Positions 1 to 64,000 of a stretch of DNA of 64,000 nt are shown in pieces (the first letter of the stretch is position 1; every line of letters begins with the position of its first letter). Origin of the DNA: Rapana venosa (lineage: Eukaryota > Mollusca > Gastropoda > Neogastropoda > Muricidae); assembly GCA_028751875.1 (NCBI GenBank), contig CM054155.1, forward strand, positions 57,821,760 through 57,885,759, in the 5' to 3' direction. A model generated the notes under the pieces. It ran no database searches, was not told the origin of the DNA, and saw only the letters and a program-made list of their open reading frames with translations. The translations under genes and the position numbers were made by a program.

Positions 1-520
1 TTGCAAACCGTTACACATTTGGCGCTGTTAAACATTTGCGGCTGTAAACATTTATGCTTAAACCATTTTCGATGTTAAATATTTGTGCTGTAAAACATTT
101 TGCGATGTGTAAACATTAACGTCAAAACAATTTTTTGTGTTTAAAATATGCGCTATTAAACTTGCCCCCGTTTTAAAAAACATTTTGTCAAACTGATTGA
201 ACATTTGCACTGTTAAACATTTACGCTTAAACGTTTACGACAGCAGTTAAACTTTTTACGCTGTAATCTTTACTGCCTGTTGAACCATTGCGATGTTAAA
301 CATTTACGCTGTTAAACATTAGCGCTGTAAAACATTTCCGTGTTAATCAATTACGCTTAGACATTTGCGCTTAAACATTTTGCGCTTAAACATTAGTACT
401 TTAGTCTTTTGGAGCTGTATAACATTACGCGTTAAAACCTTTGCGCTGTTAAACATTTGCGCTGCAAACATATTCGCTGCTAAACATTGTCGGTAGTGAA
501 ACATTTGCAAAAGAAAACTG
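1..520. repeat. Decayed ~17-bp tandem repeat
   Basis: A short unit close to gttaaacatttgcgct recurs with substitutions and 1-3 bp indels from the left edge to about 505, so the array probably continues outside the window. The open frame of about 60 codons on the minus strand here is only a translation of the repeat. Confidence 0.75.
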
Positions 521-934
521 ATTCCCATCTATACTTTACTTGTTTTTACTTCAACTTCTGGTAGCCATATTATGTGTATTGATTCTTCTTTTCTTTCTTT
601 TTTTTTAAACTACTACGAAAGATTCGGATGCCGAGTCCAAATAAATTGGACAACAAAAAGTACAAAACGGGAAAGCCAGATCCGGAAAAAATGATGAAGG
701 AACAAGAAACGAAAAAGGGGGAAAAGGAAGAGAGGAAAAGAACAAACATAAAGAAGAAAATAAAAGATATTTTTTCCTCTCTGTATTAGAACTTATAAAC
801 GGAATATATGTAGGACCTATCACAACAGAACTGTAAAGATCAATGTATCAATCAAACAGACCCATCACAACAAACTATAAAGATCAATTTAACAATCAAA
901 CAATCAACATTATTTCGTTACTTAGCTAATAGGT
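521..934. other. No gene seen; small ~46-bp tandem duplication
   Basis: AT- and purine-rich sequence without coding signal. At 817-908 a unit of about 46 bp beginning atcacaaca is present twice with about 80% identity by eye. Confidence 0.5.
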
Positions 935-1250
935 GGACTGGGAGGGATAGCCTCAGTGTTCAGAAGCACTCGCCTTTCTTTCCCCAGCCCAGGTTTAAGC
1001 ACGTCGAGCGTGGTTACCACTTGGAAACAATGGTGACCGTTTGCATTGCGCCTTGGCTTCAGTACATACCCCCCAGTTCACCACAGACTGGTGAAAGGGT
1101 ACCTTCCCCTCTTTATGTAGGGTCAGGGAAGTTAAAAGCAGCGAGGGAGAGGTAGATGGGTGCCCGCCCTCAAATAGCTTGGCCCCTATAGATAGCTGAG
1201 GTTTCTTATGCTCGCTCCCCTACGACCACATAGGTTATGGGACACCTTTA
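935..1250 (+). mobile_element. tRNA-derived SINE-like element
   Basis: The start resembles a tRNA-type pol III promoter: an A-box-like tagcctcagtg at 948-958 and a degenerate B-box-like ggtttaagc at 992-1,000. About 250 bp of non-tRNA body follows. It differs from the SINE A and SINE B families further right. The 3' end is uncertain because it runs into another dispersed repeat. No target-site duplication was identified. Confidence 0.45.
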
Positions 1251-1436
1251 CCTTTATTTTTAACCTCAGATAGAGCTCCAAGACTCATCATTGGCGATGC
1301 CCGTTTGCCCACCATTAAGGTACCCGCATTCCGATTTCGGGGGAAGAAAGTCAAGTAAATAGATAACATCTGGAGAATGCTAGAGATAAAGACAAAACGA
1401 TGAAGACATGGGGAAAAGAGAAGAAATAAAAGCAGA

Positions 1437-1530
1437 AATGGGTGGCGCTGCTCTTGTGGCGACGCGCTCTCTCCCGGGGGAAGAGCAGCCCGAATTTCAC
1501 GCAGAGAAATCTGCCGTGACTTAAAGGGGT
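1437..1530 (-). mobile_element. Dispersed repeat with cccgaatttcac core
   Basis: A GC-rich piece (tcttgtggcgacgcgctc, then agcccgaatttcac and agagaaatct) recurs at 5,365-5,420 and, in the other orientation, at 45,085-45,160. Three copies in one window show a dispersed repeat. The combination looks like the body of a mollusc SINE, but no tRNA head is attached here. Strand is defined by the gtgaaattcgggct reading. Confidence 0.5.
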
Positions 1531-1689
1531 ATGAAATAAACAACAAAAAAATAAATGACACATTCGTAAAGAAAACAGGAGAAGAAGAAAGAAGAAAATG
1601 ACAAAGAATGTGGAAGAGGAGAGAGCAGGCAGATTGAAGTAAGAAGGCAGTACATATTATAAATCTATTTTATTTATTTATCATTCATT

Positions 1690-2036
1690 CTTGTATCTCG
1701 AATAAGCACTCACGTGCTTTTTATTAACATCAAGTCCCCCGTTTTTGATTCAAGTTTCCTAAATTTTGTCATCTCCGTTTCCCAAGCCGGCACACAATGG
1801 CCTAACTCTTTCCGAAAGCGGAACAGGATTTAACCGTGTGCTGCAAGATGTTCTGCGTGCGTCCGCACCGTGGGCCCTCAGGTTTATTGTCACCTCCGAA
1901 GATTTTAGAGAGAGAAAGGTCTGCACTGATTTAACTCGATGGAGAAAGATATCCTCCTTGAACGGGATTCGAACCCGGGTTGTCAATTGCGAGCCATGTT
2001 CTAAACCACAGGGCTATACCATGCTCCAAGACGGTA
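1690..2036 (-). mobile_element. SINE A, near full length, tRNA-derived head
   Basis: This is the most complete copy of the window's main SINE. Read on the minus strand, an A-box-like segment at 2,000-2,016 is followed by a perfect-looking B box (gggttcgaatccc, 1,964-1,976), so pol III transcription would start near 2,020-2,036. The body contains the family's diagnostic pieces, read on the plus strand as cggcacacaatggcc and aacaggattt. The 3' end lies in the AT-rich sequence near 1,690. Other copies are at 4,872, 6,905, 7,350, 10,318-10,958, 10,995 and 11,460. Confidence 0.8.
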
Positions 2037-2640
2037 CAGGTTGACCAGAACAGCACATAGATTATGATATAATATAATAGAACAGTTGAAAGAGGGGTTA
2101 CAGAAAAAACAAGGAGATGAAGAGAAATAAAAGGCAAAGAAAAGGCGGAGAAAATGTGTTTGAAACAAAGTACGCAGAAGCCAGGAAGAATAAAAAAATA
2201 GGAGGAAAACAGTGGCACAAGAAAAACAAGTATGAAAAAAGTGGGGGAAAAGTAAAAAAGCAAAGAACAGGACAAAGAAGTTAGAGAGAGGGAAGAGAGA
2301 TAAAGAGAGGGGGACAGAGAGATAGAAAATAGATGGATGGATATCGATCGATCGATCAATCGATCGATAGATTCTATAGATAGATCGATCGAAATAGATA
2401 TATAGATAGATTAGAGGGGATAAGATAGATATAAGAATGGGATGGACGGACAGACGGAGAGAGAGAGATATCGACCAGACGAAAGACAACAGACAAACAG
2501 AGATAGACAAACAGGCAGAAAGACAGACAGAGATAGACAGGCTAGACAAGAACTTTATTGTGGAGCCAACATTGACAATCTTTTCATCGTCTTTAAAACT
2601 TAAAAGGTCGCGATTTTAACATTCTATCCTGAGGCAAATA
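2037..2640. repeat. Purine-rich and GATC/GATA/GACA simple repeats
   Basis: Purine-rich DNA to 2,335 is followed by GATC/GATA repeats (2,340-2,425) and gacaga/gataga repeats (2,445-2,545). Long frames on both strands are serine/leucine or arginine/glutamate low-complexity translations. No gene is supported. Confidence 0.7.
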
Positions 2641-2945
2641 TGATCTTCATGATAACTAAATAAAGGAGAAGAAGTACTGAGGATAATAGCGGCAACAACG
2701 ATAATAAGAAGAAGAACGACGATGACGACAACGACAAAAGACGAAGAAGAGAAAAGACGAAGATGGAGGAGAATTAAGCAAAACAAAAGCTTGAAGAAGA
2801 AGAAGAGAAGAGAGAGACAGGAAGAGAGAGAGAACAGAGACAGACAACAGACAGACAGAGGGGGAGAAGGGTTTAGAGAGGAGAGAAGGAAGACAGATCT
2901 AGACAGACAGAGACAGAGTCAGAGAAACAGATAGACAGAAAGTTA
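2641..2945. repeat. GA/GAAG-rich low-complexity tract
   Basis: Almost purely purine, with gaagaag, gagaga and gacaga runs. No coding signal. Confidence 0.7.
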
Positions 2946-3069
2946 GACTTTTAGACTGATACTGTACATCCGCCTTAGGCCACAATACAAAAGAATGATG
3001 TCCATACAGAGTGGGCATATGACATAAGCGATATGAACACATTAGTAAACGTTAACAAAATGTATACAT

Positions 3070-3430
3070 ATACATGTAATTTAATAATGATCAGCAATGA
3101 TAAGACAAGAAAAATAAAACATCATCCGTTTCTTGAATATTCATCAAGAAACAAGTCACGTGCCTCATAATCGACAATGTAGTGTTCATCAACATAAGGA
3201 TCAATTTCTAGAAAGTTGTCTTATTTCTTCTGGTGGTGGCATGAAAAATACATCGTGATAAATGTGTATCTATCAGTAGGTATTGTAGCTTTGAATATCA
3301 CGTGTAAAAGAAGTCTTTTCGAATATTAAAAAAACAACTTATGTCTCAAATCTTCATAGACAGGACAATTGAATAAAAAGTGTTCTTCATTCTCTATTTT
3401 GGTCTTTACAAACAGGGCACTGCTTAACTT
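3070..3430 (-). mobile_element. LINE 3' end fragment (RT C-terminal zinc-knuckle region)
   Basis: The minus strand reads IENEEHFLFNCPVYEDLRHK at about 3,335-3,400, with a cysteine upstream. This has the spacing of the conserved C..C...E...H.L..C....D.R motif near the C-terminus of many non-LTR retrotransposon polymerases. Downstream of it only broken frames remain, so this is a dead 3' fragment. An inverted partner lies at 4,372-4,712. The clade (CR1/L2-like or other) cannot be fixed from this short piece. Confidence 0.65.
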
Positions 3431-3439
3431 CATTTGAAC

Positions 3440-3660
3440 TACTATAGCATGTGTACTATTTTTAGCGGGAGAAGAGAGCGAGAGAGAGAAGTAGAAGAGA
3501 GAGAGAGAGAGAGATAGAGAGGAGAGAGAGAGAAATGAGAGAGGGAGAAAGTGACTGAGGGACTGAGGGACAGAACAGAGATAGGCCAAAAAGGAGAAAC
3601 AGAGAGAGACAGAGGCAAAGGGGCGCGAAAGAACTGAACTACAAATGTAAAAAATGGGAG
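3440..3660. repeat. (GA)n tract
   Basis: Interrupted agagag runs adjoining the LINE fragment. The minus-strand frame running through it fuses repeat translation (SLSLSL) to the LINE remnant and is not one gene. Confidence 0.75.
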
Positions 3661-4194
3661 AAAATATCATAACAAACCCACGTTAACTTATAGAGAAATG
3701 ACAAGCGTAGGCTTAAAAAAGATGTTGGGTTGTTTAAATTTAAAGTAAAAAGCAGTATAAACAATTAGTCAGCATCATCTTTAACCAAACTTTTAATCGC
3801 CCGTCTGTTTTCAGTTCAAAGACTCAATCTCATTTAATTTTTTGTTGCTATTTTTGTCTTTGTTGTTGTTGCTGTTGTTGTTGTTTGGGGGTTGCTGTTG
3901 TTAGAGATTTTAAGTTTTCTGTTTTGTTGTTGTGTTTTATTCTCGTTTCTCATTATAGTTGTTGTTATTGTGGTTATCTAGTTCAGCTGTCGGGTTTTTT
4001 CTGTAACTTATATTTTGATGATTTACACTGCTATAAAATTATCGTTTTTTATGTCTTATGGCTGGAAATTTGAACAACAACAACAACAAAAGTAAAGGTT
4101 CTGAAATCTTAAGATTTAAAGTGAATAAACACGTTTCATATCAAATGTACATTTAGCACAGAGTATGAGAAGAAACAGACAAACAGACGGACGA
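3661..4194. other. No gene seen; TTG-rich tract
   Basis: AT-rich sequence with a ttg/ctg trinucleotide stretch at 3,840-3,975. The 62-codon plus-strand frame at 3,885-4,073 is largely its translation. Confidence 0.5.
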
Positions 4195-4335
4195 CAGACA
4201 TACAGTCTATCTCACTCTCTCTCTTCTCCTCTCACTCTCTCCTCACTCTCTCATCCTCTATAAATATATATATATAAATATATAAATATATAATATATAT
4301 ATATTATATATATCTATATAAATATATTATAATGT
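4195..4335. repeat. (CT)n then (TA)n microsatellites
   Basis: A ctctctc stretch at about 4,205-4,258 is followed by tatata/aatata runs to about 4,335. They sit between the two inverted LINE fragments. Confidence 0.8.
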
Positions 4336-4371
4336 TATTGTTTCGATCATCAATATTCGTTTCTCATTCCC

Positions 4372-4712
4372 CAAATAGAGAATGAAGAACACTTTTATTA
4401 TTTGTCCTGTCTATGAAGATTTGAGACATAAGTTTCGTAAAGATTCGAAAAGATTCCCTTTACAGTGCTACACAAAGGTACAATATATTACTGATAGACA
4501 TAATTTATCACGATTTATTGTTCATGCAACCAACAGAAGAAATAAGATAACTTTCTAGAAATTGATCCTTATATTGATGAATACTACATTCACAAACATT
4601 GTCGATTTATGACGCACGTGAATTGATTCGTGATGAATTTTCAAGAAATGGCTGATGTATAATTTCTTGGGTTATTATTGCTGGTACATTATTTCATATG
4701 AATACATGTTGA
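4372..4712 (+). mobile_element. LINE 3' end fragment, inverted partner of 3,070-3,430
   Basis: The plus strand carries the same segment as the minus strand at 3,070-3,410: gagaatgaagaacac, then tgtcctgtctatgaag, then ctttctagaaattgatcc. Substitutions and small indels keep the two arms from being identical. The IENEEH residues are readable before the frame breaks. No intact protein is possible. Confidence 0.65.
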
Positions 4713-4734
4713 TAGTAGTATGTTTATAACACAT

Positions 4735-4835
4735 CTGTCTTTCTGTCTCTCTGTCTTTTTTCTCCTTCCTTCCTTCCTTTTCATTTTTCTTTCTCTTTTT
4801 TCTTTCAGTCTTTTTTCTATCCCCCTACATCTTTG
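4735..4835. repeat. CT/T-rich tract
   Basis: tctttctgtctctc and ccttcctt runs without other content. Confidence 0.6.
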
Positions 4836-4871
4836 TTAAAATTATGTTTTTAAAAATTTTACTTTATTCTT

Positions 4872-5022
4872 TTATATCGAGGATAAGAAAAAGATCACGT
4901 ATTGCTTATTTTACATCCAGTCCCCGTGTGTATGCGGTTTGTAAATTCTGTCTTCGATCCCACCGGCCACAATGGCCCTACTCTTACGAAAATCGGAACA
5001 GGATTTAACGTGTGCGCAAAAA
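4872..5022 (-). mobile_element. SINE A, 5'-truncated
   Basis: Carries the body motifs ccggccacaatggccc and aacaggattta and the 3' sequence atatcgaggataa. The tRNA-like head is missing because the copy stops in a CT tract near 5,022. Confidence 0.7.
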
Positions 5023-5115
5023 GTTCTCTCTCTCTCTGTCTCTGTCTCTCCCTCTCTCCCTCCCTCTCTAGAGAGACAGAGACATAGAGACAGACAGAAA
5101 CTGAGGCACTGACAC
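5023..5115. repeat. CT tract followed by GA tract (imperfect palindrome)
   Basis: tctctctgtctc repeats to about 5,070 are followed at once by agagacagagaca repeats, so the two halves are complementary and could form a hairpin. Frames through it are repeat translations. Confidence 0.65.
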
Positions 5116-5364
5116 AGACAGACGCAATGAGATACAGACAAACTTAAGAACAGAAAAAGAATAAAAAGCACATAAACTAAAAAAAATATACACATGCATT
5201 CGTCCAAAACTCACTTATGATGACGAGACGTTTAAATGAAGAAAAAACCAACACATACATACATTAAAAAAACAACAACAACAACAAAACAAAACCTAAA
5301 CCACCATCACGACCAACCACCATCAACAACAACAACAACAACAACCTACAAGCAACAGACAAAC
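5116..5364. repeat. A-rich and (ACA)n sequence
   Basis: acaacaaca runs at 5,272-5,290 and 5,325-5,345 within A-rich DNA. No gene. Confidence 0.6.
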
Positions 5365-5420
5365 CAGGGAAGCCAAGCCCGAATTTCACGTAGAGAAATC
5401 TCTGTACTTAAAGTTGGTAT
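5365..5420 (-). mobile_element. Dispersed cccgaatttcac repeat, short copy
   Basis: agcccgaatttcacgtag and agaaatctct match the repeat at 1,437-1,530 in the same orientation, followed by an A-rich tail. Confidence 0.5.
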
Positions 5421-6179
5421 AAAAAAAAAATAAATAAAATAAAATAAACTAAAACTAGAATAAAAAAAGCAAACAAAGCTTTCACTTACTTTCCCGAACA
5501 TTCCAAAATAAAAAAACGGAAAAAAAAGTTTTTGAAAACCTCAGCAACCAACACACACGACACACACACACACACAACCCAACCTACTCCAAAAAATACC
5601 CCATCCTAATAATAACTAAAAATTGCACACAACAACAACAACATCAACAACAAACATTCTTGTCATCTCACCTTTTTATGACAACAATGACGCCTCCATC
5701 TCCTCCTCCTCCTCCTTCTCCTCCTTCTCCTTTCCTCTCGCCCGTAAGGCAAAAACTAGTCTTTTTGCCCTCAAGAAAAAGGCAACCAACCCACCACACG
5801 CTTGTGAGTTAGCTTTTTTTTCCGAGCAAAAAGGTTTTTTAGCGATAAACAAACCCAACCGAAAGCTTTATGTTTTTTTTTGTGTGTGTAGATAGATATC
5901 AAACTTGGCCAACCCTTGCACGAAACTGTAAGGGGCTCTCGCAGACAGAGAAACAGAGAGAGTGAGTGAGTGAGTTGACAAAGAGACGGTTTGAGGTCTG
6001 GATGGAAAGACTTAAGCATGGGTACCCTGACGTTTTATATATCCCGCGCGCAGTCTCCAGCTCCCTCCCTTACGTCCCTCCTTCCTATCTCTCCCCTCCA
6101 TTTTCACTCTCTTCCTTCCCTCTCGCAGTGGTGGTGGATGGGGTGGGGATGGGTAGGGATGGGTGAGGGGGGGTTAGGA
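5421..6179. other. No gene seen; A-rich, ACA and CTC repeats
   Basis: A-rich to 5,540, CA/ACA repeats at 5,550-5,660 and a ctc-rich tract at 5,690-5,745. The rest, to 6,179, is mixed sequence with short overlapping frames on both strands and nothing recognisable. Confidence 0.5.
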
Positions 6180-6835
6180 TGAGCGATTCATTGATGACGA
6201 AACAATACGCCGCGGCAACAGCAGCGGCAAGCAGCGCAGCGGTGGTGGTGGTGGTGGTGTGGTTGGTGGTAAGCAGAGTCGGTGGAAGGGGGGTCGAGCT
6301 GAGCGTGCGGTGGTGTGAGGGGGTGTTGTGTGTGGATGGGGGAGGGGGGGTTGTTTGTGTGTATGTTGGTGAGGGTGGTGTGGTTTGTGTGCGTGTGTGA
6401 TGGTTTTGTGTGTGTGTGTTTTGTGTGTTGCGTGAGTGGTGTGTGTTTGAGGGGGGGGGGTGGTATGGGGTGTGTTTTGAGGTGTTTGGTGTGTGTGTGG
6501 TTTGGTGTGTGTTTGACTGAAGATTGTCTTTTCTCTTTGTCCCAGTGATTCTGTTGTGTGTGTGTGTGCGTGTGTGGTGTGAGTTGTGTGTGTGTGTGAG
6601 TGTGAGTGCGTGTTGGTGTGTGTGTGTGTGTGTGTGGTGTGTGTGGTGCCGTGTTGTGTGTGGTGTGTGTGACTGAAGATTGTCCTCTTTTCTTCTTTGT
6701 CCAGCGATGTCGTGTGGGTGTGTGTGTGTGAGGGGGGGTGAACGGTGGGGGGGGGGGGGGTGTTTGTAGGTGGGGTTTGAGTGTGGGGGGGGGGGGGGGG
6801 GTGGGAGGGCGTGGGGGGGGGGTTCCTGGGTTGGC
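6180..6835. repeat. GT/G-rich microsatellite field
   Basis: tgtgtg, ggtggt and long G runs. The 244-codon minus-strand frame of proline, histidine and threonine is its translation. Two non-repetitive islands starting tgactgaagattgtc (6,513 and 6,668) interrupt the field. Confidence 0.8.
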
Positions 6836-6904
6836 TGAAGTTTTACTTCGTTTTTTTATTTTATTTGGAAAGAAGTAGGAAGTAGTGAAAGCTATGCAAG
6901 GATA

Positions 6905-7046
6905 ATGGAATAAGCAACTCATGTGCTTTTTTTTTTACAACCAGTCCCATGTGTAGCACTTTTGTGAATTTTTGTCATCTGTTTCCCACCGGCACACAAT
7001 GGCTTACCTTACGAAAAGTGAACAGGATTTAAACGAGTGGCTCAGA
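6905..7046 (-). mobile_element. SINE A, 5'-truncated
   Basis: Begins with the 3' side (aagcaactcatgtgctttt) and contains ccggcacacaatgg and aacaggatttaaacg. It breaks into a GT/G microsatellite before reaching the tRNA head. Confidence 0.7.
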
Positions 7047-7320
7047 TGTGTATGTGTGTGTGTGTGGGGGGGGGGGGGGGGGGGCGGTGTAGGGGGTGGT
7101 AGGTGGGGTGTTTTGGTGGGGGTTGTTTTGTGTGTGGTGCCGGGGTGGGTGGGGGGTGGATGTGGGGTGGGGGGGTTGGGGGTGAGTGGGTGGGTGGTGT
7201 TTGGTGGGGGTGGTGGTGGTGCGGATGGGTATGTGGGTAAGTGGGTTATGTTGTGGGGGGGGGGGGGAGAAGAGGTATGTGGGCGTATGTGTGTGTGTGT
7301 TGTGTGTTATGTGTGTTTAC
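7047..7320. repeat. G-rich/GT microsatellite
   Basis: Poly-G and ggtgggt runs. The plus-strand frame of about 205 codons through 6,972-7,589 joins SINE, microsatellite and SINE translations and is not a gene. Confidence 0.8.
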
Positions 7321-7349
7321 TTATTTCATTAAAAAAAATTCCATTCCTT

Positions 7350-7482
7350 AATATCGAGGATAATAGAACAAACATTCATGTGCTTTTTTTTCTTTTTTCA
7401 CATCCAGTCGCGATGTTGTATGCGGTTGTGTCAGTTTTGTCATCTGCTCCCAATGGCCTACTCTTCCGAAAAGCGGAGCAAA
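7350..7482 (-). mobile_element. SINE A, 5'-truncated
   Basis: atatcgaggataatag at the 3' side and caatggcctactcttccg in the body match SINE A. It runs at about 7,480 into a different SINE-like sequence. Confidence 0.65.
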
Positions 7483-7785
7483 GTGCTTGTGGAAGACAAA
7501 TCACAGTGGCTTCAGCAGTCAGCCTGTCTCTGTACCTTTCAGCTAAAAACGTACAGAACTACTGGTACAGAGAGAAAGATGTTTACTGATCAATATGTGA
7601 TCGTATCTTTCCAACAAATAAGTGGCCGACGATTTAAGATGAGGCAAAGCGCTTTGATTTGTAGCTTTACAAGATTCAGCGCTATATGAATTCCATAACA
7701 TAATTATAATATTAATATTATTATTATTATTATAATTATTAATAATATTATTATATTATTATTATATATTATCTAAAATACAAGG
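7483..7785 (+). mobile_element. SINE-like 3' tail ending in (ATT)n
   Basis: The stretch aagcgctttgatttg, then aagattcagcgctatatgaa, followed by an att-repeat tail (7,702-7,780), recurs at 8,240-8,420 and inverted at 11,300-11,455. An A/T-rich microsatellite tail is typical of retroposed SINEs. The 5' end was not located. Confidence 0.5.
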
Positions 7786-7854
7786 GTTTTCTCCGAAGGA
7801 GTTGAACGGCCACAGGCAAAGGAAGCTGTCTGAAAAGTCGAAAAAAACAGACAT

Positions 7855-7975
7855 GGACACACACCACGCACACACACATAACGCATCACACACACACACA
7901 ACCACACACTACACACACACACACAACACACAAACACAGCACACACACACACACACATACACACACACAAATCAG
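7855..7975. repeat. (CA)n microsatellite
   Basis: Interrupted cacaca run. Confidence 0.85.
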
Positions 7976-8039
7976 AAGTCATTAAATAAGCACGAAAATG
8001 TTCACTCTTATACAATTCCTCTTCTTAAACCTTCGTCGT

Positions 8040-8420
8040 AGAATGCTCGGCGCAGAGCAACGATTGTTGTCTGTTATTGAGCTCAAGGAGTCGCGCTGGA
8101 CCCGTTAGGCCCCCTGACAAATAAGGCCCAGACGCATCGGCGTAACAGTGTGCTGTTAAATACAGCTCAACTTCTCTGGCTCTTGGTCATGGCTGGTTGC
8201 CGGTACTGTGCTCTTCTGTCCTGTGTAAGAATGAGTTGAGTGCAGCGCTTTGGCTTTGTCTCTGCAAGATATAGCGCTAAATAAATTCCCCTTTATGAGT
8301 AATGTAAGATGATGTTGATATGATATTAAAATTATATTATTATTAATATTGTTGTTTTGTTGTTTGTTGTTGTTGTGTTATTATTGTTTTATTATTGTAA
8401 TTATTATAATTATTATTGTT
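8040..8420 (+). mobile_element. SINE-like element with tagcgctaaataaattc tail
   Basis: Non-repetitive body of about 200 bp, then gcgctttggctttg and tagcgctaaataaattc, then att- and ttg-rich repeats. It shares its 3' tail with 7,640-7,785. The tRNA head is not evident. Confidence 0.4.
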
Positions 8421-8574
8421 ACCGTCTTTGTGGACCCTTGTTTCGTCGGTGTTTTTGTGTTCGTGTTTCTCTCTTTATGAGATGCTATCTTCGGTTAGTT
8501 CTTTAGTTTGCTTCATTCTTGGTAGTGTTTGCCTCCCGTCCAGTCCCATTTCGTGTTTTTTTTTTGTGTGTGTG

Positions 8575-9070
8575 TAAGAATGTATCTGTCTATCTATATA
8601 CTATCTATGTAGTCTAACTAATCACTGTCTGTCGTTTATTCTTCTGTCTATCTGATCAAAACTGTCTGCCTATCTAACTGGTTATCTGTCTTTCAAGCTA
8701 TCCATATCTGCTTTATGTTCTAACTAGTTTAACACCTGTCTGTCATCTGTCCTGTCTATCTGAATGTCTATCTACGATCATCGTATCTATCCACCCATCT
8801 TCATCCATCCATCCATCCAATCTGTCCTGCCTGTCCTGTCCAGTCTGTCTGTCTCACTCCACTCTCTCGTCACACTCCGTCTCTCCTCTCTCTTCATCTT
8901 CTCCTCTCCACGTCCCCTCCTCTCTCTCTCTCTCATCTCTCTCTATATATATATATATAAAAATATATATATAATCAATATATATATTATATAGAAAATA
9001 GATATATATATATAATGTGTATGTGTGTGTGTGTGGTGTGTTGTGGTGTGTGTGTGTGTGTGCACGTGAG
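8575..9070. repeat. TCTG/TCTA/CATC, CT and TA/GT simple repeats
   Basis: Tetranucleotide repeats (8,580-8,860), a CT tract (8,870-8,945), TA-rich sequence (8,945-9,015) and a GT tract (9,015-9,065). Frames here are compositional. Confidence 0.75.
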
Positions 9071-9293
9071 CGGTTCTTTAAATAAAAAAAACGAATCATA
9101 AGCAACAACCAACAGACAACAAAAAAACGATTTTTAAAACTGAAGCGTTGGCCGTTTAATTGTAAACCTTGTGAACTTGTCTCCATAATCACAGACGGCG
9201 GGGATGGAAACAGAATGAAGGAGGGGAGATGGGGAGAGAGAGAGAGAAAGCTACTTTTCAGAAAGAAAAAGAGGATTGTCATCGACCACAGAA

Positions 9294-9715
9294 GGCTGAC
9301 TGACTGACGACTGAACTGACTTACTGACCGATTGACTGACTGACTGACCGACTGATTGATTGATTGACTGACAGACTGACTGCCTGACTCATTGAACCTG
9401 ACTGACTTACTGATTGATTGATTGATTGACTGGACTGACTGACTGCCTGACGACTGATTGACTGACTGATTGACTGACTGACTGACGGACCGACGGACGA
9501 CTGACTGACTGACTGGCTGACTGCCCTGATTGACTGCAGACTGAACTGACTGACTGACTGACTGACTGACTCTTTGACTGACTGCCTTGACTGACTACCG
9601 ACCGACTGACTGACTGACTGACTTACTGCACTGCCTTACTGCCTGACTGACTGACTGCCTGACTGCCTGACTGCCTGACTGCACTGATCTGCCTGACGAC
9701 TGATTGACTGACTGA
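9294..9715. repeat. (TGAC)n tetranucleotide array
   Basis: About 420 bp of tgac units with cctgac, gattgac and gaccgac variants. The minus-strand frame rich in Q, S and V is repeat translation. Confidence 0.85.
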
Positions 9716-10317
9716 CGTACAACCATCCATCCATTCAGCAAACAATCGAAAATGGCTGAGAGCCGACAGGAGAGGATGAAATAAGTCAACTGACCAGAGA
9801 CGGGCTCAGTGTTGTTCAAAGGAAAATTGTCCGTGTCGATTTGCCCACGTAGAAGAAAGCAATTCGCAAACAGGAAACACCTCCTTTGATTCTTAGATGT
9901 TGATGGTTTTGTGGTGTGTGGTTGTTTTTTTTAGGAATTACCGTGCATCCTACTAATCTAGCAATACATATTGCTATACTCTTATAAAAAAAAACCTTTT
10001 AGTAAGAAGCGATTAATACTCTTAGGGTTTGAGTTTGGGTTGGGTTTTATTTAAACCTGTGTGAGGAATGAAGTTTCGTCAGCTATCACTTTGCAGTGGA
10101 TAGACGTGAAATGAAGCAACAACATATCAAGTTTTTTAATTCGATATTGTCCCATCTAATATTCCCCATTTCTTTATCAGTGGTTGGAGGTTCACAGATG
10201 AGGCGTGTCTGTAGCGGCTGTTTTAAAAACACAACCATTAAAGGTAGCCGTCATTCCGACATCTGAGATAATGTTTAACCACCACAACTTGCGTCCAATG
10301 CACTTTTTCCTAGTGGA
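9716..10317. other. No gene or repeat recognised
   Basis: Mixed-composition sequence with no long frame and no match to the repeats seen elsewhere in the window. Confidence 0.4.
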
Positions 10318-10406
10318 CAGGGGTAGCCTAGGTTAGAACATTTGCGCTCGCAGACTGACGACCTGGGTTATATTTCCCGTTCCAAGGTATATTTTCCCCG
10401 TGGAGT

Positions 10407-10420
10407 TAACCTCAGTGCAG
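10407..10420 (+). repeat. Left target-site duplication of SINE B
   Basis: taacctcagtgcag, repeated exactly at 10,709-10,722. Confidence 0.75.
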
Positions 10421-10708
10421 GAGGCACCGTGGTCGAGGTTTTAGGAGGCGGTCATCCTCGCGATCCAGAGGTCCGCGAAGTTTCGATCCCCGCTCGGCTC
10501 GGTGTTGTGTTCTTGGGAAAACACTTTACTCCTATTTTTCCTCACATCACCCAGGTGTACAAGTGGGTACCGAAGCTCTTCTGGGTAGTATCGGGGCGAC
10601 AGACTACGTCCCAGTCCCAGGGTGGTGTAAAACAATCAAGTTCTCTAACGGCTACAGAAACCGGATAAGCTCCGGCTCTATGTGGCCTTCTGGCTCGAAA
10701 GAACATAC
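10421..10708 (+). mobile_element. SINE B, 288 bp, nested insertion in SINE A
   Basis: A tRNA-like head: an A-box-like region around gtggtcgaggtttt and a B-box-like gtttcgatccc near 10,479-10,489. The body contains aacactttactcctattt and cacccaggtgtacaagtgg, a pattern I associate with a widespread mollusc/invertebrate SINE. The 14-bp direct repeats on each side give exact ends, as expected for LINE-driven retroposition. Frames through it are not genes. Confidence 0.75.
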
Positions 10709-10722
10709 TAACCTCAGTGCAG
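10709..10722 (+). repeat. Right target-site duplication of SINE B
   Basis: Identical to 10,407-10,420. The sequence belongs to the SINE A body: the 1,690-2,036 copy has the matching tgcactgatttaa on the opposite strand. Confidence 0.75.
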
Positions 10723-10994
10723 ACTCACTCCTCCCCCAAAAGTACATCGGAAGAGACTATAAACCGAGGCCGCCGTGTGCGAATGCAATGCAGAATATCT
10801 TGCCGCACATTTTCAATACTGTTCTGCTTTTCGAAAGAGTAGGCCATTGTGTGCCTGCGTGGGAACGGATGACAAAATTGACGAAAACTGCATACACACG
10901 AGGACTGGAAGTAAAAAACACACGAGTGCTTATTTCCATTATACTCGATAAAAAATAAACAAATAATAATGTTTTGTTGTCATAATATGTTTCT

Positions 10995-11232
10995 TACAGA
11001 CACAAATGTCCTACTCTTCTGTTAGGCAGATGGTTTTAACGAATGTGTGCAAGAAGATTTTTCTGCGTGCGTTCGCACACGGGGCTTGGTTAATAGTCTC
11101 ATCCGAAGACTTTTGGGAGAGTGGAGACTGCACTGATGTTAACACCAGGGATCAAAAATCACCCTTGAACGAGTCCGAACCCGATCGTCAGATTGCGAGC
11201 GCAATGTACTGACCACTAGGCTATCCCGTCCC
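10995..11232 (-). mobile_element. SINE A, with tRNA-like head, 3'-truncated
   Basis: The head lies at 11,160-11,232 (gaacgagtccgaacccg B-box region, then actgaccactaggctatcc A-box region on the plus strand). The body includes gcgttcgcacacggggc. It opposes the SINE A copy at 10,318-10,958, with only about 35 bp between their bodies. Confidence 0.75.
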
Positions 11233-11299
11233 CCTAAGACAAAAAATGCATGCACGCCAGTGTGTGTGTTTAGACATCATCTCTTGATGTCGGAAATGT

Positions 11300-11455
11300 G
11301 GCTAATAATAATAATAATAATAAAAAAAATAATGATGATGAGATGAATACAAATAATAATAATAAATAATAAAACAATAATAAAAATAATTATGGAATTA
11401 TTATAGCGCTGAATCTTACAAAGCAACCAAATCAAAGTGGCGCACTTTAAAAAAA
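11300..11455 (-). mobile_element. SINE-like 3' tail, inverted copy of 7,640-7,785
   Basis: ATA-repeat tail, then attatagcgctgaatctta and aaatcaaagtggcgc, the reverse complement of the tail at 7,640-7,700. Confidence 0.5.
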
Positions 11456-11459
11456 ATGT

Positions 11460-11735
11460 ATGGCGTTGTATCGTTTTTATTTAAATGTTGTCCATCTGTT
11501 CCCGACCGGCACACAATGGCCTCTGACTCCTATTCGAACAGCGGAACAGGATTTACGTGCGCAAGATGTTCCTTCATAGCGTTCGCCACGGGGCCTCGGC
11601 TTATAGTCTCATCCGAATGACCTTCTGTTCGATTTTTTTTGTCAAACTGGGATGAAAGGACGAGGCTTGGGAATCGACCCAGGGACCATCACGGTTACAT
11701 GTTGGAAGGCAAACGTCTAACCCTCCCCCTCTACC
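11460..11735 (-). mobile_element. SINE A-related copy with divergent head
   Basis: The body matches SINE A (ccggcacacaatggcc, cggaacaggattta, tatagtctcatccgaa). The head end (about 11,640-11,735) differs from other copies although a gaatcgacccaggg B-box-like segment remains. It may be a subfamily or a chimaera. Confidence 0.6.
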
Positions 11736-12413
11736 TTCCTTTTTAATGGCTACCTTTATACAATAGGTTAAAACAGCCGCACACGGGGAAGGGCAATTTC
11801 TAGTCTACCATGCCATATCCGGACTTGAAAACAAAAAGCGAACAGTAACTCCCAGTCTCCTGCAAGAGGAAAGAACGCTCAACAGACAACAAAACTCTCC
11901 AGAATCGCCCTAACCTGAAAGTAGGTTCTCCTCTGTGTATCAGAAAACCGAAGGGAAGCAACAGGGTGCACACCAGGCACACAACGGTCCATTCTCATAT
12001 CACGCACGATTCATTTGCTTAAAGGCAGAGGAAACCCCATGGTGTGTGTGACATGTGGATGTGCGGGTAACCATCAGCCGAACCCTGACTTATGCAGCAC
12101 GCACCACACTCGCGTGCAAAACATACACACACTCGCGTGCACACAACACACATCCGCGCGCGCCGAAACACACACAACGCCCCCTTTATACGAAAGGTAC
12201 TTACAGACTGTGCGGGGGAAGGTTGCTGGAGGCAGCTGAACGAAAGTCCTTCAGTCCACTGCTGTGGGAAAAGAAACACCACGAGTACTTCCACACTCCA
12301 TGAAGACCAGTACAGAGAGGACAGCTGCTGTCTTCACTGTCCCCCACCTCTTCCCTTTCCATTGGAAACACATCTCAATGCCCCTGCACACTGGCCTGTG
12401 TTTCTAGTCGCCA
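11736..12413. other. No gene supported; short CA repeats
   Basis: Mixed, fairly GC-balanced sequence with short CA tracts at about 12,090-12,175. Three overlapping plus-strand frames reach 74-113 codons but use repeat-driven codons. It is not assigned to any repeat family. Confidence 0.4.
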
Positions 12414-12821
12414 TCATAAAAACAAAAACCTGACAATTTTCGCGCACTGGGAGAACCACACAGAAGGCAGGCAGGCAGAATGGTGTTTTCCGTCCCTAAA
12501 CACTTGGTAGCAAGCTTGGGTCAGGTCCTCTCCCACAACTTTTCGTCCTTTGCCTGTTGAATCCCTCCACTGGCCAGAACGCGCAGGCCTCTGTTTTCTG
12601 TCCACACATCTCTCACAGTGACTGGCCCGTTGTTCTAAACCAGTCAGTGCCATCCTGTTGGCTTGAGCAAGCATCCTCCATGTCAGTTCCTTCCACTGGC
12701 CCTCCCTCACACCTGATGAGCGCCTGACAGTGAGTGTCACAGCCTGTGCTGCTGCTGCTGCTGCTGCTGTCACTGCCCTCTCCTGCTTCTCCTTCCCTCC
12801 CCGGGCACCTCTCGCGCTTTG
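12414..12821 (-). CDS. Unrecognised open frame, candidate host exon
   Basis: The frame is open for 135 codons from just after a TGA at 12,822-12,824 to a stop at 12,414. Unlike nearly every other frame in the window, its amino-acid mix is balanced and protein-like: basic and acidic residues alternate, with three Trp and four Cys. The only low-complexity part is an Ala run of seven from a GCA repeat near the N-terminal side. Recognisable pieces are LTWRMLAQANRMALTGLEQR and VVGEDLTQACYQVF. I do not recognise the family. There is no good ATG, so if real it would be an internal or last exon. Possible 3' splice sites (AG) lie near 12,800-12,830, and a GT follows CLPS near 12,465. No neighbouring exon was found. 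It could equally be chance; one other copy or a transcript would settle it. Confidence 0.3.
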   Translation of the reverse strand, partial: QSARGARGGKEKQERAVTAAAAAAAQAVTLTVRRSSGVREGQWKELTWRMLAQANRMALTGLEQRASHCERCVDRKQRPARSGQWRDSTGKGRKVVGEDLTQACYQVFRDGKHHSACLPSVWFSQCAKIVRFLFL

Positions 12822-13134
12822 TCAGATTTCTCTTTTAAAATCAGAATTCAATGAATCCTGTTTTGTGACAGAAAATGTTCTACAAACTGGTCCCCCTTTT
12901 GTCCCCTCCAAAACACTGTACTTCTAGTTTCTCAAATTATTGTGTTAGTCAAAGTGGGGCAGAGTTCAACCTCTGTGTTTATGAAGCCGCATCAGCCTTG
13001 GTCGATGACCTGATGGTCGTGGGAAGATGTCATGGACAGGCTGACCTGGTGTCTGAACATACCCGGTCTTGTAAACCCACACTTTCGGCATTCACATCAA
13101 CTTTCTGCCTGTATCCGTTTACACATCGCCTTCC
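12822..13134. other. No gene recognised
   Basis: Unique-looking sequence. A 140-codon plus-strand frame (12,875-13,297) begins here but its second half is the minisatellite that follows, so it is not called as a gene. Confidence 0.4.
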
Positions 13135-13605
13135 GCTGTTTACACATGTAGCATGTCATCTTTTGCTATTACTTTGTGGTCACTATTTACACACGTTAAC
13201 AGCCCCCGCTGTTTACACATGTAACATGTCATCTTTTGCTGTTACTTTGTGGGCACTGTTTACACACGTAACAACCCTCCGCTGTTTACACATGTAACAT
13301 GTCATCTTTGGGTGTTACTTTGTGGTCACTGTTTACACACGTAACAGCTCCTCCCGCTGTTTACACATGTACATGTCATCTTTTGCTGTTACTTTTTGGG
13401 GCACTGTTTAACACACGTTAACAGCTCCTCCCGCTGTTTACAAAATGTAGCATGTCATTTTTGCTGTTTACTTTGTGGTCACGTTTACACACGTTAACCA
13501 GCTCCTCCGCTGTTTACACATGTAGCATGTCATCTTTTGCTGTTACCCTTTGTGGTCACTGTTTACACACGTTTAACAGCTCCTCCCGCTGTTGACACAG
13601 GTAAA
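13135..13605. repeat. Minisatellite, 73-79-bp unit, about 6 copies
   Basis: Units starting gctgtttacacatgta lie at 13,135, 13,208, 13,281, 13,356, 13,433 and 13,509, with a degenerate start at 13,588. Spacing grows from 73 to 79 bp through single-base insertions. Each unit has two related halves, one with tttacacatgtaacatg and one with tttacacacgtaacag, so the unit is itself an ancient duplication. Confidence 0.9.
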
Positions 13606-13984
13606 CAAGACTTGCTGCTGTTTCTGCTGTTGCACATCGTCTCCCCTGTTTCTTTGTGGTGCCTTTAAAAAACGTCACACATCACAGACACTGGTCACTG
13701 TCAGGGGGCTGGCCACCACGACTTCCTAGCCCCTGATCCCCAAAATGATGACATAGACAGCAGCAGACGTCACGTGCACAAAGGTTCACCATGATTGTTC
13801 CTGCAAGTCAAGTCAAAATGATCTTTTTGAGGGTAAAATATTTAAAATTAAACAACTTTAATTTCATCCTGCCCTCACAATAAAGAGAGAATCAAGAAAA
13901 TTGACATAGAAAGCAATCAATAGCCATGGACTGACTGACTGAGCGCTAAAGCTCCACTGACAAGCTGGCAAAGCAGCACGCACA
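13606..13984. other. No gene recognised
   Basis: Non-repetitive sequence without a convincing frame. Confidence 0.4.
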
Positions 13985-14058
13985 AAACACACACACACAC
14001 ACACACCCCCACACAGACACACACACACACACACACAACCACAAAACAACAACACACA
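13985..14058. repeat. (CA)n tract at the left edge of the duplicated block
   Basis: cacaca runs ending at aacacaca. Copy identity with 30,438 onward starts immediately after. Confidence 0.85.
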
Positions 14059-14714
14059 CAATGTGTCATTTCAAACCAAGCATCGACTGGCAGATCAAGT
14101 TTGAGTTTATTAAGTCCATAACTCTCTATGCACCTGAACAGAACTTTCCGTAAGCCATAAATCTGGACCAATAAACATAGCACTAGCCTGATCAATCAGC
14201 TAGTAGAAATGAAGTAAGAAAATATGCATTACCGAATATCGCACGTTATTGTTCATAGAAAAGTGCGCTCAGTGACTAAACCATCAAGCCGCATTGCTAC
14301 GATTCCTTCCATACTTTCTCTGGATGATCAGTACACATTGGTGTTTTGTTTCTGCTTCAAGAGAAGAAAGAGCTTCTTCTTGTTCATGGATGGGATTACT
14401 ATTACTGGAAAGACCTCGTGACGTTGAGCCGCTGCCGAGTTTGCTATTGCATTCGGAACAGTGGCGGTGACAATGACATTGGAAGGGACATGTTCCAGTA
14501 ATAAAGTCAACTGCTTCCTAGACCCCCACAGCTGACACAATTAGCATCCCTTCAATCTACACACAATGAACCCTTTTGCATTCTATACACAGATGTTGTA
14601 CTGCAAAGACAATCTATTACTAGACTTACTGAATGAATATCATAAAAATTACACACGACATTTTTTAAACAGTATAAAAGAAAATGACGACCGCTAAATA
14701 ACCTAAAGTTCCTA
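14059..14714 (+). other. Unassigned left end of the block, small open frame
   Basis: A 65-codon frame at 14,224-14,421 (HYRISHVIVHRKVRS, later SLDDQYTLVFCFCFKRR) and further broken frames to 14,714 look more protein-like than random. They precede the Polinton-type remnants, so they may be another decayed gene of that element or LINE 3' sequence. I cannot assign a family. Confidence 0.3.
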
Positions 14715-15240
14715 GTGCACCAAATCCTAAGCCTCTTAATGATAATGCTAATCACCTTTCTTGACAAACATAACACAGATGGCAGCATGACATTTGAGCA
14801 CAACAGCAAAGTAATAACAAATGCAGGCGTTAGGTACAGATCAGCATTTACTGTGTTTGAACTCTATTACTACAGGACAGCAACTCTGTCTACAGCCGCA
14901 GCAGGAACAGGCATTGCTCTCTTGGCTACTGGAATTGCTGCTCCTGCAGTCAATAGCATTTGGGCTCTGTTTCAATAACAGCAGACCTGTTCATTGTCAC
15001 ATCATCTTTCGAAGAAGTTGCGGTAAACTAGAAAACATGATGCTGTTGTGTGCTTACATTACCCAAGCTAAGCTCATTCAGGCGCATTATTAGCAAACTC
15101 TAACAGATTCCACAATAACAGAAGAGGAGTTCAACGCACTTCAGGAATGACTACGATGACTACAAGCGATCAAAAGTTTACCCTCAAGAACAAAGAACAC
15201 AAAGCTAAGCCTGTGGACATTGACTCAATTAAAAAGGAAT
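14715..15240 (+). pseudogene. Small Polinton-associated protein remnant (hydrophobic GIALLATGIAAP type)
   Basis: Three reading frames in succession carry parts of one protein. The first (14,715-14,978) has VITNAGVRYRSAFTVFE, then a hydrophobic Ala/Gly-rich segment GTGIALLATGIAAP of membrane-helix length. The second (from 14,975) gives ADLFIVTSSFEEVA. The third (to about 15,150) gives QAKLIQAHY, a stop, then TITEEEFNALQE, followed by DYKRSKVY in another frame. A glycine/alanine-rich helix followed by L..AKL...... and a (D)..ITEEEF helix is a layout I recall from uncharacterised proteins encoded by animal Polintons and related elements. At least two frameshifts and one in-frame stop break it. 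Its role in the element is not established; a membrane or virion role would be a guess. Confidence 0.45.
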
Positions 15241-16287
15241 ATAAAAAAAAGGGGTAGTCTGCTTGGCTTGACAATAAACTTCAGCTGATACTCTATAAGG
15301 AGCTATGAATATACTGTGGTAATTCACTGCTTCATAACGAAGCAAAACAAAAAAACAATGAATCTCGCTAGATGCTCGAGTCAATTACACTAATTTTTTT
15401 TTGACGGGGGGGACTGGGGGGATAGAGTTAGAGATTTTTAGTTTAGGCTCAGTAGGACAAAGTGGTTCAGTCAATAGAGCTAGGGGGGTTGGAGCATAAA
15501 CATCAGATTCGTATGCTACAAACACACACACAAGATGCAGAGAGGACGGGGGGGAACAGGATAAAGGAGGGTATAATGTTATGAGAATGACAATACGAGG
15601 GGTATTGGGGGTGCAGGGGGTGGGCTGGAAGGGATTCCATTGTATTGCAAGGAATTGTGGATTTGGTCTTAAGTGGGGTTTAGGGGAAGGGGGGGATTAG
15701 GGTAGAGAGATTGACTAGGGTTCATGGGTAGTAGATTCATATAATTGGACTAGGTTGTTACGATAAAGGTACGGATGTTTGATAATTTATATTGGTTTTT
15801 GAGATGGGGTATGTTGGGTGTATGGGGTCGGGTGTGATAGTGTTATAGTTTGAAAGACAAAGGTGTGTGCACCCAATTGTTGGAAGGAGCTCATTCCCCT
15901 ACCCAAGAGAAATGTAAACGAAAAACGCTGTGCTAAACCATATACAAAAAGAGATATATGCTTTACATGGGGTGTGGTTGATTGGGGCACTGTATCGAAT
16001 GGATGCAGAGAGATGGATTAATTTAATTAATGTGGTAAAAATAAAGGAAGATTTTTTTGTAAGGCAATGTTTGGTAGATGAGAGGAGATTGTGATGCAGG
16101 TTTGGTAGAGAATTAAGGGAGGGGGGCGCAGTTTTGGTGGAGTGGATAAAAGTCGGATGTTACAGAACCAAGGTAAGACCTGTGAGGATATCAAGTAATA
16201 TCATACAGTGTAGTTCCTTGATAAGAATCATGTAGACCTTTTGTTAATCACAATGACAATGCTACCATTATAACACTAATCAGAACA
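15241..16287. other. No gene seen; G/A- and G/T-rich sequence
   Basis: From about 15,390 to 16,180 the plus strand is strongly G-rich (ggggg runs, ttggtagag). This differs from the flanking protein-like segments. It carries no frame of interest and separates the two Polinton-type remnants. Confidence 0.45.
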
Positions 16288-18435
16288 ATGATTAGACTTA
16301 TTGCCCATAACAACAAAAAAGCATCAAAAGCAAGAGTCTGTAGACGATGCTTAGTTCGTTTAAACCACACTAAAACTGCTGACAAACACGGAAAACATTG
16401 TAAGAGTGAGGCTGAAGCAAATACATACTTGTCCAGCACACCAAGACCGGAAGCAAGTAGAGCGCGAGTGCAAGAATAAAAAAAGTTACAAAAAGCCCCT
16501 ATGTAGTGTACTAGAACTTCGAGTCTAGCATAGTAGTTCCATACCAAATGAACCCATAGAAGAAGAAATACCTAAATACAGTCCTGCATAGTATCACCAA
16601 TTTTGTTCCTTTGCTTATGTTGTTGATAGATCAGATGGTGGACCTCATAGCCAGTTTTTGTATAAGATAACAGACGTGGCTAAGCTTATTTTCTTGAACA
16701 CATGAAAGCAATCATAACCACTACTCTCAACATGCTAAACCTACCAGAATCATTATGACAGAAGAAAACCAGGACAGTAATGCTCTGCCACACATTGTTG
16801 GATTTGTGTAATACTCTTGCTGGTGACCCATTGACAGAGAGATCATTACCACATCAGGGTACGTTTCGTGGAGCAGCACATAGTAAGTGTAATCTACCAA
16901 CTAAAAGTAGATTCTCCTAAAACATGCGCGTGCGAGTCAGTCTTCTTCCACAATCTAAAGTCTACGCTCACACCTAATCATGCAAGTGGGCAGTAACTGA
17001 TGAATATAAGGTTACTGCATGCCAGTCATCAGAAAGTACCTGACTTTTACACTAAATAGCCTGTCCTTCTTTGATATTCTGCACAACATCTGATGGATCT
17101 CTAGAGTCCTTGTCTTCATCACTGAGATATCTTGCTCAAATTACAGAAAAATACTTTTCGACACAAAGCTCGTGCGAAAAGGAGTCCTATCCTACGAGTA
17201 CATGGACTCATGAAAGCTTTGATGAAGTGAAGAGCTCCACCAAAGAATAAAAAAAAAAAACATTCTTCAGCAGATTGAACGGTAAAAGATCAAGAATGAT
17301 ACTATCAGCATGCTCAGTGGTCATGGCAAAAGATATGCAGATTTGGACGATGCGATTACTCATGATCAGTATCTACTTGCAGATGCATGTTTGCTTGCTG
17401 ATGTCTTTGAAGAACTACAGATAGACCGGGAAATGAAACTGAATTATGGACTAGACCATCACAAACTATATTACAGCACCAGAATGTCATGGGATGCTTC
17501 TTGAATTTACAGTGTGTGCAGATTTGATAGTTGTCTGACCTGCCAATGCTCCAAATGATTGAGGAATGGTCTGCTGCTAGTGGAGTGAGCGAGCAGTAAT
17601 GCCTCCGCCATCCCACATATACAGGTATGCAAACAACTAATATTTTAGGAAAGGAACTATAGAGCAGTTGGGAGGGGGGGGGGGGGGGGGGGGGGGCAGG
17701 AGGAGGGGCTTCTGGACTACATCTTGTAGCGTGTGAACCATAACGAATCTGGGTATGGGAGGGGGGGGGGGGGGCGGAATAATGGTGTCCAGTCACTACA
17801 CTAAGAAACTCAGTTTTTTAAATGGTCCTTTGCTGTGATGAACTCCAAAAAGTGATGTCACAAATGGTGCCCTGAACAAAGCACCTTATAGGTTGGATAT
17901 TAGAAGTAGATTTAGAGTCTATCCCCATGAACTTACAGATCGCACAATGACTACCCATGGCTGCAGAAAGGCCTCAAAACATCTCCCAAATAGAACCACC
18001 AACAAGCTTGTACCTAAACTTAAATACAAGAGCAAGTATGTTTGTCACAACAGACTGCTACAGTTCTACCTAAGGCATAGGTTAATTCATACCATTGCTG
18101 TCCATCATAACATTGTGTTTGACCATGACAATTCATGAAACCATAAAACATCATGAAGAACACTGATCTGAGAACGAAGGCAACCGATGCATCATAAAAG
18201 GATTACTTCAAGCTCAGGAAACAACCGCTGCTTTGGTAAAACAATGGAGAACCCCACAAAAGAAAAGATGTCAGAACTATACACAAAAGAAAATGAAAGC
18301 CATAAAGCTAACATCAAAAGCAAGCTAACAAGACTACAGGCATTTCATGAACTGTCTGTAATGGCACCAGATGAAGGGAATTGCAGGTTAAACTAAGACA
18401 AAAACCGTATTTCCATTGGGTTATGGGTGGGCAGG
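16288..18435 (+). pseudogene. polB: Polinton-type protein-primed family B DNA polymerase, broken
   Basis: Fragments in all three plus frames fall in the order of a Polinton/Maverick DNA polymerase (DNA_pol_B_2 family). A zinc-finger-like C-x2-C-x12-H-x3-C is at 16,339-16,401. SFAYVVDRSDG-like residues lie near 16,612-16,650. FRGAAHSKCN at 16,864-16,893 and VFFHNLK at 16,940-16,960 follow. Next are LVRKGVLSYEYMDS at 17,169-17,210 and FFSRLNGK at 17,263-17,286. The exonuclease-side block QYLLADACLLADVFEE plus LSWDA-like MSWDAS is at 17,367-17,502. Downstream come IGWILEVDLE (17,888-17,917), NKLVPKLKYKSKYV (about 18,003-18,045) and CFGKTMENP (about 18,229-18,255). Family members replicate linear DNA from a protein primer. 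Here many frameshifts, stops and a poly-G insertion near 17,674-17,774 destroy it, and the palm motif with the catalytic YxDTD is not found. No functional polymerase is encoded. Confidence 0.85.
17674..17774 (+). repeat. Poly-G runs interrupting the polymerase remnant
   Basis: A run of 23 G at 17,674-17,696 and a second G run at about 17,760-17,773 lie between the two halves of the polymerase. They could form G-quadruplexes. The proline-rich 146-codon minus-strand frame here is their translation. Confidence 0.8.
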
Positions 18436-20140
18436 AGGGGGGCCGAAGTCGACTCTTCCGGGAGTTCGTGATCTGTGTAAACATGCAACAAGGAAGAGGG
18501 GAACATGCGCTGGCGTAACTAGGGTCAAGGGCGGTGTCTCTATCTCTCCACAAACTGAGGCGTAATTGAGCGAGTGTGCGGCGTGGTGAGAGAGGCGCAA
18601 TGAGAGTGGGTAGTGTAGTCTGGTAATATTAATGATAAATACACACGATAGGGGAACAACTAGAAAAAAGGCTAACATTAATCACGAATGTGTCGCGCAG
18701 TGTGTCTAGATGCTAGCGGGAGGAGTGTGGAAGAGATTTGGTTGGTTTTATAATCAATTTATATATGTTGTGAACGAGCAAAGAGTAAGTGGAAGGAGAG
18801 AGGAGAGTAGTAGTAAGTGATTGTGATTGAGAGTGATGATGGGGAAGGTGAACAATCACTATATATAGTGATAGAGAGTATGATAAATAGATTTTGGTAT
18901 TTCATAGGGATAGAGATAGCGAGAGTAGGGATGAGGTTTTGATACAGAGACACACACTTTTAGGAGAGGGTATATCTACTTCTAGTCTCGTGTAATTTAA
19001 TCAATAATTTTAATGAATATCATATATGGTGTTTAGGTTTGTTGAGGTGTGAGTGGGGTGTTTTGTGTAGAGTTTGAGAAGGGGAGTGAGTAGTGGGATA
19101 GGTGGTGGATATAGTGATTAATCACACACATTTAGTTGGTTGGTGTGGGGTGTTTGATTATGAGTGAGAAATTAGTTTGTATGTGAGTGAATATAGGATT
19201 TATGGCACTATTTTAAGATTAGTAAAAGTAGAGTATCTAGACTACTATGCTCTGATATAGTTTGAAGAGTGTATAATATATATATCATGTGTTTTGTGAG
19301 AGTGTGTGAGAGAGTGAGAGGGTGTGTGTATGTTTGAGTTTGTTTGGAATTGGGGTTGTTGTGAATTAAATTTAGGAGAGTATTTGTTGTTTACCATGTT
19401 TTGTGTGTGGTGATTATTGATAGGTGCGGGGGTGTATGTTTGGGTGTGTGTGTTTTTATGGGTGTGAAATGATTGGTGGTTGTGTTTTTTTTGTGTTGGT
19501 GTTAGGGTGGGTTCAGGTTAAATTTTGGGTTGAGTGTATAAATTTTATGAGAGGTGGTTGTTGTGGGGGGTGTGTTTGTGATGTCTACTAGTGTAGGGGA
19601 ATTATAGGTGTGTTGGGGAGTTGTATGGTGTAGTGTATGTGTGGGTTTTGGGTGTGGTTGTGTGGTTTGGATGTATATGTGTAATTATGTTGTAGATTAG
19701 GTGTTTTTGTTTTGTTTTTATTTTAGTGTTTATATTGTTTATTAGTTTAAAGTTAAAATTATTTGTTTAGTTGGTAAGAAGTTGAAGATTTATTAATTAG
19801 ATAGTGGAGTTAGAGATAGGTGTAAGTTTATAAATAGTATGTTTAGTAGTTAAGAGGGAGAGTGGGATGTTGGTTTTTTGATTGGGTATGATGATATGGG
19901 TGGTATTAAAAATGTTTAAATTCTTTTTGTGTGAAAATGTAGTTTATAAAATATTATTATAATTATTCTTAAGAATATATATATAATTTTTATTTACCAC
20001 TTAATTAAATAAACCATTTTTTATACTATTAGAATTTGGCATCCATTTCTTATAAATACATATAAAAATTCTGTTTACCAACCCTTCTTGCTAAAATAAA
20101 ACATTTGTCTCCCACCACATTAAAAGCAATCTCGCGCCTG
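18436..20140. other. No gene seen; G/T-rich then AT-rich DNA
   Basis: The catalytic C-terminal part of the polymerase should follow 18,435 but cannot be read. From about 18,760 to 19,920 the plus strand is rich in gtgtg, gagag and ttagg with many stops, and then it turns AT-rich. Nothing recognisable. Confidence 0.45.
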
Positions 20141-20763
20141 TCTTCTGTTTCAGTGGGTTATATTAATCACAAGCTGTGGCTTTAGTAATAGAGATATTTG
20201 TTTGCCTCACAATGTAGTACTCTTTTATTGCCCCGTCAACATCAGAAAATGTTTTTTGCAGCATGTCCTGTTCACGAATTTTCATTAATAAAGTCCTAAC
20301 TGAGCAATTCTTTGGTCTTCGTATTCTGCCTGTGCTCTGTTCCGTTGTTCTATTGCTTTATCATGTCCTCTTCCTTTCTTCGTACTGTTGAAGTTTAGAG
20401 AAAACAAGTATTTGCTGCCTGTAAAAGTCAAGTGCGTTAACTACAGCCCCACCAGACCATCATCACTAAAGAACCCATTTCTATTATGTACTAATAATTA
20501 CTGGAATGATATCCCGCTTACCAAGATCATTGGTAGCAATGGATTCTGTTACAACACAACTAGCTGTCGCTGTCTTCAAAGTCTAGTTTTCCTAAATCCC
20601 AGGCCCATTTTTAGAAACACTTTCTAGCAAAGTATATCCTACACTAAGACTACAATACCGGCAGCTGGTAACCAGATGACTCAGTCTTTTGTGTACTCAT
20701 ATTTTCTACAATACGTATAAATTATTTATTTATATCTATTAAAAAATATTGAATGGATCGTTG
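20141..20763. other. Unassigned, weakly protein-like on both strands
   Basis: A 79-codon plus-strand frame (20,388-20,627; NPFLLCTNNYWNDIPLTK) overlaps minus-strand pieces such as QDMLQKTFSDVDGAIKEYY (about 20,195-20,255) and a hydrophobic WLPAAGIVVLV. Since the next gene remnant is on the minus strand, the minus reading is slightly favoured as another decayed element gene. No family is recognised. Confidence 0.3.
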
Positions 20764-21185
20764 TCAGGCTGTTTTGCTTTGCAATGGTTGTGGCTGTGGA
20801 TGTGGTTTTTTTGGCTTTTTGTTCCTTGCTGCGGTTTCTTGTCTTGCTGTTGCTTGCTGCTCATACTCTATAGCTGTATAACCAATTCCCATAGCTGTTA
20901 TCACCATATATTAAGTAAGACTGAATGTTGTTTTGGTGTGCTGTGTCTTTTTCTCGTGTTTCTTAGCATCTGTTTTTCTAATGTTCTCCAGATAAGATCT
21001 TGTGCTTTGCTTGGTTGCTAAGTTTTTCTGGTCGATTCATTCTGCTAATCTCTTGGCAGCTAATTCAACTCTCCCAGGTTCTTTGTTACAGATGTCACAC
21101 TTGTGAAAGGGAGAGGGTTGCTTCCTTGGTTCTTGACATTCTCCGATGTTTCCTGTTGGTTCGTGGCTGTGTCTGATTCCTCCAT
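20764..21185 (-). pseudogene. Small membrane protein remnant of the Polinton-type element
   Basis: Read on the minus strand, an acidic start (MEESDTATNQQETSENV from 21,185) is followed, after a frame change, by EPGRVELAAKRLAE and a stop, then NRPEKLSNQAKHK. The end is an open 47-codon frame (20,764-20,907) with a short hydrophobic VITAMGIGYTAI followed by a Lys/Pro/Gln-rich basic tail. A (D/E)P.RV..(G/A)KRLAE.NR helix, a single membrane segment and a charged tail is a layout I associate with short proteins of animal Polintons. The frames are broken at least twice. It lies opposite in direction to the polymerase remnant, as genes in Polintons often do. Confidence 0.4.
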
Positions 21186-21720
21186 CTTTTCACTTATGTG
21201 TTAAATTTTAATATGATTTAAAATGTTAAACATATAGCAGCTACTGGTGCAAACAGAGAACCAAACGGTAATAAATATCACAGGCCATTGTCTCCAGTGG
21301 GTTTTCTAGACAAAATAGGATCTTGGAGATGTCATATGCTAAGTCCAGCTTCTGAGTCACATTAAAGACCTACCTACAGAGAAAAAACTTAAAGCAGGCA
21401 GAAATAAGGTAAAATAATAAAAAACTAGAAAAAAAGAAGAAAAAAAAAAAAAAAAACAGAAAAATAATACAAACAAAGTGCTAAAAGTAAGAAAAAAACA
21501 CTAAAGATCTTGCCAAAAAAAAAAGAAATTTGAAAGAAAGAGGGCCAAGGAAAAAAAATAAAAAAAGAGAAAAGAGTATGAAAAAGGCGGACATTAACCT
21601 AAATCAAGATCAAAACAACAAAGAATCTGGGATAATGCGATATACGAAACTAAACGAAAAAATGAAGGAACCATAAAACATAATAAATAAAGGAACAGCC
21701 TCACCACTGACAATAAAGGA
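21186..21720. other. No gene assigned; A-rich DNA
   Basis: 21,230-21,360 has short minus-strand pieces (LAYDISKILFCLENPLET) that may be more decayed coding sequence. 21,390-21,600 is A-rich with poly-A runs. Confidence 0.35.
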
Positions 21721-22160
21721 GAAGACGCACCCCCCTGTGCACCTAACCAATCCCTTCCTCCGCCACCTACCCTCCCTTTCCCCTCCAACCTACTCCAACC
21801 ACATACCCTCTCCCTCTACCTCCTAACCAACCTCCACCAATCCCCACCTCCCCCCCGCCTCACCGACACCCCGCGTTCCTCCCCACCACCCCAACTCGCC
21901 TTACCACCCCCACCCCATAACCCCCCACTATACCCCCCCGCTAATCTGCCAACCCCACCCCAGACCCTTCTCCCGACATACCGCCACCAAAATCCTCCTC
22001 CCGACCCTCCACCCCCCCACATGCCCCCACAAACCCCGCCCCCCAAAACCACACCACTCCCCCCTCCCCCCTCCCCCCCCCCCCTAAAACCATCCACCCC
22101 GCCTCCCACTCTATCCCTCCCCCCACAACCCCTCCCCCCACCTCCCCCCCTCCCCCCCAA
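21721..22160. repeat. C-rich low-complexity tract
   Basis: cccccc, ccaccc and ctccccc dominate, with very few G. The glycine-rich 114-codon minus-strand frame is compositional. Confidence 0.8.
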
Positions 22161-22504
22161 TTAAATATAATAATATATAATTAAAGTTTAGGAAGCCTAG
22201 CCCAATACCCCTCCCCACATCCCACTAGCAAAACACCCTAATGCACCACGCCGAGCATACCTCCCTCTAATCCAACATACACCTGTCTTGTGGTGATTAA
22301 CAGCAGAAGCACCTGAATCAAAGTTATATATCAGTTCTAATAATGCATTTGTTTAACCACAAGCAGCAGAGAGAACAACTACTCCTCTACTCCAGTAGAT
22401 ACATCTCATGCAGTTTTAAATTTCTAACATAGACAAGAAACCAGTCAAAGTCCACAACAAAAGGTTCGTCCGCAATTCATGTGTCAATCTTTAACATATA
22501 TTTT
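22161..22504. other. No gene assigned
   Basis: AT-rich at first, then mixed sequence. On the minus strand short pieces are readable around 22,290-22,480, but no family is recognised. Confidence 0.35.
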
Positions 22505-22740
22505 AGTGTAAATTATTGTTGTTGTCTTGACTTTCTTTGATAGAGTTTTGTTTATAAGTTGTTGATGGGGAACTTGTTTTGTTTCTTGACAAGTTCTTAA
22601 TATAGTTCTTGTTTTAGTTCTTGATAAAGTTCTTTGATAATTCTTGGTAAGTTCTTGGTAGTATCTTTGTTATTAGTTGTTAATAAGTACTTCTAGGCAA
22701 GTTCTTGCTAAGATTTGATGATAAGTTTGTTAATAAAAGA
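22505..22740. repeat. Degenerate gttcttgataa tandem repeat
   Basis: agttcttgataa, agttcttggta and similar units recur about ten times with irregular spacing. Confidence 0.65.
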
Positions 22741-23546
22741 TCTCTCTCCTCTCCTCCCTCTCTCGGCACCACAGCAGGAACTTCCACAGTCTAGCTAGAC
22801 CATGTAAATGAAATATTAAACAGCACATCGTCACAGCCAATACGCAAAAGCCACGCTTCAACCGAGAGAGAGGAAAGACCGGTGTAAGGGTGAGCTTCAG
22901 TTACCAGGTCGTCATGCTTGAGTGATTCTTTTGTTGGGGGGGATCCTCGACAGGACCCTGTTTCTATTTAGAACCACATCATTTCGTTATCGGCACAGCC
23001 ACTGAGCATTTATGCATAATCGTCATTGAGAAGCTCGCAGATTCCTTGTGTTTTTCTAGGTAGGGTGAGAGTTGTTCGGACCTAAACAAACTATGCAAGG
23101 TACAGTAAGATAAATTTCAAACACTTTTTTTTAATGAAAAGCTTGCACTCTTCACTGCACAACTTCACACTGGAAATGACAAGACAAGCTAGGCTCGGTT
23201 GCTAACAACATAGAGTTCTGAGCGGAAATGTCGTCACTGTTCTAATCAGCTGATTCTCTCTATTCTTGAGATTGGGGAAAGTTAAAGTAACATGTCTAGA
23301 TATCTTACAGGGGGGGGGGGGAGGACCCCCTAGCTTTACCTATGAAATCACCCGTTTATTCAGAATTTGTCAAAGCTATTGACGCTAGTGTGTCATTCAA
23401 GCAGCGGGCGAGGTGGTGTGCTCCTACCCCTTTCATTCTCCCTTCTTCAACTTCTTTTTTCTGTGACCAGTATAGCATAAATACCCCATAATTTTTATAG
23501 TTTTACCCATCAAAAATAAATTAGTATTACTTTCAGATTAGTAGAT
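22741..23546. other. No gene recognised
   Basis: Non-repetitive, mixed-composition sequence apart from a poly-G run at about 23,310-23,321. It is a candidate place for the terminal region of the Polinton-type element, but no inverted partner could be found by eye. Confidence 0.35.
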
Positions 23547-23714
23547 AGATAGGGAAAAAGGGGCATTCAAATTGATGCCTAGTTTTAACTAAAACGAGAT
23601 AAAAAAACTCACGCACGTTTTGAGTCGATGAGGTGCAGCCGAATCGGCTCAAAGTTGCAGAGGTTTGGTAAAATTATCGGCAAAGGAGCTTGAATGCCCC
23701 TTTTCCCTATCTCT
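23547..23714. repeat. Imperfect palindrome at the end of the inverted LINE half
   Basis: The left arm gatagggaaaaaggggcatt pairs with ttgaatgccccttttccc of the right arm. An inner hairpin pairs gttttgagtcgat with atcggctcaaag. The palindrome spans about 168 bp. The equivalent at 39,926-40,097 has a different right arm. Confidence 0.65.
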
Positions 23715-23715
23715 G

Positions 23716-25490
23716 GTGGGTATACATAGCTTCTGGCCATTCTTTGGTGTCGTGAATCTTCTGACAAAGTTCTGTGAATCGCCTTGCTGTTTCATTCTCT
23801 CATTTTTTATGAGTTCATCTGGGATGTTATCGATTCCAGGGGACTTCCCCTTCTTCAATTATTTAATAAATGTGTCTACTTCACACCTTAGTATTGGTGG
23901 GTCTTTAGCTTGGTGTTCAGGGGGTTGTCAGAGGGGGGGGAGCGTAGTGGGGGGGTGTGGGGTGGGGGAGGGGGGGGGCGGGGGGGGGGTGGATGTGCTA
24001 GTGCGTAAATATACAATCCCTCACAGTATTCCGTCCAGCGTTAGGAGATTGGCATTGCTTTCCGTTAAAAGATTTCCCTTCTTTGTCTTCAATGACAGAG
24101 GCTTTAGGCTGAGTGGTTTTAGTTAGTCGAATTTCAGAGTGTTGTATTTTTTCTGTTTTCCCTTGCTATTCCATCCAACTCGATGCAGTGGCATTGTTCT
24201 TACTATCCATGCTTCTTTGCTTCTCTCAACTTTTTCCACACTTCTCTCTGTTGGCTATCCCTGTATTTGTTGTTGTTATTCTTGACTGTGAAAACTTATG
24301 TTTCTTAAGCTCACTTCTTTTCACAAATCAATAACCTCATTTGTCACCCAGGGTTGTTTTATCTATTGTTCTGCATCATCCTAATGTTTTTCTTCTGGCA
24401 GCTGGTCAATTGTACACTTCTATTGATGTTGTTGGCTTAGTGAGTCCACATCATTGTTTATGGCTGTGAGTGCGGCGAACTTTCCTCCAAATGTTGGCTG
24501 GAAGATCTCAAACAACCCCTACTGATGGGGTCTTTGAGTTTTTCCAGATCAAGACTAATGCGTGTTAATTTTGCCTGTTGTTATGCATTCAGTTTCAGCT
24601 TGAATGTTGGTAAGTACAAGGACGTGGACACTGCCAGTTTCAGCTCCTGGAATGTTCTTGTGTTTGCCTTGTTTATGCTGATTTGAATCTTTGGGGTGAC
24701 AGAATGTAGTCAACTTTGATGTGAATCAACCAGTTGGTGAGTGCCAGGTTTGATGTCAGATGGCTTGTGAGGGTGGAGTGTGTTAGCCCAAGTTAGTTTG
24801 TGCTTCTGTGCGAATTCCAAGCAGCTGCTGTCCCTCATTTCTTTGTTTCTCCTGTCCAAAGCGTCTGTGGTCCTACCCAGGTGTCATAGGCATCAGTCCC
24901 CACCTTAGCTTCCAGTTGCCTTCCACAATAAGAATATCTTTTTTGGGCGTTTGGAGATGACATTTTTTTTAAGTTGTTCATAGAATTCTTCTATCTGGGC
25001 ATCATCGTAGTCAGATGTTGGAGCATACACTTGAATGATGGTGAGATCTGGGTTTTGCAGAAACTCTGATTGAGAATGAGTCTGCTGGATACAGGTGCAG
25101 CTGACGATGCTTGACACAACTCTTTCCTGACAATGAAGCCAACTCCGAGTTGATGTAGTTTCTCTTCTCCCACTGTACCATATCTTGTGGCTGTCTTGCG
25201 TGGACTGTTTCTCCGAAGCCAATCCAGCTGACTTCCGCAAGCCCAGGTGTCCCAATTATATCTTTTAGTTTCATTCTGTGAGTTTCCTGTACTCAACCTG
25301 TTTGGTTTGGAGTCCTTGCATTCCCATGTTACGATTGGTTACTCCTTTATTGGAAGCTTTAGAGTTGGTTCTGCTCAAGTACGCACTTCTCACGTCCCAC
25401 CCTGGAGGCTTGCAGTGGGTAGCGCGGTCGTTGTTGATCCGGGCCTCGACCGATCGGCATGTTTTTCTTTTTGTTTTTCTCATCATAGTC
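23716..25490 (-). pseudogene. LINE 5' half, inverted: endonuclease and start of RT
   Basis: Minus-strand frames, read from right to left, give an N-terminal region (25,271-25,486, ending QTKQVEYRKLTE). They continue with an endonuclease (25,011-25,274: LAEVSWIGFGETVHARQ; 24,905-25,255: LTIIQVYAPTSDYDDAQIEE and FYEQLKKN). The last part is the entry to the reverse transcriptase (MKKGKSPGIDNIPDELIKN, near 23,800-23,858). The VYAPT...FYEQL pattern is that of apurinic-type endonucleases of LINEs annotated in invertebrates as craniofacial-development-protein-2-like. Frames change several times and a poly-G field at about 23,930-23,990 interrupts it. The 3' half lies just to the right in the opposite orientation. 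Confidence 0.75.
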
Positions 25491-25639
25491 CCATATGCAA
25501 GTGGCTTGAAGAACTAGTCGCGCCCCATCTCCTCTCCAAGAACTTCCTACTGTTGATAAGAATTCACCAGCCCCTCACAACGTTTCCGCCGCCATAGAAG
25601 CGGTTACCGGTGTGGGTGGGTTAAGGACCCGACCACAGA

Positions 25640-27055
25640 AGTGAGAGTGAGTGCCAGTTGAGGACCAGTGCAATCACCGTCCCTCCCGAGGGATGCAACT
25701 CGCCAGGTTTTACTAAAGGACACAAACCACTCCTTAAAAAGAATAATGGACACAGTCTCTTGTAAATATCCCCTCACCAAAGAAAAGGAACCACAAGCCA
25801 ATGGCCAGAACTACAGAACCATCAGCTCATAGCATCCTAGCAAGATCAAGCTGCGGGTAGTCCTCAACAGACTGAAAAACGAAGCGGAAAAACTCCTGGC
25901 AGAAAACAACCGGCTTAGACCAATATGCAGCACAATGGAACAAATTATCAATCTGAGAATTCTTATAAAGAAACATCTCCACCACCAAAAAGACTTGTAT
26001 CACAATTCAAGAACTTTATAAAGGCTTTGACAGAGTATGGGCATGACGGGCCTCTGCAAGTACTCAAGGCACTTCAACATTGACAACTGCTCATTGAAGT
26101 CATCAAGGCACTGTACGAGAACAGCAAGAAGTGCAGTTTTCATGAACAATCACATGGCGCGTTCTTCAAGACCACGTTGGGGTCCGCAAGGCTGCCTTCT
26201 CTCACCTGTACTTCTTCAACCTCTTCCTCGAAAACATCATGACAGGACCGCGCAAAAAACCACCACACTTCCATCTCCATTGGTGAAGGACCCCTTGCAA
26301 CCTCAGATTTCAGATGACATGACCTCAATCAACAAGAACTGCAAACCTCAGCAGATAGTCTATCAGAACGAGCGAGCGCATACGGCATGGGATCATTGGT
26401 TCAACAGCGCAAGTAATGAAACAGCACGGAAATAAAGATGAATGATAAAAATGAAGAGGTGAGCCAATTCAAATACTTAGGCTCCAACCTAACACAAGAG
26501 GGCCCATCAAACAATGAAGGAAAGCTCGCATGCAACAGCAACATCTGCTCTAGCCAGACTCGCGAGATCATCAGAAGCAACAACAATCATCTTCTGCACC
26601 AAATACCACCTCTACAAATCCCTTCGTGATAGATCTATCCTCCTATAATGTCTGTGAATCATGGACGTCTGTCAGCAGATCACAGAGGAGAATCCAAGTC
26701 ATTCAGAACAAGTGCCACAGAAGACATCCTCAAATATCATACAAAGAACACAAGAACCACTCTATGTGAATAGAAGAAAATCAAAAGCTTGTGGGCCCCT
26801 AAGAACCTTTGCTCTCCACCAGTAAAGAGGAGAAAACAGCTGTGATTTGGTCACACCACAAACACAACACCTAGCAAAAACCATCTTGCAAGGAACAGTC
26901 CAAAGGCAAGAGAAGAAAGGCAGCCAAAAGAAATCATAGGTGTTTACATCAAAGACTGGACCCGACCAACCCCAGCAACACCTTCCTACAAACACACACA
27001 GGATCATGAAAGCATAGAAAAAGATCTCTGTTGCTCTTCTCTCCATTCCCCCTAC
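25640..27055 (+). pseudogene. LINE 3' half: reverse transcriptase to C-terminus
   Basis: Plus-strand pieces in changing frames: QNYRTIS followed by a stop and HPSKIKLRVVLNRLKNEAEK (about 25,810-25,895). MEQIINLRILIKKHLHHQKD is near 25,935-25,995. FFKTTLGSARLPSL near 26,164-26,205 sits where the palm QG.LLSP motif belongs; in another frame this reads PQGCLLSPVL. The C-terminal part includes FCTKYHLYKSL near 26,590-26,625. YRTIS, the NLRIL helix and (R)QGCLLSPVLF are standard landmarks of non-LTR reverse transcriptases. The sequence passes 26,342, the end of the duplicated block, without a break and ends near 27,050. Frameshifts and stops make it inactive. Confidence 0.8.
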
Positions 27056-27069
27056 GTCTTTGGGACATG

Positions 27070-27765
27070 GATGAGTGAGTGATGATAATACTTTCTTGAA
27101 AGCTCATTACTTTGGGATGTTTTTCACGTATGTTGGTAGCATGTTCCAGAGTAGGCTACCTGAAATGTGAGGCTTGATTTATAGAGGTCAATTCTAGTAT
27201 TGGTAATATGAATTTTGGTAGATGTCTGGAAGTCATATGGAATTTAGATTGAGTGTTAGTGGAGCTAGAACCCATCAAACATAACGCATGAATATCCTTT
27301 ATTCGGGTAAACATATCTTTAACGAAGAATCTCGAGTTTGCATAGATCTGCTACGGTTAAAGTAGAAGAATATTAGAACTGAGCTCATTGAGTGCACGTA
27401 TGTAATCTATAGAGAGGTTCTAGAATATTGGCACTGGCTGTGTCAAAAAGGGTAGACAATAGTTGAATTGAAGATAAAATGTAACATGTAGAAAATAGTT
27501 TTTCCTGGCATGTGTGTATGATAAAGTGTTTGATTTTGCATAGTTGGTATACTTGTTTGGAGGACTGTAGCACAATTTACTTTTATGTGTGCCATCCATG
27601 ACAGATTGTTGTCAATCACAATACCTAGTAAGTTTATTGTGTCAACTTCCCTCAGTGATTCATATTCATGAATATTGTGGAAGTCCTAGTTGTCATGTTT
27701 TGTCTCTTTGTCTTGTTGTAATAGGCATTACTTTGGTCTTTTGAGGGTAAAGTGGGGTAACACAG
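27070..27765 (-). pseudogene. Second LINE, C-terminal region of reverse transcriptase
   Basis: The minus strand reads SKQVYQLCKIKHFIIH and EPLYRLHTC in one 62-codon frame (27,385-27,573), preceded by a TTICHGW stretch and followed, nearer 27,100-27,210, by RIDLYKSSLTF. The sequence K.(V/I)YLLCKIKH, then (N)LEPLYRLH and a late TDLYKSSF-like block is a pattern I associate with the thumb and C-terminal region of CR1-like non-LTR elements. The upstream catalytic part is absent: a CA microsatellite starts at 27,766. It is tail to tail with the plus-strand LINE ending near 27,055. Confidence 0.65.
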
Positions 27766-27965
27766 ACAGACACACACACACAGATGCTTCACACCCACAC
27801 ACATACATTCACACACAAAGATACACACATACCCACACACACACACCCACACACACACACACACACACAAACACTCAAACACTACACACACACACACACA
27901 CAGCACACACACACACACACAACACACCCCACACACACACCACACACACACACACAGACCACACA
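27766..27965. repeat. (CA)n microsatellite
   Basis: Long cacaca run with acaca/ccaca variants. The histidine/threonine frames are artefacts. Confidence 0.9.
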
Positions 27966-28110
27966 CAAGTAGAGATCAATGACAGGCAGAGCGACTCACC
28001 CAGGCTGCAGAGGCCTGTCACCAAGCGGAACAAACAGGCTAGCCTGAGAGCCCTGCTGACAGAGGACCCTCCTCATCGTGATCCTGCCCCGCCACAAGGT
28101 CAACCGTGCC
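27966..28110. other. Non-repetitive island between microsatellites
   Basis: About 140 bp of balanced sequence. The plus frame reads RPVTKRNKQASLRALLTEDP without stops, but the frame is shared with flanking repeats, so coding is unproven. Confidence 0.35.
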
Positions 28111-28560
28111 TTTGTGTTGTGTGCTGTTTTTGTTGTTGTTGCTGTTGTTGTTGCTGTTGTTGCTGTGCTGTTTGCTTGTTGTTTCTGTTGTTTCTGTTGT
28201 TGTTGCTGTTGTTGTTTTGTTGTTGTTGTTGCTTGATGCTGTTTGTTGTTGTTGTTGTTGTTGTTTGCTGTTGGAGTTGTACTTGTGTTGTAGTTGTGCT
28301 GCTGCCTGCTGTTTTGTTTGATTGCAGATGTTGCTTTTTGTTTTTGTTGCAGTTGTGTTGTGTTGCTGCTGTTTTGTAGCTGTTTTTGTTGTTGCTGTCG
28401 TTGTTGTTGTTTGCTGTTTGTTGTTGTTGTTGCTAGCGCTGTGTTGCTGTCGTTTGTCGTGTTGATGTTGCTAGTCGTTGTTGTTGTAGTTGTTTGTTGT
28501 CGTTGTTTGTTGTTGTCCGTTGTTGTTGCGTTTGTTGTTGTTGTTTCATACATTTGTGTT
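28111..28560. repeat. Degenerate (TTG)n tract
   Basis: ttg with ctg, tgt and ttt interruptions for about 450 bp. Confidence 0.85.
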
Positions 28561-28609
28561 CGCTCCTCAGCTACAGCTCCAAAGGTTCACCAGCAGCCAT
28601 CCTCTGCAC

Positions 28610-30335
28610 CCCCCACCCCTCACACACAACACACAGACATACACACAGACAGACAACACAGACATAACACCACAGACATATCACACAGACGGAATACTCA
28701 CAGACAGAACACAGGACATACCAACAGTCATACAGACACAGACAACACACACAGACATCAACACACAGCCACACACACACACACAGACACACAGACATAA
28801 CTCACAGTACATACACACAGACATACAGACACAGACACACAGACATACACACAGACATACACACAGACATACCCAACATACAGACAACAGACACACAGAC
28901 ATACACACAGACATACACACAGACATACAGACATACAGACACAGACAACACAGACACACATAATCAGCCACACACACACACACGCAGAACACACACACAG
29001 ATATACAGACATACAGACACAGACACACACCACATACAGATCACAGACACACACAGACACAGACACACACAAATACACAAAATACACACAGACACACACA
29101 GACACACCAGACAAAGGACACACACACAACAAACACACAAACACAACTCTCGATCCACCAAACACCAACCAAACCACCGCCAACCCGCTCCCTACAGCCA
29201 CACCCCACACACACATACTACAGACAGCACACAACCCACACACACAGACACACACCCACACACCAGCCACCCACAGCCCACAGACACACACACATACACA
29301 CACACACACCCATACACACGACACACACACAGACACACAACACACAAAGAATCACACACACACCACACACACACAGACACACACAACATTACACAGACAC
29401 CCACAGACACACACACCACACAATCAAGTACACAGAACACACACAACAGACACGACGACACACACAAGACACACACACACACACCAGACAACACACACAC
29501 ACACAACACACACACACAGACACACACAAACAGACACACCCAGACAGACACACACACATACACCACACAGACACACACAGACCCACCCAGACACACAGAC
29601 AGACAGACACACACACACTACAGACACACACTTCAACACACAAACAGACTCACACACAGACACACACCACACACACAGACACACACAACACACACACACC
29701 ACACAGACAACCACACACAACACACACACACACGACAGACACACACACACAAGACACACAAGGTTACAACCGACACACACAAACACAGACACACACAGAC
29801 ACACCCACACACACACACACACATAAAAACACCCACACAGACACACAACACACACAGGCACACACAGACACACACACACACAGACACACACAGACACAGA
29901 CACAGACAAACACACACCACACAGACACAACACACAGCCACAGACACACACAGACACACACACACACACCACACACACAAGACACACACAGACACACACA
30001 CACACACACAGACACACACACAGACCACAAGAGAAAACACACACACACAGACACACAAACACAGACCACACAACACAGCAACACAACGCACACATACAGA
30101 GACCAAACACACACGCGCACAGACACAAACACACACAGAGACATACAACAACAGACACACCATACACACACACACAACACTCACAGACACACACACACAT
30201 ACACACATAAATACAGACACACAGATATACAGTCACAGAACCACCACAAATACACACAGACACACACACACATACAAACACACACAACATCAGACACCAG
30301 ACACACAGACAACAGACACACACACACACACACTG
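28610..30335. repeat. CA/CAGA microsatellite field, 1.7 kb
   Basis: cacaca, cagaca and acacacc units without other content. The cysteine/valine-rich minus-strand frames of up to 301 codons are artefacts of the repeat. Confidence 0.9.
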
Positions 30336-30500
30336 ATAACTCCTATCTTAACCTATGGGAGCAGAAAAGTTTGGTTTCCTTGTGGTTTTAATGGGAACAG
30401 AATTTCTATTGATAAACTGTTCAGGCTGCTGACAAATCAATGTGTCATTTCAAACCAAGCATCGACTGGCAGATCAAGTTTGAGTTTATTAAGTCCATAA
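30336..30500 (+). pseudogene. Possible LINE RT thumb fragment crossing the copy-2 junction
   Basis: A frame of about 55 codons starts [15 protein letters not shown], passes SIDKLFRLLTNQ and ends LSLLSP with a stop near 30,500. [11 protein letters not shown] motif followed by a KL helix resembles the thumb region of CR1-like reverse transcriptases. The frame enters the duplicated block at 30,438 without interruption. The assignment is tentative. Confidence 0.35.
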
Positions 30501-31093
30501 CTCTCTATGCACCTGAACAGAACTTTCCGTAAGCCATAAATCTGGACCAATAAACATAGCACTAGCCTGATCAATCAGCTAGTAGAAATGAAGTAAGAAA
30601 ATATGCATTACCGAATATCGCACGTTATTGTTCATAGAAAAGTGCGCTCAGTGACTAAACCATCAAGCCGCATTGCTACGATTCCTTCCATACTTTCTCT
30701 GGATGATCAGTACACATTGGTGTTTTGTTTCTGCTTCAAGAGAAGAAAGAGCTTCTTCTTGTTCATGGATGGGATTACTATTACTGGAAAGACCTCGTGA
30801 CGTTGAGCCGCTGCCGAGTTTGCTATTGCATTCGGAACAGTGGCGGTGACAATGACATTGGAAGGGACATGTTCCAGTAATAAAGTCAACTGCTTCCTAG
30901 ACCCCCACAGCTGACACAATTAGCATCCCTTCAATCTACACACAATGAACCCTTTTGCATTCTATACACAGATGTTGTACTGCAAAGACAATCTATTACT
31001 AGACTTACTGAATGAATATCATAAAAATTACACACGACATTTTTTAAACAGTATAAAAGAAAATGACGACCGCTAAATAACCTAAAGTTCCTA
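30438..31093 (+). other. Copy 2 of the unassigned left end
   Basis: Same as 14,059-14,714, including the 65-codon frame, here at 30,603-30,800. Confidence 0.3.
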
Positions 31094-31619
31094 GTGCACC
31101 AAATCCTAAGCCTCTTAATGATAATGCTAATCACCTTTCTTGACAAACATAACACAGATGGCAGCATGACATTTGAGCACAACAGCAAAGTAATAACAAA
31201 TGCAGGCGTTAGGTACAGATCAGCATTTACTGTGTTTGAACTCTATTACTACAGGACAGCAACTCTGTCTACAGCCGCAGCAGGAACAGGCATTGCTCTC
31301 TTGGCTACTGGAATTGCTGCTCCTGCAGTCAATAGCATTTGGGCTCTGTTTCAATAACAGCAGACCTGTTCATTGTCACATCATCTTTCGAAGAAGTTGC
31401 GGTAAACTAGAAAACATGATGCTGTTGTGTGCTTACATTACCCAAGCTAAGCTCATTCAGGCGCATTATTAGCAAACTCTAACAGATTCCACAATAACAG
31501 AAGAGGAGTTCAACGCACTTCAGGAATGACTACGATGACTACAAGCGATCAAAAGTTTACCCTCAAGAACAAAGAACACAAAGCTAAGCCTGTGGACATT
31601 GACTCAATTAAAAAGGAAT
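31094..31619 (+). pseudogene. Copy 2: small Polinton-associated protein remnant
   Basis: Carries the same frameshifts and the same in-frame stop as 14,715-15,240, so the gene was already dead before the block was copied, if the copying is real. Confidence 0.45.
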
Positions 31620-32666
31620 ATAAAAAAAAGGGGTAGTCTGCTTGGCTTGACAATAAACTTCAGCTGATACTCTATAAGGAGCTATGAATATACTGTGGTA
31701 ATTCACTGCTTCATAACGAAGCAAAACAAAAAAACAATGAATCTCGCTAGATGCTCGAGTCAATTACACTAATTTTTTTTTGACGGGGGGGACTGGGGGG
31801 ATAGAGTTAGAGATTTTTAGTTTAGGCTCAGTAGGACAAAGTGGTTCAGTCAATAGAGCTAGGGGGGTTGGAGCATAAACATCAGATTCGTATGCTACAA
31901 ACACACACACAAGATGCAGAGAGGACGGGGGGGAACAGGATAAAGGAGGGTATAATGTTATGAGAATGACAATACGAGGGGTATTGGGGGTGCAGGGGGT
32001 GGGCTGGAAGGGATTCCATTGTATTGCAAGGAATTGTGGATTTGGTCTTAAGTGGGGTTTAGGGGAAGGGGGGGATTAGGGTAGAGAGATTGACTAGGGT
32101 TCATGGGTAGTAGATTCATATAATTGGACTAGGTTGTTACGATAAAGGTACGGATGTTTGATAATTTATATTGGTTTTTGAGATGGGGTATGTTGGGTGT
32201 ATGGGGTCGGGTGTGATAGTGTTATAGTTTGAAAGACAAAGGTGTGTGCACCCAATTGTTGGAAGGAGCTCATTCCCCTACCCAAGAGAAATGTAAACGA
32301 AAAACGCTGTGCTAAACCATATACAAAAAGAGATATATGCTTTACATGGGGTGTGGTTGATTGGGGCACTGTATCGAATGGATGCAGAGAGATGGATTAA
32401 TTTAATTAATGTGGTAAAAATAAAGGAAGATTTTTTTGTAAGGCAATGTTTGGTAGATGAGAGGAGATTGTGATGCAGGTTTGGTAGAGAATTAAGGGAG
32501 GGGGGCGCAGTTTTGGTGGAGTGGATAAAAGTCGGATGTTACAGAACCAAGGTAAGACCTGTGAGGATATCAAGTAATATCATACAGTGTAGTTCCTTGA
32601 TAAGAATCATGTAGACCTTTTGTTAATCACAATGACAATGCTACCATTATAACACTAATCAGAACA
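31620..32666. other. Copy 2: G-rich non-coding sequence
   Basis: Equivalent of 15,241-16,287. No gene. Confidence 0.45.
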
Positions 32667-34814
32667 ATGATTAGACTTATTGCCCATAACAACAAAAAAG
32701 CATCAAAAGCAAGAGTCTGTAGACGATGCTTAGTTCGTTTAAACCACACTAAAACTGCTGACAAACACGGAAAACATTGTAAGAGTGAGGCTGAAGCAAA
32801 TACATACTTGTCCAGCACACCAAGACCGGAAGCAAGTAGAGCGCGAGTGCAAGAATAAAAAAAGTTACAAAAAGCCCCTATGTAGTGTACTAGAACTTCG
32901 AGTCTAGCATAGTAGTTCCATACCAAATGAACCCATAGAAGAAGAAATACCTAAATACAGTCCTGCATAGTATCACCAATTTTGTTCCTTTGCTTATGTT
33001 GTTGATAGATCAGATGGTGGACCTCATAGCCAGTTTTTGTATAAGATAACAGACGTGGCTAAGCTTATTTTCTTGAACACATGAAAGCAATCATAACCAC
33101 TACTCTCAACATGCTAAACCTACCAGAATCATTATGACAGAAGAAAACCAGGACAGTAATGCTCTGCCACACATTGTTGGATTTGTGTAATACTCTTGCT
33201 GGTGACCCATTGACAGAGAGATCATTACCACATCAGGGTACGTTTCGTGGAGCAGCACATAGTAAGTGTAATCTACCAACTAAAAGTAGATTCTCCTAAA
33301 ACATGCGCGTGCGAGTCAGTCTTCTTCCACAATCTAAAGTCTACGCTCACACCTAATCATGCAAGTGGGCAGTAACTGATGAATATAAGGTTACTGCATG
33401 CCAGTCATCAGAAAGTACCTGACTTTTACACTAAATAGCCTGTCCTTCTTTGATATTCTGCACAACATCTGATGGATCTCTAGAGTCCTTGTCTTCATCA
33501 CTGAGATATCTTGCTCAAATTACAGAAAAATACTTTTCGACACAAAGCTCGTGCGAAAAGGAGTCCTATCCTACGAGTACATGGACTCATGAAAGCTTTG
33601 ATGAAGTGAAGAGCTCCACCAAAGAATAAAAAAAAAAAACATTCTTCAGCAGATTGAACGGTAAAAGATCAAGAATGATACTATCAGCATGCTCAGTGGT
33701 CATGGCAAAAGATATGCAGATTTGGACGATGCGATTACTCATGATCAGTATCTACTTGCAGATGCATGTTTGCTTGCTGATGTCTTTGAAGAACTACAGA
33801 TAGACCGGGAAATGAAACTGAATTATGGACTAGACCATCACAAACTATATTACAGCACCAGAATGTCATGGGATGCTTCTTGAATTTACAGTGTGTGCAG
33901 ATTTGATAGTTGTCTGACCTGCCAATGCTCCAAATGATTGAGGAATGGTCTGCTGCTAGTGGAGTGAGCGAGCAGTAATGCCTCCGCCATCCCACATATA
34001 CAGGTATGCAAACAACTAATATTTTAGGAAAGGAACTATAGAGCAGTTGGGAGGGGGGGGGGGGGGGGGGGGGGGCAGGAGGAGGGGCTTCTGGACTACA
34101 TCTTGTAGCGTGTGAACCATAACGAATCTGGGTATGGGAGGGGGGGGGGGGGGCGGAATAATGGTGTCCAGTCACTACACTAAGAAACTCAGTTTTTTAA
34201 ATGGTCCTTTGCTGTGATGAACTCCAAAAAGTGATGTCACAAATGGTGCCCTGAACAAAGCACCTTATAGGTTGGATATTAGAAGTAGATTTAGAGTCTA
34301 TCCCCATGAACTTACAGATCGCACAATGACTACCCATGGCTGCAGAAAGGCCTCAAAACATCTCCCAAATAGAACCACCAACAAGCTTGTACCTAAACTT
34401 AAATACAAGAGCAAGTATGTTTGTCACAACAGACTGCTACAGTTCTACCTAAGGCATAGGTTAATTCATACCATTGCTGTCCATCATAACATTGTGTTTG
34501 ACCATGACAATTCATGAAACCATAAAACATCATGAAGAACACTGATCTGAGAACGAAGGCAACCGATGCATCATAAAAGGATTACTTCAAGCTCAGGAAA
34601 CAACCGCTGCTTTGGTAAAACAATGGAGAACCCCACAAAAGAAAAGATGTCAGAACTATACACAAAAGAAAATGAAAGCCATAAAGCTAACATCAAAAGC
34701 AAGCTAACAAGACTACAGGCATTTCATGAACTGTCTGTAATGGCACCAGATGAAGGGAATTGCAGGTTAAACTAAGACAAAAACCGTATTTCCATTGGGT
34801 TATGGGTGGGCAGG
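32667..34814 (+). pseudogene. polB: Copy 2: Polinton-type DNA polymerase B, broken
   Basis: Same motifs and breaks as 16,288-18,435: FRGAAHSKCN at 33,243-33,272, VFFHNLK at 33,319-33,339, MSWDAS near 33,864-33,881 and IGWILEVDLE at 34,267-34,296. The 23-base G run also recurs at about 34,053-34,075. Confidence 0.85.
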
Positions 34815-37142
34815 AGGGGGGCCGAAGTCGACTCTTCCGGGAGTTCGTGATCTGTGTAAACATGCAACAAGGAAGAGGGGAACATGCGCTGGCGTAACTA
34901 GGGTCAAGGGCGGTGTCTCTATCTCTCCACAAACTGAGGCGTAATTGAGCGAGTGTGCGGCGTGGTGAGAGAGGCGCAATGAGAGTGGGTAGTGTAGTCT
35001 GGTAATATTAATGATAAATACACACGATAGGGGAACAACTAGAAAAAAGGCTAACATTAATCACGAATGTGTCGCGCAGTGTGTCTAGATGCTAGCGGGA
35101 GGAGTGTGGAAGAGATTTGGTTGGTTTTATAATCAATTTATATATGTTGTGAACGAGCAAAGAGTAAGTGGAAGGAGAGAGGAGAGTAGTAGTAAGTGAT
35201 TGTGATTGAGAGTGATGATGGGGAAGGTGAACAATCACTATATATAGTGATAGAGAGTATGATAAATAGATTTTGGTATTTCATAGGGATAGAGATAGCG
35301 AGAGTAGGGATGAGGTTTTGATACAGAGACACACACTTTTAGGAGAGGGTATATCTACTTCTAGTCTCGTGTAATTTAATCAATAATTTTAATGAATATC
35401 ATATATGGTGTTTAGGTTTGTTGAGGTGTGAGTGGGGTGTTTTGTGTAGAGTTTGAGAAGGGGAGTGAGTAGTGGGATAGGTGGTGGATATAGTGATTAA
35501 TCACACACATTTAGTTGGTTGGTGTGGGGTGTTTGATTATGAGTGAGAAATTAGTTTGTATGTGAGTGAATATAGGATTTATGGCACTATTTTAAGATTA
35601 GTAAAAGTAGAGTATCTAGACTACTATGCTCTGATATAGTTTGAAGAGTGTATAATATATATATCATGTGTTTTGTGAGAGTGTGTGAGAGAGTGAGAGG
35701 GTGTGTGTATGTTTGAGTTTGTTTGGAATTGGGGTTGTTGTGAATTAAATTTAGGAGAGTATTTGTTGTTTACCATGTTTTGTGTGTGGTGATTATTGAT
35801 AGGTGCGGGGGTGTATGTTTGGGTGTGTGTGTTTTTATGGGTGTGAAATGATTGGTGGTTGTGTTTTTTTTGTGTTGGTGTTAGGGTGGGTTCAGGTTAA
35901 ATTTTGGGTTGAGTGTATAAATTTTATGAGAGGTGGTTGTTGTGGGGGGTGTGTTTGTGATGTCTACTAGTGTAGGGGAATTATAGGTGTGTTGGGGAGT
36001 TGTATGGTGTAGTGTATGTGTGGGTTTTGGGTGTGGTTGTGTGGTTTGGATGTATATGTGTAATTATGTTGTAGATTAGGTGTTTTTGTTTTGTTTTTAT
36101 TTTAGTGTTTATATTGTTTATTAGTTTAAAGTTAAAATTATTTGTTTAGTTGGTAAGAAGTTGAAGATTTATTAATTAGATAGTGGAGTTAGAGATAGGT
36201 GTAAGTTTATAAATAGTATGTTTAGTAGTTAAGAGGGAGAGTGGGATGTTGGTTTTTTGATTGGGTATGATGATATGGGTGGTATTAAAAATGTTTAAAT
36301 TCTTTTTGTGTGAAAATGTAGTTTATAAAATATTATTATAATTATTCTTAAGAATATATATATAATTTTTATTTACCACTTAATTAAATAAACCATTTTT
36401 TATACTATTAGAATTTGGCATCCATTTCTTATAAATACATATAAAAATTCTGTTTACCAACCCTTCTTGCTAAAATAAAACATTTGTCTCCCACCACATT
36501 AAAAGCAATCTCGCGCCTGTCTTCTGTTTCAGTGGGTTATATTAATCACAAGCTGTGGCTTTAGTAATAGAGATATTTGTTTGCCTCACAATGTAGTACT
36601 CTTTTATTGCCCCGTCAACATCAGAAAATGTTTTTTGCAGCATGTCCTGTTCACGAATTTTCATTAATAAAGTCCTAACTGAGCAATTCTTTGGTCTTCG
36701 TATTCTGCCTGTGCTCTGTTCCGTTGTTCTATTGCTTTATCATGTCCTCTTCCTTTCTTCGTACTGTTGAAGTTTAGAGAAAACAAGTATTTGCTGCCTG
36801 TAAAAGTCAAGTGCGTTAACTACAGCCCCACCAGACCATCATCACTAAAGAACCCATTTCTATTATGTACTAATAATTACTGGAATGATATCCCGCTTAC
36901 CAAGATCATTGGTAGCAATGGATTCTGTTACAACACAACTAGCTGTCGCTGTCTTCAAAGTCTAGTTTTCCTAAATCCCAGGCCCATTTTTAGAAACACT
37001 TTCTAGCAAAGTATATCCTACACTAAGACTACAATACCGGCAGCTGGTAACCAGATGACTCAGTCTTTTGTGTACTCATATTTTCTACAATACGTATAAA
37101 TTATTTATTTATATCTATTAAAAAATATTGAATGGATCGTTG
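34815..37142. other. Copy 2: G/T-rich, AT-rich and unassigned sequence
   Basis: Equivalent of 18,436-20,763, including the 79-codon frame here at 36,767-37,006. Confidence 0.4.
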
Positions 37143-37564
37143 TCAGGCTGTTTTGCTTTGCAATGGTTGTGGCTGTGGATGTGGTTTTTTTGGCTTTTTG
37201 TTCCTTGCTGCGGTTTCTTGTCTTGCTGTTGCTTGCTGCTCATACTCTATAGCTGTATAACCAATTCCCATAGCTGTTATCACCATATATTAAGTAAGAC
37301 TGAATGTTGTTTTGGTGTGCTGTGTCTTTTTCTCGTGTTTCTTAGCATCTGTTTTTCTAATGTTCTCCAGATAAGATCTTGTGCTTTGCTTGGTTGCTAA
37401 GTTTTTCTGGTCGATTCATTCTGCTAATCTCTTGGCAGCTAATTCAACTCTCCCAGGTTCTTTGTTACAGATGTCACACTTGTGAAAGGGAGAGGGTTGC
37501 TTCCTTGGTTCTTGACATTCTCCGATGTTTCCTGTTGGTTCGTGGCTGTGTCTGATTCCTCCAT
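37143..37564 (-). pseudogene. Copy 2: small membrane protein remnant
   Basis: Equivalent of 20,764-21,185. The 47-codon terminal frame is at 37,143-37,286. Confidence 0.4.
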
Positions 37565-39925
37565 CTTTTCACTTATGTGTTAAATTTTAATATGATTTAA
37601 AATGTTAAACATATAGCAGCTACTGGTGCAAACAGAGAACCAAACGGTAATAAATATCACAGGCCATTGTCTCCAGTGGGTTTTCTAGACAAAATAGGAT
37701 CTTGGAGATGTCATATGCTAAGTCCAGCTTCTGAGTCACATTAAAGACCTACCTACAGAGAAAAAACTTAAAGCAGGCAGAAATAAGGTAAAATAATAAA
37801 AAACTAGAAAAAAAGAAGAAAAAAAAAAAAAAAAACAGAAAAATAATACAAACAAAGTGCTAAAAGTAAGAAAAAAACACTAAAGATCTTGCCAAAAAAA
37901 AAAGAAATTTGAAAGAAAGAGGGCCAAGGAAAAAAAATAAAAAAAGAGAAAAGAGTATGAAAAAGGCGGACATTAACCTAAATCAAGATCAAAACAACAA
38001 AGAATCTGGGATAATGCGATATACGAAACTAAACGAAAAAATGAAGGAACCATAAAACATAATAAATAAAGGAACAGCCTCACCACTGACAATAAAGGAG
38101 AAGACGCACCCCCCTGTGCACCTAACCAATCCCTTCCTCCGCCACCTACCCTCCCTTTCCCCTCCAACCTACTCCAACCACATACCCTCTCCCTCTACCT
38201 CCTAACCAACCTCCACCAATCCCCACCTCCCCCCCGCCTCACCGACACCCCGCGTTCCTCCCCACCACCCCAACTCGCCTTACCACCCCCACCCCATAAC
38301 CCCCCACTATACCCCCCCGCTAATCTGCCAACCCCACCCCAGACCCTTCTCCCGACATACCGCCACCAAAATCCTCCTCCCGACCCTCCACCCCCCCACA
38401 TGCCCCCACAAACCCCGCCCCCCAAAACCACACCACTCCCCCCTCCCCCCTCCCCCCCCCCCCTAAAACCATCCACCCCGCCTCCCACTCTATCCCTCCC
38501 CCCACAACCCCTCCCCCCACCTCCCCCCCTCCCCCCCAATTAAATATAATAATATATAATTAAAGTTTAGGAAGCCTAGCCCAATACCCCTCCCCACATC
38601 CCACTAGCAAAACACCCTAATGCACCACGCCGAGCATACCTCCCTCTAATCCAACATACACCTGTCTTGTGGTGATTAACAGCAGAAGCACCTGAATCAA
38701 AGTTATATATCAGTTCTAATAATGCATTTGTTTAACCACAAGCAGCAGAGAGAACAACTACTCCTCTACTCCAGTAGATACATCTCATGCAGTTTTAAAT
38801 TTCTAACATAGACAAGAAACCAGTCAAAGTCCACAACAAAAGGTTCGTCCGCAATTCATGTGTCAATCTTTAACATATATTTTAGTGTAAATTATTGTTG
38901 TTGTCTTGACTTTCTTTGATAGAGTTTTGTTTATAAGTTGTTGATGGGGAACTTGTTTTGTTTCTTGACAAGTTCTTAATATAGTTCTTGTTTTAGTTCT
39001 TGATAAAGTTCTTTGATAATTCTTGGTAAGTTCTTGGTAGTATCTTTGTTATTAGTTGTTAATAAGTACTTCTAGGCAAGTTCTTGCTAAGATTTGATGA
39101 TAAGTTTGTTAATAAAAGATCTCTCTCCTCTCCTCCCTCTCTCGGCACCACAGCAGGAACTTCCACAGTCTAGCTAGACCATGTAAATGAAATATTAAAC
39201 AGCACATCGTCACAGCCAATACGCAAAAGCCACGCTTCAACCGAGAGAGAGGAAAGACCGGTGTAAGGGTGAGCTTCAGTTACCAGGTCGTCATGCTTGA
39301 GTGATTCTTTTGTTGGGGGGGATCCTCGACAGGACCCTGTTTCTATTTAGAACCACATCATTTCGTTATCGGCACAGCCACTGAGCATTTATGCATAATC
39401 GTCATTGAGAAGCTCGCAGATTCCTTGTGTTTTTCTAGGTAGGGTGAGAGTTGTTCGGACCTAAACAAACTATGCAAGGTACAGTAAGATAAATTTCAAA
39501 CACTTTTTTTTAATGAAAAGCTTGCACTCTTCACTGCACAACTTCACACTGGAAATGACAAGACAAGCTAGGCTCGGTTGCTAACAACATAGAGTTCTGA
39601 GCGGAAATGTCGTCACTGTTCTAATCAGCTGATTCTCTCTATTCTTGAGATTGGGGAAAGTTAAAGTAACATGTCTAGATATCTTACAGGGGGGGGGGGG
39701 AGGACCCCCTAGCTTTACCTATGAAATCACCCGTTTATTCAGAATTTGTCAAAGCTATTGACGCTAGTGTGTCATTCAAGCAGCGGGCGAGGTGGTGTGC
39801 TCCTACCCCTTTCATTCTCCCTTCTTCAACTTCTTTTTTCTGTGACCAGTATAGCATAAATACCCCATAATTTTTATAGTTTTACCCATCAAAAATAAAT
39901 TAGTATTACTTTCAGATTAGTAGAT
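37565..39925. other. Copy 2: A-rich, C-rich and gttcttgataa repeats
   Basis: A-rich to about 38,090, C-rich at 38,100-38,539, the gttcttgataa repeat at 38,884-39,119, then unrecognised sequence. No gene. Confidence 0.5.
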
Positions 39926-40097
39926 AGATAGGGAAAAAGGGGCATTCAAATTGATGCCTAGTTTTAACTAAAACGAGATAAAAAAACTCACGCACGTTTT
40001 GAGTCGATGAGTGCAGCCGAATCGCTCAAATTGCAGAGGTTGAGTTAAAATTATCGGCAAAGGAGCTTGAGTGATGCCTCCTTTTTCCTATCTCTGG
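39926..40097. repeat. Copy 2: palindrome with altered right arm
   Basis: The left arm equals copy 1, but the right arm reads gagtgatgcctcctttttcc where copy 1 has gaatgccccttttccc, and the inner hairpin has lost several bases. Confidence 0.65.
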
Positions 40098-41874
40098 GTG
40101 GTATACATAGCTTCTGGCCATTCTTTGGTGTCGTGAATCTTCTGACAAAGTTCTGTGAATCGCCTTGCTGTTTCATTCTCTCATTTTTTATGAGTTCATC
40201 TGGGATGTTATCGATTCCAGGGGACTTCCCCTTCTTCAATTATTTAATAAATGTGTCCTACATCACACCTTAGTATTGGTGGGTCTCTTTAGCTTGGTGT
40301 TCAGGGGGTTGTCAGAGGGGGGGGAGCGTAGTGGGGGGGTGTGGGGTGGGGGAGGGGGGGGGCGGGGGGGGGGTGGATGTGCTAGTGCGTAAATATACAA
40401 TCCCTCACAGTATTCCGTCCAGCGTTAGGAGATTGGCATTGCTTTCCGTTAAAAGATTTCCCTTCTTTGTCTTCAATGACAGAGGCTTTAGGCTGAGTGG
40501 TTTTAGTTAGTCGAATTTCAGAGTGTTGTATTTTTTCTGTTTTCCCTTGCTATTCCATCCAACTCGATGCAGTGGCATTGTTCTTACTATCCATGCTTCT
40601 TTGCTTCTCTCAACTTTTTCCACACTTCTCTCTGTTGGCTATCCCTGTATTTGTTGTTGTTATTCTTGACTGTGAAAACTTATGTTTCTTAAGCTCACTT
40701 CTTTTCACAAATCAATAACCTCATTTGTCACCCAGGGTTGTTTTATCTATTGTTCTGCATCATCCTAATGTTTTTCTTCTGGCAGCTGGTCAATTGTACA
40801 CTTCTATTGATGTTGTTGGCTTAGTGAGTCCACATCATTGTTTATGGCTGTGAGTGCGGCGAACTTTCCTCCAAATGTTGGCTGGAAGATCTCAAACAAC
40901 CCCTACTGATGGGGTCTTTGAGTTTTTCCAGATCAAGACTAATGCGTGTTAATTTTGCCTGTTGTTATGCATTCAGTTTCAGCTTGAATGTTGGTAAGTA
41001 CAAGGACGTGGACACTGCCAGTTTCAGCTCCTGGAATGTTCTTGTGTTTGCCTTGTTTATGCTGATTTGAATCTTTGGGGTGACAGAATGTAGTCAACTT
41101 TGATGTGAATCAACCAGTTGGTGAGTGCCAGGTTTGATGTCAGATGGCTTGTGAGGGTGGAGTGTGTTAGCCCAAGTTAGTTTGTGCTTCTGTGCGAATT
41201 CCAAGCAGCTGCTGTCCCTCATTTCTTTGTTTCTCCTGTCCAAAGCGTCTGTGGTCCTACCCAGGTGTCATAGGCATCAGTCCCCACCTTAGCTTCCAGT
41301 TGCCTTCCACAATAAGAATATCTTTTTTGGGCGTTTGGAGATGACATTTTTTTTAAGTTGTTCATAGAATTCTTCTATCTGGGCATCATCGTAGTCAGAT
41401 GTTGGAGCATACACTTGAATGATGGTGAGATCTGGGTTTTGCAGAAACTCTGATTGAGAATGAGTCTGCTGGATACAGGTGCAGCTGACGATGCTTGACA
41501 CAACTCTTTCCTGACAATGAAGCCAACTCCGAGTTGATGTAGTTTCTCTTCTCCCACTGTACCATATCTTGTGGCTGTCTTGCGTGGACTGTTTCTCCGA
41601 AGCCAATCCAGCTGACTTCCGCAAGCCCAGGTGTCCCAATTATATCTTTTAGTTTCATTCTGTGAGTTTCCTGTACTCAACCTGTTTGGTTTGGAGTCCT
41701 TGCATTCCCATGTTACGATTGGTTACTCCTTTATTGGAAGCTTTAGAGTTGGTTCTGCTCAAGTACGCACTTCTCACGTCCCACCCTGGAGGCTTGCAGT
41801 GGGTAGCGCGGTCGTTGTTGATCCGGGCCTCGACCGATCGGCATGTTTTTCTTTTTGTTTTTCTCATCATAGTC
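40098..41874 (-). pseudogene. Copy 2: LINE 5' half (endonuclease, RT start), inverted
   Basis: Equivalent of 23,716-25,490. Endonuclease frames are at 41,289-41,639 and 41,395-41,658, and the MKKGKSPGIDNIPDELIKN piece is near 40,180-40,239. Confidence 0.75.
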
Positions 41875-42023
41875 CCATATGCAAGTGGCTTGAAGAACTA
41901 GTCGCGCCCCATCTCCTCTCCAAGAACTTCCTACTGTTGATAAGAATTCACCAGCCCCTCACAACGTTTCCGCCGCCATAGAAGCGGTTACCGGTGTGGG
42001 TGGGTTAAGGACCCGACCACAGA

Positions 42024-42726
42024 AGTGAGAGTGAGTGCCAGTTGAGGACCAGTGCAATCACCGTCCCTCCCGAGGGATGCAACTCGCCAGGTTTTACTAA
42101 AGGACACAAACCACTCCTTAAAAAGAATAATGGACACAGTCTCTTGTAAATATCCCCTCACCAAAGAAAAGGAACCACAAGCCAATGGCCAGAACTACAG
42201 AACCATCAGCTCATAGCATCCTAGCAAGATCAAGCTGCGGGTAGTCCTCAACAGACTGAAAAACGAAGCGGAAAAACTCCTGGCAGAAAACAACCGGCTT
42301 AGACCAATATGCAGCACAATGGAACAAATTATCAATCTGAGAATTCTTATAAAGAAACATCTCCACCACCAAAAAGACTTGTATCACAATTCAAGAACTT
42401 TATAAAGGCTTTGACAGAGTATGGGCATGACGGGCCTCTGCAAGTACTCAAGGCACTTCAACATTGACAACTGCTCATTGAAGTCATCAAGGCACTGTAC
42501 GAGAACAGCAAGAAGTGCAGTTTTCATGAACAATCACATGGCGCGTTCTTCAAGACCACGTTGGGGTCCGCAAGGCTGCCTTCTCTCACCTGTACTTCTT
42601 CAACCTCTTCCTCGAAAACATCATGACAGGACCGCGCAAAAAACCACCACACTTCCATCTCCATTGGTGAAGGACCCCTTGCAACCTCAGATTTCAGATG
42701 ACATGACCTCAATCAACAAGAACTGC
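42024..42726 (+). pseudogene. Copy 2: LINE 3' half, truncated at the block edge
   Basis: Equivalent of 25,640-26,342. It stops shortly after the palm region and lacks the C-terminal 700 bp present in copy 1. Confidence 0.8.
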
Positions 42727-43740
42727 GGGAGCCCGACAAACCGTTTGTGCCATATGTCTTTTTTGTGGAAAAGAATCAAGGGGGAAAAAAAGGAAAAGGG
42801 GGGAGAAAAAGGGAAAGGGAGGGAGAGGGGTTTATTTTGTTGAAGCCTTTTTCCCGGGCATTTTTTATTTTCAGATAGAAATTTTACCAAAATTCGGGTT
42901 TCCCTTTTCCCTAAAAAACACGTGCACAGGGAAAAAGAAAACTTTTTATCTGAAGCGAAGTAGTTTAATCGGGGGAAAAACCCCGGGGGGGCCCTGTAAA
43001 TAAAATAGTTCCCGGGAAATTCTTGAGGGGAATCCCCCCAAACCCTTCTTTTTTTCTTTGTTCCCTTCCGGATTTCCCCGTTGTCTTTTTTCCCCCCTTT
43101 TGGGATTATTCCCCCCCCCAAAAAAGGTTTCCAAACGATTTAAATTTTAACAAATGGTTTTGGGGGGCCCCTTTGTCCCTTCCAGAAAAACATTTTCGTC
43201 CATGACTGACAAAGAAACCCCGTTTTCTTCTAGCGTTGAGACAAGAGAAGACAAAAAATTTTTTTAAATAACCCGGAAAGGTCATGTAATCCCCCCGGGG
43301 GCACAGAGAAAGGGGCACATTTTAACGACAGTAAAAAACCCGGGACAGGGTTTCTATAGTCACGGGGGTCTATTACCCCCTTTTTTTATCTTTTTTGGCG
43401 GCCTGGTCTTCACCCCGGCTTTTTTTTCTCCCTTTGGTCCAAAAAAACCCTCCCCGAAAAGGCCCCTCCACGTTTAAAATTGCCCAACCAAGTGGATTCC
43501 GGGGGGCACGGCCCTTGGGGAACGTAGCGGTTTCTTTTTGCAACCATTACAACAAAAAATAAGTTGGCCGGGCCCGGGAGGTTTTTTTAATGAAACGTTT
43601 CCCGAGGGGGTTGTTTCGAGGGGGCGAAAACAACAATGATTTTCTTCTGTTTCCGAAGGGGTTTTTGGTAAAAGCCCCCTGAGAAAAGCCACAAAAAGAA
43701 AGCCCGGACACATGTTGTACCACACGCAACATAGTTTTTA
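42727..43740. other. Unassigned homopolymer-rich sequence
   Basis: Runs of 4-8 identical bases (gggg, aaaaa, tttttt, cccc) are far denser than in the preceding block. Short frames on both strands are not supported by any motif. Confidence 0.5.
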
Positions 43741-44440
43741 ATTTATAAAAGGGGGGGTTTTATCGCTCTCTCTCTCTCTCTAATGTAAACCACACACAAA
43801 AAACCACCCAACACACCAAAAAACACAACAACCAACCACACTTTCCTTCCCCCTTTCCCTCTCTTCTTTCTCCAAACACACACAAAACCACAAAGCCAAA
43901 ATTTTCCCTCCTTCCTTTTTTCCCCCTTTTTCCCCCAAAACACACTTTTTCCCTGCCCCGAATGCCCAAAAAATCTTTTTAAACAACAAAAACAGCACAC
44001 GGTGCCCGTACAAACAAAAAAAAAAAGGGCACCACCCCTAACACCACACACAAAACACCACAACAACACACACAAAACCCCCACACCCACAACAACACCA
44101 CACACACACCCCCCCCTCCCCCCTCTTTTCCAACCCACCACACCCCCACCCCAACCAAAACCACACACACATACCCCCCCACACACAAACCCACACACTC
44201 CTTTCTTTAAAAATCTCCCAAACCCACCCGGGGCCAACACACACAACCCCCGCGCACACACAAAACACACACACACAACTTTTAAACACACACACCCCAC
44301 AAATACACACACCCCCACAACCCCCACACAACACACCACACAAAACCCAAAAAATCCCACAACACACCACACACAACCGACACGAACACATTACATATTG
44401 TCACACAACACGCAACAATTTGATAAAAAAGCTAAGTGGT
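43741..44440. repeat. CT then CA/C-rich low-complexity sequence
   Basis: ctctct at 43,765-43,783, then cacaca and ccccc-rich sequence. The 209-codon and smaller minus-strand frames are artefacts. Confidence 0.75.
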
Positions 44441-44639
44441 GATTTCACCGCGCTCTCTTTTTTTCTCCTTCTTTTTAAGTACTGTAAGTAAAAAATGGAA
44501 ATGCAAATGGGGCGGTCAAAGTGAAAAAAGGGAAGGTAGCTGGGGGGCTGGCTTCCTTGCGGCTCTTTAAAGGCCCTTTTTTGTGTCGCTGTCGTTTCTT
44601 CACAACTTGCGTATTTTCTACATTTTGCCGGACATTTCG

Positions 44640-44651
44640 AGCGGTGGCACC

Positions 44652-44686
<35 letters not shown>

Positions 44687-45015
44687 AGTCTCGTTCTCTC
44701 TCTCAGTCTGTTTCTTCTCCCCTCTCCTTCTCTCAGTCAGACGTTATATTTTTTCTCTCTCTCTGTCCTGTTTCTTCATAACCCTTCTTCTCCTCTCTCC
44801 CTCTCCCCTCCTTCTCTTCTCTCCCCCTTCTCTGCTCCTCTCTCTTCCCTCTCTCCCCTTTTTCACTCCTCTCTCTCTCTCTCTTCCCTTTATCTGCCTC
44901 GTCTCTCTCTTCTCTGTCTCTCTCATTCGCTGTCTATATTTTTCTCTCGGGGGTTTTGTCCTTTGTCTGTTGTCGCTGTCTGTCTGTCTTTCTTTCTCTC
45001 TCTCTTCAACGCTAT
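44640..45015. repeat. Poly-C followed by (CT)n tract
   Basis: ctctct with tgtctc and ttctcc variants over about 370 bp. Confidence 0.85.
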
Positions 45016-45084
45016 TTGATTTAATACAACTTTGTATAGGCTTGTTAATGCCGAAAAAAAGGGTTCTTTTACTATTTTCAACCA

Positions 45085-45160
45085 TTTAAGTCACGGCAGT
45101 TTTCTCTGGTGAAATTCGGGGGCTCCTGGGAATACCGGTGCCACAAGAGCAGCGCTAAAC
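45085..45160 (+). mobile_element. Dispersed gtgaaattcggg repeat
   Basis: tctctggtgaaattcggggg, then tgccacaagagcagcgc, the reverse complement of the pieces at 1,437-1,530, with homopolymer differences. Confidence 0.5.
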
Positions 45161-46000
45161 CGTTTTTTTTTCTTCCCGTCTGCAACTGTGTTTGTTTCTC
45201 TTCAGGTGGGTTTTTTCTACAGAATTTTGCCAGGGGGGTTCCCTTTTTGCCGGGGTTTTTTACTGCCTAATAATTTTTTGGCCCGGGATCGGTTTTCGTC
45301 TCATCCAAAGACTGGCACCTAGCCCCATCAGGGGCATGGATGGGGAAAGGTTTTAGGCCCAAAAAGGGGTACAACCACCCCAACATCCACCCGGACTTTT
45401 TTTGCTTTTAGGCAGGCCGTTACCTTGACCCCCCGATCCATTTTTTTTTTCTTTTTCTCCCCCCCCCCCCCCCCCCCCCCCCACCCCCCCCCCCCCTTCT
45501 TTTCCTTTTTTCTTTTCTTTACCCCCCCCCCTTTTAATTTCCCTTTGATATATGTTTTTTTTTGCATTTTTGCAAGGATCAACTTTTTTAATTTTTCTAT
45601 GAATCCCCCACCACAAAACGCCGACCACGCATCACCCCCCCAAAAACCCACCACACAACACACCACACACAAACCCCCACCCCCAACACACACAACAACA
45701 CACGCAAGCCGACATCGAAAACCCGATAACTGATAAGGGAGGGTTTTTCTCAGCGCCGTTAATTTTTAAATTTTAGTCAAAACTTTATTCCCTCCTTTAA
45801 AAAAATCTGTTATCCCCCCTCCTCCCCACCCCCTCTTCTGTTCCCTCTTGCCTACCTGCCTGCCTACCCTGTCTGTCTGTGTCTGGGCTCCCCTGTCTGT
45901 GTCGTCTCCTTTTCTGTCTTGTCTGTTCCTCTGTCTGTCTGTTTCCCCCCCCCCCTCCCCTCCCTCTTGTTTTTTTGTCTCTTCTCATTTCATCTAGATT
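45161..46000. repeat. Low-complexity: poly-C, CA and CTGT tracts
   Basis: Poly-C at 45,460-45,497, CA-rich at 45,610-45,715, ctgtctgt and ctgcctgc at 45,850-45,945, then poly-C/CT up to the gap. No gene. Confidence 0.7.
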
Positions 46001-46500
46001 NNNNNNNNNNNNNNNNNNNNNNNNNNNNNNNNNNNNNNNNNNNNNNNNNNNNNNNNNNNNNNNNNNNNNNNNNNNNNNNNNNNNNNNNNNNNNNNNNNNN
46101 NNNNNNNNNNNNNNNNNNNNNNNNNNNNNNNNNNNNNNNNNNNNNNNNNNNNNNNNNNNNNNNNNNNNNNNNNNNNNNNNNNNNNNNNNNNNNNNNNNNN
46201 NNNNNNNNNNNNNNNNNNNNNNNNNNNNNNNNNNNNNNNNNNNNNNNNNNNNNNNNNNNNNNNNNNNNNNNNNNNNNNNNNNNNNNNNNNNNNNNNNNNN
46301 NNNNNNNNNNNNNNNNNNNNNNNNNNNNNNNNNNNNNNNNNNNNNNNNNNNNNNNNNNNNNNNNNNNNNNNNNNNNNNNNNNNNNNNNNNNNNNNNNNNN
46401 NNNNNNNNNNNNNNNNNNNNNNNNNNNNNNNNNNNNNNNNNNNNNNNNNNNNNNNNNNNNNNNNNNNNNNNNNNNNNNNNNNNNNNNNNNNNNNNNNNNN
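46001..46500. other. Assembly gap, exactly 500 N
   Basis: Five hundred undetermined bases, a standard placeholder size, so the true distance is unknown. All X-containing frames across it are meaningless beyond its edges. Confidence 1.
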
Positions 46501-47103
46501 GCATTTCCCTCTGTCGCATGTAAGGTCGGCAGCAACACGGACACCGCTAGCCCTCAGGTTCTCTCTGAGGTGTTGGTCACCCAGAACTGCCATTTTGTCC
46601 AGCCAACGGCAGAACTGAACAAGGATTGGACGTGGTTCATCATTGTATGAACAAGGTCTGCCAATGCGAAAGGCCCTGGCGATGTCATCATGTTGCCAGT
46701 TGGGTGAAGAGGAATGGTCGTTCAGGATATCCACAACAACCTGCGTGGTAGTGTGTTCATCCTCCCTCCCATATTCATCAACACCAATGAACCTCAGGTT
46801 GAGCGCCTTTGCATTCTGTTCAGTAGATTCCAGCTTTCTCTCCAGCATGTCCAACCTGTCCATCATTGATGCTTTCTCTTTCCTCAGTTCTTGAATATCT
46901 TCTGTATTCACCACAACACTTTCCTTCAGCTGGCTGAATTCTGCAAGGAAGTGGGATAAACTTCCTTCTAGACTCTGGAACTTTTCATCCATGCTGGTCT
47001 TTATCCCTGTTACATGCATTTGTAGGCTGTGCTGCATCTGGTGAAATCGCCAGTCAAAGAAATGAAAAAAGTTATGTGGCAATGAAGACATGTCTTGTGA
47101 CAT
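46501..47103 (-). CDS. LINE ORF1 protein, C-terminally cut by the gap
   Basis: 201 codons without a stop from ATG at 47,103 (a second ATG is at codon 5) to the N gap. Residues about 38-100 form a heptad-rich coiled coil (ELRKEKASMMDRLDMLERKL). Residues about 101-171 look like the RRM-type domain of L1-family ORF1 proteins: LNLRFIGVDE as first strand, IARAFRIGRP, then PRPILVQF. Residues 172-201 (DQHLRENLRASGVRV) start the C-terminal domain. Such proteins trimerise through the coiled coil, bind the element's RNA and act as nucleic-acid chaperones in the cytoplasmic particle. This is the best-preserved protein-coding stretch in the window. ORF2 would lie to the left, in or beyond the gap; 45.8-46.0 kb shows no trace of it. 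Confidence 0.75.
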
Positions 47104-47530
47104 TATTTCTTGTGCCTATGTTTTGTTGACCTTGACCTTGTCTATTTCAGTGCACACACACTAGCCTATCCAACCAAGTTCTCATTTTCTGACTAACAAA
47201 ACATGATGTTAACTTGCACGTGCTACCCCACCTTTAGCATGTCCCAGCCTCTTAAAACACGTGCAACAAGTCCCATCTTGCCAACACAGGAATCTGGTAT
47301 GTGTGAGTTGTGCTAAACAACTACACAGAAAATGTTTGTTGTTCTTTAAGTCTTTTAATGTTGTACTGTTAATAATGTCTAAGCCACTGACCTTTTCAAC
47401 AGTCTGACAACACCAATAGCTGCACACTTCCACCATACACAACCTAACCAAAAACCAGGAAGATACTGTCACTCATACTGTATAAATTTGACCAAAAACA
47501 CAGAGCGATTTTGCACACGTCCAGTCACTT
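47104..47530 (-). other. Likely 5' region of the ORF1-bearing LINE
   Basis: Unique-looking sequence upstream of ORF1. It holds an 87-codon minus-strand frame (47,209-47,472) with several cysteines (DGTCCTCFKRLGH) but no clear finger spacing. It may be 5' UTR or an upstream ORF1 segment. Confidence 0.35.
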
Positions 47531-47539
47531 GTCTGCATC

Positions 47540-53390
<5,851 letters not shown>

Positions 53391-54330
53391 GAACTCGAAC
53401 TCGAATTCGAATCGAATATTTAATGGGGTTTTTAATTTGGGAAATTAACCCGGAGGTTTTTACACCAGGCCCAAGGGGGAAAAAGTAAAAACAAACTTAA
53501 ATTAAACCAAATTGTCAAAAAAAGAAAAGGGTCAAAAAGCAAAGAAATAAATTCATTAAAAATAGCACTTCAATTTTTTGATAAAAGTCATGAAATCAAT
53601 AAAAGACCACAAAATTTAAACCTCAAATAAACAGAAAAAACCTTTTTGAACACGGGACAAACCTCTCCTGACACCCCCTTCCCTAAAAAAAACCCCCCCC
53701 CCAAAAATCAACACACACAACACAAAACACACCACCCGCCCCGCCACGCACGCACGCACGCGGCATGCACGCACGCACGCAACGCATCCCAACCAAAAAC
53801 CCCACAAAAAACACACACACACACACACACTACCCCCCTTTACATATGCACGGCCCGGGCAATACAGTGCGGCTTCCCAAAAAATTCCATCCCAAATCGC
53901 CCGGGGAATAAAAATTTCCATACACATGTACATTACCTCAAATATTTAAAAGTCTTATGCCTTTTTCATCAAAATACCATAACCAAAATTTTACACCGTC
54001 AAAACCAAAAAAATGAACATTATTTAAACCCACGAGGAAAAAAAAAAAAAACCCCAGGCATAAAGAAAACCCCTTCCCCCCCCCCCACCACCCCAACACA
54101 CCACACCCCAACACACACACACACACAAAACCACACACAACTCACCACACACACCCCCACACACACACACACCCCAAAACACCCCACACACACACCCCCA
54201 AATACACCCCACCCTTTCCACACCAAACATACAAAATTTTGCCCCGGCGTTGCCGCTTTCACCACTCAACACAAGAGTTCAAAAAAGCACGCCCCCCCCA
54301 AATTGCATATTACAAAAAAAATTTAAACAG
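53391..54330. other. GAACTC hexamers, then CA- and C-rich sequence
   Basis: gaactcgaactcgaattcg at 53,391-53,410 is followed by noisy unique sequence to 53,640, then cacgcacg and cacaca-rich DNA. The 226-codon plus-strand frame is low complexity. Confidence 0.5.
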
Positions 54331-54499
54331 TGTGTTTTTGGACGCTTTTTTAAAGGGGTGATTGGTGCTTTTTTTCTTTTATACGAAGGGGATTTTCGTT
54401 CCAAAAACTTGCTACCGAAAAAACCCAAGGGATGACAAAAAAACAGAGGGTTTCCCTTGGTTGGGGGAGTTAAAACCCTGCTTTTTTTTCAAAACATTT

Positions 54500-56400
54500 T
54501 TAAACGGGAAACGCTGAAAAAAGTTTAATGAGGGGTTTGTTTTTTCATAATCTTTTAATTAAAACACCTTTATTAAAGAGCCCAATGTAAACTAAAAGGA
54601 AGAATGTTAAAATCTTTGTGGGCTATTAGTTTTAAGGAAATTTAGTTCTAAGCAAAATTTAATTTTGAGAGAACGTTTTATTCCCTCTCTCAAGTTGTGT
54701 AAAACTTTTTTTATTTTTCCCAAACCCCTTTTGAATTTTTGATGCATAATCAAAGATTCGGGTTTTTTATAAAAAGGTAGAAAATTTGTTTTCGAGTATG
54801 TGAAAAGGGAAAATTGTTTTTTTCGTTTTAATTTGGAATAGCTTTTTAAAGATAATTTTTTTAAAATTTTCTAAAACCATGTCAAAACCAGGGCAATTTA
54901 AATTTTTATATGTAGCCAATTTAGTTTAATGAGTTGACTTCTTCTAAACTTTATCGTATATCTTTTTTCCCCAAATTTATTTTGGTTTTAAAGGGTTTTG
55001 GCCCTTTTGTCTTGTTAAAAACCCCAAAAATTTTTTGATTTCAGTGGATGGAGAGCCTTTGTGATTGCACATGCCCCATGCTGCGGGGTTTTTTTAAAGG
55101 GCCTTTTGCAAAATTTTACCTACAGTTTTAACATCAGGGCCCGCTTTTATGTTTTGTAGGGGTCGTCGGAAAAGGGAGTTCACAAGTAGAAGAAACTTGG
55201 GGGGAAGATCATTGTTATTTTTTTAAAAAAGGGAGGAGGGGGCCTTTAAGCACAAAACCCTTTGGAGGAATTCCATACTTCACGGGGAAAAAGGGACTAA
55301 ATAAATTTAAATAAACGGGTTTGTCTTTTTTATCAAAAAAAGGAGGTAATTAGTTTTAGGGGTCTGCCCCATAACCAAAATTTCCCGTTTCTTTACTGGG
55401 GGTTTTTGTGATCAATCAGTAAAAAAAATTTCCCCTTTGGAAAAAGTCTAAAAAATTGCTCCAGTTAAGATATTATTATTAAAATTTAAATGCCTTTTGC
55501 TCTATGTTTTGTTGGTGCAGTAGGGACATGAATGTTTTTCTCTAAAGACATTTTTTTTTTTAGGATGAAAAAAGTTTGTTTTTTAAAAGGGTGAAGAAGA
55601 TGTTGCTTTTTTTTTGGTTTTTTTAAGAAATAAATTTGGGAAATAGGTCGATATTTGGGAAAGGGGTCTTTTTGGATCCCCCAGATTTAAGAACGGTATA
55701 ATTTGGGCCCATTTTAAAAAACCCTTTGAGGATACAACTTTTTCAATAAAGAGATTATAGTATATGTAAGATTTTTCCCAGAGATTACTTGCGCAAAATT
55801 TTTCAAATTTTCCCTGTTTTAAAAATTTTCAAAACCACGGGAGTTTGTTTGCTTTAATGCCCCCAAAAAATTTTCCTTATCCCAATTCATGAACACAATA
55901 TATTTAAAGGACATTTTTAGCTTTATTGACTCTGGTTACAAAAATTCCTTTAAAAATGTAAGTCATTGAATTCTGAAACGGTTTAATGGTTTTCAATTTT
56001 TTTTTGCAATAGGCAAAATGTTTAAATTTATCCCTTTTGCAGATAGGGGCCCAAAAAACCCCTGATGGACATGATGAAGATTTTTTTAACCCGGGTAACT
56101 GATTAATTGCTTTCCGGAAGGGCCCTTTGTCCCCTTTTTAGGGGTGATATTAAACTCAAATAAAATATTTCTTTTTTTCAAAATTCGTTTCTTTAATGTC
56201 CCCTTTATTTCGTGTCCTTAAATTTTTAAACTCTTCCTGTTGATTTTTAGTAAAAGAAAACTCGGGATGCTTTTCCCCCCCTTTAGTTTATTTTTTATTT
56301 TGTTTCCGGGTGGTTTAAAACTTAGCTTTTACAGTTTGATTTAAGAGGAGCCCTGACTATAAAAAATTGATTTAAAAAATTCCCACACCAAAATTTTAAG
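54500..56400 (-). pseudogene. LINE reverse transcriptase remnant in noisy sequence
   Basis: On the minus strand VLKSGG is followed by KYRPIS (55,639-55,656), and about 370 bases further on lies KYGIPPKGFVLKAP (55,239-55,280). These match the order and spacing of (F)K.G......NYRPIS and the palm motif G.PQGSVLGP of non-LTR reverse transcriptases. The catalytic aspartate motifs and the continuous frame are lost to many single-base homopolymer changes. Since these may be sequencing errors, the element could be more intact than it looks. Ends are approximate. Confidence 0.55.
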
Positions 56401-59400
56401 TGCTTTGTTTTGGGTCAGTAAATGATAAACCCTTTTTAGAAGTTAGCTTTACATAAGTCGCACAAAAAAAAGTTCTGCATTTAAAAATTCTATAGCTGCG
56501 AAAAAAAATGTTTTTGTGTTTGCTTCTGGGAAATTTTCGCCCCTTTTTTTTTTTCCCTGTAAAACATACGGATAGTGACGCTTAGGCCCTTTGGCAGGTA
56601 CGACAGTTTAAAAATGTTAATTTGGGGTGGTTGGGGTATATATGGGTCAATTTAGTGTTTCAAGGGAAAGTGGAAATTTTCCCTTTTGGGCCCTGTTTTT
56701 CTAAATTGGAAGGGGTTTACACCTGGAAAAAATTTTTTTTTTTCCCTTTATCTTTAGGCTTAAGCCCAATTTTAATATTTGAAAACCAAGTAATATTATT
56801 TAGTTGATTGTTACAAACTCATCCATATTTGTTCAAAAAATTTTCAAAACCCGCTTTAAAGCGTTATTGGGTTTTTGATACAAAAATCCTTTAGTATTGG
56901 GGTTTTTTCCTTTCGGGGGTTTCTTCTAGCCCTAACATTCAATGGCCCCTGTTATAAATAAAGTCCCTCTGCTTATAATTTAATGATATGGGATATAAGT
57001 TATTAATCCTGTTTCTAATTTTGGGTTTTTGGGATCTCGCTGATAGAATTTTTAGCCCCGGGAAATGAAAATTTTATCCTGCCACATTATGTGACCAAAT
57101 TTATTTGGAGAAGGGCCAAAATATGGGAAAAGGGAAATATTTACATTTTTTCAAAAAGGAGGGGGAAATCTGAACTTTATTTTGCAGGGTGGCCTCATTT
57201 AAAAAGCCCACTTTAACCATATTAGTTACCCAACCAAACGAAATTGGGGCAGATTTTTTCAATGTATAGAATTAGGGGAAAACAAAGAAATATTCATTTA
57301 CTATAACAATTTATTTAAATTGCACAAACTTAAAAAACCAACCCATACGAAGTTGCAAATGGAGGGCTAAATTTTTAAAGCCAAAAAAAATATCTGACCC
57401 AAAATTTAGGCCTTCACCACCAACAAGCACAAAAACCCCAAAAAAACAGAAAGTCAAAAAATTTTTGAATGAAAATACCAAAACAATGCAAATTTTAAAA
57501 AAGCAAAGAAAACGAAAGCAAGCAAAAACCCTTTAATTTAATGCCAAAAACAAGCCACAGACCTAGAGTCCCCTCCAAAAAAAAAATGTTTAATGTCCAG
57601 GTAAAACCCAAATCTCTTTAAAAAAAAGAATACTCTTGCCTGAACCCTTTTTATTTTCAAAAAGAAAATTTAAATCCCTGTCCCAAACACCAGCGTGGCC
57701 CCAAATCATTCACTCAGAAGCTTCAACTTGACATATATTTGGAAAACCCCAAAAAAACCAAAAAACAGAAAAACAAAATTTCAGGAGTCTGTTAAGGGCA
57801 GGGAAAAAAAAAAATTTCACAGGGGATTTTTTCCAAAATTTTAAAAAATCAGCATGCGCCAGTAATAGGGTTAACTTTATCCCTCAAAATACAAAATATT
57901 TTCTTCATGTTTTATTTTTTCATACAAACACCAGGCTTCGGTTTTTTATTTACATTTCAATTACAATCTTACTATGCCATTTTATTTGGGTTTCACCTTT
58001 TATTTTGATGTTTTAGCATATTTGGGCCAGCAGGATTGGGGGGAGAGCCAGCTTGGGGAGTTTTCAAAACCAAAACCAGGGGGGTAAAAACCTGGGGGGT
58101 ACCCGGGGGGTTTGGGGGTTGGGAGATTTGCCCGTTTAAGGGCAAAAAGGGTTTTACCAGGGAAAACCGTTAAAAGGGGGGTAAGGGTAAGGCAGCTGAA
58201 ATCTCGGGTAGGAAGTGTTAGGGGTCATTTTAAATTTTGGGTTGGGTGTAAAAGGGGGTAGTTGAGGGGCATAACGAAGGTGCATGTTCCCTTTTCAACT
58301 GTGGTTCTGCAGCTTACAAACACCTGCAGGCACGTCCCCCTTTCCTTCCTCCAAACCCATTTTCCCTGGTCTGGACACAGGAGATGGATCCCGAATACGT
58401 GGTTTCCTTCCCATCCCCCAAACCAAAAGGGAAAGGCTGTTCCCCGGGGGGGCAAGAGGGGAAATTTGTATGATGACAGGGTGGAAAAAATTTTGATTTC
58501 TGGGGGGAAACCCCTCAATTTTGGGTTTTACCCCCAAGCCAAAGCTGAGTGTTTCGTTTTTAAAAACTCTTGTGTTGGAAACCCAAAAAGCGATTACGAG
58601 GCGCCCCCAGCTTTCTCTCCAAAAGTGAGTTTTTCATTATTGCTGGGCGCAAAAATTCTTGCCCTGTGGTTTGGGGAAAATATCTGGGTTTTAAAGACTG
58701 CAAGACGAAACTGACCCTTTTTCACTGGGGGTGATTTACATCATTTTACAGAGCCTGACGGGGGCAAACCTTTGGGGTGATAAAGGTTCTATAATGATTT
58801 GCATATCAATGTTTCAGGTAGTACAGGCTTCATGAAGATTTCTATTTTTAGGGGGCTTTTCAGTTATTAAGTTTTGGGGCCTTCCCCCGGGCTGGAAGCC
58901 CCAGAGCTAAAAGTGAAAACAGGGTGTAGGGAAAACACTCCTTACATTTAAAAAGATTGGCCTTTCTTCCAAGTCAGGGTTGGGTTGGGGGTCCGGGAGA
59001 GCCCCTTCGTTTAAACCCCCCCATTCCCAAGGATGTGCTGACTTGGGCTTTTGGCGGGTTGGGTTTTAGGGCCTCTGGGGTTTTAAGGGTTGGGGACCGG
59101 GTTTTAAGCCTTTTTAATTTCAGACTTTAATTAGGGAATTTTTAAAAATTTTTGTTTACCCAAACGTTCCCTTTGGGGTTAGTTTTTTTAATGATTTGGG
59201 TTTTACCAATGATTATGGAAAAGGGGAAATTTTTTTCAGGAATTTTTACCCCCCCCAACAAACCCGTTCTTTGGGGTTTTCTACCTTTTTCTGGGGGCAG
59301 GCGCTTTTTCGGGGAATAGTGTTTTCCCCGGCTTTTGGAACAATTGACCTTTTGGGTTTTTTAAAATCCCGGGGGGTTTTACTTCTTTGTTCCGGTTCTT

Positions 59401-60439
59401 GGGCGTTTTTTGGCCAAGGGACCCCAATTTTTTGGGGGGTTTTTTTGGGGTTTACTTCCCTAAAAATTTTGGGGGCTTGTGTTTTTGGGGGGGGGGGATT
59501 TATTTTAGCAGACCCTGTGTTGCCAGGGCCAGAACCCCCGATCAAGCCCCCCCAAAATTGTCCGTTTTTGGTCCCGGAACAAACGGCTTAGGTGGGAAAG
59601 GACTTAAAATTTTCTTGTTTCCCCATGGAGCTGGGCCAAACCCTGATTTTTTTTCAGTGGGGTGGGGTCACCCTATTTTAAAAACCCTTTTATTTGGGGG
59701 GTCTTTTGTTTTTTTTTTGCCTTAAATTTGGAGTTTCCCCGGGCCCAAAGGGTGTTTTTAAGGAGTAAATTTTTCCCTTTAAAGAGAATGGCCCAAATTT
59801 TTTTGCATTTACTTTAGCCATGCTACAATGTACATTGTCAATGGGGAAAAAAATGATTTAATTTTAGGTCAAATGATGTTTTAGTTCCTTTTTGATGGAG
59901 CATTTGCAGTCTTTCCGACAAAAGGAAAAAATCAACATCTTGGGGGGTTTAAAATTTGGGAAAAATGAAACCAAATGATTTTCAATAGTTGCAGTTTTTA
60001 GGGCAGTGTTTTGGGTTTTCAAGTTGTGAAGGGCAAACGTTGTCGTCGTAAAGTCTGGAGGGGCTTCACCTGTTTGGTGTGTGCTTCCCCCTCTGTGCCC
60101 CCGGGTGGTGTTTTTTCAGGGAGAAGAAGGGGGATTTCTAGGGTGAGGGGTTGGGTTTAACATGTTTGTTGTTTTTAAAGACCAACCTCTTTGGGTTTTC
60201 AGTGGGGTTAAATTGGCTTACTTCTGTTCTGTTGGGTTTAAAAAGGGGGCACAAGAGAAGTGTCTAGGGATGTTGTCCGGAAAGGGAATTTTTCATGTAA
60301 GTCCTTGCTGTAGTAGAAGGTGGGGAGGGAAGTAAATGCTGTGAGGGTCATTTTTAAAGGGGGAAAAAGTGGTAAAATGGGTACCCTTCGGGCCGAAAGG
60401 TTAAGGGAAAATTGAGTTTTGTGTGTTGTAGTGTTTTGG
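56401..60439. other. Unassigned homopolymer-noisy DNA
   Basis: AT-rich to about 57,950, then more GC-balanced. Overlapping frames at 58,225-58,714 (70-150 codons on both strands) and at 59,196-59,725 have mixed composition but match nothing I recognise, and frames here are unreliable. The upstream endonuclease of the LINE at 54.5-56.4 kb could be hidden in the first part. Confidence 0.35.
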
Positions 60440-63400
60440 GAATCCCGAGGAAGAGGGGAAAAAGGGGAGAGAGGTAGAGAGTGGAAAAGAAGAGAGAGAG
60501 GGGGGGAGGGAGAGGAAGGGGAGGGGGAGGGAGTTGAGAGAGAGAGAGAAAGAGAGGAGAGAGGAGGTTTAGGGGAGAAAATATAGAGAAGAAAAGAAGT
60601 AGGGAGAAAAAATAGGGGTGGGGGAACAGGGGGAAAGAGAGGGGGTGTGGACAAGAGGGGAGAGAGGACAGTGGAGGGAGAGAGATAGAGAAGAGGGTGG
60701 GGGAAGCCGTGAGGAGAAAAGGGGGGGTGGGGAAGGAGAGAAGGGGAGAGGGAGAGGATAGAGAGAGGGGTGGGAAAAAAGAGAGAGAGAGAAGAGGGGA
60801 GGGGGAGAAGAGGGGGTTGGGGGGGTGGGGGGTGGACAAGAAGAGAGATGGTGGAAAAGAGAGGGGCAGAGAGTGCAAAGGGGGAGAGAGGAGGGTTGGG
60901 GGAAGAGAGAGAGAGAGGGGGGGGGAGAGAGAGGGAGGGGGGTGGAGAGAGGGAAAAGAGAGTGGGGGAAGAGAGATTGGGGGAGAGGGGGATGGAGAAG
61001 GGTGGGGGAGGGGAGGGGAGGGTGGGAAGAGAGAGAGAGAGAGGGTGGAGGAAAAGAGAGAAGGGTTTGGGGAAAAAACGGGGGAGAGAGAGTTCGGGGA
61101 GGAAAGGGGGGGGGAAAAGAGAGAGAGGGTGGAGAAGACCGACAGAGGGTGAAAGAGAAGGGGGGAGGGGGGAGAGAGAGAGAGGAAAAGAGGGGAAAAG
61201 AAGAGAGAGGGGGGGGGGTAGGGAGAGGAGAGAGAAGGAAGGGGAGAGGAGAGAGAGAGAGGGGAGTTGGAAAAAGGGAAGAGAAAGGATTTGGGGACGA
61301 GAGAGCGAGAGAGAGGAGTGCAGGGAAAGAGGAAAGAGAAAAGGGGAGAGAGAGTGGTGGGGAGAGAGAGTGTGGAGAAAAAAAAGAAGAGAAGGATGAA
61401 AAAGAGAAGAGGAGAAGAGAGAGAGAGAGATGGAGGGGGGGAAAAGAGAGAGAGAGAGGGTGGAGAAGAGAGAGAGAGAGAGGGGGGAGAAAAAGAGAGT
61501 GAGGAAAAAAAAGAGGAATGAGAAGAGAGAGAGAGAGGAGTGGAGGAAAAGGGGAGTGGTGGAGAAAAGAGAGGGGAGAGAGGGGGTGGGAGAAGAGAGT
61601 GAGAAGGGGGGAAGAAGAGGAGAGGGGTGGGAAAAGGGGAGAAAGGGGTAAGCGGAGACAAAGGGGGGGGAGAGATAGAGAGGTGAGGAGAGAGAGAGGT
61701 TGGGGAAGGAGAGAGAGTAGAGTAGAGAGGAGAGAGAGGGTGGGAAAAAGAGAGAGGGGGAGCTGGGGTAGAGAGAGAGAGAGAGGGGATGAGAGAGAAA
61801 AGAGAGAGAGGTGGAGAAGGGGAGGAGAGTGGAGGAGAGACAGGGGGGGGGGGAGAGGAGAGAGAGAGGGAGAGGGGGGGAGGAAAGAGAGTTTGGGGGG
61901 AGAAGGATAGAGAGTGGAGGGAGAGGGGAGATAGAGGGAGGAAAGAAAGATGGGAGGGGAGAGAAGAGGGGGGTGGGAGAACAGGGTAAAAAGAGAGGGG
62001 GAGGGAAGGGAAAGAGAGGAGAGAGGGGGGAGATTTTAAAAGGGTGGAGAAGAAGAGGAGAGAGAGAGAGAGGAAGGGGGAGAGGGGAGTGGGGAAAAGA
62101 CAGGGGGGGGGGGGAAGGGAGAGAGAGAGGGAGGAGTGGGGGGAAAAGGGGGATGGTGGGAAAAGATAGAGAGTGGAGGGAAAAGAGAGAAGAGGGAGGA
62201 AGAGAAGATGGAGAGAGAGAGAGGGGGTGGGGGGAAAAGATAAAGGAGAGGGGGAGGAGAAAGAGAGAGAGGGAGTGGAGGAGATAGAGAGGGGGGAGAA
62301 GAGGAGAGAGAGGGGAGAGAGAGAGAGAGTGATGGGGAGAGAGAAAGAAAAAGGGGAGAGGGGGGTTTAGAGGAGGGTATAGAGAAAAAAAAGATTGGGA
62401 GGGGAAAAATTTGGATGGGGAACAAAAGAAAGAAGAAGGGGGTTTTACAAGAGGAGAGAGGAGACAGTGGAGGAGGGGGGGGATTTGAGAGGGGAGGGTG
62501 GAGAAAGAGAGAGAGAGAGAAGGGGGGGGAGAAGGGGGGGAAAGGGGGAGGGGGTGGAGGAAGAGAGATAGGAGGAGGGTGGAGAAGAGAGGGGAGAGAG
62601 AGGAAAAGGGGGGGGGTGGCGGGAAAAGAGGAAAAGGGTGGACAAAGGAGAGGGATGGTGGAAAAAAAAGGGGGACAGAGAGTGCAGGTGAGGGGGAGGG
62701 GGGAAAAAGGGGAGGAGGTGGAAGGGAAAGGGGGAGAGAGGGTGGAGAAGAGGAGAGAGTTTTAGGATAGGGGGAGTGGAGGAAAAGGAGGGTAGAGAGA
62801 GGGGGGGATGGAGAAGAGAGAGGGGAGTGAGGGTGGGAGAAGAAGAGGAGAGAGAGAGGGTGGGGGAAGGGGAGGTTTTTGGGGGGGAGAAAAACGAGGG
62901 GAGAGTGCAGGAGAGGAGAGGGGGGTGGAGAAAAGGAGAGGGGGGTTTGGAAAAAGACAGACAGAGGGGGGAAAAAAGAAAGGGGGAGAGAGAGAGGAGA
63001 GAGAGAGAGGAAAAGAAAAGAGAGTGGAGTGGGGGGGAAAAGAGATATGGGAGGGGAGTGGGGAGAGTGAGAGTGGGAAAGGGGAGAGGGAATGAGGGGA
63101 GGGGAGAGAGGGAGGGGAGAGAGAGTGGGGAAGAGAAAAAGATGAGAGAGAGAGAGTTGGGGGAGAGAGGATGGGAGAAAAAGAGAAGAGAAAGAGAGGA
63201 GAGGGGAAGAGAGATGGGGGAAAGAGAGAGAGAGGGGGGAAAGGGGAAAAGAGCGGGGGAGAAAAGGGGGAGGAGAGAAGGGGGGGAAAGGGGATAAAAA
63301 GGGGGAGAGAGTGGGGTGAGGACGGGTGGAAAGGGAGGAAGGGGGAGAAGAGAGGGGAGATGAGAGGAAAAGGGGTGGAGGAGAGAGATAATTAAAAAAT

Positions 63401-64000
63401 AAATATAATAATAATAATATGATGGGTGATGATGATTTTTGGATTGGGTATAATTAAAAATAAAAAAATTTTAAAAAAAATTTAAAAATAAAAATAAAAA
63501 TAATAATAAGAAAAGGGGGAGGATGGGGAGAGGGGGGGAGAAGGGAGAGATAGAGTTTGAGGGGAGAGAGAGGGTGGAGAAGAGAGAAAGAGAGAGAGGA
63601 GGGAGGGGGGGAAGAGGAGAGGGGGAGAAAAAAAAGGGGAGAAGAGAGGAGAGTAGAGGTGAGAGAGGTAGAGAGAGGTGGGTGGGGATGAGAGCGAAAG
63701 AGAGAGAGGGTGGTAAAGAGAGAAAAGGGGAGGGAGCGGAGAAGAGGAGAGAGAGTGTAGGAGAGAGGAGAGATAGAAGATGAGATGGAGAGGAGAGATT
63801 AAAGGGGAGAGAGAGAGGGTGGAGATTTGAGAGAGAGAGGGGGTCGAGAAAAAAGAAAAGGGAATGGAAAGAGAGGAGAATGGTGGAAGAGAGAAAGAGA
63901 GGGTGGAGAAGGTGAGAGAGAGGCGGGGGGTGGAGAAAAGAGAGAGGGTGGAGAAGAGGGAGAGAAGTGGGGTGGAGAAGGAAGAGAGAGAGGGGAAAAG
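60440..64000 (+). repeat. Purine-only GA satellite, second field
   Basis: Same gggtggagaa/(GA)n texture as 47,540-53,390, with an ATA/GATG island at 63,389-63,510. From there to the window edge it follows 47,708-48,330 in order (for example gagggggtcgagaaaaaaga at 63,835 and 48,178). It continues past the window. Confidence 0.95.

Follow-up and report, generated by a model that had tools for sequence, protein, structure and literature searches.

The sequence analysed here, a window of 64,000 nucleotides from contig CM054155.1 of the Rapana venosa assembly GCA_028751875.1 (positions 57,821,760 to 57,885,759), contains a block of about 12.3 kb twice, and the question that it raises is whether the genome also contains the block twice. 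The initial annotation had left three options open: a very recent duplication, the same reads assembled twice, or the two haplotypes of one locus. The evidence assembled below favours the same data having been used twice and disfavours two haplotypes. Judged from the sequence of the window, the duplication appears to be a false one made during assembly, a reading to which we give a probability of roughly three in four.

When the window was compared with itself (BLASTN), one long match was found outside the GA arrays, between copy 1 (14,059-26,342, forward strand, 12,284 bp) and copy 2 (30,438-42,726, forward strand, 12,289 bp), the latter being the copy that we judge to be false. The copies are in direct orientation, 16.4 kb apart, and align over 12,292 columns with 99.862% identity, 6 mismatches, and 8 gap openings. 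The near-identical direct duplication of 12.3 kb that had been described from this DNA is thereby borne out, and a chance origin of the match is excluded. Counted inward, the copies are identical without exception over 9,574 bp from the left end and over 2,441 bp from the right end, a total of 12,015 bp outside a single differing tract. Their ends are sharp; the match stops abruptly, with 0 extra matching bases beyond the block on either side. The agreement had also been said to hold in runs that are prone to variation, and it does: homopolymers of 7 or more (34 of 34, the longest of 23) and short di- and trinucleotide arrays (12 of 12) are the same in both copies.

Several repeats lie to the left of the block. 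A CA array (13,987-14,060) precedes copy 1, and shortly before it is a tandem array (13,129-13,623) with a 73-bp unit in approximately 6 copies, which can also be read as a 154-bp unit. Three short inverted-repeat pairs in 13,500-15,000 are unremarkable. A degenerate array with a 16-bp unit (approximately 31 copies) is present at 10-508. No RNA families were found at the gathering threshold and no tRNAs were found by ARAGORN in the window.

The copies are connected by a spacer of 4,095 bp (26,343-30,437) that contains no N gap. Read from the left, it begins with the 3' part of a LINE (the first 0.7 kb or so, ending at about 27,071), followed by ordinary sequence. Next come arrays of CA and TTG (27,760-27,968, 28,115-28,545, and 28,621-30,333; TRF), and the last 104 bp before copy 2 (30,334-30,437) are again ordinary sequence. 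The initial annotation called this spacer largely CA and TTG microsatellite and a typical place for assembly loops. Microsatellite is indeed present, but the three TRF arrays make up approximately 57% of the spacer (2,353 of 4,095 bp), the remainder being LINE and ordinary sequence. A simple CA-mediated loop was rejected as a full account of the duplication, since the 104 bp of ordinary sequence lie between the CA array and copy 2. The right end of copy 2 joins a raw-looking tail, not microsatellite.

The LINE that the block interrupts bears on which of the two right junctions is original. Its 5' part is inverted (23,731-24,550, minus strand, residues 15-268 of the relative P0002) and occurs again in copy 2, where it extends to residue 296. 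Its 3' part (25,747-27,071, plus strand) matches P0002 from residue 270 and P0001 to residue 354 of 356, spanning the reverse transcriptase towards the C-terminus. Twin priming is a mechanism that gives LINE insertions with an inverted 5' part, and the order of the parts is as would be expected of such a 5'-inverted, twin-primed insertion. The inversion point lies near residue 270-290 of P0002. The domain PF00078 is listed for all four LINE relatives (P0001-P0004), and the two that were re-tested both match RVT_1; the broken LINE frames themselves gave no reverse-transcriptase match in Pfam.

The right end of copy 1 falls inside the reverse-transcriptase region of this element. All four relatives align across 26,342 in copy 1 and end at 26,936 to 27,071, P0001 running furthest into the spacer among the matches listed (to 27,071). 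Copy 2 holds the LINE 3' part only to the block end; its tblastn matches end at or before 42,695 for three of the four relatives, and P0003 reaches 42,747. Frameshift-tolerant alignments passed the seam, to 42,796 (P0001) and 42,816 (P0002). When the first 100 bp of the tail were scored as a LINE continuation, however, they reached 20, in a null of 300 random noisy 100-mers of which at least 15 scored 24 or more (maximum 31), whereas the continuation in copy 1 scored 49 in the same test. Whole relatives scored 33-44 against the first 600 bp of the tail, and the highest score among 44 other noisy stretches was 61. The idea that the LINE continues in noisy form into the tail was therefore rejected, the scores being within the range of chance. 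Because the LINE continues only past copy 1, the right junction of copy 1 is original and the right edge of copy 2 derived. Copy 1 followed by the spacer is thus the original order to the right of the block; at the left junction, neither copy could be identified as the original.

The base calls change in character at this same derived edge. Copy 2 is followed by a homopolymer-inflated, raw-looking tail (42,727-46,000) and then by a scaffold gap of 500 N (46,001-46,500), so that 3,274 bp separate the end of copy 2 from the gap. The fraction of runs of 3 or more rises from copy 2 to the tail for A (0.10 to 0.18), C (0.06 to 0.16), G (0.06 to 0.16), and T (0.10 to 0.24), the inflation after 42,726 affecting all four bases. 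In all four scan ranges that include the edge, the best changepoint falls at 42,727 for runs of at least 3 and at 42,759 for runs of at least 4. The corresponding 2-unit intervals over 30,438-46,000 are 42,706-42,780 and 42,724-42,780; the narrowest scan (41,500-44,000, runs of at least 4) gives an interval of 42,741-42,769, leaving the edge 14 bp outside it. The log-likelihood rises by 76.5, and none of 200 block shuffles gave more than 20.0. Scans on the left side of the window also give changepoints, with smaller gains, of 40.5 and 27.8 at the CA and TTG arrays and of 20.6 and 9.9 elsewhere.

The four block edges were also compared with one another, using 1.5 kb on either side of each. Run values go from 0.065 to 0.256 across the right edge of copy 2, and the other three junctions have no comparable jump (0.088/0.062, 0.065/0.071, and 0.033/0.062, where the 0.033 before the left edge of copy 2 stems from the CA array). 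The shift in base-call character falls on the end of copy 2 or no more than about 30 bases from it. The tail would rest on few reads, perhaps on a single one.

A short repeat near the left end of the window recurs in the tail (1,445-1,528 and 45,082-45,155, 81% over 84 columns, on opposite strands), and the tail is for this reason probably DNA of the same genome. The idea that the tail repeats the spacer or the left flank in noisy form was rejected after a homopolymer-compressed comparison, in which the tail had no match to the spacer. Weak matches (61-78%) occurred in 8 of 10 segment pairs in that comparison, including three between the tail and the left flank; with at most 8 matches listed per pair and a lenient scoring, they are treated as probable background.

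Inflated runs occur in the next contig as well, away from any duplication. Runs of 3 or more are frequent in 49,500-64,000, including 53,400-60,400 between GA arrays, and may reflect composition inside the GA arrays and low base quality between them. Sequence of this kind is thus not special to the duplication. An open frame of approximately 205 codons (46,501-47,115, minus strand) is cut by the scaffold gap. The protein search gave a single relative, P0005 (eukprot source), with 57% identity across 58% of the query, and Pfam gave only weak coiled-coil-type matches, below the cut-offs; presumably the frame resembles the first ORF of a LINE.

The only tract in which the copies differ (23,632-23,901 in copy 1 and 40,010-40,285 in copy 2) contains all 17 differing BLAST columns, consisting of 6 substitutions and 11 gap columns in 8 gaps, and a MAFFT alignment places its 23 differing columns in the same tract. 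The initial annotation was right that such a stretch exists, although by the BLAST columns it measures about 270 bp, not 280. Over this length the 14 events amount to 5.2%, and 8 of them are gaps. The tract lies at the inner boundary of the inverted LINE part, and neither version of it is clean, the LINE alignment reaching residue 296 in copy 2 with 20 frameshifts and residue 268 in copy 1 with 17, counts that refer to these different spans. It may show what independent noisy versions of one sequence look like.

The LINE also offers a view of how accurate the block is. Aligned with its closest relative (74% identity), it has 26 frameshifts in 1,029 bp and 3 stops, with 10 of the frameshifts inside the block and 16 in the spacer; three back-translated intact relatives have 0 frameshifts. 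This count is higher than in any of 52 simulated sequences, in which the maxima were 24 (40 neutral-decay runs) and 21 (12 indel-noise runs), at one frameshift penalty (10), with four runs per setting and substitution:indel ratios taken to be 8 and 4. Under stricter penalties the LINE count drops to 20 and 12, the simulations referring to the one penalty only. These results are moderate evidence that part of the LINE indels are read errors, and the decay of what had been described as a decayed, non-selected region may in part have the same source. The frameshifts are the one gauge of the error rate of the block, because the block has no homopolymer inflation and is similar to the left flank. 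Past the gap, an ORF (within 46,501-47,200, minus strand) has 1 frameshift in 362 bp, which indicates that quality varies from place to place.

If the LINE indels are partly read errors, independently built copies would not be expected to agree over 12 kb. With an independent error of 0.1% per copy, 24 differences are expected in 12,015 bp and the probability of finding none is 4e-11; with an error of 0.01% per copy, 2.4 differences are expected and the probability of none is 0.09. It is very probable that a single consensus was the source of both copies.

We propose that a single stretch of long-read consensus, of a length (12.3 kb) that plausibly fits one corrected long read, was placed twice, with the same reads underlying both copies. 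The first placement would be the proper context, that of copy 1, from which the LINE runs on rightward. The second would be the start of a branch into the thinly covered, raw-looking tail of 3.3 kb that ends at the scaffold gap, and this tail and its junction with copy 2 would rest on very few reads. The tract of approximately 270 bp would reflect different correction or polishing of the two placements. Several features argue against an artefact. The sequence diverges sharply at both block ends, as it would around a genuine repeat with two copies; the copies are joined without N, and copy 2 is preceded by 104 bp of ordinary sequence; and short-read polishing could render two real copies identical. 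The lack of homopolymer inflation in the block, the narrowest changepoint interval that leaves out the edge, the inflated runs in the next contig, and the repeat that the tail has in common with the left of the window also count against it.

The strongest alternative is a real and very recent segmental duplication of 12.3 kb whose copies the assembler left unresolved, with one consensus used for both; we consider this unlikely. In its favour are the sharp ends, the different flanks on all four sides, and a spacer free of N. Against it, the derived right junction falls on the base-call change, 3.3 kb from the scaffold gap. Zero differences in 12,015 bp permit a divergence below about 0.025% (95% bound), and a real duplication collapsed in the assembly graph could also yield one shared consensus; the differences, however, are rich in indels and confined to one tract, whereas new mutations would be scattered, and no mediating repeat is common to the flanks. 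It is improbable, to a similar degree, that a real duplication diverged by less than approximately 0.025% was broken inside a LINE and carried a 5'-inverted piece of it with all slippage-prone runs unchanged.

Far less probable is that two haplotypes of one locus were placed in succession. This heterotype false duplication is described as a common artefact in heterozygous genomes (PMC8081667, PMC9516828), but it should bring differences between the copies, and there is no variant in 12,015 bp. It should also bring shared flanks, and no left-left or right-right flank match was found with the low-complexity filter on; in the lenient comparison the spacer had no match to the tail and four weak matches (62-78%) to the left flank, as weak matches were seen in 8 of 10 pairs. 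Two insertions of one large mobile element would account for near-identical copies with different flanks but are hardly credible, since the block ends inside the LINE coding region and not at an element end, and inspection of the flanks by eye revealed neither target-site duplications nor inverted ends at the two copies.

Copy 2 should accordingly be kept out of biological interpretation until it is supported by reads, and claims of copy number or gene gain from this part of the assembly would be unsafe. The locus also shows that assembled sequence alone can point to a false duplication, when the course of an interrupted element, which tells the original junction, is considered together with a run-length changepoint, which tells where the base-call character shifts.

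Homotype and heterotype false duplications have been described for vertebrate genomes (Rhie et al. 2021, PMC8081667; a 2022 survey of false duplications in Genome Biol., PMC9516828), and the homotype criteria include the lack of haplotype-specific variants, proximity to a contig boundary, a gap between the copies in the assembly or in read depth, and very low read depth over the copies. The duplication in the window resembles a recent segmental duplication in its direct copies 16.4 kb apart and its sharp ends, and differs from one in having a quality seam at its derived junction, next to a scaffold gap. With the heterotype it has in common that it is a direct duplication on one scaffold, but its copies are without haplotype variants and its flanks without ordinary similarity. 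It works more like a homotype false duplication, as judged from the assembly sequence rather than from depth or k-mers. Unlike the homotype, it has a spacer of 4.1 kb without N that connects the copies. Like the homotype, it is a block placed twice without haplotype variants (12,015 identical bp in the assembly sequence), copy 2 ends near a contig boundary (3,274 bp before the 500-N gap), the block length is plausible for one long read, and the quality of the consensus changes beside the copy.
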